64,000 nt of DNA, taken from NCBI RefSeq assembly GCF_026151205.1, contig NC_087074.1:558001-622000 (forward strand). Reading direction: 5' to 3'. The notes below the pieces were generated by a model. That model was given only the letters and a program-made list of their open reading frames with translations, searched no databases and was not told where the DNA came from. Positions 1 to 64,000 of this stretch are shown here, piece by piece. This DNA is from Bolinopsis microptera (Eukaryota > Ctenophora > Tentaculata > Lobata > Bolinopsidae). The translations under genes and the position numbers were made by a program. Every line of letters begins with the position of its first letter. Within the stretch, counting starts at the first letter, position 1.

Positions 1-830
1 CCACACTCCGACCAGCTCACAACCAGTCTCTCCTCCAGAGAATAAGAGTCAGCATCCCCCGACAAGACCTGGTGTGTCCTGATCCTGACCCCTACCTCCT
101 TCTCACATGTGTCGCTAAACTCCAGGGAGTGAAACACCACCACGTGCTCCTGGTGGATCTTAGCTACAGCTTCAGTCACCTCAGTGTCACACTCGTAACT
201 CTCGTGGGATTTCTCGAAGTGTTTCAGGTTTATGGTGTGAGGCAGGGACTTCACCCCGGAATCCCCCCTGAACACAAACTTCACTCTGTCCCCAATGTTG
301 GTAACTAGATAAGAGTTAGTGCCCGGAGTAGTGGAGCGGTACGGCATGCTCAAAAGGGGTCTCGGAACTGGAAATGTAACAGTGTTGTTACTCAGATAAT
401 CCAAACTCTCTGTCTGGTAGAGAAACATGCAGGCACTAGGTTTTATGTAGAGATGAGAGGGGACAAGAGAAGGCCACAGAAGTGGGAAGTTGTTTGGGGA
501 GATGGAGAGGCAGAGCTTGTGACCAGGCAGGAAGCAATGTGATGTGAATCTCATGGGAAGTGAGAATGTCCTGCTATCTTCTTCACATTCGAGGGGTTGC
601 AGATAGTTGAGATCAAACTGACATCTTGTGACTAAAGTGGCAAATCCGTCTGGGTGGATGTCACACACTTTAACGGAGAGGTAAACCCTTTTCCAACAAG
701 AAGCAGACAGTTTTACTACAAAGTTTGGTGCTCCAATCATAACCAGAGATGTTTCTAATGGATCAGAAGAGAATGAGACCGACTTATCAATTGATGCGGT
801 CTGGTCTCTTAGGGAGAACGCAGAACCTCT
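1..830 (-). CDS. Partial tandem copy of CocE-like hydrolase (C-terminal exon, runs off left edge)
   Basis: This stretch aligns without indels to 1139-1968 of the neighbouring hydrolase gene (constant offset of 1138 bases) and stays open in the same minus-strand frame. It encodes the C-terminal jelly-roll-type domain of the CocE/NonD family, recognisable by a 'VCDIHPDGFATLVTR' stretch and 'GHKLCLSISPNNFPLLWPS'. Similarity stops around 808-830, where a pyrimidine-rich acceptor (tttattttag) would begin an exon at 830. The adjacent copy is continuous at that point. The N-terminal catalytic half is not found between 830 and 1069. This is therefore either a duplicated terminal exon, perhaps an alternative 3' end for the upstream gene, or a truncated pseudogene. 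Its own stop codon lies outside the window. Confidence 0.7.
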
Positions 831-1069
831 CTAAAATAAACAACCATTCTGAACAAATATTATCAATTTCTGAAACCAACAAATTGAGTTTTATACAAGT
901 ATGGACAATTTAAGTGTGGAGGGATTCTTGAAACATGTAAGTAGGTATTGCACCCCCTAATGTTGTGATACAATAGTTTGTAGTATTTATAGTAACAGAA
1001 GCTTTAAAAAACATATGTTAATTGTCTTCCGCTTTCAGTGAACATTTTAAAGTTAAACTCTGCAAGTCT

Positions 1070-3412
1070 CTAACTCCACGTATGATGGTCCTGTCTGTGG
1101 ATGACATCTTTCCACTTCCTTGCAAAGATCTCTTCACCACACTCCGACCAGCTCACAACGAGTCTCTCCTCCAGAGAATAAGAGTCAGCATCCCCCGACA
1201 AGACCTGGTGTGTCCTGATCCTGACCCCTACCTCCTTCTCACATGTGTCGCTAAACTCCAGGGAGTGAAACACCACCACGTGCTCCTGGTGGATCTTAGC
1301 TACAGCTTCAGTCACCTCAGTGTCACACTCGTAACTCTCGTGGGATTTCTCGAAGTGTTTCAGGTTTATGGTGTGAGGCAGGGACTCCAGCCCGGAATCC
1401 CCCCTGAACACAAACTTCACTCTGTCCCCAATGTTGGTAACTAGATAAGAGTTAGTGCCCGGAGTAGTGGAGCGGTACGGCATGCTCAAAAGGGGTCTCG
1501 GAACTGGAAATGTAACAGTGTTGTTACTCAGATAATCCAAACTCTCTGTCTGGTAGAGAAACATGCAGGCACTAGGATTTATGTAGAGATCAGAAGGAAC
1601 AAGAGAGGGCCACAGAAGTGGGAAGTTGTTTGGGGAGATAGAGAGGCAGATCTTGTGACCTGGCAGGAAGCAATGTGATGTGAATCTCATAGGAAGTGAG
1701 AATGTCCTGCTATCTTCTTCACATTCGAGGGGTTGCAGATAGTTGAGATCAAACTGACATCTTGTGACTAGAGTGGCAAATCCGTCTGGGTGGATGTCAC
1801 ATACTTTAACGGAGAGGTAAACCCTCTTCCAACAAGAAGCAGACAGTTTTACTACAAAGTTTGGTGCTCCAATCATAACCAGAGATGTTTCTAATGGATC
1901 AGAAGAGAATGATACCGACTTATCAATTGATGCGGTCTGGTCCCCAGAGAATCCCCAGTCGATCCGTAACCAGTGACCACTGTTAACACCTTGGAGAGGA
2001 TGGTTCAACAGTTGAATTGGTTCACAACACGGTTCACTTGGTGGCTTATATGTTGTTATTTTGTTGATATTGTCAGTGGTAGTTGTGATGAAAAGGACCT
2101 CTACCATTTTATCATTGCTTGCAACGTGGGACTCGCCGGGAAGAAAACTTGTTAGAGTGAGATGCTTGCAAGTATCCGCTACCTTTGCCCCCCTCTCCTC
2201 CCAGTCGTCAAAAGCCACAAACCTGCCAACATCTCCAATTTCCCCGTCTTCGGAACACAATATGTCTGCTGGTTTAAAACTGTTTCGTACAAAGAGTTGC
2301 AGCCGTGGCCAAGAAGAACACTTATTTTCCTGCTCAATATGAACATCTTTGAGGTGATAACTAAACCAGTTGAGACACAAATCAAGAAACTCTATGCGTG
2401 GTCCCGTAGCTGACACGTCAGGCCAGTTGTGGACCCAGGGGCCGATAATTACTTTAGAGGAGCTGCTAAGCTTCCTTGCCATCCGCTCAATGGCCGTGGT
2501 ATATCCATCCTCCAGGCCTCCAATAGCGAGGATAGGGATAGTGACCTTCTTGTAGTCCTCATCAATTGATCCTTGTTCCCAGAACTGTCCGGGTAGCTGG
2601 TTATTGGTCCAGGAAGACATTGGTGATTTAGAGCATTTCTCCAGCCTTTTTAACCACGTCTGGTACCATTCCAGTTTCGTGTTGAAAAGTCGAGGAGGGG
2701 GAGGAAGAGCGTTTATAGCAAACATAAAGCTGGACCAGGAAAGCAGCCCTGATCCGATAGGACAACCTCCCTCTTAATGTATATCATCAGTATAACGGTT
2801 ATCAGTGGAGTACAGTGATATAGCTGTCTTCAACGGGCTACTCTCCGGCTCTAGGTACGCCATCTGAAGTCCGTTAAATCCACCCCAACTCTTACCATAC
2901 ATCCCCACCTTACTGTTACTCCAGGACTGGTGCCTGATGAACTGTAGCACTTCTGAACAGTCTCTCATCTCCTGAGGTAGATACTCTCCGTAGTAGCACC
3001 CTTCTGAAGCTCCAGTCCCCCTCATCTCCACTCTCATTACCACGAAGCCGTGGGAAGAAAACCAGGGGTGTCTGTTGTAGTCCCGAGCTGCTGTCAGTAT
3101 ATCCTTGTAGTAGGGCAGGTATTCCAGGATAACCGGGAACCTCTCCTCCTTATCGACTGTTTCTTTGTCATCGACAACAACAATGTCATCTTCAACTGTT
3201 TCTTCACCTCCTCCAAATGTAATCCTTACATCAGTGGAGTTAGAGTTAAAAGTGTTGAACTGCTCCGAGAATGAGTTGGAGGGACCGTGTCTGATGTCGG
3301 GGACCCAGACGCGGCATGACAGTGCCACACCATCCTTTAGAGGAATTGTGTAGTCACTCAGTTCGGTGACGTGATACTTTCCCAGACCGTACTTTTCTCT
3401 TTTTGACACCAT
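1070..3412 (-). CDS. CocE/NonD-family alpha/beta hydrolase (X-Pro dipeptidyl-peptidase S15-like), one in-frame TAA
   Basis: A single open frame on the minus strand, about 780 codons and apparently intronless, is broken only by one TAA at 2774-2776. The start at 3412 is the first ATG, just before the conserved 'VPLxDGVxLxxRVWxP'-type opening. The catalytic machinery is visible: nucleophile motif GKSWGG (Ser near residue 175), acid in 'GGLEDGYTTAIERMA', and histidine in 'GPWVHNWPD'. A C-terminal jelly-roll-type domain follows ('VCDIHPDGFATLVTR', 'GHKICLSISPNNFPLLWPS'). Known members hydrolyse esters, amides or X-Pro peptides; the substrate here cannot be inferred. An acidic insert near residues 44-90 is unusual. 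The stop falls in 'TDDIH-stop-EGGC', where the family normally has an aromatic residue, and the frame is unchanged across it. That suggests a point nonsense mutation, a sequencing error or readthrough. Bacterial relatives are common, so transfer is possible but not shown. Confidence 0.88.
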
Positions 3413-4300
3413 CCTATAGTTTATTAGTTAGACAGGGTAAACGTTAGAGAACTGTGTTAATTAGTATTTAAACATATTCTTTTATACGACCTTGTTCCGG
3501 TTACAAGTTCGGATTAGACGCTCAACAAATGATATATTTGGGACTTCAAGTAGTGGATAGAGCAATGCACACAAAAAACCAACAATGCACAAAAAAAAAC
3601 TCGGTCGAGAAGAACTCTATCATAAAAAAGAATTGAAGTGTGGAAATAACATGAAGGTAAAATCAAAGCAGTAGCATGTGCAGACTGCAGACACCATGAC
3701 GGTATATTGCGAGAGCTAAGAGTAAGATCGTGAGAACATGGGCTACTTCGGGGACAAATAAAATTATAATTCCTAAAAATTTTCACTTCCTACTCCTAGT
3801 ACGATGTTGAAGGACTTCGCCCCTTCGACGCGCCGCGCAAACTCTTGCTTCGCAGAGCAACGATCTGGAAGGGTTGACATCGTCAATCAACCTACGATGT
3901 AGTAAACAAATTATGCCCTGGATGACAAAATATAGCAATTAGAACTGTTGTCTAAACTCTTAATGACGTATTATTTCAAGAATATGGGATTTGAGACCAT
4001 CCACTACCACCGTCCAAATACAATTAACCTACTAATTATGGATCTACCCAGCCTAGAAACCTGAAACCGTAATCGCGATCGAAATCATCCAATTAATTCC
4101 ACACATTTCTGATAACCTTGCAAAACAGCGATTACCGGGGTGACATGACCGGTAATTTGGTAGAGACGAAAACTTTTCTAAAACCAAGATTTACTAATAA
4201 CACCAGTTGAAGTGACCTGAAGTTCTTTGACCGATGTAGCAGTTATAATTTCCCCCATATCCACATAATTAAAAATGTCCTCCCAAACCCATTTTCAGAC
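3413..4300. other. Intergenic, no feature recognised
   Basis: AT-rich sequence upstream of the hydrolase start. It probably contains that gene's promoter, but no TATA box or initiator could be called. A 90-codon minus-strand frame at 3514-3786 has no recognisable domain. Confidence 0.5.
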
Positions 4301-4334
4301 CCTTCTGTGGCCCGCTCGCTTCGCTCGCAGCGGC

Positions 4335-4745
4335 TAAGTTACTTTCCCAACAGGGGCGTGCGCAGGATTTTTAAAAGGGGCTCCGAGGCTACTGCGGCAG
4401 GGGCTCGGGGGCGCAGCCCCCGGAAAATTTTAACTGGATTATATGCTAAACCAATAGGAATAGGATGTCAATACAGAAGGTTCAAAACAGTTGATTAGAC
4501 ACTTGGTTATTAGTAATATTTTAAGGGGTGCAGTCTCCGGAAAATTTTTAACTGCATTATATGCTAAACCAATAGGATATCAATACAGAAGGTTCAAAAC
4601 AGTTGATTAGACACTTGGTTATTAGTAATATTTTAAGGGGGCAGGGGGCGCAGCATCCGGAAAATTTTTAACTGGATTATATGATAGACCAATAGGATAT
4701 CAATAGAGAAGGTTCAAAGTAGTTGATTAGACACTCGGTAATATT
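4335..4745 (+). repeat. Interspersed GC-rich transposon-like segment with three internal repeats
   Basis: A segment starting 'ggggcgtgcgcaggattttt' contains an inverted GC motif (ggggcgcagcccccgg). It is followed by about three imperfect copies of a roughly 110-bp unit containing 'ccggaaaattttaactg', 'attatatgctaaaccaatag' and 'gttgattagacacttggtta'. The composition contrasts with the AT-rich surroundings and resembles non-autonomous DNA-transposon debris. No coding capacity is seen. Confidence 0.5.
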
Positions 4746-5533
4746 TTGGATTCAAAACATTGGACAAATTAAAATTAAAGATGGCACGAATTTTAAGTCA
4801 TTTAAAGAGGAAAAATTTCCTCTCGATACCCAATGATTGAACTGCTCTTTGCGGACTGCAATTGTCAGTCGCTAACCAAGAAATTTCCTCTCAGATGCCA
4901 AAAATTTCCTCATTCTTCCCAAATTTCCTCCCAGATATCTGTTGGGTTTGCCAACTTTGTGGATATGGGTAATTTCCGGGTATCGAGTTTTACAGTGTTC
5001 TCACAGTCAAATGTTAAATGAGTCCACTTGTTTTTATTTAATATTTTAATTGAGAAAGGAATGTGGGCTTAGCTTTTCTCAGCAATTAAAACTACAACAA
5101 TTAAAACTACACATGTAATAAACTTAAAGTCAGCAAACCTATAATATCAATAAATACGGATAGATAATAGATATACTTGTTACCCTTTTGTTGTACATAA
5201 TATTAATATTGTAATAACTTAAATGTAATAAATTTCCACATTTTAGATATATAAAACGATAACAGAACACTTTTAATTCAAAACTTAAAAAAGATATCAA
5301 AACAATAACACAATATTTCGTAAGAACAGTAACATTCACAATCACTAAACTAACTTTAGCTATCTGTATTCTAATATGATGGGGGATAATTTCAAGACCA
5401 AAAACAAAGAAAACGTATCAATAATTGTACAATTTCCTATAAATATAATATTTAATTATTTTTCAGTAAAAACGTAGTAAAATATTCTAAATGATAAACT
5501 AATATAGTCGATTTTTCCTCATGTTAGTAAAAC
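4746..5533. other. HGD 3' flank / probable 3' UTR
   Basis: AT-rich sequence downstream of the HGD stop codon. A minus-strand AATAAA-type signal (tttatt at 5033-5038) lies about 500 bases past the stop and is the nearest candidate polyadenylation signal I see. Nothing else is recognised. Confidence 0.35.
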
Positions 5534-5665
5534 CTATTTTTGGTTGGGGTTGAAAAGCTTAGGAAGATTTTGCCAGCATTTCCAATAGTCATCATCTACT
5601 TTCTCACACGTCTTCAGTGCCCAGGTTGTTGACTTCAAACTCAGCGATGACTCGAACATGAAGGA
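5534..5665 (-). CDS. HGD: HGD coding exon k (C-terminal, stop)
   Basis: 132 bp encode '[18 protein letters not shown]' to '[14 protein letters not shown]' and TAG, matching the HGD C-terminus. Acceptor tccccag. Confidence 0.95.
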   Translation of the reverse strand, partial: SFMFESSLSLKSTTWALKTCEKVDDDYWKCWQNLPKLFNPNQK

Positions 5666-6257
5666 CTGGGGAGGGAAGGTGTGAGGGGGTGAAAAGTTGG
5701 TCACGTGAGTTAAACGCAAGCCAGGCCCCCAATTAACTAGCCGCAAAGCAATATTGGAGATTGCTTATTCATTCAACCATATTCAGCAAACGATTTAAGT
5801 AACTTGTTAGCAGCATATTATGGTTGAATGAATAAGCAATCTCCAATATTGCTTTGCAGCAGTAACTCTACTATTTTTATTGATATTGGAGGCCTGACTT
5901 GCTTTATTATTTTGGTTTTTATGAAAAATAAAATCTCTAACGGTGAGCGACAAGCCGTCTAAAAATATTTTAGTCTTCAAATTTCTCGTATTAAGCCGAA
6001 GGTTGGAGTTTTTGGATATGCTTAACAAGGCAGTTAATTGTTAACGAGGCAATATTTTTAAGTGGAGCTTGAAGCCCCACTTTTAACGTATTAACATTGT
6101 GACAACTAGTTAAATGCACTAGAGTCTAGTGGCACTAGACAGTGCATTTAACTAAAACTGTTTTGTGACAGGGATATCTATTAATATTACCGAAATTTAG
6201 TGAGTTAGGCAGTGAAGCAATTTCAAACTTCTAGTTTGAGGGTTTGATGTTTTTTGA

Positions 6258-6292
<35 letters not shown>

Positions 6293-9200
6293 ACACTACA
6301 CTCTGTATTTTAAAATACAGCTTGACCGGGGGGGGGGGGGGGGGTACACTTCACTCTGTATTTTAAAATACAGCTTGACGGGGGGGGGGGGGGGTACACT
6401 TCACTCTGTATTTTAAAATACAGCTTGACGGGGGGGGGGGGGGGGGGTACACTTCACTCTGTATTTTAAAATACAGCTTGACGGGGGGGGGGGGGGGGGG
6501 GGGGGTACACTTCACTCTGTATTTTAAAATACAGCTTGACGGGGGGGGGGTACACTTCACTCTGTATTTTAAAATACAGCTTGACGGGGGGGGGGGGGGG
6601 GTACACTTCACTCTGTATTTTAAAATACAGCTTGACGGGGGGGGGGGGGGGTACACTTCACTCTGTATTTTAAAATACAGCTTGACGGGGGGGGGGGGGG
6701 GTACACTTCACTCTGTATTTTAAAATACAGCTTGACGGGGGGGGGGGGGGTACACTTCACTCTGTATTTTAAAATACAGCTTGACGGGGGGGGGGGGGGT
6801 ACACTTCACTCTGTATTTTAAAATACAGCTTGACGGGGGGGGGGGGGGTACACTTCACTCTGTATTTTAAAATACAGCTTGACGGGGGGGGGGGGGGGGG
6901 TACACTTCACTCTGTATTTTAAAATACAGCTTGACGGGGGGGGGGGGGGGGGGGGGGGTACACTTCACTCTGTATTTTAAAATACAGCTTGACGGGGGGG
7001 GGGTACACTTCACTCTGTATTTTAAAATACAGCTTGACGGGGGGGGGGGGGGGGGTACACTTCACTCTGTATTTTAAAATACAGCTTGACGGGGGGGGGG
7101 GGGGTACACTTCACTCTGTATTTTAAAATACAGCTTGACGGGGGGGGGGGGGGGTACACTTCACTCTGTATTTTAAAATACAGCTTGACGGGGGGGGGGG
7201 GGGGGGTACACTTCACTCTGTATTTTAAAATACAGCTTGACGGGGGGGGGGGGGTACACTTCACTCTGTATTTTAAAATACAGCTTGACGGGGGGGGGGG
7301 GGGGGGGGTACACTTCACTCTGTATTTTAAAATACAGCTTGACGGGGGGGGGTACACTTCACTCTGTATTTTAAAATACAGCTTGACGGGGGGGGGGGGG
7401 GGGGGGGGGGTACACTTCACTCTGTATTTCAAAATACAGCTTGACGGGGGGGGGGGGGGTACACTTCACTCTGTATTTTAAAATACAGCTTGACGGGGGG
7501 GGGGGGGGGGGGGGTACACTTCACTCTGTATTTTAAAATACAGCTTGACGGTTGTTACTTGGCCGTGTTGTGAGGGCTATAACAGTAATATCATTTGACG
7601 GGTGAGCACTTTACTACTACTAGTACTACACTTTACGGTATATACAGACCCATTATCTTTGAGCAATTAGCAAATTAGAAGCTGCAACCGGACCCTCACT
7701 TCACATACCCGCGCTCTCAGCTCTCACTACAGCTAATTAGTTTTGCGTTACAATTGAGCGGTACCTGGGTATTATCAGCGACCCGGACTGGGTTGAGTGC
7801 AGCATTGCTGGCCCCAGTGAAGCAGTTAGCGTCGGGACCGTGTGGGGTCATGATGCTGTGCAGGGAACCTCCTCCCGGCTGGAACTCTCCTTCTTTAGCC
7901 TCGTAGTTACCGTATATCAGACCCATAAACTCGCTCATACAGTTTCCTAGGGTGTTATTGGATTATATTTTACAGAAGCAAGGCAGTGGCGTAACGTTGC
8001 CTGTTGGCGCCCCCGCCGAAATAGCGCCCCCTCCCCTTTTGGTGCGCCTCCCTAAAACTGAAAAAAACTAGGTGATTTTAGAGGATACCCCGGTAAAATC
8101 TCTAAAAAAAGTGTGTATCTAGAGAAAAACGCGCAGTTTTGCTAGTACTTTAGATAAGTTTTCGAAATTGTCCCACATTAAAACGACGATTTGGCGCCCC
8201 CCACCCCCACCCCCCCCCCCCCCCCCAAGTTTTGACGCTGTGTTTTATGTGGCCCGCAAAAAATGATATGTTGATATTAACAAATCAGGACTGCTATATA
8301 TACATATATAACTATAGGACTGCTCTATTACTAAATAATAAAACTTACTGTCCTGTAGTGTTATTGAAGAAGTTCTCTTGAAAGAATATACTCACTGTGG
8401 TAGTATGGAGGTCTGAAAGTGTGATCCTGCACAGCCCACCGAGGGGGGAATATTACAAAGTCACAGAGAGCAGTTCCTTCCAGCTGACCCGGACACGTCA
8501 GCACCGTGAAGATAGAGGGATCCTGCAAGGAGATTATCACGAAACTGGGGGGGGGGGGGGGGGGGGGACTACTTTAAGTGAAATATTAATGGGAGTAGTC
8601 TGGCATGAGCTTCAAGTTAAGGAATTACAGCTCTGTCATACTCAAACGGACTATCTTCCGTAGTGACGGCTCGCGGCCATCGCTGTAAGCCTAAAGTTGC
8701 AGGTAGTAGTCGCTGTAACCCTAAAGTTGCATGTAGTAGTCGCTGTAACCCTAAAGTTGCAGGTAGTCGCTGTAACCCTAAAGTTGCAGGTAGTCGCTGT
8801 AACCCTAAAGTTGCAGGTAGTCGCTGTAACCCTAAAGTTGCAGGTAGTCGCTGTAACCCTAAAGTTGCAGGTAGTCGCTGTAACCCTAAAGTTGCAGGTA
8901 GTCGCTGTAACCCTAAAATTGCAGGTAGTCGCTGTAACCCTAAAGTTGCAGGTAGTACAGACAACCACTAGACACTAACCGCGTGGTCGAATGCAGTTGC
9001 GTTGATAACCATAAAGTTCTTCAGGTTGTACTTGTAGGGAGCGTAGTTGCCATGCCAAGCCACCACATCAAACGGGGAATGGTCCTGGAATAGAACATGT
9101 CATGTGGGAACAAGCCACCACATCAAACGGGGAATGGTCCTGGAATAGAACATGTCATGTGGGAACAAGCCACCACATCAAACGGGGAATGGTCCTGGAA

Positions 9201-12200
9201 TAGAACATGTCATGTGGGAACAAGCCACCACATCAAACGGGGAATGGTCCTGGAATAGAACATGTCATGTGGGAACAAGCCACCACATCAAACGGGGAAT
9301 GGTCCTGGAATAGAACATGTCATGTGGGAACAAGCCACCACATCAAACGGGGAATGGTCCTGGAATAGAACATGTCATGTGGGAACAAGCCACCACATCA
9401 AACGGGGAATGGTCCTGGAATAGCACATGTCATGTGGGAACAAGCCACCACATCAAACGGGGAATGGTCCTGGAATAGAACATGTCATGTGGGAACAAGC
9501 CACCACATCAAACGGGGAATGGTCCTGGAATAGAACATGTCATGTGGGAACAAGCCACCACATCAAACGGGGAATGGTCCTGGAATAGAACATGTCATGT
9601 GGGAACAAGCCACCACATCAAACGGGGAATGGTCCTGGAATAGCACATGTCATGTGGGAACAAGCCACCACATTAAACGGGGAATGGTCCTGGAATAGAA
9701 CATGTCATGTGGGAACAAGCCACCACATCAAACGGGGAATGGTCCTGGAATAGAACATGTCATGTGGGAACAAGCCACCACATCAAACGGGGAATGGTCC
9801 TGGAATAGAACATGTCATGTGGGAACAAGCCACCACATCAAACGGGGAATGGTCCTGGAATAGAACATGTCATGTGGGAACAAGCCACCACATCAAACGG
9901 GGAATGGTCCTGGAATAGAACATGTCATGTGGGAACAAGCCACCACATCAAACGGGGAATGGTCCTGGAATAGAACATGTCATGTGGGAACAAGCCACCA
10001 CATCAAACGGGGAATGGTCCTGGAATAGAACATGTCATGTGGGAACAAGCCACCACATCAAACGGGGAATGGTCCTGGAATAGAACATGTCATGTGGGAA
10101 CAAGCCACCACATCAAACGGGGAATGGTCCTGGAATAGAACATGTCATGTGGGAACAAGCCACCACATCAAACGGGGAATGGTCCTGGAATAGAACATGT
10201 CATGTGGGAACAAGCCACCACATCAAACGGGGAATGGTCCTGGAATAGAACATGTCATGTGGGAACAAGCCACCACATCAAACGGGGAATGGTCCTGGAA
10301 TAGAACATGTCATGTGGGAACAAGCCACCACATCAAACGGGGAATGGTCCTGGAATAGAACATGTCATGTGGGAACAAGCCACCACATCAAACGGGGAAT
10401 GGTCCTGGAATAGAACATGTCATGTGGGAACAAGCCACCACATCAAACGGGGAATGGTCCTGGAATAGAACATGTCATGTGGGAACAAGCCACCACATCA
10501 AACGGGGAATGGTCCTGGAATAGAACATGTCATGTGGGAACAAGCCACCACATCAAACGGGGAATGGTCCTGGAATAGAACATGTCATGTGGGAACAAGC
10601 CACCACATCAAACGGGGAATGGTCCTGGAATAGAACATGTCATGTGGGAACAAGCCACCACATCAAACGGGGAATGGTCCTGGAATAGAACATGTCATGT
10701 GGGAACAAGCCACCACATCAAACGGGGAATGGTCCTGGAATAGAACATGTCATGTGGGAACAAGCCACCACATCAAACGGGGAATGGTCCTGGAATAGAA
10801 CATGTCATGTGGGAACAAGCCACCACATCAAACGGGGAATGGTCCTGGAATAGAACATGTCATGTGGGAACAAGCCACCACATCAAACGGGGAATGGTCC
10901 TGGAATAGAACATGTCATGTGGGAACAAGCCACCACATCAAACGGGGAATGGTCCTGGAATAGAACATGTCATGTGGGAACAAGCCACCACATCAAACGG
11001 GGAATGGTCCTGGAATAGAACATGTCATGTGGGAACAAGCCACCACATCAAACGGGGAATGGTCCTGGAATAGAACATGTCATGTGGGAACAAGCCACCA
11101 CATCAAACGGGGAATGGTCCTGGAATAGAACATGTCATGTGGGAACAAGCCACCACATCAAACGGGGAATGGTCCTGGAATAGAACATGTCATGTGGGAA
11201 CAAGCCACCACATCAAACGGGGAATGGTCCTGGAATAGAACATGTCATGTGGGAACAAGCCACCACATCAAACGGGGAATGGTCCTGGAATAGAACATGT
11301 CATGTGGGAACAAGCCACCACATCAAACGGGGAATGGTCCTGGAATAGAACATGTCATGTGGGAACAAGCCACCACATCAAACGGGGAATGGTCCTGGAA
11401 TAGAACATGTCATGTGGGAACAAGCCACCACATCAAACGGGGAATGGTCCTGGAATAGAACATGTCATGTGGGAACAAGCCACCACATCAAACGGGGAAT
11501 GGTCCTGGAATAGAACATGTCATGTGGGAACAAGCCACCACATCAAACGGGGAATGGTCCTGGAATAGAACATGTCATGTGGGAACAAGCCACCACATCA
11601 AACGGGGAATGGTCCTGGAATAGAACATGTCATGTGGGAACAAGCCACCACATCAAACGGGGAATGGTCCTGGAATAGAACATGTCATGTGGGAACAAGC
11701 CACCACATCAAACGGGGAATGGTCCTGGAATAGAACATGTCATGTGGGAACAAGCCACCACATCAAACGGGGAATGGTCCTGGAATAGAACATGTCATGT
11801 GGGAACAAGCCACCACATCAAACGGGGAATGGTCCTGGAATAGAACATGTCATGTGGGAACAAGCCACCACATCAAACGGGGAATGGTCCTGGAATAGAA
11901 CATGTCATGTGGGAACAAGCCACCACATCAAACGGGGAATGGTCCTGGAATAGAACATGTCATGTGGGAACAAGCCACCACATCAAACGGGGAATGGTCC
12001 TGGAATAGAACATGTCATGTGGGAACAAGCCACCACATCAAACGGGGAATGGTCCTGGAATAGAACATGTCATGTGGGAACAAGCCACCACATCAAACGG
12101 GGAATGGTCCTGGAATAGAACATGTCATGTGGGAACAAGCCACCACATCAAACGGGGAATGGTCCTGGAATAGAACATGTCATGTGGGAACAAGCCACCA

Positions 12201-15200
12201 CATCAAACGGGGAATGGTCCTGGAATAGAACATGTCATGTGGGAACAAGCCACCACATCAAACGGGGAATGGTCCTGGAATAGAACATGTCATGTGGGAA
12301 CAAGCCACCACATCAAACGGGGAGTGGTCCTGGAATAGAACATGTCATGTGGGAACAAGCCACCACGTCAAACGGGGAATGGTCCTGGAATAGAACATGT
12401 CATGTGGGAACAAGCCACCACATCAAACGGGGAATGGTCCTGGAATAGAACATGTCATGTGGGAACAAGCCACCACATCAAACGGGGAATGGTCCTGGAA
12501 TAGAACATGTCATGTGGGAACAAGCCACCACATCAAACGGGGAATGGTCCTGGAATAGAACATGTCATGTGGGAACAAGCCACCACATCAAACGGGGAAT
12601 GGTCCTGGAATAGAACATGTCATGTGGGAACTGGAAGGTTCAAGAAGTTTGGGGAAAATACGGGAAAATATTTGACAAAGTTTGACAATGACAACACTGA
12701 CTTATACTTATATAGGGATTTTTGAAATACCAGTGCAGTATTCTGTCCACCCTGTCAAACAGCTGCGGATTTAAACTGTTGAACACATCATTGGAGCATT
12801 CTGATTGGGACATTCTGATTGGGGCATTCTGATTGGGGCATTTTGAATTGTGTCGTGACGGTGTTGTGTTTAAGAGAAAAGTATCAACCTGGGTTAGCTT
12901 CGCTAGAGTATTATTGTGCATGTAACCCCACTATATTTGCAGCATGATCGGGGATTAGACCGGATGTTATATTGGGATTATTTGTGCAGATCATTTCTAT
13001 CAGTTCAACGGCAATCAGACTATAATTTGTTTGGGATCAGATACAATAAGTATCCAGTAAGGGGGGGGGGGGGGGGGGGGGGGGGGTACTCTGGGGTATC
13101 CAGTAAGGGGGGGGGGTACTCTGGGGTATCCAGTAAGTTACACCTTAAGTTATACCATTTAGGCTTGTGAAGGATCTCTAGGAGGGCCTTGTTGGTGGTT
13201 TATCATATTATGTTTAATGTGTTTTAGTGTGTAATATTTGATTTTATTGAAACACGGGTACTAACTCTGCTAAACTGAAAAAAAAATTCTGAAACTTAGG
13301 TGAATAAGTGTACAACGTGCTAAACCGAAGTTCAGACTGACCAGTGAAAATGGGCGAGCGTACCAAGTGTCATTTTAATTAGAAGTTTTAGTCAGTGATT
13401 TATTATTGAAGCTTGTAATTACAATAACTAATGCTTTTATAAATACTTTAATTAATTGTTTGTTCCGTTATTCTTTTTCCTTCCTCTTTTCCTTGTCATC
13501 CCCTTTAGTTTTAAGATTCTTGCTATAAATGGCTACAGCTAACACTATTAATGCTAAGTACCAAACAACAAGTGGGAGGTGGATCGTTGGTATACCATTA
13601 AATCGATTTAACACCGCAATTCCAGTCGCAAGCCTGGGACCACTACTAGCATAGTCACAACATCTACAAAGCTGCCATATAGCCTGACTGACAATTTTCT
13701 CGACTGACTGACAATGTTTCTTCTTTTCCCCATTTAGAATACAAAGATTAGTACATTTTAGCTTATGATTAATATTCTATTTTTACCTATAGTTTACCTA
13801 GATATATCAATGAATCTTTCTATGATTCCTATATGATGTAATAAAGTTTTGTTGCCTTACTTTTTAGAACGGCTCTGACACTTGTGTCATAATCCATATG
13901 GATTATGGGCGGTATAAAAGCACATTATTTCATTTCCATTTCATCTTTCTTTTTGTAATTTCCGAACTTGTTCTTTAATCTTTATTTGTCGAAATCATTC
14001 ATTTCAAAATTCTATTTCATCACATCTTCATATTTATAACAATTACAAATTAACAATACTGCACTCATCATATTATCGGCCATCACGTGACATTGGTCTC
14101 GATATTAAGTTTTTTAATCAGCGATCTTCCTAAAAGATATCTGCATGCTTCTATACATGCACCACACCCAAGGTACAAGTTACCCATTACATTTTATATT
14201 TGCAACCATCTTCTTTACTCTAGCGGGTGTAACACGATGTAAGTGAAGTGAGGTTGAACTGATCGAGTAGACTATAGATCGGCCACGAGAGGCTGAACTT
14301 TAATTTAGAGTTTAAATTTCCAGATTTTAGAGTATTTCTATTCAACTCAAATTGTAATTTCGAGCTTCCCTTCTTCGTAGGGAGCTGTGCTTACCCCACC
14401 AGTAAGTGGAATATAAAAGTTAAACTGTTTTTGCGCATTTGTTGGTGAAGCGTTTTGTCTCATTTATGAAGCCTATAAATATTTCCTGTCGCACTGAGGT
14501 AAATTGAGAATCCTCCTAGTTGAACAGATCACTTTAGGCACCAACCCCCCAACAACCATTAAATTATTAATCGTCTTCTCTTCCATGAGACAGTCCCCAC
14601 TGTGAAGGGATGCATTAGTACCTAGCGTGCCAGATGATTTTGTGGTGTTATAAAATTGTCACAACCCCTCGCAACAATCGTGTCATACGAAATAAATCAG
14701 GTACAATATTGAGTTGCTCCATTAAAGTAATAAGTATACAGGCAAGTGTAGTATACAGGTATACTACACTATACCTGTACCTCCAATAAGTATACAGTTA
14801 TACCTGTACCTCCAATAAGTATACAGTTATACCTGTACCTCCAATAAGTATACAGGTATACCTGTACCTCCAATAAGTATACAGGTATACCTGTACCTCC
14901 AATAAGTATACAGTTATACCTGTACCTCCAATATGTATACAGTTATACCTGTACCTCCAATAAGTATACAGTTATACCTGTACCTCCAATAAGTATACAG
15001 TTATACCTGTACCTCCAATAAGTATACAGTTATACCTGTACCTCCAATAAGTATACAGTTATACCTGTACCTCCAATATGTATACAGGTATACCTGTACC
15101 TCCAATAAGTATACAGGTATACCTGTACCTCCAATAAGTATACAGTTATACCTGTACCTCCAATAAGTATACAGTTATACCTGTACCTCCAATAAGTATA

Positions 15201-18200
15201 CAGGTATACCTGTACCTCCAATAAGTATACAGGTATACCTGTACCTCCAATAAGTATACAGGTATACCTGTACCTCCAATAAGTATACCTGTTTGGCAGA
15301 GAATAGTTTTCCCTGGAACTTGGCAACAACAACGTGTTCCGTTTCCACATCCTCGTAGTGACTGACTGGAGTTAGGAAGTCACGTGGATTCGCCAAACCA
15401 TTAGCTCCTGGAACGTTTTATTTCTTGGTTTCTTTTTAGAAAAGAATATTTTTAGAAAAGAAATGTTTTATAAGGTGTACAATAACTTATGTTATGAGTT
15501 AAGACTTACTGAATATATTACTTACTGAATATATAAGGAAACGGCTTAACTATAAAGATGAATTGTTTGATATTTAACACATGATTCAATAGGCTGAATG
15601 ATCAAAAATGGGCGAAAACTTACCAATAGGACCAAGGTTAGGCAGAATGAAGTGATTTCCCCAAACCTCCAACATGTAGCCCCTACTTACCAATAGGACC
15701 AAGGTTAGGCAGGATGAAGTGATTTCCCCAAACCTCCAACATGTAGCCCCTACTTACCAATAGGACCAAGGTTAGGCAGGATGAAGTGATTTCCCCAAAC
15801 CTCCAACATGTAGCCCCTACTTACCAATAGGACCAAGGTTAGGCAGGATGAAGTGATTTCCCCAAACCTCCAACATGTAGCCCCTACTTACCAATAGGAC
15901 CAAGGTTAGGCAGAATGAAGTGATTTCCCTAAACCTCCAACATGTAGCCCCTACTTACCAATAGGACCAAGGTTAGGCAGGATGAAGTGATTTCCCCAAA
16001 CCTCCAACATGTAGCCCCTACTAGCTCCAGTAACATCAACTTTAAAGCGGATTCCTTGCTGCAAACAATTGTGTTATTGAAGAGTTGAGCTAAGGTGTTG
16101 GGGGCGGTGTTCGGGGGGGAGGGGGGGTGTTTGCAGTGCAGTGTGAGGGTGTTTGCAGTTCAGTGTGAGGGTGTTTGCAGTGCAGTGTGGGGGTGTTTGC
16201 AGTTCAGTGTGAGGGTGTTTGCAGTGCAGTGTGAGGGTGTTTGCAGTGCAGTGTGAGGGTGTTTGCAGTGCAGTGTGAGGGTGTTTGCAGTGCAGTGTGA
16301 GGGTGTTTGCAGTGCAGTGTGAGGGTGTTTGCAGTGCAGTTTAACTATCTGCAGTGAGGGGAGATCTTTTACTGTAAGCTTATTTTCTAAATTACCCCTA
16401 AATTGGCAAAACAAAATCTTGCTGGATTTATCATTTCACATTGCTAGATTTCAATCCTGCAAGAAAATTTCCAGGAATATTTCCGAGAGGATACAATATA
16501 TATGCATCCCTTTTTCGAACCACACTTATTTCGCAAGAGCTACTGCCCTAATATGGACTTAAAATCGCATTATTCGAATCGCTCATGAAACAGTGATCTC
16601 TATTGCTTCTTTTAAAAAACTGTTTGCCATTAATATACATCTGCCAACACAATTTTGACATGATGCAGCTTTCGGCCATCCTGCCATAAACTTTAAAGTT
16701 TTATTTTTTTTACAGGCATGGTTCACACCCGGAGTCCAAGACCCCCTCAAACGTTCGGTCACGGGCCACAGTTTGTTGGTCAACTGCTATCTCGAAATCA
16801 AGATGAAAGATTCAGCTAAGCCCTGTTCTTTCCCTCTATATTGTAAATTGTGCATTTGTACTAGGCGGCGCTCTGCCTGTCATTGCCCTATATTCACTCA
16901 TTAGTGTTCATGAAGACTAAGACTGGGGTCCCCAGGTAAGCGAATTTCACTTCCAATACCGCGTATCTTTCACTTCCATACAACGTATCATAGTAAGGTA
17001 GTGTTACCATAGTAACGCATCATTTATTGTCTAGTCACCATTGATATGAGCAATTTGGTTGAATTTGATCAGCAAGAGTGCAATTGGTTCAACAAAAATG
17101 TGGTTGATCATTTTGTGCCCTAATGAGATTGCTTTCAGAGGATATCGTCAGTGATTGGTCATTTCATCTGTCAGAATATAAGATAAAGGAAGTCTACTCT
17201 CTACTCTACTACGACTATGATTGAATGATGACATAACACGGCGTTTCATATCAATATATATCATACAATCAAAGTAGAGTAGATGTCCTTTTTGTGATAT
17301 CCTGCCTGATGAAATATAATGGAAAAGATGATATATCCTCTGCAAGCAATCCTCTCATCCTCTGAAAGCAATCTCATCAAGGCGAAAATTGTTCAAATAT
17401 TCAAAATATCTATCTAGCACTTGTAAGGAAGTGCTAGATGGATATAATACCTGAATGACGCATATCTCGTTAGGTGACACTTCCATCTTGCCCATCTCTG
17501 TGGTAATGAACAGTGTTCCCAATTGCGGTACTATCAGGAGGTCACCATCCGCGTTGTAGAACGCTCTGAAACGGATCAATTGTAAGTGTGACGTCACACC
17601 ACGTGTCGTGACGTCACACCACGTGCCGTGACGTCACACCACGTGCCGTGACGTCACACCACGTGCCGTGACGTCACACCACGTGCCGTGACGTCACACC
17701 ACGTGCCGTGACGTCACACGTGGTGTTCCCAATTGCGGTACTATCAAGAGGTCACCATCCGCGTTGTAGAACGCTCTGAAACGGATCAATTGTAAGTGTG
17801 ACGTCACACCACGTGTCGTGACGTCACACCACGTGCCGTGACGTCACACCACGTGCCGTGACGTCACACCACGTGCCGTGACGTCACACCACGTGCCGTG
17901 ACGTCACACCACGTGCCGTGACGTCACACCACGTGCCGTGACGTCACACCACGTGCCGTGACGTCACACCACGTGCCGTGACGTCACACGTGGTGTTCCC
18001 AATTGCGGTACTATCAAGAGGTCACCATCCGCGTTGTAGAACGCTCTGAAACGGATCAATTGTAAGTGTGACGTCACACCACGTGTCGTGACGTCACACC
18101 ACGTGCCGTGACGTCACACCACGTGCCGTGACGTCACACCACGTGCCGTGACGTCACACCACGTGCCGTGACGTCACACCACGTGCCGTGACGTCACACG

Positions 18201-21200
18201 TGGTGTTCCCAATTGCGGTACTATCAGGAGGTCGCCATCCGCGTTATAGAACGCTCTGAAACGGATCAACTGTAAGGGATCGGTTACTTTTTATGACGTG
18301 AACCTTTTGGGTATTTTCTACCCTCTGTTTGCAATTAAAGTTTAAGGTGTCGAAACCCCCCTGACTATTCGGTTAGGTACCCTAACCATCGTGCTAAAAT
18401 AGTTTAAAATTGTCTCTCACAGGGTAATCTTTTAGTATGATGTAATACAACTGTAATACAACTGTAATACAACTGTAATACAACTGTAATACAACTGTAA
18501 TACAACTGTAATACAACTGTAATACAACTGTAATACAACTGTAAAACAACTGTAATACAACTGTAATACAACTGTAATACAACTGTAAAACAACTGTAAT
18601 ACAACTGTAATACAACTGTAATACAACTGTAAAACAACTGTAATACAACTGTAATACAACTGTAATACAACTGTAATACAACTGTAATACAACTGTAATA
18701 CTACTGTAATACAACTGTAATACAACTGTAATACAACTGTAATACAACTGTAATACAACTGTAATACAACTGTAATACAACTGTAATACAACTGTAATAC
18801 AACTGTAATACAACTGTAATACAACTGTAAAACAACTGTAATACAACTGTAATACAACTGTAATACAACTGTAAAACAACTGTAATACAACTGTAATACA
18901 ACTGTAATACAACTGTAATACAACTGTAATACAACTGTAATACAACTGTAATACAACTGTAATACAACTGTAAAACAACTGTAATACAACTGTAATACAA
19001 CTGTAATACAACTGTAATACAACTGTAATACAACTGTAATACAACTGTAATACAACTGTAATACAACTGTAATACAACTGTAATACAACTGTAATACAAC
19101 TGTAATACAACTGTAATACAACTGTAATACAACTTTAAAACAACTGTAATACAACTGTAATACAACTGTAATACAACTGTGATACAACTGTAATACAACT
19201 GTAATACAACTGTAATACAACTGTAATACAACTGTAATACAACTGTAATACAACTGTAATACAACTGTAATACAACTGTTATACAACTGTAATACAACTG
19301 TAATACAACTGTAATACAACTGTAATACAACTGTAATACAACTGTAATACAACTGTAATACAACTGTAAAACAACTGTAATACAACTGTAATACAACTGT
19401 AATACAACTGTAATACAACTGTAATACAACTGTAATACAACTGTAATACAACTGTAATACAACTGTAATACAACTGAGATTCGTAGCAACTTCCAAGGAT
19501 GCGCATAGGCATGAAGACAGTTTATAGATCAAACGAGAGTACAATTTTAGTGTCATACTTGGAGAGTGGTCGGATGGGGCATTAGTTTACAAATAATTCG
19601 CCACTTCCAAGTTTCTGTAGTATCATGATCAAACTTTGTCGAGATTAGGGAGACAATATCTCGATAATATTATCCACGATAATTCGGTCAAAATATTTAT
19701 CGGTTTATCCCGATAATTTGGTACCGATAACCGTTAAAATTAACAATTTAAGTTCTTCTAATGAAAAATTGGGCTCGGTCAAAGTCTTTGACCGTAAGTT
19801 TGTCTAATGAGTCAGGTATTTAAGGTATTTTGTCTGATTTGTTACGCTCCCCTCTAACCCCCCCCCCCCCCCCCCAGCCCATTACAACATGACACATCTC
19901 CCCCTATTAGTTAGATCTCTACGATGGTTAGTTTTGACAGCCTTTCAGCGACGGAAATTTCAGTCGGTATACCGTGGATAGTGTTTACCGTGGATAGTGA
20001 TCCATTTGTCGGTATGCTGTGTTTTATTGGAGCAGTTCTGCCGTCAAAGCCAATAGTATGTATAGTATGTATGGCCTTCTCCTTAAATATCTTCTTCGAT
20101 ATTTTGAGTTATATCAAATAATTGAAATAACTGATGACAACATTTTCCCGTGCACGTGACACAGAAAATTTTGCATTGTCTTTTGTTGGTTGTTGGTTGG
20201 CCTCTACCACAGAACGTGACATCCTCATAAATGTAATCTTCTGAGTTGAAATGTAAATTAACCCGCTATAATATTCCCGAGTAAGGTAAGTTGAAATGTA
20301 GATAACCAATAACCATGACAAGGTATGGTACATTAAGGTAAAATAGCTAGTCGTGAGCTGGTAATTTCGTAAAGCACCCTGAAGCGCCACGACCTTAAGT
20401 AGTTGAGACTTATAGAACGCGATCAAAGTTCTTTAAGGAAGGCATTCTTATAACGAGTTCTGTGTACTGCGCTGAAATGAATCTTCATTTTTATCTTATT
20501 TTTCTGATTCATTACAAAAATTTGTCTAACTTTTATTCAATATTCATTACACACTACACACTATAGACTATAGAGCCATGTTGACCGAAAACGTTACATG
20601 GACAACTCAAGTTCCGCTAGGAAAGGAAATGGATACTAAAACGGTGGAATTCCTTTTGTCCGGAAACCAGAAGTACCTAGTGGCACTACTGCTCATCATG
20701 GCAGTTATCATCATCACTGCTAACAGGTAACCCAGTCCCGCACAATATTCTGTATAATATTCCCTGTTCGAATACATCCAGTTGTATCTTGTGACTAATT
20801 TTTGCAGTTTTATAATATATAATATATTAAACAATTTGTAATAAAGCTCTTAAAAACTTCAAACATATCTTTATTGTTGGCTTACTCAGCCCAATCTCAT
20901 GAGCACCATAACCATAATGAAACGCCACTATATTTATTTAACCATTTTAGTGTAGTTTTGCTGTTTTACAAGAATCAGCTAAAGAAAATGTGGCCGGCAC
21001 TTTATGTCACAGTGGCTTCATGCGATCTTGTCGGTGGCATTTCTGGTAAATTTACAAAATTACTACTTTAATATCCTTTAATCCTTTTAATCTGTTGAAA
21101 GTAGTTTTAATAGTTTAAAGAGGGATATAAATCGTACAAATCTTTAAATCTTTTAAAATCTTTTAAAATCTTTTAAAATCAAATCAGCAAACGCACAACA

Positions 21201-24200
21201 CCTTGTGTATTATAACTGATTCTAATTTATATGAAAATGTTTCAGCTCTACTCCACGGTGTACTGTTTCTGCTAACGATACAGACAATCAGCGGGGTTAG
21301 CTGCAGCCCACACTCCATCGCTCACTACCACCAACCAGCCTCACAACCAGCCCCACATCACCACTGCCTGCAACTCCAGGATCAGCTGCACAACCTTCAA
21401 CTACTCATGTGCAGTCTCTTCATCCTGACTTCCCTCTTTAAGCACTGTTCTGTGCTCTACAGCATCACCCTGGCCATCCTCAGGACCATTAACATCTACT
21501 ATCCCTTCTACAGGGCCAACAGGAGGGTTGTAGCGTGCAACCTGGCAGTTCTACCCCTCATCTACCTCGCAGTTACCATCTACGAGCTGTACTTCTACAG
21601 GGCGGAGAGCTACTTTGCTCTGTTCTCCTATCTGGTAATATTCCCAGCAGTGGGGGCCAGTGTAACCTGGAGTGTCAGTATGAGCCTGGAGGAGCACCAT
21701 CTCAACCCTCTGCCTGAGTATAGTCACGTGATAGTGTCCCTGCTGGTACCCTTCGTTATCCCCAGCCTTGTCTCAATTGTGTGCTGTATCCTGCAAACCA
21801 TGCGACTACTCAGGAAGAAGGAGATCAAGATGACTGGGAGCAAGATGAACCAATCCCAGCAGCGGAACATCACCCTCACTATTCTGCTGCTGACAATTAC
21901 CTTCTTTGTGTGTAACACTGCCTTCTTCACCACAGCACTGACCCTCATACTAGGTGTGAACAATTGGGAGCGGAAGTTCGAGAAGATTGTCAGTTTGATG
22001 TACTTTACCAGCACTATCCTGCCTTTTATTAACTCTCTTGTAAACCCTCTTATTTTCCTGGCGCGTGGTGCGAGGTTGAGGCTCTATCTGTTTAGACATT
22101 ATGTTTATGCTCGAACTTGTGTTTTTGGCAGCCTCTATACGTTGAGAAACACGATACGAACTACTATACAAACTATACCATAACTGTTCATATCGCGATA
22201 GTTTGTTTTAATATTTGAGAAAACACAACGTCGCATTTGAATTCCACATATATTTTGTGTTAAATAGTGATCAAGTAACTTTCGCCAATTGTCGCACATG
22301 ATAACAGATAGAATGAACATGATGTTTAGTACATCAAATGATGGCCTTTAATATGCTAACTCTTTAAGTTTGTCTATGGTTAATAACTAGCTGATTGATG
22401 ATTTAATTGCTTATTCAGTATGCAAAATATTTTGCATATACAAGCGGCTCGACAACTACAGCTACCGGTATTTATTTAAAAAGGAGCACTGTTTGATTTT
22501 GTGATATTACTTTCGCGAAAAAGTGTCTTTTGTTCTTTTAGGTTTAAATAACCTTTAACATACACACGTCAGTTGTATTTGCACCAAGGCTTAGCAATTG
22601 AATTACCCTGTCGACAGTCATTGCATGACTCAATACAATAGAAATGACTTACTCGCAATTTTTAATTATCACTTTAATTCCACTGTTATTATCTAAATTC
22701 TAGCGATCATGCGGGAAGATGGTACGTGCGCGTGACATCGCACCAGAAATACAACCAGCGCCTTACGTTGAAATCATCAAGTAGACCTTTCGAGCTGTTA
22801 TCATCTTGGACACACGAATGGTTCACGTACTGTAGTGCGACACGTACTCTAGTGCGACATGTACCCTAGTGCAAAACCTCCAAGATCGACACTGTCGCAG
22901 TAGAGTACGCTACCTGGATCGTAGTGCGACAGAGAATTTTAAAGGCCGACACTGTCGCACTACAGTACGCTACATGGACTGTAGTGCGACACGAACTAAA
23001 GTGCGACAAAACACTTTACACATTCAATAAAAATTTTGCTTTCCATTTTTGATGACAAGAGTGTAGTCGTGTATGAGTAATGGGGTTAAATATAAAATCA
23101 AATATTACAATCACAATATTCAATTCAAAATCATTGTTCCAACACACTTCAAATAATCCATTCTGCACTAATCATCGTAGCTATCAATCACAGCGTTCAA
23201 GCGACGGTCGTAATCGGTCCACTTCTTCAGTCGGCGAGGAGGTGGTTGTCTGAGCATCTTCTGGTTGATCTTCAATTGGGTTAGATCCTGCTCCTTCTTC
23301 AGGACGTCGATAAATCTCCAGATAGAAGGGTTGGTGCAGCCCATCAAGGATCGAAAACCGTTGTGCCAACCCTCAGCAATGATGGAACTTCTGGGGAGTC
23401 CGGCCATGACAGCATCCCGTTGATTCCAGATCCAGTGGGTGTAGAGGGGGAGGAGGTTTGTGTTCCGACCCAGGTACGTTCGTAGTAGTCAGCATCGTGA
23501 CCTTATATATGGCCCAAGCATATGAACTTGTTATCCCAATCGGAGATATACCTTCATACGATGCGTGTGATAGGAATGAGGATCATATGCTGCTTACGAG
23601 TTACCCGGTGGATCACACACTGCATACGTGGCTTGAACTGACCCGAAGGAATTGTGATCAGTGGATCACTTCGAAACACGTGATGTGAACCGACGAATCG
23701 TATTCGCAAGATCACTTCGAAATAAGTGACGTGAACCGACCCGACGAATCACTTAATGGTCCATAGGCATAAGAAGGATAGGATGTGACCTGAACTTGGA
23801 AATAAGTCAGGATATTTTGTCGCAGTAGAGTATGCTACCTGGATCGTAGTGCGACACGTACCCTAGTGCGACAGAGGGTGTTTTTGTCGGACTTCGCACT
23901 AGAGTACGTGTCGCACTACAGTACGTGTCGCACTACAGTACGATTACCGAATTGTTTACATGATTCGATGGCAAGGTGCCAAAATTTAAATGATCAGTAG
24001 ACATGCTAATCATACTCTGGTTCACACCACAACTACACGGTGAGCTAGATAAACACACATGAACAGCGGTCATTGTTGTATAACAGTAGTGAGTAGGGCC
24101 CCTACTGTAGGGGTGGAAACAGAAACGGAGCAAACATGGAGGCGATGTAGAATAAAAAATAAAATCAGATATCTGAATAGAGTAAAATCAACATGTTTTA

Positions 24201-27200
24201 TTCGTGCAAACAACTGCTTCGTTTCTTAGGCAGGTACAGAGGTTGCATTCATCCCTGAATCTCTGTTCAGGCCTGTATTGCTCACCTTTGTACTGGCACA
24301 TGGGATCACAGTTCATCTTCGTGCAGATAACTTCCCCATTTCTGGCGCAGCCACAGGTGTTGCAATCGTCCTTGAATCGTCCAGCCTTGTATTGCTCACC
24401 TTTGTACTCACAAGTGTCTTCACCGTCGTCACGATCACAAGCCTTTGTTGTGCAGGCTAAATTTCCATCTGTGAGGCAGTGGCAAATGACGCAGTTGTCC
24501 AGGATTACATCTCCATGATTGTACTCCATGCCTTTGTATTCACAAGTTGCTTCGTCATCATCACAGTTCATCTTCGTACAGATAACATTCCCAATTCTGG
24601 TGCAGTCACAGTTGTTGCAGTCGTCCTTGAATCTCTGTCCAGCCCTGTATGTTTCACCTTTGTGCTCACAAGTGGCTTCACAAGCCTTTAATGCAGACTA
24701 CTCTTCCATCTCTGAGGCAGTGGCAAATGTTGCAGTCGTCCCTTATCGCGTCTCCAGCATTGTACTCCCTCCCTTTGTATTCACAAATTGTTTTGTCTTC
24801 GTCACGATCACAGTTCATCTTCGTGCAGACAACTTCTCCATCTCTGAAGCTGCAGTGGCAATGGTTGCAGTCGTCCTCGAATCTCTCACCAGCCCTGTAT
24901 GTTTTACCTTTGTGCTCACAAGTGGCTTCAACATCGTCACGATCACAGTTCATCTTCGTGCAGACAACTTCTCCATCTCTGAAGCTGCAGTGGCAATGGT
25001 TGCAGTCGTCCTTGAATCTCTCACCAGCCCTGTATGTTTCACCTTTGTACTCACAAGTGGCTTCAACATCGTCACGATCACAGTTCATCTTCGTGCAGAC
25101 AACTTCTCCATCTCTGAAGCTGCAGTGGCAATGGTTGCAGTCGTCCTTGAATCTCTGTCCAGCCCTGTATGTTTCACCTTTGTGCTCACAACGTACGGGG
25201 ACTGGCCTGTCACCTCTCACAGAAACTGCAGCTAGTACCAGTACAATCACTAACATTATCTTCATCTTTAATTCCTTAAAGAGTGAAAAGGTTAAAATGA
25301 GTTGTCGGATTAAAGAACGTATAATTGTACAGCAGTATTCTTCTAAGAAAAACTTGAGCACTATGGAGTTCGGGGGTTGGCTTTATCTTGGTTTGACTCA
25401 TATCTTACCGATAGAGAGTAATACGTGAGCGTCAACAACTGCAAGTCCTCTCACCTTAAACTTATGATTCAAATAAGAAAACTGAGGATATAGAAATCTA
25501 CATGGGAGGTGAACGATTAAAGCAAAGTGATCACGAAAATTTTCTTGGCGTGATCATTGATAACAAGCTAAATTGAAGTTTGAACCACTCTGGGATACAA
25601 TAAAGTAGAACATTGTAGGCAGTAGGGAAATTTGATCGTGCGTGGTGAACATTGAACAACCTCATTGAATCTTGAACAACCTCATTGAATCTTTAAAAAT
25701 GATAAGTGGTTTGGCCAATTACGGAGCTGGTTTGTTCAGTATGAGCAGATCTGGTCTTAATGTGGTATCAAACAGTAGATGCAGTAAAAGTAGCAGTAAA
25801 ATGAAGAAAGTCCACAGTTCTTTTCTTCCGGAGAGGATGAGACCAAATTGGAACAAACTCCCATCGGATTTCAAGAATTGTGGAACACTGGACAGTGTTA
25901 AGTTTTAAAATAAGATTAGAGGCTTCAAAAAAAGAGACTATTTTAAACGGATCTGTAAATGATAGTCATTTTTGGTAATTGTTTTGGACGAAGTATTAGG
26001 AAAGATTGAGGGATTAAATTATGCTACTAATAAAGTGAAGCACAATGAATATCTTATGTGTAATCCTCATGTTGCTAAAAAACGCTTTATCAACTTATAT
26101 AGTAGTGGAAAGTATGTAAATTAGATTCATTTTAACTTGGTTGTTTAGGCCAATAGATTTTAGATAATTTTAAAACTTTAGTAGATATATTTTTGATGAT
26201 GGGTGATGATGTTTGTGTCATCATATTTTGATTTGGTGTTACCGCGGCGAAATTCTTGTTAATTTATAAATTTAATTCCACTGTTATTATCTAAAATCTA
26301 GCAATCATGCGGGAAGATGGTACGTGCGCGTGACATCGAACCAGAAATACAACCAGCGCCTTACGTTGAAATCATTAAGTAGACCTTTCGAGTTTCGTAC
26401 AATCCAGAAGACGTTTCCCTGAATTTTGTCGTGAATTTTGCGTGCCGCACGTACGTTACAATATTTATCATTGTAGAATGTACGACGGTAGAAGTCAGAA
26501 GTCTCAATAAACTGCTCGTTCTTATACTTTTATAGACACTTATAAGATATGAAAATCTAAGTAACACGTACTGATTGTATCTCGTACAATCAGAGAATCA
26601 CAAATCAAGGAAACGTGCTCTCCGTACTGTTATCATCTTGTACACACGAATTGTTTACATGATTCGATGGCAAGGCGCCAACAATTTAAATGATCAGTAG
26701 ACATGCTAATCATACTCTGGTTCACACCACAACAACACGGTGAGCTAGATAAACACACATGAACAGCGGTCATTATTGTATAACAGTAGGAGTGGAAATA
26801 GAGACGGAGCAAACATGGTACGTGACCATTCTTGCCATGTTTTACCTCAGACATGCCAACTGCAGCTGTTATTGCCGCTAACATTGTGACACCAGAGCAA
26901 AGGCTTCCCGGATACCCCGCCCACAAAAGGGTACACCGCCATCACAGATAATTCTCTTCTGGAATGGACTCTACAAAAAGATCTAAGCCAGGAGTGATTG
27001 GAGGACGTACTTGATACTGTTGTCCAGAAGCGATCCCTGCCGAACCTACCTAAAGTAACCTAAAGTAAGTAAACACTGTACACTATTATCCTGTTAGTCT
27101 TGGATATTTTTGTCACATCATTAAAATAGATATAAGCACAAACTCCACCAATGACTTCACCGACCGACTTTGCCATCCAGAAATACCCCATGTTTCGCTG

Positions 27201-30200
27201 GGCATTTCCATCTTTTGAGTTATCCATTACAGTCTTCGGGCATATGATCCACATATGATCCACATACTGATTTACAGTAAATCATTTACAATCCATATGA
27301 TAGTCCAATAGTAACCTGTAGTTAACAGTACAGCCAATGTAGCTGCCAATTCGATATTATAATATAAATAGCTAATAAGTATTGGTAGATAAATGCAATT
27401 TAAGTAAATTTCCAAACTACTGAAATAACAAAATACATAGGATACCAAACAAGACGCTCCAAATCCAAATAGAAGATGATCCCCCCCCCCCCCCCCCCCG
27501 AGATGATGCAAAGCAACACTGGCGGATAAAAAACAGACAAAGGCTGAACAACAGTTAGAACGTAATCGGAAACCCCTGTTATCTTTCAGACATCTAATTA
27601 CATTATCAAATATTTGAAGCACCCAAGAGATCGTATCTTAACATATGTCGACTTGATATGATTATATTATTTTGTAGTCCGAACAGACCAAAATAAGTTA
27701 TCATTTCATTTTAACCATATGTATTTTCTTGTTACTGCAAATTATCTAATACTACTATTGTGACCACAGTGAAAGAATACGTTGGTTGTCTCCGAAAGTC
27801 GTTCTTGCTCGGGTTTCTCAGATTCCAAGTCTTGTATTTTATAATTTCTTGTGGTTAGGGTAACAATAGAGAAGTAAGAAAATGTGTCTTACGGTCAGTA
27901 GATTTTTCAGTATTCACAGTTACATTGATCATATTTCTTTTATCACAATGATAAACTACTAGTTTCTAGTCTGGCTTCATTGTAAACTACTACTTTCTAG
28001 TCTGGCTTCATTGTAAACTACTACTTTCTAGTCTGGCTTCATTGTAAACTACTACTTTCTAGTCTGGCTTCATTGTAAACTACTACTTTCTAGTCTGGCT
28101 TCATTGTAAACTACTACTTTCTAGTCTGGCTTCATTGTAAACTACTACTTTCTAGTCTGGCTTCATTGTAAACTACTACTTTCTAGTCTGGCTTCATTGT
28201 AAACTACTACTTTCTAGTCTGGCTTCATTGTAAACTACTACTTTCTAGTCTGGCTTCATTGTAAACTACTACTTTCTAGTCTGGCTTCATTGTAAACTAC
28301 TACTTTCTAGTCTGGCTTCATTGTAAACTACTACTTTCTAGTCTGGCTTCATTGTAAACTACTACTTTCTAGTCTGGCTTCATTGTAAACTACTACTTTC
28401 TAGTCTGGCTTCATTGTAAACTACTACTTTCTAGTCTGGCTTCATTGTAAACTACTACTTTCTAGTCTGGCTTCATTGTAAACTACTACTTTCTAGTCTG
28501 GCTTCATTGTAAACTACTACTTTCTAGTCTGGCTTCATTGTAAACTACTACTTTCTAGTCTGGCTTCATTGTAAACTACTACTTTCTAGTCTGGCTTCAT
28601 TGTAAACTACTACTTTCTAGTCTGGCTTCATTGTAAACTACTACTTTCTAGTCTGGCTTCATTGTCCTGTCTGGCTTTATTTGCCTGTAATTTTGCCGAG
28701 GAGGTGAACCACTTGGGCTCACAAGCTCTGAGCTATACTTTACCGTATTAAATTAGTGTAGCTTTTGGAGTTCAATGTTACCTTGGGAACACACTTACTT
28801 CTCTGGTGTCGTAGTTCGTACTTAAATGATGAATAAGTAACAAAAATATTTAATGAAAATCATTTCCCAAAGTCAAAATTAATAATCTACATTTCCCGTG
28901 CTCTCTTACACGCTCTGCACTTCCACATAACATTCCAGCAGCGAGTCAATTAAAATTAACACGTACTAACTCGATTAAGCAAATATTTCTATCTAATTGT
29001 CAGCACCACACTTCAGTTGAAATTATCACATAGTTCTCGAGTACAGTGATTGTTTTTAGTGCTGTTTTAACGAGATCACAACGTATTGACTTCTATATCA
29101 TATTTTCTAGATTATTCTCAGACTTGCGGTGAATGCGGTGTTCCCTATTCTGTGTTATGAAGCGATTATACATCTTAACTCACGTACCATACCGTGGAGC
29201 GCCGTGCGACGGTATACTGTGACCTGCTCAATAAACACTCACAGTCCTTTTAAAATAGTTGCCATACTCATTGTGGTAATTGCTAGGCTAATTAGGGTAA
29301 TTACTATACTGAGGGCCCCCCGCTATACTGATTACGGTAATTCAAATTACAAGCACAGTAGTTGTGAAACATATTTACACGTAATACACGTAAGACATTA
29401 TAACTTTAACTTTAGTTTGATAGTGACGAAGTGAGAGTTTAACCACTGCAGCTATTCATTTATGCGTTGGTTAAAGTTTCTGTTAAGTCGCCTATTGACA
29501 CCTAAGTTGAGCGCGAGTTCGTTCAGAAGTTTTTGACGTCATTTTCTACCCTTTTCTATAGGCTCACAATGTTCAATGTACTGCAGAACGTTATCCCTTG
29601 TTCCCGCTTGACGCTTTGCTTTTGCGTTCCATTTTTGTTGTAGACATGGTGAGGGTTAGAGTGACTTGCATTGCATACCTCATTAAACCCACTCATTCAT
29701 GAGTTGCATATATTCTAATTCTGCCAGACACACAAGTTGCTATGGAGTATGTGCAATTAATAATTACACGAATAATACATGAATATGAGAGGTGAACTCT
29801 CTGTGCTCGTACATATAGTCAATAGTCATTACTAAACTATCCGCATCCTGCTCATTATCGGGGCGCGGGAGAAAATTCGAAAATACTGTGTATATAGTTG
29901 ATAGTGAATAGTGTTATAAATAGTAAAATCCGAAAATACCTTGTAGTACTGTGTTATAAATAGTTGTGTGCCAGAGACCTGTAATAGGACCTCCTCTCAT
30001 TACAAGTTGGGTGTGATCAAAATAGTATGATAATGTATCAGATCACATTTAATTAATCTGACTGCGTCTTGAGAAATTCAAGATTTATTACAACAATATA
30101 GATATCATTATCATTAAATTAAGGAATAAACTGAATTTTTTTTTCTGGCGCACAGTTACTGACATAATCATATCCAAGTGCTCAAACTTCCGAAATTACC

Positions 30201-32445
30201 AAAGAGCTTTCAGCTTACAAATAGATAATTTAAAGATAATTGATTGACTTTGATTTTACTGTTAGCAGTTATACGCAGGTTATGTTAAAGTTAATTCTCT
30301 TATAGTAGTAGTAGTAGTAGTAGTAAAGTTAATTCTCTTATAGTAGTAGTAGTATTAGTAAAGTTAATTCTCTTCGCATATCATTTCCTGACCTAGACAA
30401 TTCCACACAAGTCATAATTTTCACTGTCCTATGTCTACCAATCATTTCCAGTAAACAATAGTTCACTTCGCAGGGGGCTGGGGGGGGGGGGGTCAGGACT
30501 CAGGTACTTTGATCCCCCCCCCCCCCCCGCTGCGCAGCTCGCCGTTTCTAGTTTACAGAGTTTTCAGAGTTTTGTGAGTTTATAATTTCTGGTTAACTAT
30601 AAAACTGTCATACTTTCGCTTAATTGACAAATTCAGTCAAATAATCAGAATAAATTTGGTACTGAGTAATGCTACTTAATTAACGTAATTCGTTGTAATT
30701 GTGTTAATATTAACACTTAGGTAACCAAGCAAATAACCTCTTTGTGCAGGAGCTCTGCCTATCATTTTCCTTTGAGGTTTGAACCACTTTTAAGTATCTA
30801 GCTACTTATTATAACAATAATACTGTATATCTAGGCTACAGTTGAACAATGTATCAATGAATGATACGATTTAATTAACTTTCGATTAGCTTTCAATTAA
30901 CTTTCAATTAACTATATTAACTCTCAATTAACTCTCAATTGTCTCAACCTATTCTCTACCACCATTACATAACGTGTGACAAATGTTATGAGCATGATAC
31001 AGGAGACACTGGATACTGGACTTATCCTAAATATTCTAAAGGGATAATCGCTGCGTTTATCTTTAGTTTATTTTCAGTGTTTTTTGTACAACGAACAAGT
31101 TGGCATCTCGTTTTTAAGGCCTTAGTATTTTGGCCTTTACTCATTAGAACAGTACATAAAATATCTGGAATAGTTATTGAAATACCTATAACAAGATATG
31201 TATAAAAATAGAAATATCCTGACTACAAGTCATAATCTAACCATGTACCAGATCTACTACTACTCGCTCGTGTACCAGATCAGTAGCCTAGCAACGTCGG
31301 CTATATGCTAAATATACCAATATGCTAAATACCAGTAACTTTACAACTTCCTTTGTATTACGGTCGCGTAGTAAACGGTATTATCGATCTCTTTTGATAG
31401 CGTGTGTAGACCAGTACTCAGTACTCAGTGACTTTGTGTGTCGTCTCTCTTTTCTTTTGGTATGTGTGACACTATGGCACTGTGACACTGTGACACTGTG
31501 ACACTTTGACAATGTGACACTGTGACACAGTGACAATGTGACACTGTGACAATGTGACACTATGAAGTGTGAAGTGTGACACTGTGACACTATGATATTA
31601 TGAAGTGTGACAATGTGAGACTGTGACACTATGACACTGTGGCACTATGATATTATGAAGTGTGACACTGTGACACTGTGACACTGTGACACTATGAAGT
31701 GTGACACTGTGACACTGTGAAGTGTGAAGTGTGAAGTGAGACACTGTGATACTGTTAGAAAGATCTAGGTCTCCCCGGAGACTTCACACTCTCCGGAGGC
31801 TACATAAAAATACACCAAACTATTTACTAGCAGACGGCTTCTTTTTGAAAATTTGCTAATTCATTGTGACTTGTCACTCAGTTACGTTGTTTGTCGGTAG
31901 CAGCTTTGAAGGATGTTGTACGGGCAAACAGTGCGTTTTAATCCTGAGTTGTACGGGCAAACAGTGCGTTTTAATCCTGAGTACGCGCAAACAGTGCGTT
32001 TTAATCCTCAGTTGTGTCGTAGTTTTTAGGTCAGTTAAACTTTATCTGTAGTTGAAATCATTGCTTTGTATTTGAACTGGTCTAATCGAACAGTGATATA
32101 TATATATCAGGTCGGCTGAAATGATAACAGGCCGTGAACAAATTGCTTACAAAAGTGTATGATATTGATATTCCTCGAACCACTAAAACGTCACGTGCAC
32201 ACTGTCACGTGCACACAGTCACGTGCACAGTCACGTGCACACTACACTGTTAGTTTCCGAAACCCAGGATGAACATTTTCAATAAGATTCTCATACTTCT
32301 ATCTTTCTATGAAATGCTTCTATATTATGTCGCAGTATATATATATATAAGAGAAGAAAACCAGTTGTAATATATATATTATATATAATATATAAATTAT
32401 CAAGGTATGTACAAATTTCCATCTCAGCCCCATTTGTTCTTCACA

Positions 32446-32523
<78 letters not shown>

Positions 32524-35500
32524 TACTAGCCACTAGCTACTAGCCACTAGCCAGGGTGTGTCATATTTCTGTAAATAATTCTATTCGCTTAACCACGTAC
32601 AACGTATCTAGTATAACATAACACTAGGTATAGTACATAATATATTGCATAGCACTAGGTATAGTACATAATAATATATCAGTACAATGTACATACTTGT
32701 TAGCCATACTGGAGTTGCAGGTGTAGATATGTAATAATATAACAGTACATACTTGTTAGCCATACTGGAGTTGCAGGTGTAGATATGTAATAATATATCA
32801 GTACATACTTGTTAGCCATACTGGAGTTGCAGATGTAGATATGTAATATTATATCAGTACATACTTGTTAGCCATACTGGAGTTGCAGATGTAGATATGT
32901 AATATTATCACACTTTCGAGCCAAATTTGGCAGGAAAGCAGAATTGATATTACATGCCCCGTTGGGGAGCACTGGCTCTCACCCGGGGGCATGAAATATC
33001 AATCAGTTGCTCAGAGAGAGCCCGATATTCCCATAGGAACAAGGAGCCCACTCTCAACAACTGTTCTACTACTGTGAGGTACTGATTTAAATAAAGATTT
33101 AAATCAACAACCTGAAGTAGTCTATGACCGTAAATGCAATGATCAGATGAAATTTCCAGGATCGGGAAAAATTTATATCTATACCTGGTTTTAAAAATAT
33201 TTCCTTGCGTTTGAGATGTGTCAAGCGAAATAAAATTTTTTGTTGTAAAACTTTTTTAAGCTGTTCCTTTTTTACTGCACTTCATAGTTCAAAGTCTAAT
33301 TAGGCTTCGGATGATGAAACTAAGTAAAAACTTCCTGGCTTGTACGAGCTTTAAATGACTTAAGGTTACTGAAAACGAGATCAAAGTTTACAAGCAGACT
33401 TGAAAGTTGCACAAAGTTTTGGTACTTGTCAGCGATACAATCAATCAGGCTTATTAATTTCCTTAATCGCTTACTTGAAATTAAAAAGGAAGTGTTAGAA
33501 CAAACTACAGTCACCCTCACAAAAAACAGTAAACACTAAACGATGTTTGATTAATTCGAACGAAGAAAACACACAAAACAAAGCCAGATTTCAGCCATTT
33601 CAGACCTCAATTTTAACCCCCTCTGATCCCTTCTTTGAGCCATATTCCATATAGAAATTGTGCAGAAATTAAACTAGGCTTTTCCAAACCGGTTTCGCCT
33701 AGATTAGCTTGCGAAATTCGTGGCTGATCTATAAACAGACTGATAAAGAGATTTATAGATTCTGTACAATAAAGAGCGAAAATTCTATCCCAGGACCAGT
33801 TTGAATTTTAGTTAGTGCAAATAAGTGCAATAAAAACATCCTATAAAATATATTATCTATATAAATATATCAAGCGACGAATGACGTAACTTAATCAGCT
33901 AATCTGGTTAGTGGTTATAAATCAGTCTGGGCACTGTGGCAAACAGGTCCGATGATTAATGTGCTGCCATTCTTTAGACCAATTCAATATTGGTAACAGT
34001 ACGGGTGAACTACCTGGCCATGACCAGGGTGGTTATAGGCTGGTGGAGTACTGCGTTCTAAAATGTTGAAGAGATACATTTAATTATTACAACTGTTCTG
34101 ATAATTTCCAGTTCAGATGATTTCTAGCGAAGCAGATTATGGCAAATAATGGCAAGTAAAGATGAATACTGACTAAGAACTAAGTAGCTACTATACTCGA
34201 TAAAATTCTAAGTCAACGATTACAAGTTGCATTGATTAAATCATTCTGAAATAACAGACAATCAAGAATCAAGACGGACGATGATATTGTTCATGTAAAT
34301 TAGGGTGTGTAGTGTATAATGTGGACTGATAAATAGCCCACTGCAGCTCTATTCAAATACAAGAACTAGGAAATTCTTTCACCTTATCGCAGATACAGAT
34401 TATACGATAAGGACTGTGATGTATAATCAACGCTTAAACGGATGTTCTATACATCATACATCTACAGTTTTAATGACTCCAAAAATATCTAATAGAAATA
34501 AAGTATTAGAATCACCAAACATCGATTGATTTGCAGGATGTAATAATTACGTATCAAACGCGCTCGTGGCGGAATATTCTAGACGCCAATAAGTACAAGT
34601 CCCATGGTCGATAAACATATTAATATTCAATGCACTACGTATCACTTATCTGTATAAAGCAAATTGGGCGCGGCATACAGCATTCACTGTGTCATAAATG
34701 TGATGAGCACGTAAGATCTTAATTGTACGTATTGTATCTTCGATATCTGAAATACTAACTCATGATCGAGAGCTATATATAGCTTGGACATTATAAACAT
34801 AAATAAGTTCGACATGTCTAGTTTGCTTTGGCGAGATTTATAACTAACGTTTGATCAAATTCTGCTTTCCCGGCCAAATTTGGCTCCAAATAATGGCAAA
34901 TAATGGCAAGTAAAGATGAATACTGACTAAGAACTAAGTAGCTACTATACTCGATAAAATTTTAAGTCAACGATTACAAGTTGCATTAATTAAATCATTC
35001 TGAAATAACAGACAGTCAAGAATCAAAACGGACGATAACATTTTTGATGTGAATTAGGGCGTGTGGTGTATAATGTGGACTGATAGATTATAGACACTAA
35101 TTATAGCTCCACAACTCTATTTAAATACAAGAACTAGGAAATACTTTCACCTTATCGCAGATACAGATTATACGATAAGGACTGTGATGTATAATCAACG
35201 CTTAAACGGATGTTCTATACATCATACATCTACAGTTTTAATGACTCCAAAAATATCTAATAGAAATAAAGTATTAGAATCACCAAACATCGATTGATTT
35301 GCAGGATGTAATAATTACGTATCAAACGCGCTCGTGGCGGAATATTCTAGACGCCAATAAGTACAAGTCCCATGGTCGATAAACATATTAATATTCAATG
35401 CACTACGTATCACTTATCTGTATAAAGCAAATTGGGCGCGGCATACAGCATTCACTGTGTCATAAATGTGATGAGCACGTGAGATCTTAATTGTACGTAT

Positions 35501-38500
35501 TGTATCTTCGATATCTGAAATAATAACTCATCGAGAGCTATATATAGCTTGGACATTATAAACATAAATTATAAGTTCGACATGTCTAGTTTGCTTTGGT
35601 GAGATTTATAACTAACGTTTGATCAAATTCTGCTTTCCGGCCAAATTTGGCTCCAAAGAAAGTGTGATAAAACATTAATCACATGCCTTCTCATGCGATA
35701 TCAACATTTTCAAAACTCGGCAAGCCTCGTGATTGAAAATGTCGATATAACCCTCGGCAAGCCTCGGGAAATATCGAAACTTTCGCTAACTCGGCAAGCC
35801 TCGTGGGCGAAAGTTTTGATATCGCATGAGAAGGCATGTGATAAATGTATATTATCACACTTTCGAGCCAAATTTGGCAGGAAAGCAGAATTGATATTAC
35901 ATGCCCCGTTGGGGAGCACTGGCTCTCACCCGGGGGCATGAAATATCAATCAGTTGCTCAGAGAGAGCCCGATATTCCCATAGGAACAAGGAGCCCACTC
36001 TCAACAACTGTTCTACTACTGTGAGGTACTGATTTAAATAAAGATTTAAATCAACAACCTGAAGTAGTCTATGACCGTAAATGCAATGATCAGATGAAAT
36101 TTCCAGGATCGGGAAAAATTTATATCTATACCTGGTTTTAAAAATATTTCCTTGCGTTTGAGATGTGTCAAGCGAAATAAAATTTTTTGTTGTAAAACTT
36201 TTTTAAGCTGTTCCTTTTTTACTGCACTTCATAGTTCAAAGTCTAATTAGGCTTCGGATGATGAAACTAAGTAAAAACTTCCTGGCTTGTACGAGCTTTA
36301 AATGACTTAAGGTTACTGAAAACGAGATCAAAGTTTACAAGCAGACTTGAAAGTTGCACAAAGTTTTGGTACTTGTCAGCGATACAATCAATCAGGCTTA
36401 TTAATTTCCTTAATCGCTTACTTGAAATTAAAAAGGAAGTGTTAGAACAAACTACAGTCACCCTCACAAAAAACAGTAAACACTAAACGATGTTTGATTA
36501 ATTCGAACGAAGAAAACACACAAAACAAAGCCAGATTTCAGCCATTTCAGACCTCAATTTTAACCCCCTCTGATCCCTTCTTTGAGCCATATTCCATATA
36601 GAAATTGTGCAGAAATTAAACTAGGCTTTTCCAAACCGGTTTCGCCTAGATTAGCTTGCGAAATTCGTGGCTGATCTATAAACAGACTGATAAAGAGATT
36701 TATAGATTCTGTACAATAAAGAGCGAAAATTCTATCCCAGGACCAGTTTGAATTTTAGTTAGTGCAAATAAGTGCAATAAAAACATCCTATAAAATATAT
36801 TATCTATATAAATATATCAAGCGACGAATGACGTAACTTAATCAGCTAATCTGGTTAGTGGTTATAAATCAGTCTGGGCACTGTGGCAAACAGGTCCGAT
36901 GATTAATGTGCTGCCATTCTTTAGACCAATTCAATATTGGTAACAGTACGGGTGAACTACCTGGCCATGACCAGGGTGGTTATAGGCTGGTGGAGTACTG
37001 CGTTCTAAAATGTTGAAGAGATACATTTAATTATTACAACTGTTCTGATAATTTCCAGTTCAGATGATTTCTAGCGAAGCAGATTATGGCAAATAATGGC
37101 AAGTAAAGATGAATACTGACTAAGAACTAAGTAGCTACTATACTCGATAAAATTCTAAGTCAACGATTACAAGTTGCATTGATTAAATCATTCTGAAATA
37201 ACAGACAATCAAGAATCAAGACGGACGATGATATTGTTCATGTAAATTAGGGTGTGTAGTGTATAATGTGGACTGATAAATAGCCCACTGCAGCTCTATT
37301 CAAATACAAGAACTAGGAAATTCTTTCACCTTATCGCAGATACAGATTATACGATAAGGACTGTGATGTATAATCAACGCTTAAACGGATGTTCTATACA
37401 TCATACATCTACAGTTTTAATGACTCCAAAAATATCTAATAGAAATAAAGTATTAGAATCACCAAACATCGATTGATTTGCAGGATGTAATAATTACGTA
37501 TCAAACGCGCTCGTGGCGGAATATTCTAGACGCCAATAAGTACAAGTCCCATGGTCGATAAACATATTAATATTCAATGCACTACGTATCACTTATCTGT
37601 ATAAAGCAAATTGGGCGCGGCATACAGCATTCACTGTGTCATAAATGTGATGAGCACGTAAGATCTTAATTGTACGTATTGTATCTTCGATATCTGAAAT
37701 ACTAACTCATGATCGAGAGCTATATATAGCTTGGACATTATAAACATAAATAAGTTCGACATGTCTAGTTTGCTTTGGCGAGATTTATAACTAACGTTTG
37801 ATCAAATTCTGCTTTCCCGGCCAAATTTGGCTCCAAATAATGGCAAATAATGGCAAGTAAAGATGAATACTGACTAAGAACTAAGTAGCTACTATACTCG
37901 ATAAAATTTTAAGTCAACGATTACAAGTTGCATTAATTAAATCATTCTGAAATAACAGACAGTCAAGAATCAAAACGGACGATAACATTTTTGATGTGAA
38001 TTAGGGCGTGTGGTGTATAATGTGGACTGATAGATTATAGACACTAATTATAGCTCCACAACTCTATTTAAATACAAGAACTAGGAAATACTTTCACCTT
38101 ATCGCAGATACAGATTATACGATAAGGACTGTGATGTATAATCAACGCTTAAACGGATGTTCTATACATCATACATCTACAGTTTTAATGACTCCAAAAA
38201 TATCTAATAGAAATAAAGTATTAGAATCACCAAACATCGATTGATTTGCAGGATGTAATAATTACGTATCAAACGCGCTCGTGGCGGAATATTCTAGACG
38301 CCAATAAGTACAAGTCCCATGGTCGATAAACATATTAATATTCAATGCACTACGTATCACTTATCTGTATAAAGCAAATTGGGCGCGGCATACAGCATTC
38401 ACTGTGTCATAAATGTGATGAGCACGTGAGATCTTAATTGTACGTATTGTATCTTCGATATCTGAAATAATAACTCATCGAGAGCTATATATAGCTTGGA

Positions 38501-41500
38501 CATTATAAACATAAATTATAAGTTCGACATGTCTAGTTTGCTTTGGTGAGATTTATAACTAACGTTTGATCAAATTCTGCTTTCCGGCCAAATTTGGCTC
38601 CAAAGAAAGTGTGATAAAACATTAATCACATGCCTTCTCATGCGATATCAACATTTTCAAAACTCGGCAAGCCTCGTGATTGAAAATGTCGATATAACCC
38701 TCGGCAAGCCTCGGGAAATATCGAAACTTTCGCTAACTCGGCAAGCCTCGTGGGCGAAAGTTTTGATATCGCATGAGAAGGCATGTGATAAATGTATAAT
38801 ATAACAGTACATACTTGTTAGCCATACTGGAGTTGCAGATGTAGATATGTAATAATATTGCAGTACATACTTGTTAGCCATACTGGAGTTGCAGATGTAG
38901 ATATGTAATAATATATCAGTACATACTTGTTAGCCATACTGGAGTTGCAGATGTAGATATGTAATAATATATCAGTACATACTTGTTAGCCATACTGGAG
39001 TTGCAGATGTAGATATGTAATAATATAACAGTACATACTTGTTAGCCATACTGGAGTTGCAGATGTAGATATGTAATATTATATCAGTACATACTTGTTA
39101 GCCATACTGGAGTTGCAGATGTAGATATGTAATAATATATCAGTACATACTTGTTAGCCATACTGGAGTTGCAGATGTAGATATGTAATAATATAACAGT
39201 ACATACTTGTTAGCCATACTGGAGTTGCAGATGTAGATATGTAATAATATAACAGTACATACTTGTTAGCCATACTGGAGTTGCAGATGTAGATATGTAA
39301 TAATATATCAGTACAACGTATCTAGTATAACATAGCACTAGGTATAGTACATAATATATTGCAGTAGAATGTATCTAGTATAACATAGCACTAGGTATAG
39401 TACATAATAATATATCAGTACAATGTACATACTTGTTAGCCATACTGGAGTTGCAGGTGTAGATATGTATAGCAGCCCCGTATCGAGTACACGGGTCCCC
39501 AGCCCCTCCCAACGTGTGTATACCCTGGGGTTATAACTGTTAAATGTTTGGATACCTAAAGTATAAACAATTCACGGGTGAGTGTTACTTTAGAGTCAAC
39601 CTACTTTAAATATAATAGAGGTTCAGCTCTCGACTGAGTTAACCTACTTTAAATATAATAGAGGTTCAGCTCTCGACTGAGTCAACCTATTTTAAATATA
39701 ATAGAGGTTCAGCTCTCGACTGAGTCAACCTACTTTAAATATAATAGAGGTTCAGCTCTCGACTGAGTTAACCTACTTTAAATATAATAGAGGTTCAGCT
39801 CTCGACTGAGTCAACCTACTTTAAATATAATAGAGGTTCAGCTCTCGACTGAGTCAACCTACTTTAAATATAATAGAGGTTCAGCTCTCGACTGAGTTAA
39901 CCTACTTTAAATATAATAGAGGTTCAGCTCTCGACTGAGTCAACCTACTTTAAATATAATAGAGGTTCAGCTCTCGACTGAGTCAACCTACTTTAAATAT
40001 AATAGAGGTTGAGCTCTCGACTGAGTTAACCTACTTTAAATATAATAGAGGTTCAGCTCTCGACTGAGTCAACCTACTTTAAATATAATAGAGGTTCAGC
40101 TCTCGAGTCTCGACTGAGTCAACCTACTTTAAATATAATAGAGGTTCAGCTCTCGACTGAGTCAACCTACTTTAAATATAATAGAGGTTCAGCTCTCGAC
40201 TGAGTCAACCTACTTTAAATATAATAGAGGTTCAGCTCTCGACTGAGTCAACCTACTTTAAATATAATAGAGGTTCAGCTCTCGACTGAGTCAACCTACT
40301 TTATATAGAGGTTCAGCTCTCACCTGATGTATTGACATTTGACATTGTAGTATAAGGGAAACAGAACATAAAATAGACATTTTATAGGATATAGAGATAT
40401 AAGAGCCGTTTACATATTCTGTAGAAGAAACTTCTTATTATACCACAGTTGAGAAAAGCAGGCCTAGTATAGCTTTCTAGTATAACTGTCTTGTAATGTC
40501 AAGCAGCCAGCTTTTCACAGTGTGCTTTATATTATTATAATATTATAATATTATAATATTATAATATTATAATATTATAATATTATAATATTATAATATT
40601 ATAATATTATAATATTATAATATTATAATATTATAATATTATAATATTATAATATTATAATATTATAATATTATAATATTATAATATTATAATATTATAA
40701 TATTATAATATTATAATATATATTATTATTTGCACTGTTTTAAACCCCACATTCCCAGTGCTTGCTTCTCTTGTTATATTTATACCTTTAGTGCAACTTT
40801 TATTGCATTCCTTTTACTTTTCACCCAACAAGCTTAGTAAAAGGATAATAGCTCTATATAATATAGTTTATTGTTCGACTCCATGAAATTCTCTATGATT
40901 ATTGACAGTACACTATATAGATAAAACATCGCCTACCTTCACGAAATCAACTCGGTCAGCAGCAGGCAAATCGAACGGTTTCCATCGCAGCTGAAATTGA
41001 AAAAGTATTTCCAAACTTCATCAAACAATTATTTCAAGTATTCAGTATTAGAATTGACGCTATGACTGGGAATTTGGTCACATAAAGTAACATGCCCTAC
41101 CGTGCCCGAATAAACGCACTGTTTAGTCTGTACTGCTGAATTGTCTACATAATATTCCATAATGCTAAACTTTTACGTCTGGACTTTATTTTGACATCAA
41201 ATTTTCTAGAGCCATAATGTCTACTTGTCTATTTTTTATTCTGATTCGAAGAAACTTAATTATTTACTATTTGCAAGACCACAAATCTTGATGCTTAATC
41301 CTGAGTTTTGACATATGCTTGCACGCATGTGGCAAAGCATAGCTGGCAAAGTATCAGGACCGTAATTTTAACATAAGGTACCGAAGATTATCCGGGTCAA
41401 TAAGAAAGCATCATCTTTAACACCTGTGTAAACAACACTAAACAACACTAAACAACACTAAACAACACTAAACAACACTAAACAACACCAAACAACACTA

Positions 41501-42667
41501 AACAACACTAAACAACACCAAACAACACTAAACAAAACTAAACAACACTAAACAAAACTTAACAAAACTAAACAACACTAAACAACACTAAACAACACTA
41601 AACAACACTAAACAACACTAAACAACACTAAACAACACTAAACAACACCAAACAACACTAAACAACACTAAACAACACCAAACAACACTAAACAACACTA
41701 AACAACACCAAACAACACTAAACAAAACTAAACAACACTAAACAAAACTTAACAAAACTAAACAACACTAAACAACACTAAACAACACTAAACAACACTA
41801 AACAACACTAAACAACACCAAACAACACTAAACAAAACTAAACAACACTAAACAAAACTTAACAAAACTAAACAACACTAAACAACACTAAACAACACTA
41901 AACAACACCAAACAACACTAAACAAAACTAAACAACACTAAACAAAACTTAACAAAACTAAACAACACTAAACAACACTAAACAACACTAAACAACACTA
42001 AGCAACACTAAACAACACTAAACAACACTACAACACTAAACAACACTACAACACTAAACAACACCAAACAACACTAAACAACACTAAACAACACTAAACA
42101 ACACTAAGCAACACTAAACAACACTAAACAACACTACACCTGTTTGGGAGTGACAGGTACGTCCTTAAAGTCGCTGGTGAAGTGTCCCGCCTCCTCCTCT
42201 TGGTACGGGTAGTGCTTTACTGAAGGTCTTATTCTATACAACCACCTGTCATGTTGTAAGATTGCAATAAATTACAGGCAAAAGTTGTGACAATATCTTA
42301 TTGATTCGCTCGACTAATTACCCTAATAATGCCATTGTTTTATGATAAAATTATAATAAAGTAACCGTTTTATGGCCATACATGCAGAACAACATCTTCC
42401 GAACGACAAACGGATATAATAAAATGAAGTAGCTTATTCTTACGAACAAACCTCAAACAAAATAAAAATAGCAACATAATGACAAGCCTGGTAGACTCAC
42501 GTGCGTTGGTTGGTCTCACGAGGTGCAGTGAATGCAGTTCCGGACAGCTGCTCAGCGTACAGCCCGTACGGACAGCGCTGAGGGTTGTTCTGTCCCTCCG
42601 GCAGTGCTCCTGGTAAACACTCTGACGCAAACTCGTTCCCAAACCCGCTCATGTACTCGTACCCTCC
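5534..42667 (-). CDS. HGD: Homogentisate 1,2-dioxygenase gene (11 coding exons found; first exon not found)
   Basis: The enzyme opens the ring of homogentisate with O2 to give maleylacetoacetate in tyrosine/phenylalanine catabolism; it is a cytosolic non-haem iron(II) enzyme. Eleven minus-strand exons were joined by eye: 42501-42667, 42140-42245, 40937-40990, 39433-39524, 17451-17565, 15959-16058, 15289-15407, 8980-9084, 8396-8522, 7765-7946 and 5534-5665. All have GT-AG borders and compatible phases and sum to 1299 nt (432 codons plus TAG), against about 445 residues in human HGD. The iron ligands (His in 'PPYYH', Glu in 'SEFMG', His in 'MTPHGPD') and the active-site 'AWHGNY' are present. 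No stop or frameshift was seen, so the gene looks functional. Only the short exon carrying the start ATG, upstream of 42667, was not found. The introns are packed with minisatellites, several copied from the gene's own splice junctions, and the largest intron contains other genes. Confidence 0.95.
5744..5856. repeat. 38-bp perfect inverted repeat (hairpin) in last HGD intron
   Basis: Bases 5744-5781 are the exact reverse complement of 5819-5856, separated by a 37-base loop. The arms contain 'attggagattgcttattcat'. The hairpin lies about 80 bases upstream of the last exon's acceptor. It may be a small foldback MITE or an RNA stem in the pre-mRNA. Confidence 0.85.
6258..7553 (+). repeat. G-tract/palindrome minisatellite (about two dozen copies)
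   Basis: The repeat has a constant part, tacacttcactctg followed by the 18-bp palindrome CTGTATTTTAAAATACAG (sharing the ctg) and cttgac. The constant part alternates with a pure G run of about 8 to more than 30 bases. It lies inside the HGD intron between exons j and k. The plus strand could form G-quadruplexes and the HGD-sense strand is C-rich. The Gly/Pro-rich open frames here are artefacts. The listed G-run lengths may contain sequencing error. Confidence 0.95.
7765..7946 (-). CDS. HGD: HGD coding exon j
   Basis: 182 bp encode '[19 protein letters not shown]', '[18 protein letters not shown]' and '[11 protein letters not shown]', including two iron ligands. Acceptor acaccctag, donor gtaccg. 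Confidence 0.96.
7984..8240 (+). mobile_element. hAT-like MITE fragment (CAGTGGCGTAAC end)
   Basis: It begins 'cagtggcgtaacgttgcctg', the terminal sequence also found inverted at 59389-59406. It continues with 'ttttgctagtac' and 'ttttcgaaattgtcccaca', which occur inverted in the element at 59211-59406. The far end runs into a C-rich tract and has no clear matching terminus, so this copy is probably truncated. CAGNGGCGTA-type ends are typical of some animal hAT elements. Confidence 0.65.
8396..8522 (-). CDS. HGD: HGD coding exon i
   Basis: 127 bp encode '[16 protein letters not shown]' to '[20 protein letters not shown]' and the iron-ligand histidine. Acceptor tccttgcag, donor gtgagt. A poly-G run on the plus strand (about 8548-8567) lies just upstream in the intron. 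Confidence 0.96.
8684..8956. repeat. 27-bp minisatellite, about 10 copies
   Basis: Unit 'cgctgtaaccctaaagttgc' plus 'aggtagt'; the first two copies carry 3-bp expansions. It lies in the 457-bp HGD intron between exons h and i. Frames through it are repeat artefacts. Confidence 0.95.
8980..9084 (-). CDS. HGD: HGD coding exon h
   Basis: 105 bp encode '[20 protein letters not shown]' and '[15 protein letters not shown]', which contains the active-site WHGN histidine. Acceptor ctattccag, donor gttagt. Its first 29 bases and acceptor are the unit of the 3.6-kb 55-bp array upstream. Confidence 0.96.
9056..12632 (-). repeat. 55-bp minisatellite of an HGD acceptor junction, about 65 copies
   Basis: Read in the HGD sense, each unit is 26 intronic bases ending 'catgttctattccag' followed by the first 29 bases of exon h (gaccattccccgtttgatgt and 9 more). 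The copy nearest 9084 is the real exon edge. The array is almost perfectly homogeneous, with only single-base variants (for example near 9423, 9643 and 12324-12367). The intron therefore contains about 65 near-identical 3' splice sites. Confidence 0.97.
12633..14734. other. HGD intron between exons g and h, unique part
   Basis: Mostly AT-rich sequence. It contains three copies of 'cattctgattggg' around 12797-12840, a short G-rich repeat at 13046-13138 ('tatccagtaaggggg' with 'tactctgggg'), and a palindrome aatccatatggatt near 13891. No gene is recognised. Confidence 0.5.
14735..15290 (-). repeat. 29-bp minisatellite starting at the donor of HGD exon g, about 19 copies
   Basis: In HGD sense the unit is gtatacttattggaggtaca plus 'ggtatacct', with ggtata/gttata-type variants on the plus strand. 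The first unit begins exactly at the exon g donor (CAG then gtatac). Many units reproduce 'cag gtatac', so the array repeats donor-like sites. Confidence 0.93.
15289..15407 (-). CDS. HGD: HGD coding exon g
   Basis: 119 bp encode '[20 protein letters not shown]' to '[13 protein letters not shown]'. Acceptor cgttccag, donor gtatac. A 29-bp array begins at the donor itself. Confidence 0.95.
15620..16020 (-). repeat. 67-bp minisatellite of HGD exon f donor junction, 6 copies
   Basis: Each unit holds the last 62 coding bases of exon f and the first intronic bases (gtaag). The copy reaching 15959 is the true exon edge and the other five lie in the intron. Units are joined at 'agtagggg', a microhomology present both in the exon ('gctagtagggg') and after the donor ('gtaagtagggg'). 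Single-base differences occur, such as cagaatg versus caggatg. Confidence 0.97.
15959..16058 (-). CDS. HGD: HGD coding exon f
   Basis: 100 bp encode '[20 protein letters not shown]' followed by '[13 protein letters not shown]'. Acceptor ttgtttgcag, donor gtaagt. The last 62 bases plus 5 intronic bases are tandemly repeated in the following intron. Confidence 0.95.
16120..16345. repeat. 22-bp minisatellite, about 10 copies
   Basis: Unit 'gtgtttgcagtgcagtgtga' plus 'gg'; some copies have 'cagttcag'. It lies about 60 bp upstream of exon f in the HGD sense. The cysteine/histidine-rich frame through it is an artefact. Confidence 0.93.
16346..17122. other. HGD intron, no feature recognised
   Basis: Unique AT-rich sequence between exon f and the MITE at 17123. 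Short frames here show no recognisable domain. Confidence 0.5.
17123..17377. mobile_element. MITE-like element with 21-bp perfect terminal inverted repeats
   Basis: The left end 'atgagattgctttcagagga' plus t is the exact reverse complement of 17357-17377. An inner partial repeat (gcaagcaatcctctcatcct) adds further foldback. At 255 bp without coding capacity it is a typical non-autonomous DNA transposon in an HGD intron. Confidence 0.75.
17451..17565 (-). CDS. HGD: HGD coding exon e
   Basis: 115 bp encode '[19 protein letters not shown]' and '[12 protein letters not shown]'. Acceptor ccgtttcag, donor gtatta. The first roughly 50 bases are copied three more times upstream, at 17722-17785, 17992-18055 and 18202-18265. 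Confidence 0.95.
17585..18270 (-). repeat. Compound array: 20-bp CRE/E-box repeats alternating with copies of HGD exon e acceptor
   Basis: Three blocks of a 20-bp unit (tgacgtcacaccacgtgccg), with 7, 10 and 7 TGACGTCA sites, are separated by copies of the 5' edge of exon e with its acceptor (ccgtttcag plus about 50 exonic bases). Each 20-bp unit contains a full CRE palindrome TGACGTCA and a CACGTG E-box. The structure is a higher-order repeat in which exon fragment plus satellite was duplicated together. Whether the CRE/E-box sites bind factors is unknown. Confidence 0.93.
18440..19475. repeat. 11-bp minisatellite, about 94 copies
   Basis: Unit 'taatacaactg' with occasional 'taaaacaactg' variants. 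Because 11 is not a multiple of three, all three minus-strand frames remain open and give long Tyr/Ser/Cys/Val/Leu repeat frames, which are artefacts. Confidence 0.97.
19476..20577. other. Intronic/intergenic sequence upstream of the nested receptor
   Basis: AT-rich, with a poly-C run near 19859-19875. It probably includes the receptor's promoter, but no element can be called. Frames at 19924-20121 and 20109-20426 show no domain. Confidence 0.45.
20578..22183 (+). CDS. Class A (rhodopsin-like) G-protein-coupled receptor, 3 exons, nested in HGD intron
   Basis: Exons 20578-20726, 20951-21045 and 21246-22183 join with GT-AG borders and matching phases to give about 393 residues. The start ATG opens an extracellular N-terminus with an N-glycosylation site (NVT). 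Seven membrane segments can be placed: TM1 ('[16 protein letters not shown]'), TM2 spanning the exon 2/3 junction, TM3 ending '[12 protein letters not shown]' (a DRY-box position with only the Arg kept), TM4 ('[17 protein letters not shown]'), TM5 ('[20 protein letters not shown]'), TM6 ('[20 protein letters not shown]') and TM7 with 'NSLVNPLIF', the NPxxY variant. A His/Pro/Gln-rich extracellular loop precedes TM3. It is an orphan; the ligand and G protein cannot be inferred. The gene is transcribed opposite to its HGD host. Confidence 0.9.
22184..22672. other. Receptor 3' flank
   Basis: AT-rich sequence after the receptor stop codon. No clear AATAAA signal was found in the first few hundred bases. 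Nothing else is recognised. Confidence 0.4.
22824..23947 (-). mobile_element. Mutator-like (MULE) DNA transposon, short and decayed
   Basis: The ends are inverted copies of a satellite-like sequence: cgtactgtagtgcgacacgt on the left matches the reverse complement of the right end, and further 'gtagtgcgac' motifs extend about 150 bp inward. The flanks are cgaatggtt (22815-22823) and cgaattgtt (23948-23956), 8 of 9 identical, as expected for the 9-bp target duplication of MULEs. The paralogous copy at about 26638-26660 shows the empty site with a single copy. It contains the remains of a transposase gene. Confidence 0.85.
23168..23490 (-). pseudogene. MULE transposase C-terminal fragment
   Basis: The minus-strand frame ends at 23168 (TAG) and includes '[20 protein letters not shown]', '[20 protein letters not shown]' and '[12 protein letters not shown]'. 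This is the pattern around 'NNAVEGWH.RF..L....HP.IW.FI..L..EQ' in Mutator-like transposases. Just upstream the match continues in another frame ('DYYERTW' near 23465-23490), so there is a frameshift around 23450-23470. The catalytic core is absent or unrecognisable, so the element cannot be autonomous. Confidence 0.8.
24188..25265 (-). CDS. Secreted cysteine-rich protein with eight pacifastin/VWC-like repeats, frameshifted after repeat 4
   Basis: The start at 25265 is chosen because it opens a good signal peptide ('[18 protein letters not shown]'); an in-frame ATG further upstream adds a non-signal extension. Repeats of about 40 residues follow with spacing C-x16-C-x2-C-x-C-x8-C-x4-C and core '[20 protein letters not shown]', resembling pacifastin-type protease inhibitor and VWC domains. 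Four repeats are read before a TGA at 24678. Four more follow in a shifted frame to a TGA at 24188-24190. Against its sister repeat, repeat 4 lacks two bases just before the stop, which explains the shift. The gene either encodes a four-repeat protein or is a recent pseudogene; an assembly error in near-identical repeats is possible. Repeats 1-3 are almost identical at DNA level, implying recent duplication or conversion. Confidence 0.78.
25490..25990 (+). pseudogene. Non-LTR retrotransposon reverse-transcriptase relic (C-terminal part)
   Basis: The frames '[14 protein letters not shown]' (near 25535-25575) and '[20 protein letters not shown]' (from 25680) through '[12 protein letters not shown]' and 'TLDSVKF' parallel, in order, the C-terminal part of the element at 43106-44394 ('EKDLGVLTTRNLDW', 'DLIETFKITTGKVDYGQDLF', 'NYWNKVPSSVKE', 'SVDAFKARL'). 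Stops and frame changes show that it is dead. Confidence 0.75.
26271..26818. repeat. Dispersed duplication, copy B
   Basis: Similar to copy A (22673-24140) but without the MULE. It retains the unoccupied target site around 26638-26660 and contains about 240 bases at 26393-26629 that are missing from copy A. Confidence 0.85.
27060..27622 (-). other. Possible remnant of a multi-pass membrane protein
   Basis: Two minus-strand frames (27060-27263 and 27272-27622) have hydrophobic stretches such as '[14 protein letters not shown]' and '[20 protein letters not shown]'. The second is loosely reminiscent of UNC-93-like transporters. A poly-C run at 27481-27499 lies inside the longer frame. No start, splice structure or conserved motif is convincing, so this could be a pseudogene or chance. 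Confidence 0.25.
27955..28668. repeat. 31-bp minisatellite, about 23 copies
   Basis: Unit 'aaactactactttctagtct' plus 'ggcttcattgt', highly homogeneous. It lies in the large HGD intron with no exon nearby. Confidence 0.97.
28669..31440. other. HGD intron, no gene recognised
   Basis: AT-rich. It contains (tag)n at 30305-30360 and a G-run/C-run pair at 30481-30529 that could pair as a hairpin. Hydrophobic short frames at 29129-29434 and 30939-31205 lack recognisable domains. Confidence 0.45.
31460..31752. repeat. Degenerate 'tgtgacac' short tandem repeat
   Basis: Repeats of gtgacact/gtgacaat mixed with 'tatgaagtg' blocks. The Ser/His-rich reverse frame is an artefact. Confidence 0.9.
31912..32012. 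repeat. Three copies of a 30-33 bp unit, then cacgtgcacac repeats
   Basis: Units contain 'gggcaaacagtgcgttttaa' and 'tcctgagt'. A separate short array of 'gtcacgtgcaca' lies at about 32190-32240. Confidence 0.8.
32447..32553. repeat. 7-bp satellite (ccactag)n
   Basis: About 15 copies of ccactag, with a few ctactag variants. Confidence 0.95.
32598..32906 (-). repeat. HGD exon d donor-derived 56-bp array, left block (4 copies)
   Basis: It begins with a copy of the sequence next to exon d (compare 39315-39430, 'cgtatctagtataacata'). Four 56-58-bp units follow, made of the last about 35 bases of exon d, its donor (gtatgt) and about 21 intronic bases. The array is cut at about 32905 by the 2947-bp tandem units and resumes at 38799. 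Confidence 0.9.
35675..35845. mobile_element. Foldback MITE (27-bp terminal inverted repeats), first copy
   Basis: The ends 'atcacatgccttctcatgcg' plus 'atatcaa' are perfectly inverted at the right end. The interior has three 'cggcaagcctcg' motifs, and arms such as gattgaaaatgtcgatat add further pairing. Frames through it are artefacts. Confidence 0.85.
38622..38792. mobile_element. Foldback MITE, second copy
   Basis: Same sequence as 35675-35845 at the unit offset of 2947 bases. Confidence 0.85.
38799..39432 (-). repeat. HGD exon d donor-derived 56-bp array, right block (about 9 copies)
   Basis: In HGD sense each unit contains 'catatctacatctgcaactc' then 'cagtatggctaacaa', the 3' end of exon d, followed by the gtatgtactg donor. 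The genuine exon edge is the copy ending at 39433. Array copies mostly have 'atctgc', while the exon and its nearest copies have 'acctgc'. Confidence 0.93.
39433..39524 (-). CDS. HGD: HGD coding exon d
   Basis: 92 bp encode '[11 protein letters not shown]' to '[14 protein letters not shown]' plus 2 nt, matching the HGD 'GLHTLCGAGD...AIHIFLCN' region. Acceptor ataaccccag, donor gtatgt. The 3' 35 bases and the donor are the seed of the 56-bp arrays at 38799-39300 and 32683-32906. Confidence 0.9.
39585..40325. repeat. 43-bp minisatellite, about 17 copies
   Basis: Unit 'tcaacctactttaaatataa' plus 'tagaggttcagctctcgactgag' in two parts, with tca/tta variants alternating irregularly. It begins about 60 bp upstream of exon d in the HGD sense. 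Confidence 0.95.
40527..40725. repeat. 8-bp (tataatat)n array
   Basis: About 25 perfect copies of a self-complementary AT-only unit, able to form cruciforms. Confidence 0.95.
40937..40990 (-). CDS. HGD: HGD coding exon c
   Basis: A 54-bp exon encodes 18 residues, '[18 protein letters not shown]', matching the HGD 'LRWKPF..VDFV' segment. Acceptor aatttcag, donor gtaggc, phase 0 on both sides. Confidence 0.93.
41427..42138. repeat. 10-bp (aacaacacta)n array reaching the donor of HGD exon b
   Basis: About 70 copies with patterned variants (caccaa, caaaacta, caaaactt) that recur as higher-order blocks near 41500, 41690, 41810 and 41900. The last unit overlaps the donor sequence gtgtagtgttgttt. 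Confidence 0.95.
42140..42245 (-). CDS. HGD: HGD coding exon b
   Basis: 106 bp encode '[13 protein letters not shown]' to 'DVPVTPKQ' after completing the split Thr codon. Acceptor catgacag, donor gtgtag. A 10-bp array begins within three bases of the donor GT. Confidence 0.93.
42501..42667 (-). CDS. HGD: HGD coding exon a (N-terminal)
   Basis: It encodes 55 codons plus 2 nt, including '[11 protein letters not shown]', '[20 protein letters not shown]' and '[14 protein letters not shown]', all conserved HGD N-terminal motifs. The acceptor is ttgccag and the donor gtgagt. It starts in phase 0, so an upstream exon with the start codon is expected. The first 15 bases and the acceptor are repeated in the 46-bp array upstream. 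Confidence 0.93.
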
Positions 42668-43110
42668 CTGGCAAGGTACTGTTAGCTATGTTTACTGTGT
42701 ACTCGTACCCTCCCTGGCAAGGTACTGTTAGCTATGTTTACTGTGTACTCGTACCCTCCCTGGCAAGGTACTGTTAGCTATGTTTACTGTGTACTCGTAC
42801 CCTCCCTGGCAAGGTACTGTTAGCTATGTTTACTGTGTACTCGTACCCTCCCTGGCAAGGTACTGTTAGCTATGTTTACTGTGTACTCGTACCCTCACTG
42901 GCAAAGTACTGTTAGCTATGTTTAGTGTGTACTCTTACCCTCCCTGGCAAGGTACTGTTAGCTATGTTTACTGTGTACTCGTACCCTCCCTGGCAAGGTA
43001 CTGTTAGCTATGTTTACTGTGTACTCGTACCCTCCCTGGCAAGGTACTGTTAGCTATGTTTACTGTGTACTCGACACTCGTACCCTCCCTGGCAATGTAC
43101 TGTTAGCTAT
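42653..43110 (-). repeat. 46-bp array of HGD exon a acceptor junction, block 1 (about 10 copies)
   Basis: In HGD sense the unit is 31 intronic bases ending 'agtaccttgccag' plus the first 15 bases of exon a (ggagggtacgagtac). The copy at 42667 is the real junction. Variants include a 'cgacactcg' insertion near 43070. Confidence 0.95.
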
Positions 43111-44394
43111 AATAATAATAATAATAATAGGATTATGGCCACATAGCCATCTCGACAAAACTTGAAACCCAACTGCACTCTACGCTATTGCAGTTCGCAC
43201 AATATTTTCAAAAAGAAAAATGTTCCTATCCGGAACATGTAATGATTAATTATTTTAAGGACGTTAACATGTAGTTCTGAATTTATTAATCAAGATACAT
43301 TGATTCCTCGGTATTTAGCAATCAATGGGTTATTAGACATGAAATATGCATATGAATCATGCTCACATGTATTTATTTTTGACATCAAGGTTTCGCTGAG
43401 ATCCCAGAAGTGACCCTTTGACGATGCTCCACTCGCTATCAGTTCAGTTTTATAACATTGAAGTCGAGCTTTGAATGCGTCTACTGAACTGGCTTCTTTA
43501 ACCGAACTTGGTACTTTGTTCCAGTAATTGGCAACCCGGTTACTGAGGACCTGATTTCCTCTTTTATCTTTTAGGATCTTGGTACCACTACGTGATATCC
43601 TGAAAAGATCTTGTCCATAGTCCACTTTACCCGTCGTTATTTTAAAGGTTTCAATAAGATCACCCCTCATACGGCGCTCCAGTAGTGTTGTTAACTGGAG
43701 GATTCTCAGTCTCTCGTCGTATGGTAGGATACCAATCCCGTCGATTATTCGTGTAAATTCTCTTTGAACATCTTCTATCTTCTTAATAGTCCTCCAGTTT
43801 CCGTGCTCTGCTGGTAGATTCCACACTTGCACAGCGTATTCGATGTGAGGTCGAACTAGAGTTCTGTAGACATTTAGCATAACAAATTTGTTACGGCAGA
43901 TCAAGCTTCGTTTGATCCAGCCTATAACAGACTTTGCTTTTTTCACGGACTTATCTATATGGTCACTCCAGTCCAGGTTTCTGGTAGTTAGAACTCCAAG
44001 ATCCTTTTCTGACTTCACTTGGGGGAGGCATTCCCCATTCATGAAGTACTCATGCATTGGATTGTTACGCCCAATATGTAGAACCTTACACTTGCCATCC
44101 TTCACATTGAATCTTAGGAGCCATTCCTTCTCCCACGCATTGAGTTTCAGTATATCATCTTGTGCAACACTGTGCTTAGCTGTGCTCGTTACTAGCTTAA
44201 GATCGTCAGCAAAGAGTGATACGAAGCTCTCAATTCCATCAGGGAGATCATTTATGAAGAGCAGGAAGAGCAGGGGGCCCAGCACGGTTCCTTGAGGGAC
44301 CCCGGATGTTACAGCAAAGACTCTAGAAAATGATGATCCAACCCTGACGCGAAATGTTCTTCCTGTTAGAAAGTCTAGTGTGTACTAAGTCTAG
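43106..44394 (-). mobile_element. 5'-truncated non-LTR retrotransposon inserted into the 46-bp array
   Basis: It carries a reverse-transcriptase reading frame and ends at its 3' side with a (tat/aat)n microsatellite tail (43110-43128 on plus), typical of several LINE clades. The 5' end is cut near 44376 inside the RT domain, so it is a dead-on-arrival copy. The interrupted minisatellite resumes at about 44395. Confidence 0.85.
43290..44375 (-). pseudogene. Reverse transcriptase C-terminal portion (non-LTR, CR1/jockey/RTE-like)
   Basis: The frame is open from about 44375 to a stop at 43290. It shows 'GVPQGTVLGPLLFLLFINDL', then 'SLFADDLKL', which has the FADD catalytic aspartates, followed by the thumb/C-terminal region 'EKDLGVLTTRNLDW', 'YRTLVRPHIEYAVQVWN' and 'SNRVANYWNKVP'. 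Fingers, endonuclease and ORF1 are missing. There are no internal stops, so the insertion is fairly young. Confidence 0.88.
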
Positions 44395-44642
44395 TCTAAG
44401 TTTAGTGTGTACTCTTACCCTCCCTGGCAAGGTACTGTTAGCTATGTTTACTGTGTACTCGTACCCTCCCTGGCAAGGTACTGTTAGCTATGTTTAGTGT
44501 GTACTCGTACCCTCCCTGGCAAGGTACTGTTAGCTATGTTTACTGTGTACTCGACACTCGTACCCTCCCTGGCAATGTACTGTTAGCTATGTTTAGTGTG
44601 TACTCGTACCCTCCCTGGCAAGGTACTGTTAGCTATGTTTAT
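44395..44642 (-). repeat. 46-bp array of HGD exon a acceptor junction, block 2 (about 5 copies)
   Basis: Same unit as 42653-43110. One copy with the 'cgacactcg' insertion and 'ggcaatgtac' variant is shared with the copy immediately left of the retrotransposon. Confidence 0.93.
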
Positions 44643-44854
44643 TGTGTGACACATGTTTACTGTTGACTGTTTAAAAGTTACAGTGTTATATTATTATATA
44701 CATAATATATATATTATATAAACGTGATGAAGCGAAGGTGTTTTACTTCATCACTTTAAATATTTTCGACGTATTTTGTTGTTTGAGCCTTGCATCAGTA
44801 ATATTTTGCATAAATTTAGGGATTATTGAATATTTGGGTGTTATTGTTCAGCAG
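44643..44854. other. Spacer with small hairpins
   Basis: It contains a palindromic AT stretch near 44690-44720 and an inverted repeat 'gtgatgaag...cttcatcac' at about 44725-44755. No gene is seen. Confidence 0.5.
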
Positions 44855-47800
44855 GGCTATATTAGATAATGTTATATTGTATTAGATAGGGTACCCTGCT
44901 AGATAATGTTATATTGTATTAGATAGGGTACCCTGCTAGATAATGTTATATTGTATTAGATAGGGTACCCTGCTAGATAATGTTATATTGTATTAGATAG
45001 GGTACCCTGCTAGATAATGTTATATTGTATTAGATAGGGTACCCTGCTAGATAATGTTATATTGTATTAGATAGGGTACCCTGCTAGATAATGTTATATT
45101 GTATTAGATAGGGTACCCTGCTAGATAATGTTATATTGTATTAGATAGGGTACCCTGCTAGATAATGTTATATTGTATTAGATAGGGTACCCTGCTAGAT
45201 AATGTTATATTGTATTAGATAGGGTACCCCGCTAGATAATGTTATATTGTATTAGATAGGGTACCCTGCTAGATAATGTTATATTGTATTAGATAGGGTA
45301 CCCTGCTAGATAATGTTATATTGTATTAGATAGGGTACCCTGCTAGATAATGTTATATTGTATTAGATAGGGTACCCTGCTAGATAATGTTATATTGTAT
45401 TAGATAGGGTACCCTGCTAGATAATGTTATATTGTATTAGATAGGGTACCCTGCTAGATAATGTTATATTGTATTAGATAGGGTACCCTGCTAGATAATG
45501 TTATATTGTATTAGATAGGGTACCCTGCTAGATAATGTTATATTGTATTAGATAGGGTACCCTGCTAGATAATGTTATATTGTATTAGATAGGGTACCCT
45601 GCTAGATAATGTTATATTGTATTAGATAGGGTACCCTGCTAGATAATGTTATATTGTATTAGATAGGGTACCCTGCTAGATAATGTTATATTGTATTAGA
45701 TAGGGTACCCTGCTAGATAATGTTATATTGTATTAGATAGGGTACCCTGCTAGATAATGTTATATTGTATTAGATAGGGTACCCTGCTAGATAATGTTAT
45801 ATTGTATTAGATAGGGTACCCTGCTAGATAATGTTATATTGTATTAGATAGGGTACCCTGCTAGATAATGTTATATTGTATTAGATAGGGTACCCTGCTA
45901 GATAATGTTATATTGTATTAGATAGGGTACCCTGCTAGATAATGTTATATTGTATTAGATAGGGTACCCTGCTAGATAATGTTATATTGTATTAGATAGG
46001 GTACCCTGCTAGATAATGTTATATTGTATTAGATAGGGTACCCTGCTAGATAATGTTATATTGTATTAGATAGGGTACCCTGCTAGATAATGTTATATTG
46101 TATTAGATAGGGTACCCTGCTAGATAATGTTATATTGTATTAGATAGGGTACCCTGCTAGATAATGTTATATTGTATTAGATAGGGTACCCTGCTAGATA
46201 ATGTTATATTGTATTAGATAGGGTACCCTGCTAGATAATGTTATATTGTATTAGATAGGGTACCCTGCTAGATAATGTTATATTGTATTAGATAGGGTAC
46301 CCTGCTAGATAATGTTATATTGTATTAGATAGGGTACCCTGCTAGATAATGTTATATTGTATTAGATAGGGTACCCTGCTAGATAATGTTATATTGTATT
46401 AGATAGGGTACCCTGCTAGATAATGTTATATTGTATTAGATAGGGTACCCTGCTAGATAATGTTATATTGTATTAGATAGGGTACCCTGCTAGATAATGT
46501 TATATTGTATTAGATAGGGTACCCTGCTAGATAATGTTATATTGTATTAGATAGGGTACCCTGCTAGATAATGTTATATTGTATTAGATAGGGTACCCTG
46601 CTAGATAATGTTATATTGTATTAGATAGGGTACCCTGCTAGATAATGTTATATTGTATTAGATAGGGTACCCTGCTAGATAATGTTATATTGTATTAGAT
46701 AGGGTACCCTGCTAGATAATGTTATATTGTATTAGATAGGGTACCCTGCTAGATAATGTTATATTGTATTAGATAGGGTACCCTGCTAGATAATGTTATA
46801 TTGTATTAGATAGGGTACCCTGCTAGATAATGTTATATTGTATTAGATAGGGTACCCTGCTAGATAATGTTATATTGTATTAGATAGGGTACCCTGCTAG
46901 ATAATGTTATATTGTATTAGATAGGGTACCCTGCTAGATAATGTTATATTGTATTAGATAGGGTACCCTGCTAGATAATGTTATATTGTATTAGATAGGG
47001 TACCCTGCTAGATAATGTTATATTGTATTAGATAGGGTACCCTGCTAGATAATGTTATATTGTATTAGATAGGGTACCCTGCTAGATAATGTTATATTGT
47101 ATTAGATAGGGTACCCTGCTAGATAATGTTATATTGTATTAGATAGGGTACCCTGCTAGATAATGTTATATTGTATTAGATAGGGTACCCTGCTAGATAA
47201 TGTTATATTGTATTAGATAGGGTACCCTGCTAGATAATGTTATATTGTATTAGATAGGGTACCCTGCTAGATAATGTTATATTGTATTAGATAGGGTACC
47301 CTGCTAGATAATGTTATATTGTATTAGATAGGGTACCCTGCTAGATAATGTTATATTGTATTAGATAGGGTACCCTGCTAGATAATGTTATATTGTATTA
47401 GATAGGGTACCCTGCTAGATAATGTTATATTGTATTAGATAGGGTACCCTGCTAGATAATGTTATATTGTATTAGATAGGGTACCCTGCTAGATAATGTT
47501 ATATTGTATTAGATAGGGTACCCTGCTAGATAATGTTATATTGTATTAGATAGGGTACCCTGCTAGATAATGTTATATTGTATTAGATAGGGTACCCTGC
47601 TAGATAATGTTATATTGTATTAGATAGGGTACCCTGCTAGATAATGTTATATTGTATTAGATAGGGTACCCTGCTAGATAATGTTATATTGTATTAGATA
47701 GGGTACCCTGCTAGATAATGTTATATTGTATTAGATAGGGTACCCTGCTAGATAATGTTATATTGTATTAGATAGGGTACCCTGCTAGATAATGTTATAT

Positions 47801-50716
47801 TGTATTAGATAGGGTACCCTGCTAGATAATGTTATATTGTATTAGATAGGGTACCCTGCTAGATAATGTTATATTGTATTAGATAGGGTACCCTGCTAGA
47901 TAATGTTATATTGTATTAGATAGGGTACCCTGCTAGATAATGTTATATTGTATTAGATAGGGTACCCTGCTAGATAATGTTATATTGTATTAGATAGGGT
48001 ACCCTGCTAGATAATGTTATATTGTATTAGATAGGGTACCCTGCTAGATAATGTTATATTGTATTAGATAGGGTACCCTGCTAGATAATGTTATATTGTA
48101 TTAGATAGGGTACCCTGCTAGATAATGTTATATTGTATTAGATAGGGTACCCTGCTAGATAATGTTATATTGTATTAGATAGGGTACCCTGCTAGATAAT
48201 GTTATATTGTATTAGATAGGGTACCCTGCTAGATAATGTTATATTGTATTAGATAGGGTACCCTGCTAGATAATGTTATATTGTATTAGATAGGGTACCC
48301 TGCTAGATAATGTTATATTGTATTAGATAGGGTACCCTGCTAGATAATGTTATATTGTATTAGATAGGGTACCCTGCTAGATAATGTTATATTGTATTAG
48401 ATAGGGTACCCTGCTAGATAATGTTATATTGTATTAGATAGGGTACCCTGCTAGATAATGTTATATTGTATTAGATAGGGTACCCTGCTAGATAATGTTA
48501 TATTGTATTAGATAGGGTACCCTGCTAGATAATGTTATATTGTATTAGATAGGGTACCCTGCTAGATAATGTTATATTGTATTAGATAGGGTACCCTGCT
48601 AGATAATGTTATATTGTATTAGATAGGGTACCCTGCTAGATAATGTTATATTGTATTAGATAGGGTACCCTGCTAGATAATGTTATATTGTATTAGATAG
48701 GGTACCCTGCTAGATAATGTTATATTGTATTAGATAGGGTACCCTGCTAGATAATGTTATATTGTATTAGATAGGGTACCCTGCTAGATAATGTTATATT
48801 GTATTAGATAGGGTACCCTGCTAGATAATGTTATATTGTATTAGATAGGGTACCCTGCTAGATAATGTTATATTGTATTAGATAGGGTACCCTGCTAGAT
48901 AATGTTATATTGTATTAGATAGGGTACCCTGCTAGATAATGTTATATTGTATTAGATAGGGTACCCTGCTAGATAATGTTATATTGTATTAGATAGGGTA
49001 CCCTGCTAGATAATGTTATATTGTATTAGATAGGGTACCCTGCTAGATAATGTTATATTGTATTAGATAGGGTACCCTGCTAGATAATGTTATATTGTAT
49101 TAGATAGGGTACCCTGCTAGATAATGTTATATTGTATTAGATAGGGTACCCTGCTAGATAATGTTATATTGTATTAGATAGGGTACCCTGCTAGATAATG
49201 TTATATTGTATTAGATAGGGTACCCTGCTAGATAATGTTATATTGTATTAGATAGGGTACCCTGCTAGATAATGTTATATTGTATTAGATAGGGTACCCT
49301 GCTAGATAATGTTATATTGTATTAGATAGGGTACCCTGCTAGATAATGTTATATTGTATTAGATAGGGTACCCTGCTAGATAATGTTATATTGTATTAGA
49401 TAGGGTACCCTGCTAGATAATGTTATATTGTATTAGATAGGGTACCCTGCTAGATAATGTTATATTGTATTAGATAGGGTACCCTGCTAGATAATGTTAT
49501 ATTGTATTAGATAGGGTACCCTGCTAGATAATGTTATATTGTATTAGATAGGGTACCCTGCTAGATAATGTTATATTGTATTAGATAGGGTACCCTGCTA
49601 GATAATGTTATATTGTATTAGATAGGGTACCCTGCTAGATAATGTTATATTGTATTAGATAGGGTACCCTGCTAGATAATGTTATATTGTATTAGATAGG
49701 GTACCCTGCTAGATAATGTTATATTGTATTAGATAGGGTACCCTGCTAGATAATGTTATATTGTATTAGATAGGGTACCCTGCTAGATAATGTTATATTG
49801 TATTAGATAGGGTACCCTGCTAGATAATGTTATATTGTATTAGATAGGGTACCCTGCTAGATAATGTTATATTGTATTAGATAGGGTACCCTGCTAGATA
49901 ATGTTATATTGTATTAGATAGGGTACCCTGCTAGATAATGTTATATTGTATTAGATAGGGTACCCTGCTAGATAATGTTATATTGTATTAGATAGGGTAC
50001 CCTGCTAGATAATGTTATATTGTATTAGATAGGGTACCCTGCTAGATAATGTTATATTGTATTAGATAGGGTACCCTGCTAGATAATGTTATATTGTATT
50101 AGATAGGGTACCCTGCTAGATAATGTTATATTGTATTAGATAGGGTACCCTGCTAGATAATGTTATATTGTATTAGATAGGGTACCCTGCTAGATAATGT
50201 TATATTGTATTAGATAGGGTACCCTGCTAGATAATGTTATATTGTATTAGATAGGGTACCCTGCTAGATAATGTTATATTGTATTAGATAGGGTACCCTG
50301 CTAGATAATGTTATATTGTATTAGATAGGGTACCCTGCTAGATAATGTTATATTGTATTAGATAGGGTACCCTGCTAGATAATGTTATATTGTATTAGAT
50401 AGGGTACCCTGCTAGATAATGTTATATTGTATTAGATAGGGTACCCTGCTAGATAATGTTATATTGTATTAGATAGGGTACCCTGCTAGATAATGTTATA
50501 TTGTATTAGATAGGGTACCCTGCTAGATAATGTTATATTGTATTAGATAGGGTACCCTGCTAGATAATGTTATATTGTATTAGATAGGGTACCCTGCTAG
50601 ATAATGTTATATTGTATTAGATAGGGTACCCTGCTAGATAATGTTATATTGTATTAGATAGGGTACCCTGCTAGATAATGTTATATTGTATTAGATAGGG
50701 TACCCTGCTAGATAAT
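44855..50716. repeat. 37-bp satellite, about 158 copies, 5.9 kb
   Basis: Unit 'agataatgttatattgtatt' plus 'agatagggtaccctgct'. Only one variant was noticed (gtaccccgct near 45227). Such homogeneity implies recent expansion. The assembly may misrepresent copy number. It lies upstream of the HGD exons found, possibly in the first intron. Confidence 0.98.
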
Positions 50717-52456
50717 GCATGACATCACGTGACATCACGTGACATATATGATCATCATATCCTATCCTTCAACCTTATCATTAGACAATACCTATTACTT
50801 ATGTGCAATGTGCATCTGTGATCCGTATCTACTCTTCTTTATTATTTGCGCTATTTGGTGCTGTAGCCTGTAATCTGTCTAGGTATTACAAATATTGGAT
50901 GAAATCACATATTCATTACTCCATTGGCGCTCAATCAAAATCTGATTTACGGTTACATAAGTCTGTATTTGTACCTCCTTTTTTATTTGTGATACTCGGT
51001 ATAGAGAGGTGGCCCTTGTTTCTATATATATAGAATACTATACTATAACTAATTTAATCGGTGAAATACGTTCTACAACTATTTCTAACTCTCAATCAAC
51101 AACTTCATTCGGTAAACGATTTCAAGACCCGTCAGGGGATCTACTTTGCGGCTGATAAATTTAACTGCTTCCGATAGAAACTTCAGGGTAAATTGCACAG
51201 GAATTGCGAGGGAAATGTCACTAAAGACTAAAAAACTTACTGCTACTGTAACTTACTGACGACTTCGCTATAAGGTGTTAAAATTCCTAATATAACTATT
51301 CTCGTGAAACGCACTCTTATTTTGTATCGGAAGTTTGATTAGAAGTTTCCAGAATGTATTCAGTTTTCAGGCAGTTTATTTTGAGATAGGCTGTATTGAG
51401 CGTGATCAAGCAAATCTAGTGCGTGATGTTACGAGAGGGCCAGACTTCAGAACTTTCTGGTCAGTTCTGTAGGAATCAGTGGATTACTAAGCCTGTACTT
51501 CTATTTTACCGAATGTTAGAGATATTTTATTAGAGATATTTAATTAGATGTATTTAATTAGAGATATTTAATTAGAGATATTTAATTAGAGATATTTAAT
51601 TAGAGATATTTAATTAGAGATATTTAGTTCAAATGAGACACTTTTTGTCATAGTTTGGTGTGCCTAGTTACTTAGTTACTCCATAAAACGTATACTATTA
51701 GCACTCTAGTTAGCACTCTAGTCAGCACTCTAGTTAGCACTCTAGCTAGCACTCTAGTTAGCACTATAGTTAGCACTCTAGTTAGCACTATAGTTAGCAC
51801 TCTAGCTAGCACTCTAGTTAGCACTGTAGTTAGCACTCGAGTTAAAGAGTTTAGTTTAGCCTTCTTAAACTAGGGAGTTGACTGACAGGTGCTTTAACTT
51901 TTACAATGTCCTAGTCTAGTGCAAAGCTATGTTATACAATGTTAACTTAATAACCATATCATTGAAGCTTTAAGGCACTACGCTAGGTAATGTTAATTTG
52001 AAGGTAACTTTGAAGCTTCAAACAAGGTTAAAAGCTTTGGACGGTTTATTTGTGATCATTCTCGTTCTTTCTTAATCCGATTTGGGCTTACAAGATTCAA
52101 TGTTCGTGATTGTTGACGAATTACGTCTTTACTTAAAATGTCTTGTAAGATGATATGAATTATGATATGGATTTCCAACGGAATTCCTACTGAATTCACT
52201 TTAAAATGAACTAGAAGTAATTAGAGCAAGGTATTTGGCACAACAGTCCAGTTGAACTGATGTGTCAGTTGATATTGTTTACCGGCAGAATTTATTATTA
52301 TTGTTATTTTGTTGAGGGAGTTAAGATTGCGAGTATAAAGTATAAACAACATGTTGTTGTGTGTTGTTGTAAATCAGTTTATTTGAGAACTAGAATATTC
52401 TCATCTTTTCAGTTTTATAATTTCAAAGTTTTATTTTGACAAATTATTGAGTACAG
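50717..52456. other. Intergenic region with short AT repeats
   Basis: It contains a 14-bp (agatatttaattag) array at about 51530-51625 and a 12-bp (tagcactctagt) array at about 51700-51842. A 76-codon hydrophobic frame at 50803-51033 has no recognisable domain. The promoter of the receptor at 52457 should lie here. Confidence 0.55.
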
Positions 52457-54016
52457 ATGATGGTTAGAGAGTTAGAATGCAATGGAACTTACCCGATACT
52501 CAAACTATACTATTTCTTTGGTATCAGTTCAACTATTCTCAGCGTGCTTACGATCATAGGTGGGTAACAATTTAGTAACCAGTAATAAGCCAGTTAGTAA
52601 CCAGTTGGTAACTCGTTTGTAACTAGTTATTAACAAATTGGTAACTAGTTGGTAACTTGTTGGTAACTTGTTGGTAACTAGTGAATAACTGGTAATTTGC
52701 TAATTAACCGACACTAAAGCAGCCCTTCAAGGGTCCTCTCTCTTGGGACCTGGTTAAATGTTGTGACTACACTGCATTTAATACACACCATATAATAGTT
52801 AACCGTTCCCAGGCAACGTGACACTAGTGTGGTACTATAGACCCAGTTACACTAAACGCTACAACACTCTTATATTTGGAATAGGAGTAGTTGACATTGT
52901 CACTGCAGTGGCCTGTCTTATTCAGGTCAGTTATTTACTCTACTTTCTCGGAATCAAATGATCGCATTTTAGGATTAGAGAACCGTCTAGCCCTGGCTGG
53001 CCCGGTCGAGACTACATGTTGTTTGATAGAGAGGCCGCCCCCCCCCCCCCCCCCCCCCGTAAAGAACAAAGTTAAGGAAAATCTGATTATCTTAATGAAC
53101 CAATATGTTGTGGAAATATTATGCTATGATATCAAATTAACTCAACATTTTGCAGCCCAATGTATAGGTTAATGTGATGTAATGATTATGGAAACTTCTA
53201 GAACACTATAAATAATCTGGCCCTCAATCTGGGAATGTTCGTACAACGATGTAATAAATGTAATGACACGTATTAATGACAAACGTTGGATAGATTTCCC
53301 TTACAAAGCTACCCCATCAGGTGGTAAACATGTGGACAGTAGGGCGCTGTGAAGGTACCCACCTCCCCTTCGCTTACACCACAGACCAACTGGCTATATT
53401 CCACAACTCCCAATATGACGAGCAGATAACGATTTCCACTCTTCTCTACGAGATCTCCATCACCACAACCGTGGGGTTCACTGCACTTCTCATCATCACG
53501 TGGCTGGTGGACACAGCTGTCTCCGCAGCCACACACAGCTGTGTTAGCACCGTCTTTATTGTGGGCTATCCTACGCTGTGGACTGTTGTTAAGATGCATG
53601 GTCTGCAGGCTGAGCAGAGCGAGGCGGCGAAGGTTTTATGGTTTTTGCTGCCGATATGTATCCCAGTTATGATATCTAGTGGAGTACTGTTCTATGTGAA
53701 GTACAGGGTTAGGGTGTTTCCGAGACGAGAACTTTCCAGAGCGTGTATAACGAAGGTGGGGCTTATGGTTAACATTGTGTACTTTCTGTTGATTGTCATG
53801 AACTTGATAGCAAAACAAGAGCCCCAGATGCTCCAACAGTTTTATTTAACTTTGTACTACACAACCACAAGAACTCTTCCTCTAGTATGTGCTGGGAAAA
53901 CTATTATCTTTGTGTGCGAGGAGCGATCGTTTGCAAAGGATTTGCAGGCACGGATTAAAAACAGTTTTTGGAAACCGTGTCTTTGTTCAGAGGGTGTTTA
54001 TTTGGATCAAGGGTAA
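52457..54016 (+). CDS. Divergent seven-transmembrane receptor, 3 exons
   Basis: Exons 52457-52559, 52828-52925 and 53321-54016 join with GT-AG borders and consistent phases into 298 residues. The N-terminus is short with an NGT glycosylation site. Membrane segments are: TM1 'YYFFGISSTILSVLTIIG', TM2 'LIFGIGVVDIVTAVACLI', TM3 'ISITTTVGFTALLIITWLVD', TM4 'CVSTVFIVGYPTLWTVV', TM5 'LWFLLPICIPVMISSGVLFY', TM6 'GLMVNIVYFLLIVMNLI' and TM7 'YYTTTRTLPLVCAGKTIIFV'. A 'WTVGRC' motif in loop 1 recalls the conserved class A Trp and Cys. The DRY and NPxxY motifs are not recognisable, so family assignment is by topology. The chosen acceptor for exon 2 (cactag at 52827) is the one that keeps the frame open. 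The ligand is unknown. Confidence 0.75.
52560..52705. repeat. Degenerate repeat at the donor of receptor exon 1
   Basis: Imperfect repeats of 'agttggtaacttgttggtaa' type begin within a few bases of the donor 'gtgggtaac'. They resemble in placement the junction-associated arrays of HGD. Confidence 0.6.
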
Positions 54017-55388
54017 TTTCCTTTATGATTTTAAATTTTAATCACGATATCTATTTTTGTATTGGATTGTTAAATTATTCATTTGATTTACAGCATTTAC
54101 AATTTAAAATTTCATTTCATATGAGCAACAAGCGCCTTCAAATTTTTTTGAAACTTTGGTTTCTATCTTTCTGGGTTATTACAATTTAAAACGCTAAGGC
54201 AACCTTCAATACGGCTGTTAGTGTTTTACAAAGCTCTGACATTTTTGAACATAATTAAAAATTGATATCAGCTAGAATAATCATATGCTTATATTTTCAG
54301 AATTACCTCGCTTTTCTTTGCAGGAAGTCCATCGCTTAAATTCTGCCTTCTTTTTCTATCCTGTAAAGGAGGGTACATTATGAGAGATTGTAATATCTTT
54401 GGGTATAATTTTGTATACGTTTTAATTTAATCGGATTAATTAGTAGTTTGATTTTTAAAGCAGAAACCCCGGAAGGGATCATGTTTTACATAATATTATA
54501 TAACAACGTAAGCTAGATTACGTACAGATCAAAAATAAAACTCCAAAACAATAAATCAATAAAACATAATTAAATAACACATAATAAATACTCACCAGCA
54601 GACTCATTGTAACAAGGTTTACAAGGTTTGTAATGAGTTACAATTCAGCTAATAAATATTGTACGTTAGAGAAATAATAACGCAGGATATTACATTATCT
54701 GATTATAAACTGTAAAGAGTGAAGAATGGGGGAAAGAATATTAATTGGGTTAAATAAGGATCTCACAATAATAACTTAATAAGGTTATTAATTATATAAC
54801 AGTACACGTTGTTGCCAAAAATATATTATATATTGTCCCTATCATCAAACATTGTCAGCCAAACCAAGCGACTGAAACTTTGTTTCTTTCTTTAGACTCC
54901 ACCCACAATTTCACTACAACAATCTTACATTTTTAGGGTCCTTCATTAGTATGAATAGACAAACTATCAGCTGTGACAGCTGGTTCCTTCCTTTTCCTCC
55001 CTGCCACACAAGTCACCTCTGTCTTTTCTTTTCTTCCCTGCCACACAAGTCACCTCTGTCCTTCCTTTTCCTCCCTGACACACAAGTCACCTCTGTCCTT
55101 CCTTTTCCTCCCTGACACACAAGTCACCTCTGTCCTTCCTTTTCCTCCCTGACACACAAGTCACCTCTGTCCTTCCTTTTCTTCCCTGCCACACAAGTCA
55201 CCTCTGTCCCTCCAACATGACATCGAACGATTCAAAATTGATATCGTCTGTATGTAAAAAATGTCCCTAATTTTGGTTTATCTTGGAATGTGAACAAAAA
55301 ACCATTTTCTACGCATGTGTCATTAATATTTCAATTATACATATTTGAACAATCGAATTGATCGGCATTCAGCTTGTTTCGATTCTTT
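54017..55388. other. Receptor 3' flank with a 37-bp minisatellite
   Basis: AT-rich. A pyrimidine-rich 37-bp unit (tccttccttttcctccctga plus cacacaagtcacctctg) is repeated about six times at 54985-55215. No gene is recognised. Confidence 0.65.
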
Positions 55389-55480
55389 CTAGCAGGTAAA
55401 TTCAACGGCCTGCCAGTCAATTCTTCACTTGTAGGTTGGAGCATAAAATTACAAATCCTCCATTTTTTCCATTCACACCT
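55389..55480 (-). pseudogene. Relic last exon of the small secreted-protein family
   Basis: In the minus frame, 'RIDWQAVEFTC' followed by TAG at 55389 matches the end of the gene at 56557 ('KWRIDWQAVGYTC'). The conserved Trp codon is TGA here and another stop lies just upstream, so this copy is dead. Confidence 0.75.
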
Positions 55481-56556
55481 TTTTGTTAAAAGGCAATAGT
55501 ATAGAGCAATAGTGAAAGGTTACGAATGGTCGTTTTTGAAGAAAAAGAGGGATTTTGGAGAACGATGTAGGTGGGTTCAAATGTGTCGTCATTCCTTACT
55601 TCCGTCCGTTACCATGACAGGTTGCAGAGATGTGATATATATAGCCTGTGGTCAGTGAATGCGCGGCGCGAGTGTATTTTAATGTATAGTATGCAGTAAT
55701 ATATAGTATTAGGTAATAAGCCCAATTTGTACATGACACTCGCAGTGTTCTGATGTGTATAAAACATGAGTATAGTTTACTTTTTGCTTACAATTCCTTA
55801 AATTACAGATACAAGTTCAGTTCTACGGCAATTGAATTGAATCACAAGTATTTCCCGTATTTAAAGCATAATATTATTATTATGAAGTCAGCTGATTAGA
55901 GCTTATAGTTATAGTGAATGGAAATCTAGCGTCCGCCAAAACAAAACAACGGGCGCAATTCTTGATTATCAAAATGGGGAATTAAAATACATAAAAACAG
56001 AGTTGCTATAAAAACATAGTTGCTATAACTTGACACCGTGTCGAGGAGAGCTTTGTGTGATGTTATCCCCCATAATATGTTATTATGGGGGGTAACCATT
56101 AGAAACCCCCACATCTTATGGGGGGGGGTAACCATTGGAAACCCCCTCCCCCATCTTATCACCAAGTTACTACTCTGATCTACCTATAGAGTGTATGGTG
56201 AGTACAACAGTAGCTGGAATCCTTTACTTGAGGTGATCTGCACAATTGGAAATAAAGGAAGGCGTATCCTTGAATAGTATATATATATTATATATCCTTG
56301 AATGAAATTGAATGAAATTGAATTGAATGTGCTTTTTCTTGAATGAGCTTCCTCAGAGAATCTTTTTATTTTTTCGAGGACAAGGAGTCACTCTTTAAAG
56401 CGAACTTTGAAGCTAATTCAAAGTTAAAACAAATCTTACAACTTTACATAGAGCACAAATAAAACAAAAATTGAGCCTGAACGAAAATGTCATAATGCCA
56501 TTACAGAATTAAGATGACTCGTTGTTGTTTCCCGACTAGTTGAATCCCAAATTTCT
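55481..56556. other. Intergenic between secreted-family copies
   Basis: AT-rich with short G-rich repeats at 56080-56160 ('gggtaaccatt' with 'gaaacccc'). No gene is recognised. Confidence 0.45.
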
Positions 56557-58783
56557 TTAGCAGGTATATCCAACAGCTTGCCAGTCTATTCTCCACTTTT
56601 TGGGCCCATAAATATCGTGTATATTTCCATATTTGATATCGTAAAAGACGTAAATCCTTGGGGAAATCGGTGTTACCAAAATAAAAAACTCTAAAAAGTT
56701 TTTGGTAATTTTTATTATTAATTTACTATCCAGCATTGAATTGATAAAGTAAAATAACCTGAACTTCTCAGCCGTAAGATAGTAGGGGTTAGAGCCCCCA
56801 CTGGCAAGCCAGTGGTTCCCCTCCCCACTCAACGCTGATGTTACAATCGGTGTAATGTCAGTTCTGAAGTCACATGACGTCATATCAACATCTACACGCA
56901 GACCATCGTGATAATACTTCTCCCAGGTAGTAGTTCCTGATATAGTATACATGGTGCAATCTCATTTAGTAGGATGTTACCTAGTAATCCTACATGAGGT
57001 TCCTGATATAGTATACATGGTGCAATCTCATTTAGTAGGATGTTACCTAGTAATCCTACATGAGGTTCCTGATATAGTATACATGGCGCAATCTCATTGA
57101 GTAGGATGTTACCTAGTAATCCTACATGAGGTTCCTGATATAGTATACATGGTGCAATCTCATTGAGTAGGATGTTACCTAGTAATCCGACATGAGGTTC
57201 CTGATATAGTATACATGGTGCAATCTCATTTAGTAGGATGTTACCTAGTAATCCTACATGAGGTTCCTGATATAGTATACATGGTGCAATCTCATTTAGT
57301 AGGATGTTACCTAGTAATCCTACATGAGGTTCCTGATATAGTATACATGGCGCAATCTCATTGAGTAGGATGTTACCTAGTAATCCTACATGAGGTTCCT
57401 GATATGGTATACATGGCGCAATCTCATTGAGTAGGATGTTACCTAGTAATCCTACATGAGGTTCCTGATATGGTATACATGGTGCAATCTCATTGAGTAG
57501 GATGTTACCTAGTAATCCTTCATGAGGTTCCTGATATAGTATACATTGTGCAATCTCATTGAGTAGGATGTTACCTAGTAATCCTACATGAGGTTCCTGA
57601 TATAGTATACATGGTGCAATCTCATTTAGTAGGATGTTACCTAGTAATCCTACATGAGGTTCCTGATATAGTATACATTGTGCAATCTCATTGAGTAGGA
57701 TGTTACCTAGTAATCCTACATGAGGTTCCTGATATAGTATACATGGCGCAATCTCATTGAGTAGGATGTTACCTAGTAATCCTACATGAGGTTCCTGATA
57801 TAGTATACATGGCGCAATCTCATTGAGTAGGATGTTACCTAGTAATCCTACATGAGGTTCCTGATATGGTATACATGGTGCAATCTCATTGAGTAGGATG
57901 TTACCTAGTAATCCTTCATGAGGTTCCTGATATAGTATACATTGTGCAATCTCATTGAGTAGGATGTTACCTAGTAATCCTACATGAGGTTCCTGATATA
58001 GTATACATGGTGCAATCTCATTTAGTAGGATGTTACCTAGTAATCCTACATGAGGTTCCTGATATAGTATACATTGTGCAATCTCATTGAGTAGGATGTT
58101 ACCTAGTAATCCTACATGAGGTTCCTGATATGGTATACATGGCGCAATCTCATTGAGTAGGATGTTACCTAGTAATCCTTCATGAGGTTCCTGATATAGT
58201 ATACATTGTGCAATCTCATTGAGTAGGATGTTACCTAGTAATCCTACATGAGGTTCCTGATATAGTATACATGGCGCAATCTCATTGAGTAGGATGTTAC
58301 CTAGTAATCCTACATGAGGTTCCTGATATAGTATACATTGTGCAATCTCATTGAATAGGATGTTACCTAGTAATCCTACATGAGGTTCCTGATATAGTAT
58401 ACATGGCGCAATCTCATTGAGTAGGATGTTACCTAGTAATCCTACATGAGGTTCCTGATATAGTATACATGGCGCAATCTCATTGAGTAGCATGTTACCT
58501 AGTAATCCTACATGAGGTTCCTGATATAGTATACATGGCGCAATCTCATTGAGTAGCATGTTACCTAGTAATCCTACATGAGGTTTCATTGGGTATAGGT
58601 ATAATGATGAAAATAATTGAAAAAAGATTAAATAAGCTCGATACCCTTTCCTGTAGTTCCGACACAAAGTCTGAGACAAGGCTCAGCTCCAGCGTTTCCA
58701 GGTTCATAAGGTGCCACCATTTTGATATCGGGTTTGGCAACGCCAAAACAAAGGGCTATCAACCAGATATGAGTCAAATTCAT
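56557..58783 (-). CDS. Small secreted protein with a 'WxxYxxDGxxVDVDxSxC' domain (138 residues, 3 exons)
   Basis: Exons 58645-58783, 56759-56936 and 56557-56656 join with matching phases. The first encodes a signal peptide ('MNLTHIWLIALCFGVA') and 'CLRLCVGTTGK'; the second 'TWEKYYHDGLRVDVDMTSCD', 'TPIVTSALSGEGNHW' and 'YYLTAEKF'; the third 'IYVFYDIKYG' and 'KWRIDWQAVGYTC' with TAA. The order 'C.G.T....W..Y...G..VDVD.S.C.F..TP...TS..G...HW....A....FR.Y.......W.I.W' is one I recognise from secreted single-domain proteins of invertebrates, with lectin-like features; the function is unestablished. The first intron (56937-58644) is almost entirely a 66-bp minisatellite. A dead paralogue lies downstream at 55389 and another copy enters at 63947, so this is a tandem cluster on the minus strand. 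Confidence 0.85.
56937..58590 (-). repeat. 66-bp minisatellite abutting the exon 2 acceptor, about 25 copies
   Basis: In gene sense each unit contains 'gtatactatatcaggaac', and the same string forms the real acceptor of exon 2 (atatcag then gaac). Since 66 is divisible by three, one frame stays open for almost 600 codons and gives a 22-residue repeat. That frame is not the frame of the flanking exons, and the exon frame meets a TAA within the unit. I therefore treat the long open frame as an artefact. Confidence 0.93.
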
Positions 58784-59039
58784 AGTGTTGTTCAACGTTG
58801 TAAACTGAGAGCAATGGCACCATTCACTCGGCCTTCAATTATTAAGTATATATTTATCACAGCTGGCTGCATATAACATAATTGTTGTGAATCTATTTTA
58901 CAAGTCAAGACCTTACGAATTAGTTTACTCAGTAGTGAAAGTCCCCTAATGAGATCATTCTCATTGTATTAGCAGATGTTGAATTAATAAGTAGAGAACA
59001 TGCGAATAAATTGAGCCTCTCTTTATAAATTAAACAGCA

Positions 59040-59210
59040 GTTCCATCCCCCCTCAGCAGTTCCACCCCCCCCCCCCTCAGCAGTTCCATCCCCCCTCAGC
59101 AGTTCCACCCCCCACGGCAGTTCCACCCCCCTCAGCAGTTCCACCCCCCCACAGCAGTTCCACCCCCCCCCCCCCCTCAGCAGTTCCACCCCCCTCAGCA
59201 GTTCCACCAG
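59040..59210. repeat. Degenerate (cagcagttccacccc)n repeat
   Basis: About ten copies of 14-25 bp with variable C runs. This unit supplies the non-MITE half of the 35-bp array that follows. Confidence 0.85.
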
Positions 59211-59406
59211 CGGCGTAACGAAGGCCCTGCCGACCCCGCTGTGTGGGGGGGGGGGGGGGGCCAAATCGTTGTTTGAATGTGGGACAATTTCGAAAATAAC
59301 TACGGTACTAGCAAAACTAGCAAAACAATTTTAGGGAGGAGTACCAAAAGGGGAGGGGGCGCCAACAGGGCGCTTTTCCAGCCAACAGGCAACGTTACGC
59401 CACTGA
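59211..59406. mobile_element. hAT-like MITE, complete (about 196 bp)
   Basis: The termini are cagcggcgtaac (59211) and gttacgccactg (ends 59406), imperfect inverted repeats. The interior has a poly-G run and 'gtgggacaattt', 'actagcaaaact', shared in reverse orientation with 7984-8240. It is inserted in the cagcagttccacccc repeat. Confidence 0.8.
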
Positions 59407-62400
59407 GTTCCACCCCCTTCCCTCAGCAGTTACGCCACTGAGTTCCACCCCCTCCCCTCAGCAGTTACGCCACTGAGTTCCACCCCCTCCCCTCAGCAGT
59501 TACGCCACTGAGTTCCACCCCCTCCCCTCAGCAGTTACGCCACTGAGTTCCACCCCCTCCCCTCAGCAGTTACGCCACTGAGTTCCACCCCCTCCCCTCA
59601 GCAGTTACGCCACTGAGTTCCACCCCCTCCCCTCAGCAGGTGAGCCACTGAGTTCCACCCCCTCCCCTCAGCAGTTACGCCACTGAGTTCCACCCCCTCC
59701 CCTCAGCAGTTACGCCACTGAGTTCCACCCCCTCCCCTCAGCAGTTACGCCACTGAGTTCCACCCCCTCCCCTCAGCAGTTACTCCACTGAGTTCCACCC
59801 CCTCCCCTCAGCAGTTACGCCACTGAGTTCCACCCCCTTCCCTCAGCAGTTACGCCACTGAGTTCCACCCCCTCCCCTCAGCAGTTACACCACTGAGTTC
59901 CACCCCCTCCCCTCAGCAGTTACACCACTGAGTTCCACCCCCTCCCCTCAGCAGTTACGCCACTGAGTTCCACCCCCTCCCCTCAGCAGTTACGCCACTG
60001 AGTTCCACCCCCTCCCCTCAGCAGTTACACCACTGAGTTCCACCCCCTCCCCTCAGCAGTTACGCCACTGAGTTCCACCCCCTCCCCTCAGCAGTTACAC
60101 CACTGAGTTCCACCCCCTCCCCTCAGCAGGTGAGCCACTGAGTTCCAACCCCTCCCCTCAGCAGTTACGCCACTGAGTTCCACCCCCTCCCCTCAGCAGT
60201 TACGCCACTGAGTTCCACCCCCTCCCCTCAGCAGTTACGCCACTGAGTTCCACCCCCTCCCCTCAGCAGTTACACCACTGAGTTCCACCCCCTCACCTCA
60301 GCAGTTACGCCACTGAGTTCCACCCCCTCCCCTCAGCAGGTGAGCCACTGAGTTCCACCCCCTCCCCTCAGCAGTTACGCCACTGAGTTCCACCCCCTCC
60401 CCTCAGCAGGTGAGCCACTGAGTTCCACCCCCTCCCCTCAGCAGGTGAGCCACTGAGTTCCACCCCCTCCCCTCAGCAGGTGAGCCACTGAGTTCCACCC
60501 CCTCCCCTCAGCAGTTACGCCACTGAGTTCCACCCCCTCCCCTCAGCAGTTACGCCACTGAGTTCCACCCCCTCCCCTCAGCAGTTACGCCACTGAGTTC
60601 CACCCCCTCCCCTCAGCAGGTGAGCCACTGAGTTCCACCCCCTCCCCTCAGCAGTTACGCCACTGAGTTCCACCCCCTCCCCTCAGCAGGTGAGCCACTG
60701 AGTTCCACCCCCTCCCCTCAGCAGTTACGCCACTGAGTTCCACCCCCTCCCCTCAGCAGGTGAGCCACTGAGTTCCACCCCCTCCCCTCAGCAGTTACAC
60801 CACTGAGTTCCACCCCCTCCCCTCAGCAGGTGAGCCACTGAGTTCCACCCCCTCCCCTCAGCAGTTACGCCACTGAGTTCCACCCCCTCCCCTCAGCAGG
60901 TGAGCCACTGAGTTCCACCCCCTCCCCTCAGCAGGTGAGCCACTGAGTTCCACCCCCTCCCCTCAGCAGGTGAGCCACTGAGTTCCACCCCCTCCCCTCA
61001 GCAGTTACGCCACTGAGTTCCACCCCCTCCCCTCAGCAGTTGCTCCACTGAGTTCCACCCCCTCCCCTCAGCAGTTACGCCACTGAGTTCCACCCCCTCC
61101 CCTCAGCAGGTGAGCCACTGAGTTCCACCCCCTCCCCTCAGCAGTTACACCACTGAGTTCCACCCCCTCCCCTCAGCAGGTGAGCCACTGAGTTCCACCC
61201 CCTCCCCTCAGCAGGTGAGCCACTGAGTTCCACCCCCTCCCCTCAGCAGTTGCTCCACTGAGTTCCACCCCCTCCCCTCAGCAGGTGAGCCACTGAGTTC
61301 CACCCCCTCCCCTCCGCAGTTGCTCCACTGAGTTCCACCCCCTCCCCTCAGCAGTTGCTCCACTGAGTTCCACCCCCTCCCCTCAGCAGTTACTCCACTG
61401 AGTTCCACCCCCTCCCCTCAGCAGTTACACCACTGAGTTCCACCCCCTCCCCTCAGCAGTTACACCACTGAGTTCCACCCCCTCCCCTCAGCAGTTACAC
61501 CACTGAGTTCCACCCCCTCCCCTCAGCAGTTGCTCCACTGAGTTCCACCCCCTCCCCTCAGCAGTTACACCACTGAGTTCCACCCCCTCCCCTCAGCAGG
61601 TGAGCCACTGAGTTCCACCCCCTCCCCTCAGCAGGTGAGCCACTGAGTTCCACCCCCTCCCCTCAGCAGTTACGCCACTGAGTTCCACCCCCTCCCCTCA
61701 GCAGTTGCTCCACTGAGTTCCACCCCCTCCCCTCAGCAGTTACTCCACTGAGTTCCACCCCCTCCCCTCAGCAGTTACACCACTGAGTTCCACCCCCTCC
61801 CCTCAGCAGTTGCTCCACTGAGTTCCACCCCCTCCCCTCAGCAGTTGCTCCACTGAGTTCCACCCCCTCCCCTCAGCAGTTACTCCACTGAGTTCCACCC
61901 CCTCCCCTCAGCAGTTACACCACTGAGTTCCACCCCCTCCCCTCAGCAGGTGAGCCACTGAGTTCCACCCCCTCCCCTCAGCAGTTACGCCACTGAGTTC
62001 CACCCCCTCCCCTCAGCAGTTACGCCACTGAGTTCCACCCCCTCCCCTCAGCAGTTACACCACTGAGTTCCACCCCCTCCCCTCAGCAGTTACACCACTG
62101 AGTTCCACCCCCTCCCCTCAGCAGTTACACCACTGAGTTCCACCCCCTCCCCTCAGCAGTTACGCCACTGAGTTCCACCCCCTCCCCTCAGCAGTTACGC
62201 CACTGAGTTCCACCCCCTCCCCTCAGCAGGTGAGCCACTGAGTTCCACCCCCTCCCCTCAGCAGTTGCTCCACTGAGTTCCACCCCCTCCCCTCAGCAGT
62301 TACACCACTGAGTTCCACCCCCTCCCCTCAGCAGGTGAGCCACTGAGTTCCACCCCCTCCCCTCAGCAGGTGAGCCACTGAGTTCCACCCCCTCCCCTCA

Positions 62401-63667
62401 GCAGGTGAGCCACTGAGTTCCACCCCCTCCCCTCAGCAGTTACACCACTGAGTTCCACCCCCTCCCCTCAGCAGTTACGCCACTGAGTTCCACCCCCTCC
62501 CCTCAGCAGGTGAGCCACTGAGTTCCACCCCCTCCCCTCAGCAGTTACACCACTGAGTTCCACCCCCTCCCCTCAGCAGTTACGCCACTGAGTTCCACCC
62601 CCTCCCCTCAGCAGTTACACCACTGAGTTCCACCCCCTCCCCTCAGCAGGTGAGCCACTGAGTTCCACCCCCTCCCCTCAGCAGGTGAGCCACTGAGTTC
62701 CACCCCCTCCCCTCAGCAGTTACTCCACTGAGTTCCACCCCCTCCCCTCAGCAGTTACGCCACTGAGTTCCACCCCCTCCCCTCAGCAGTTACTCCACTG
62801 AGTTCCACCCCCTCCCCTCAGCAGTTACGCCACTGAGTTCCACCCCCTCCCCTCAGCAGTTACGCCACTGAGTTCCACCCCCTCCCCTCAGCAGGTGAGC
62901 CACTGAGTTCCACCCCCTCCCCTCAGCAGTTACGCCACTGAGTTCCAACCCCTCCCCTCAGCAGTTGCTCCACTGAGTTCCACCCCCTCCCCTCAGCAGG
63001 TGAGCCACTGAGTTCCACCCCCTCCCCTCAGCAGTTACACCACTGAGTTCCACCCCCTCCCCTCAGCAGTTACGCCACTGAGTTCCACCCCCTCCCCTCA
63101 GCAGGTGAGCCACTGAGTTCCACCCCCTCCCCTCAGCAGTTACGCCACTGAGTTCCACCCCCTCCCCTCAGCAGTTACGCCACTGAGTTCCACCCCCTCC
63201 CCTCAGCAGGTGCGCCACTGAGTTCCACCCCCTCCCCTCAGCAGGTGAGCCACTGAGTTCCACCCCCTCCCCTCAGCAGTTACGCCACTGAGTTCCACCC
63301 CCTCCCCTCAGCAGTTACACCACTGAGTTCCACCCCCTCCCCTCAGCAGTTACACCACTGAGTTCCACCCCCTCCCCTCAGCAGGTGAGCCACTGAGTTC
63401 CACCCCCTCCCCTCAGCAGGTGAGCCACTGAGTTCCACCCCCTCCCCTCAGCAGTTGCTCCACTGAGTTCCACCCCCTCCCCTCAGCAGTTACGCCACTG
63501 AGTTCCACCCCCTCCCCTCAGCAGTTACACCACTGAGTTCCACCCCCTCCCCTCAGCAGTTGCTCCACTGAGTTCCACCCCCTCCCCTCAGCAGTTACAC
63601 CACTGAGTTCCACCCCCTCCCCTCAGCAGGTGAGCCACTGAGTTCCACCCCCTCCCCTCAGCAGTTG
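59390..63667. repeat. 35-bp minisatellite grown from a MITE end, about 122 copies
   Basis: Unit 'cactgagttccaccccctcc' plus 'cctcagcagttacgc'. The part 'gttacgccactg' equals the terminal 12 bases of the adjacent MITE and the rest matches the flanking repeat, so the array is a tandem amplification of the MITE/flank junction. A six-base slot varies among ttacgc, ttacac, ttgctc, ttactc and gtgagc in an irregular order. Confidence 0.95.
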
Positions 63668-63946
63668 CTTTAACGTGGCGGGGAGGAGATTGACGAAGGT
63701 ATCTGAAATTACCGTTCTTCAAACCAAGAGACCGCATAAACAGTCATCAAATTTAATTAAGGGGTAATAGCCTTTCCATGTTCGTTATGCGAGGGCTGTT
63801 TAGTCATTCAAACAAGGATTTGCACGAGACATTATTTCGACACTGATAATGAGCAAATAATACACGTTTTATTGCTTCTTCAAAGTTGTAATTAACTGAT
63901 ATTTGCTAAGTTATGACAATGTTCAATCTGATACATCATGAGGTTG
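63668..63946. other. 3' flank of right-edge secreted-family gene
   Basis: AT-rich sequence downstream of the stop at 63947 (minus strand). A tttatt (AATAAA on the minus strand) near 63868 could be its polyadenylation signal. Confidence 0.4.
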
Positions 63947-64000
63947 CTAACAAGCGTAACCAATGGCTTGCCAGTCAATTCTCCACTTGTCAGCCTTGTA
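63947..64000 (-). CDS. Last exon (partial) of a third secreted-family gene
   Basis: The minus frame reads 'YKADKWRIDWQAIGYAC' then TAG at 63947-63949, closely matching the end of the gene at 56557. The frame is intact to the window edge, so this copy may be functional; the rest lies outside. Confidence 0.8.
   Translation of the reverse strand, partial: YKADKWRIDWQAIGYAC

Follow-up and report, generated by a model that had tools for sequence, protein, structure and literature searches.

Tandem duplications that span exon-intron boundaries, known as mirage minisatellites, have been reported from amphioxus in Adh3, in the globins BflGb6 and BflGb9 and in troponin C, with similar repeats in PGBD5 (PMC3087553, PMC3902484). 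In the sections of these papers considered here, they are described from 5' as well as 3' boundaries, in many copies that carry AG or GT and in units of 10-72 bp and 150-160 bp (PMC3087553, PMC3902484), and are reported to occur without interference in regular splicing (PMC3087553). The part considered of a further source treats tandem genomic duplication as a route to intron gain, following the Rogers model and with a case in a potato RdRp (PMC4974935).

The window (the whole 64,000-nucleotide stretch of Bolinopsis microptera DNA that was analysed) contains arrays of this kind at the exon edges of a homogentisate 1,2-dioxygenase (HGD) gene. Judged by their sequence, the HGD junction arrays are mirage-type minisatellites, a kind known from amphioxus and not a new object. 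As in the amphioxus mirages considered, the HGD units span the exon-intron boundary at donors and acceptors, and their copies carry AG or GT. The HGD arrays differ in that they occur in a ctenophore, reach up to 65 copies per junction and occupy several junctions of one gene, and the ctenophore arrays are known here from the letters of one assembly. Because amphioxus mirages had already been described, most of the novelty that the sequence-only reading had claimed for the HGD junction arrays falls away. Intron gain by tandem duplication, as described in the source above, likewise copies gene sequence and its splice motifs in tandem; there a new intron is created, whereas the HGD arrays lie at the ends of introns in an intact gene. 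They are the same kind of array as ordinary intronic minisatellites, many of which occur in the window without exon sequence; unlike these, the HGD junction units include exon sequence and a splice site. Among the titles and abstract openings listed for ctenophore tandem repeats and splice sites, no report of junction arrays in ctenophores was found. They receive no mention in the passages considered of the Hormiphora genome paper, which gives 13% repeats by Tandem Repeats Finder (PMC8527503).

An HGD gene with arrays at its exon edges

The gene on the minus strand of the window is an intact HGD gene. A profile search of this strand assigned Pfam HgmA domains to the exons one by one, and the 11 joined exons, separated by ten GT..AG introns and in frame throughout, form a single open frame (428 codons), whose match to human HGD (1ey2) runs along its length (E 1.7e-197). 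No HGD exon was identified upstream of 42655 on the minus strand of the window; the ATG in exon 2 permits a protein beginning MSGFGNE. Exons and arrays are listed in Table 1.

Table 1. Exons and arrays of the HGD gene, followed by arrays from elsewhere in the assembly (unprefixed positions are those of the window)
Feature	Position	Strand	Remarks
HGD exon 2, first coding exon found	42655-42501	-	ATG at 42652
HGD exon 3	42245-42140	-	joined gene model
HGD exon 4	40990-40937	-	edges without junction copies
HGD exon 5	39524-39433	-	joined gene model
HGD exon 6	17565-17451	-	joined gene model
HGD exon 7	16058-15959	-	joined gene model
HGD exon 8	15407-15289	-	joined gene model
HGD exon 9	9084-8980	-	joined gene model
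HGD exon 10	8522-8396	-	edges without junction copies
HGD exon 11	7946-7765	-	edges without junction copies
HGD exon 12, last, carries stop	5665-5534	-	acceptor without junction copies
46-bp x 9.8 array over 5' edge of exon 2	42652..43110	-	overlaps exon 2 by 4 bp
Further 46-bp-unit copies beyond reverse-transcriptase-like fragment	44396..44647	-	TRF and reading of letters
10-bp x 71 array, exon 3 donor (42140)	41429..42136	-	TRF start 3 bp into intron
53-bp x 2.4 array between exon 5 donor and 56-bp array	39300..39427	-	TRF
56-bp x 9.4 array from exon 5 donor junction	38792..39315	-	37 exon bases + GTATGTAC
Four further 56-bp-unit copies beyond 5.9-kb insert	32689..32912	-	junction-copy search
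Compound array, exon 6 acceptor	17513..18276	-	TRF rows 210 + 270 bp
67-bp x 6 array, exon 7 donor	15618..16022	-	64 exon bases common, then GTA..
29-bp x 18 array, exon 8 donor	14770..15288	-	begins at first intron base
55-bp x 65 array, exon 9 acceptor	9056..12631	-	unit = 29 exon + 26 intron bases with AG
Mirage, donor, AMP-binding gene	C9:14207974		59 bp, ~53 exon bp; 23 exact donor-string copies
Mirage, acceptor, same locus further upstream	C9:14209731		82 bp x 2, ~60 exon bp; position, open frame, splice sites
Mirage, acceptor, acetyl-CoA-synthetase-like gene	C7:14163057		69 bp, 58 exon bp; 16 copies by string
Mirage, donor, beside myosin exon	C13:10329620		31 bp, ~13 exon bp; position, open frame, splice sites
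Candidate mirage	C11:11964837		72 bp, TTTCAG|ACGAG; not tied to known exon
Near-identical junction duplications	C7:13952664, C7:14159138		5 exon bases; small differences; could be haplotypes
Four arrays abutting or overlapping a splice site	C3:9157283, C2:20663289, C13:6710106, C2:20651302

We searched for copies of the 16 bases round each boundary at the 21 HGD edges, accepting at least 14 identical bases within 25 kb, and then extended the matches. Copies of the true junction were found at 4 of the 21 edges, two donors (exons 5 and 7) and two acceptors (exons 6 and 9), with units that share 29-64 exon bases plus the splice site. The exon 9 acceptor has 64 such copies (29 exon bp in common), the exon 5 donor 13 (37 exon bp) and the exon 7 donor five (64 exon bp), while the compound array at exon 6 holds three extra copies of 53 exon bases and the acceptor, with 20-bp repeats between them. 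Together these are 85 extra copies, all 85 of which retain AG or GT. The same search (16 bases, within 25 kb) gave no junction copies at the other 17 edges, three of which still touch or lie near arrays: the exon 8 donor, the exon 3 donor and the 5' edge of exon 2.

The sequence-only reading had placed exon bases and a splice site within the array unit at five HGD edges. This holds at 15959, 17565, 9084 and 39433; the acceptor at 42667 is uncertain. Its view that the pattern recurs within one gene and leaves many redundant splice sites is borne out by the copies at these four edges, as is the start of two arrays at or near donors, at the first intron base for 15289 and 3 bp inside the intron for 42140. 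For the donor at 39433 the unit does contain the exon bases and the junction, but the array is not contiguous with the exon: 170 nt separate it from the nearest copy of the 56-bp unit, and four of the 13 copies are ~6.5-6.7 kb off, past a 5.9-kb insert. This insert (32902-38795), which splits the 56-bp array, contains two head-to-tail copies of a 2,947-bp segment that has inverted repeats close to its ends; compared at this offset, pieces of 202-300 nt are 100% identical. The layout suggests a transposon-like insertion that has in turn undergone duplication.

At exon 2, two candidate acceptor AGs, before 42667 and before 42655, both lie within the 46-bp unit, which has 16 or 4 bases in common with the exon depending on which AG is taken. 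Trans-spliced leaders are reported to be common on ctenophore mRNAs, in the part of the Hormiphora paper considered (PMC8527503). Since they are common, no upstream exon was found and the ATG is at 42652, this array edge may be a trans-splice acceptor or lie in the 5'UTR, rather than being a cis acceptor. The two halves of the 46-bp array are parted by a reverse-transcriptase-like frame (43290-44285) with a weak RVT_1 match below the curated cut-off.

Array placement and mirages in other genes

To assess the position of arrays relative to exon edges, every array was reduced to a single unit and given a random position outside exon interiors. HGD itself raised the hypothesis, and the window is far denser in arrays than the gene sample described below, so the P values for HGD are descriptive and post hoc: 7 of 27 arrays, where 1.1 are expected, lie no more than 10 bp from an exon edge (P 0.00025), and 5 against 0.9 at 0 bp tolerance (P 0.00075). 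Here the compound exon 6 array was entered once (17513-18276, period 210), replacing the TRF row 17588-18199, and the exon 5 array among the seven is the 53-bp array at 39300-39427, not the 56-bp array. If arrays are kept at full length and the TRF row at exon 6 is left in place, the count is 6 against 1.4 expected (P 0.0005). The poor fit to random intronic satellites that had been proposed from the letters agrees with these values.

For an independent sample, we took exon matches of the CCT, myosin and AMP-binding families, giving 77 loci, each an exon with 1.5 kb flanks, which together with one 8-kb stretch merge into 37 segments of 172,155 bases. These hold 43 counted arrays (period at least 8, score at least 80). 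Exon edges in this sample are the edges of HMM matches and hence approximate; 20 exon matches of the sampled families fall outside the segments examined, and transporter and kinesin exon matches were left out of every count. At 10 bp tolerance, 8 of the 43 arrays lie at the edge of an exon match, where 2.9 are expected (P 0.005), with 8 against 3.7 at 20 bp (P 0.03), 5 against 2.5 at 5 bp (P 0.09) and 5 against 2.2 at 0 bp (P 0.06). A stricter list omits 24 matches that hold a stop, as such matches can extend into intron; it gave 6 against 2.2 at 10 bp (P 0.017), 6 against 2.8 at 20 bp (P 0.05), 3 against 2.0 at 5 bp (P 0.32) and 3 against 1.7 at 0 bp (P 0.23). Full-length arrays, with a near-identical list of 106 exon matches, gave 8 against 3.7 (P 0.023). 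The excess at 10 bp is modest, 2.7- to 2.8-fold, and is gone at 0-5 bp.

We read 32 sample arrays of period at least 18 with their flanks, unblinded. Four are clear mirages near CCT, myosin or AMP-binding exons and 21 did not read as junction arrays; the remaining classes are given in Table 1. Junction arrays in Bolinopsis microptera are not confined to HGD. Among the eight sample arrays near an edge, only C9:14207974 is a full mirage, the rest abutting the edge or lying near it. The other three mirages are outside the placement counts, their exons being without an entry among the exon matches. The exon at C9:14207974 is identified as AMP-binding by Pfam (E 5.7e-9), and that at C7:14163057 has a weak match (best E 0.046) in which 17 of 17 listed hits are acetyl-CoA synthetases. 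A Pfam search of the peptides at C7:14163057, C9:14209731, C13:10329620 and the C7 pair (C7:13952664 and C7:14159138) returned no hit, so these exon calls rest on position, frame and splice sites. Read in the exon frame, the 69-bp unit at C7:14163057 contains a stop.

Origin of the junction arrays

To account for what is observed, namely the anatomy of the junction arrays beside an intact exon set, their presence in further genes and a degree of excess at junctions, we favour, with a probability of about 0.6, small random tandem duplications of which the junction-spanning ones are tolerated in the intron, followed by minisatellite growth. A small duplication (~30-80 bp in the simple cases) would straddle an exon edge and so double a stretch of exon together with its splice site and a little of the intron. 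Splicing would go on using the copy joined to the remainder of the exon, as the one nearest to that exon's opposite splice site, and the outer copies would fall within the intron and be spliced out. Exon definition would be the ground for this tolerance. Duplications in the exon interior would alter the protein, leaving mainly the junction-spanning ones to survive among those that touch exons. Extra copies would later expand and homogenise like any minisatellite, so that tens of splice sites are left idle. In addition to tolerance, mutation may be biased towards donors.

Several features bear on the tolerance account. In five arrays, the minor-base rates are 0.000-0.020 in the exon and intron parts, and the junction copies are nearly identical, the outcome expected of minisatellite turnover. 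Of the 11 unit lengths examined, nine are not multiples of 3, which together with the stop in the 69-bp unit means that splicing at a wrong copy would in most cases disrupt the protein. The three clean cases that can be read have breakpoint overlaps of 1 bp (exon 9), 3 bp (exon 7) and none (82-bp duplication); in the other arrays the overlaps are long or uninterpretable (C7 pair 11 bp, exon 8 26 of 29). The detached exon 5 array counts against the account. Moreover, if duplications were placed at random and simply tolerated, no excess over uniform placement would be expected, yet there is some excess in placement and a 14-fold excess of donor-motif triplets (below), so tolerance alone may not suffice.

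A process targeted to junctions, in which DNA round splice donors is duplicated oftener than other intron DNA, is the strongest rival, although we consider it unlikely; transcription-linked nicking or R-loops can be suggested as a cause. We searched 264.65 Mb in 232 contigs, on both strands, for three copies of an 8-mer spaced 20-50 nt apart, with the reversed pattern as control. The donor triplet AGGTAAGT gave 1491 matches against 12 reversed and AGGTGAGT gave 1351 against 188, together 2842 against 200 (14-fold), where matches count copies and not arrays, are overdispersed, and are tallied by letters irrespective of exon position. Single AGGTRAGT occurs 19232 times against 15615 reversed (1.23-fold, array copies included), leaving donor triplets ~11-fold enriched over their reversed forms after normalising, in favour of targeting. 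So is the spread of AGGTGAGT, with 9 separate places in C1:0-17.65 Mb among the first 100 of its 1351 matches, against five places in the whole genome (9 matches) for the scrambled control ATGGAAGT. However, TGAAGGTA, the reverse of ATGGAAGT, gave 487 matches; the controls range widely (9, 12, 188, 487), and the donor contrast is smaller and uneven against the scrambled pair. AGGTAAGT was found at five places in C1:0-3.1 Mb among the matches listed (about the first hundred), two of which have one common 32-bp unit that may be a dispersed satellite. The acceptor triplet YTTYCAGG gave 990 matches against 261 reversed, and the single acceptor motif 40 against 16 in local sequence outside arrays; normalised by the latter, only ~1.5-fold of the triplet excess is left, and we rejected it as a signal. 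The local 236 kb, made up of gene sample and window, held too few donor motifs for a useful count. The array excess at sample exon edges also speaks for targeting, whereas the survival of junction-spanning copies is already explained by tolerance.

These data do not establish the junction-targeted duplication proposed in the sequence-only reading: donor triplets exceed their reversed controls and the sample shows an excess at 10 bp, but there is none at 0-5 bp, the controls vary and acceptors are weak. An excess over randomised array positions, the comparison that it had suggested, likewise appears in the gene sample at 10 bp and not at closer tolerance.

That random intronic minisatellites touch exon edges by chance, with HGD an extreme draw from an array-rich region, we judge improbable. 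Such an origin would suit the share of bases in arrays, 41% in the window against 5.5% in the gene-sample loci, and the non-significant sample excess at 0-5 bp (P 0.06-0.09; stricter list 0.23-0.32). It is at odds with the HGD placement (7 of 27 against 1.1, P 0.00025), the sample placement at 10 bp (8 against 2.9, P 0.005; stricter 6 against 2.2, P 0.017), the donor motif excess and the four more mirages among 32 arrays.

Selection for redundant splice sites, for example to strengthen or regulate splicing, is very improbable: AG or GT is kept in 85 of 85 copies, but the copies are near-identical throughout, in exon and intron parts alike, which makes this retention uninformative. We also compared exon and intron variability as a sign of selection and set the comparison aside, as it had no consistent direction in five arrays, three of which have few intron columns. 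Nor do we give any real weight to an assembly artefact; assembly is difficult where near-identical units form long arrays, but several genes show the pattern with different units, the C7 pair carries one short junction duplication with small differences (could be haplotypes), and resequencing (PGBD5) and RT-PCR (globins) are reported for amphioxus in the sections considered.

Beyond the tolerance account, a broader proposition is that small tandem duplications in this lineage are biased to 5' splice sites, and that mirages are a genome-wide source of redundant sites and new intron, independent in ctenophores and lancelets; we offer this tentatively and regard it as doubtful. Mirages, so far described in a handful of lancelet genes in the sources considered, are now found in several ctenophore genes, and their origin becomes testable genome-wide. 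They would provide natural experiments on the choice that the splicing machinery makes among tens of near-identical splice sites, as well as sequence from which introns may grow or be gained.

Other features of the window

Within the intron that separates HGD exons 5 and 6 lies a Rhodopsin-type GPCR frame on the plus strand (21203-22183; 7tm_1 E 2.5e-11), a predicted nested intronic gene; hundreds of nested intronic genes are reported for the ctenophore Hormiphora in the part of its genome paper considered (PMC8527503). Adjoining HGD on the minus strand are Peptidase S15 / PepX-like frames (1070-3412). Very long arrays lie outside the HGD exons, at 44863-50717 (37 bp x 158) and 59394-63666 (35 bp x 122), and a 595-codon open frame (56892-58679) mostly coincides with a 66-bp array (56933-58585).
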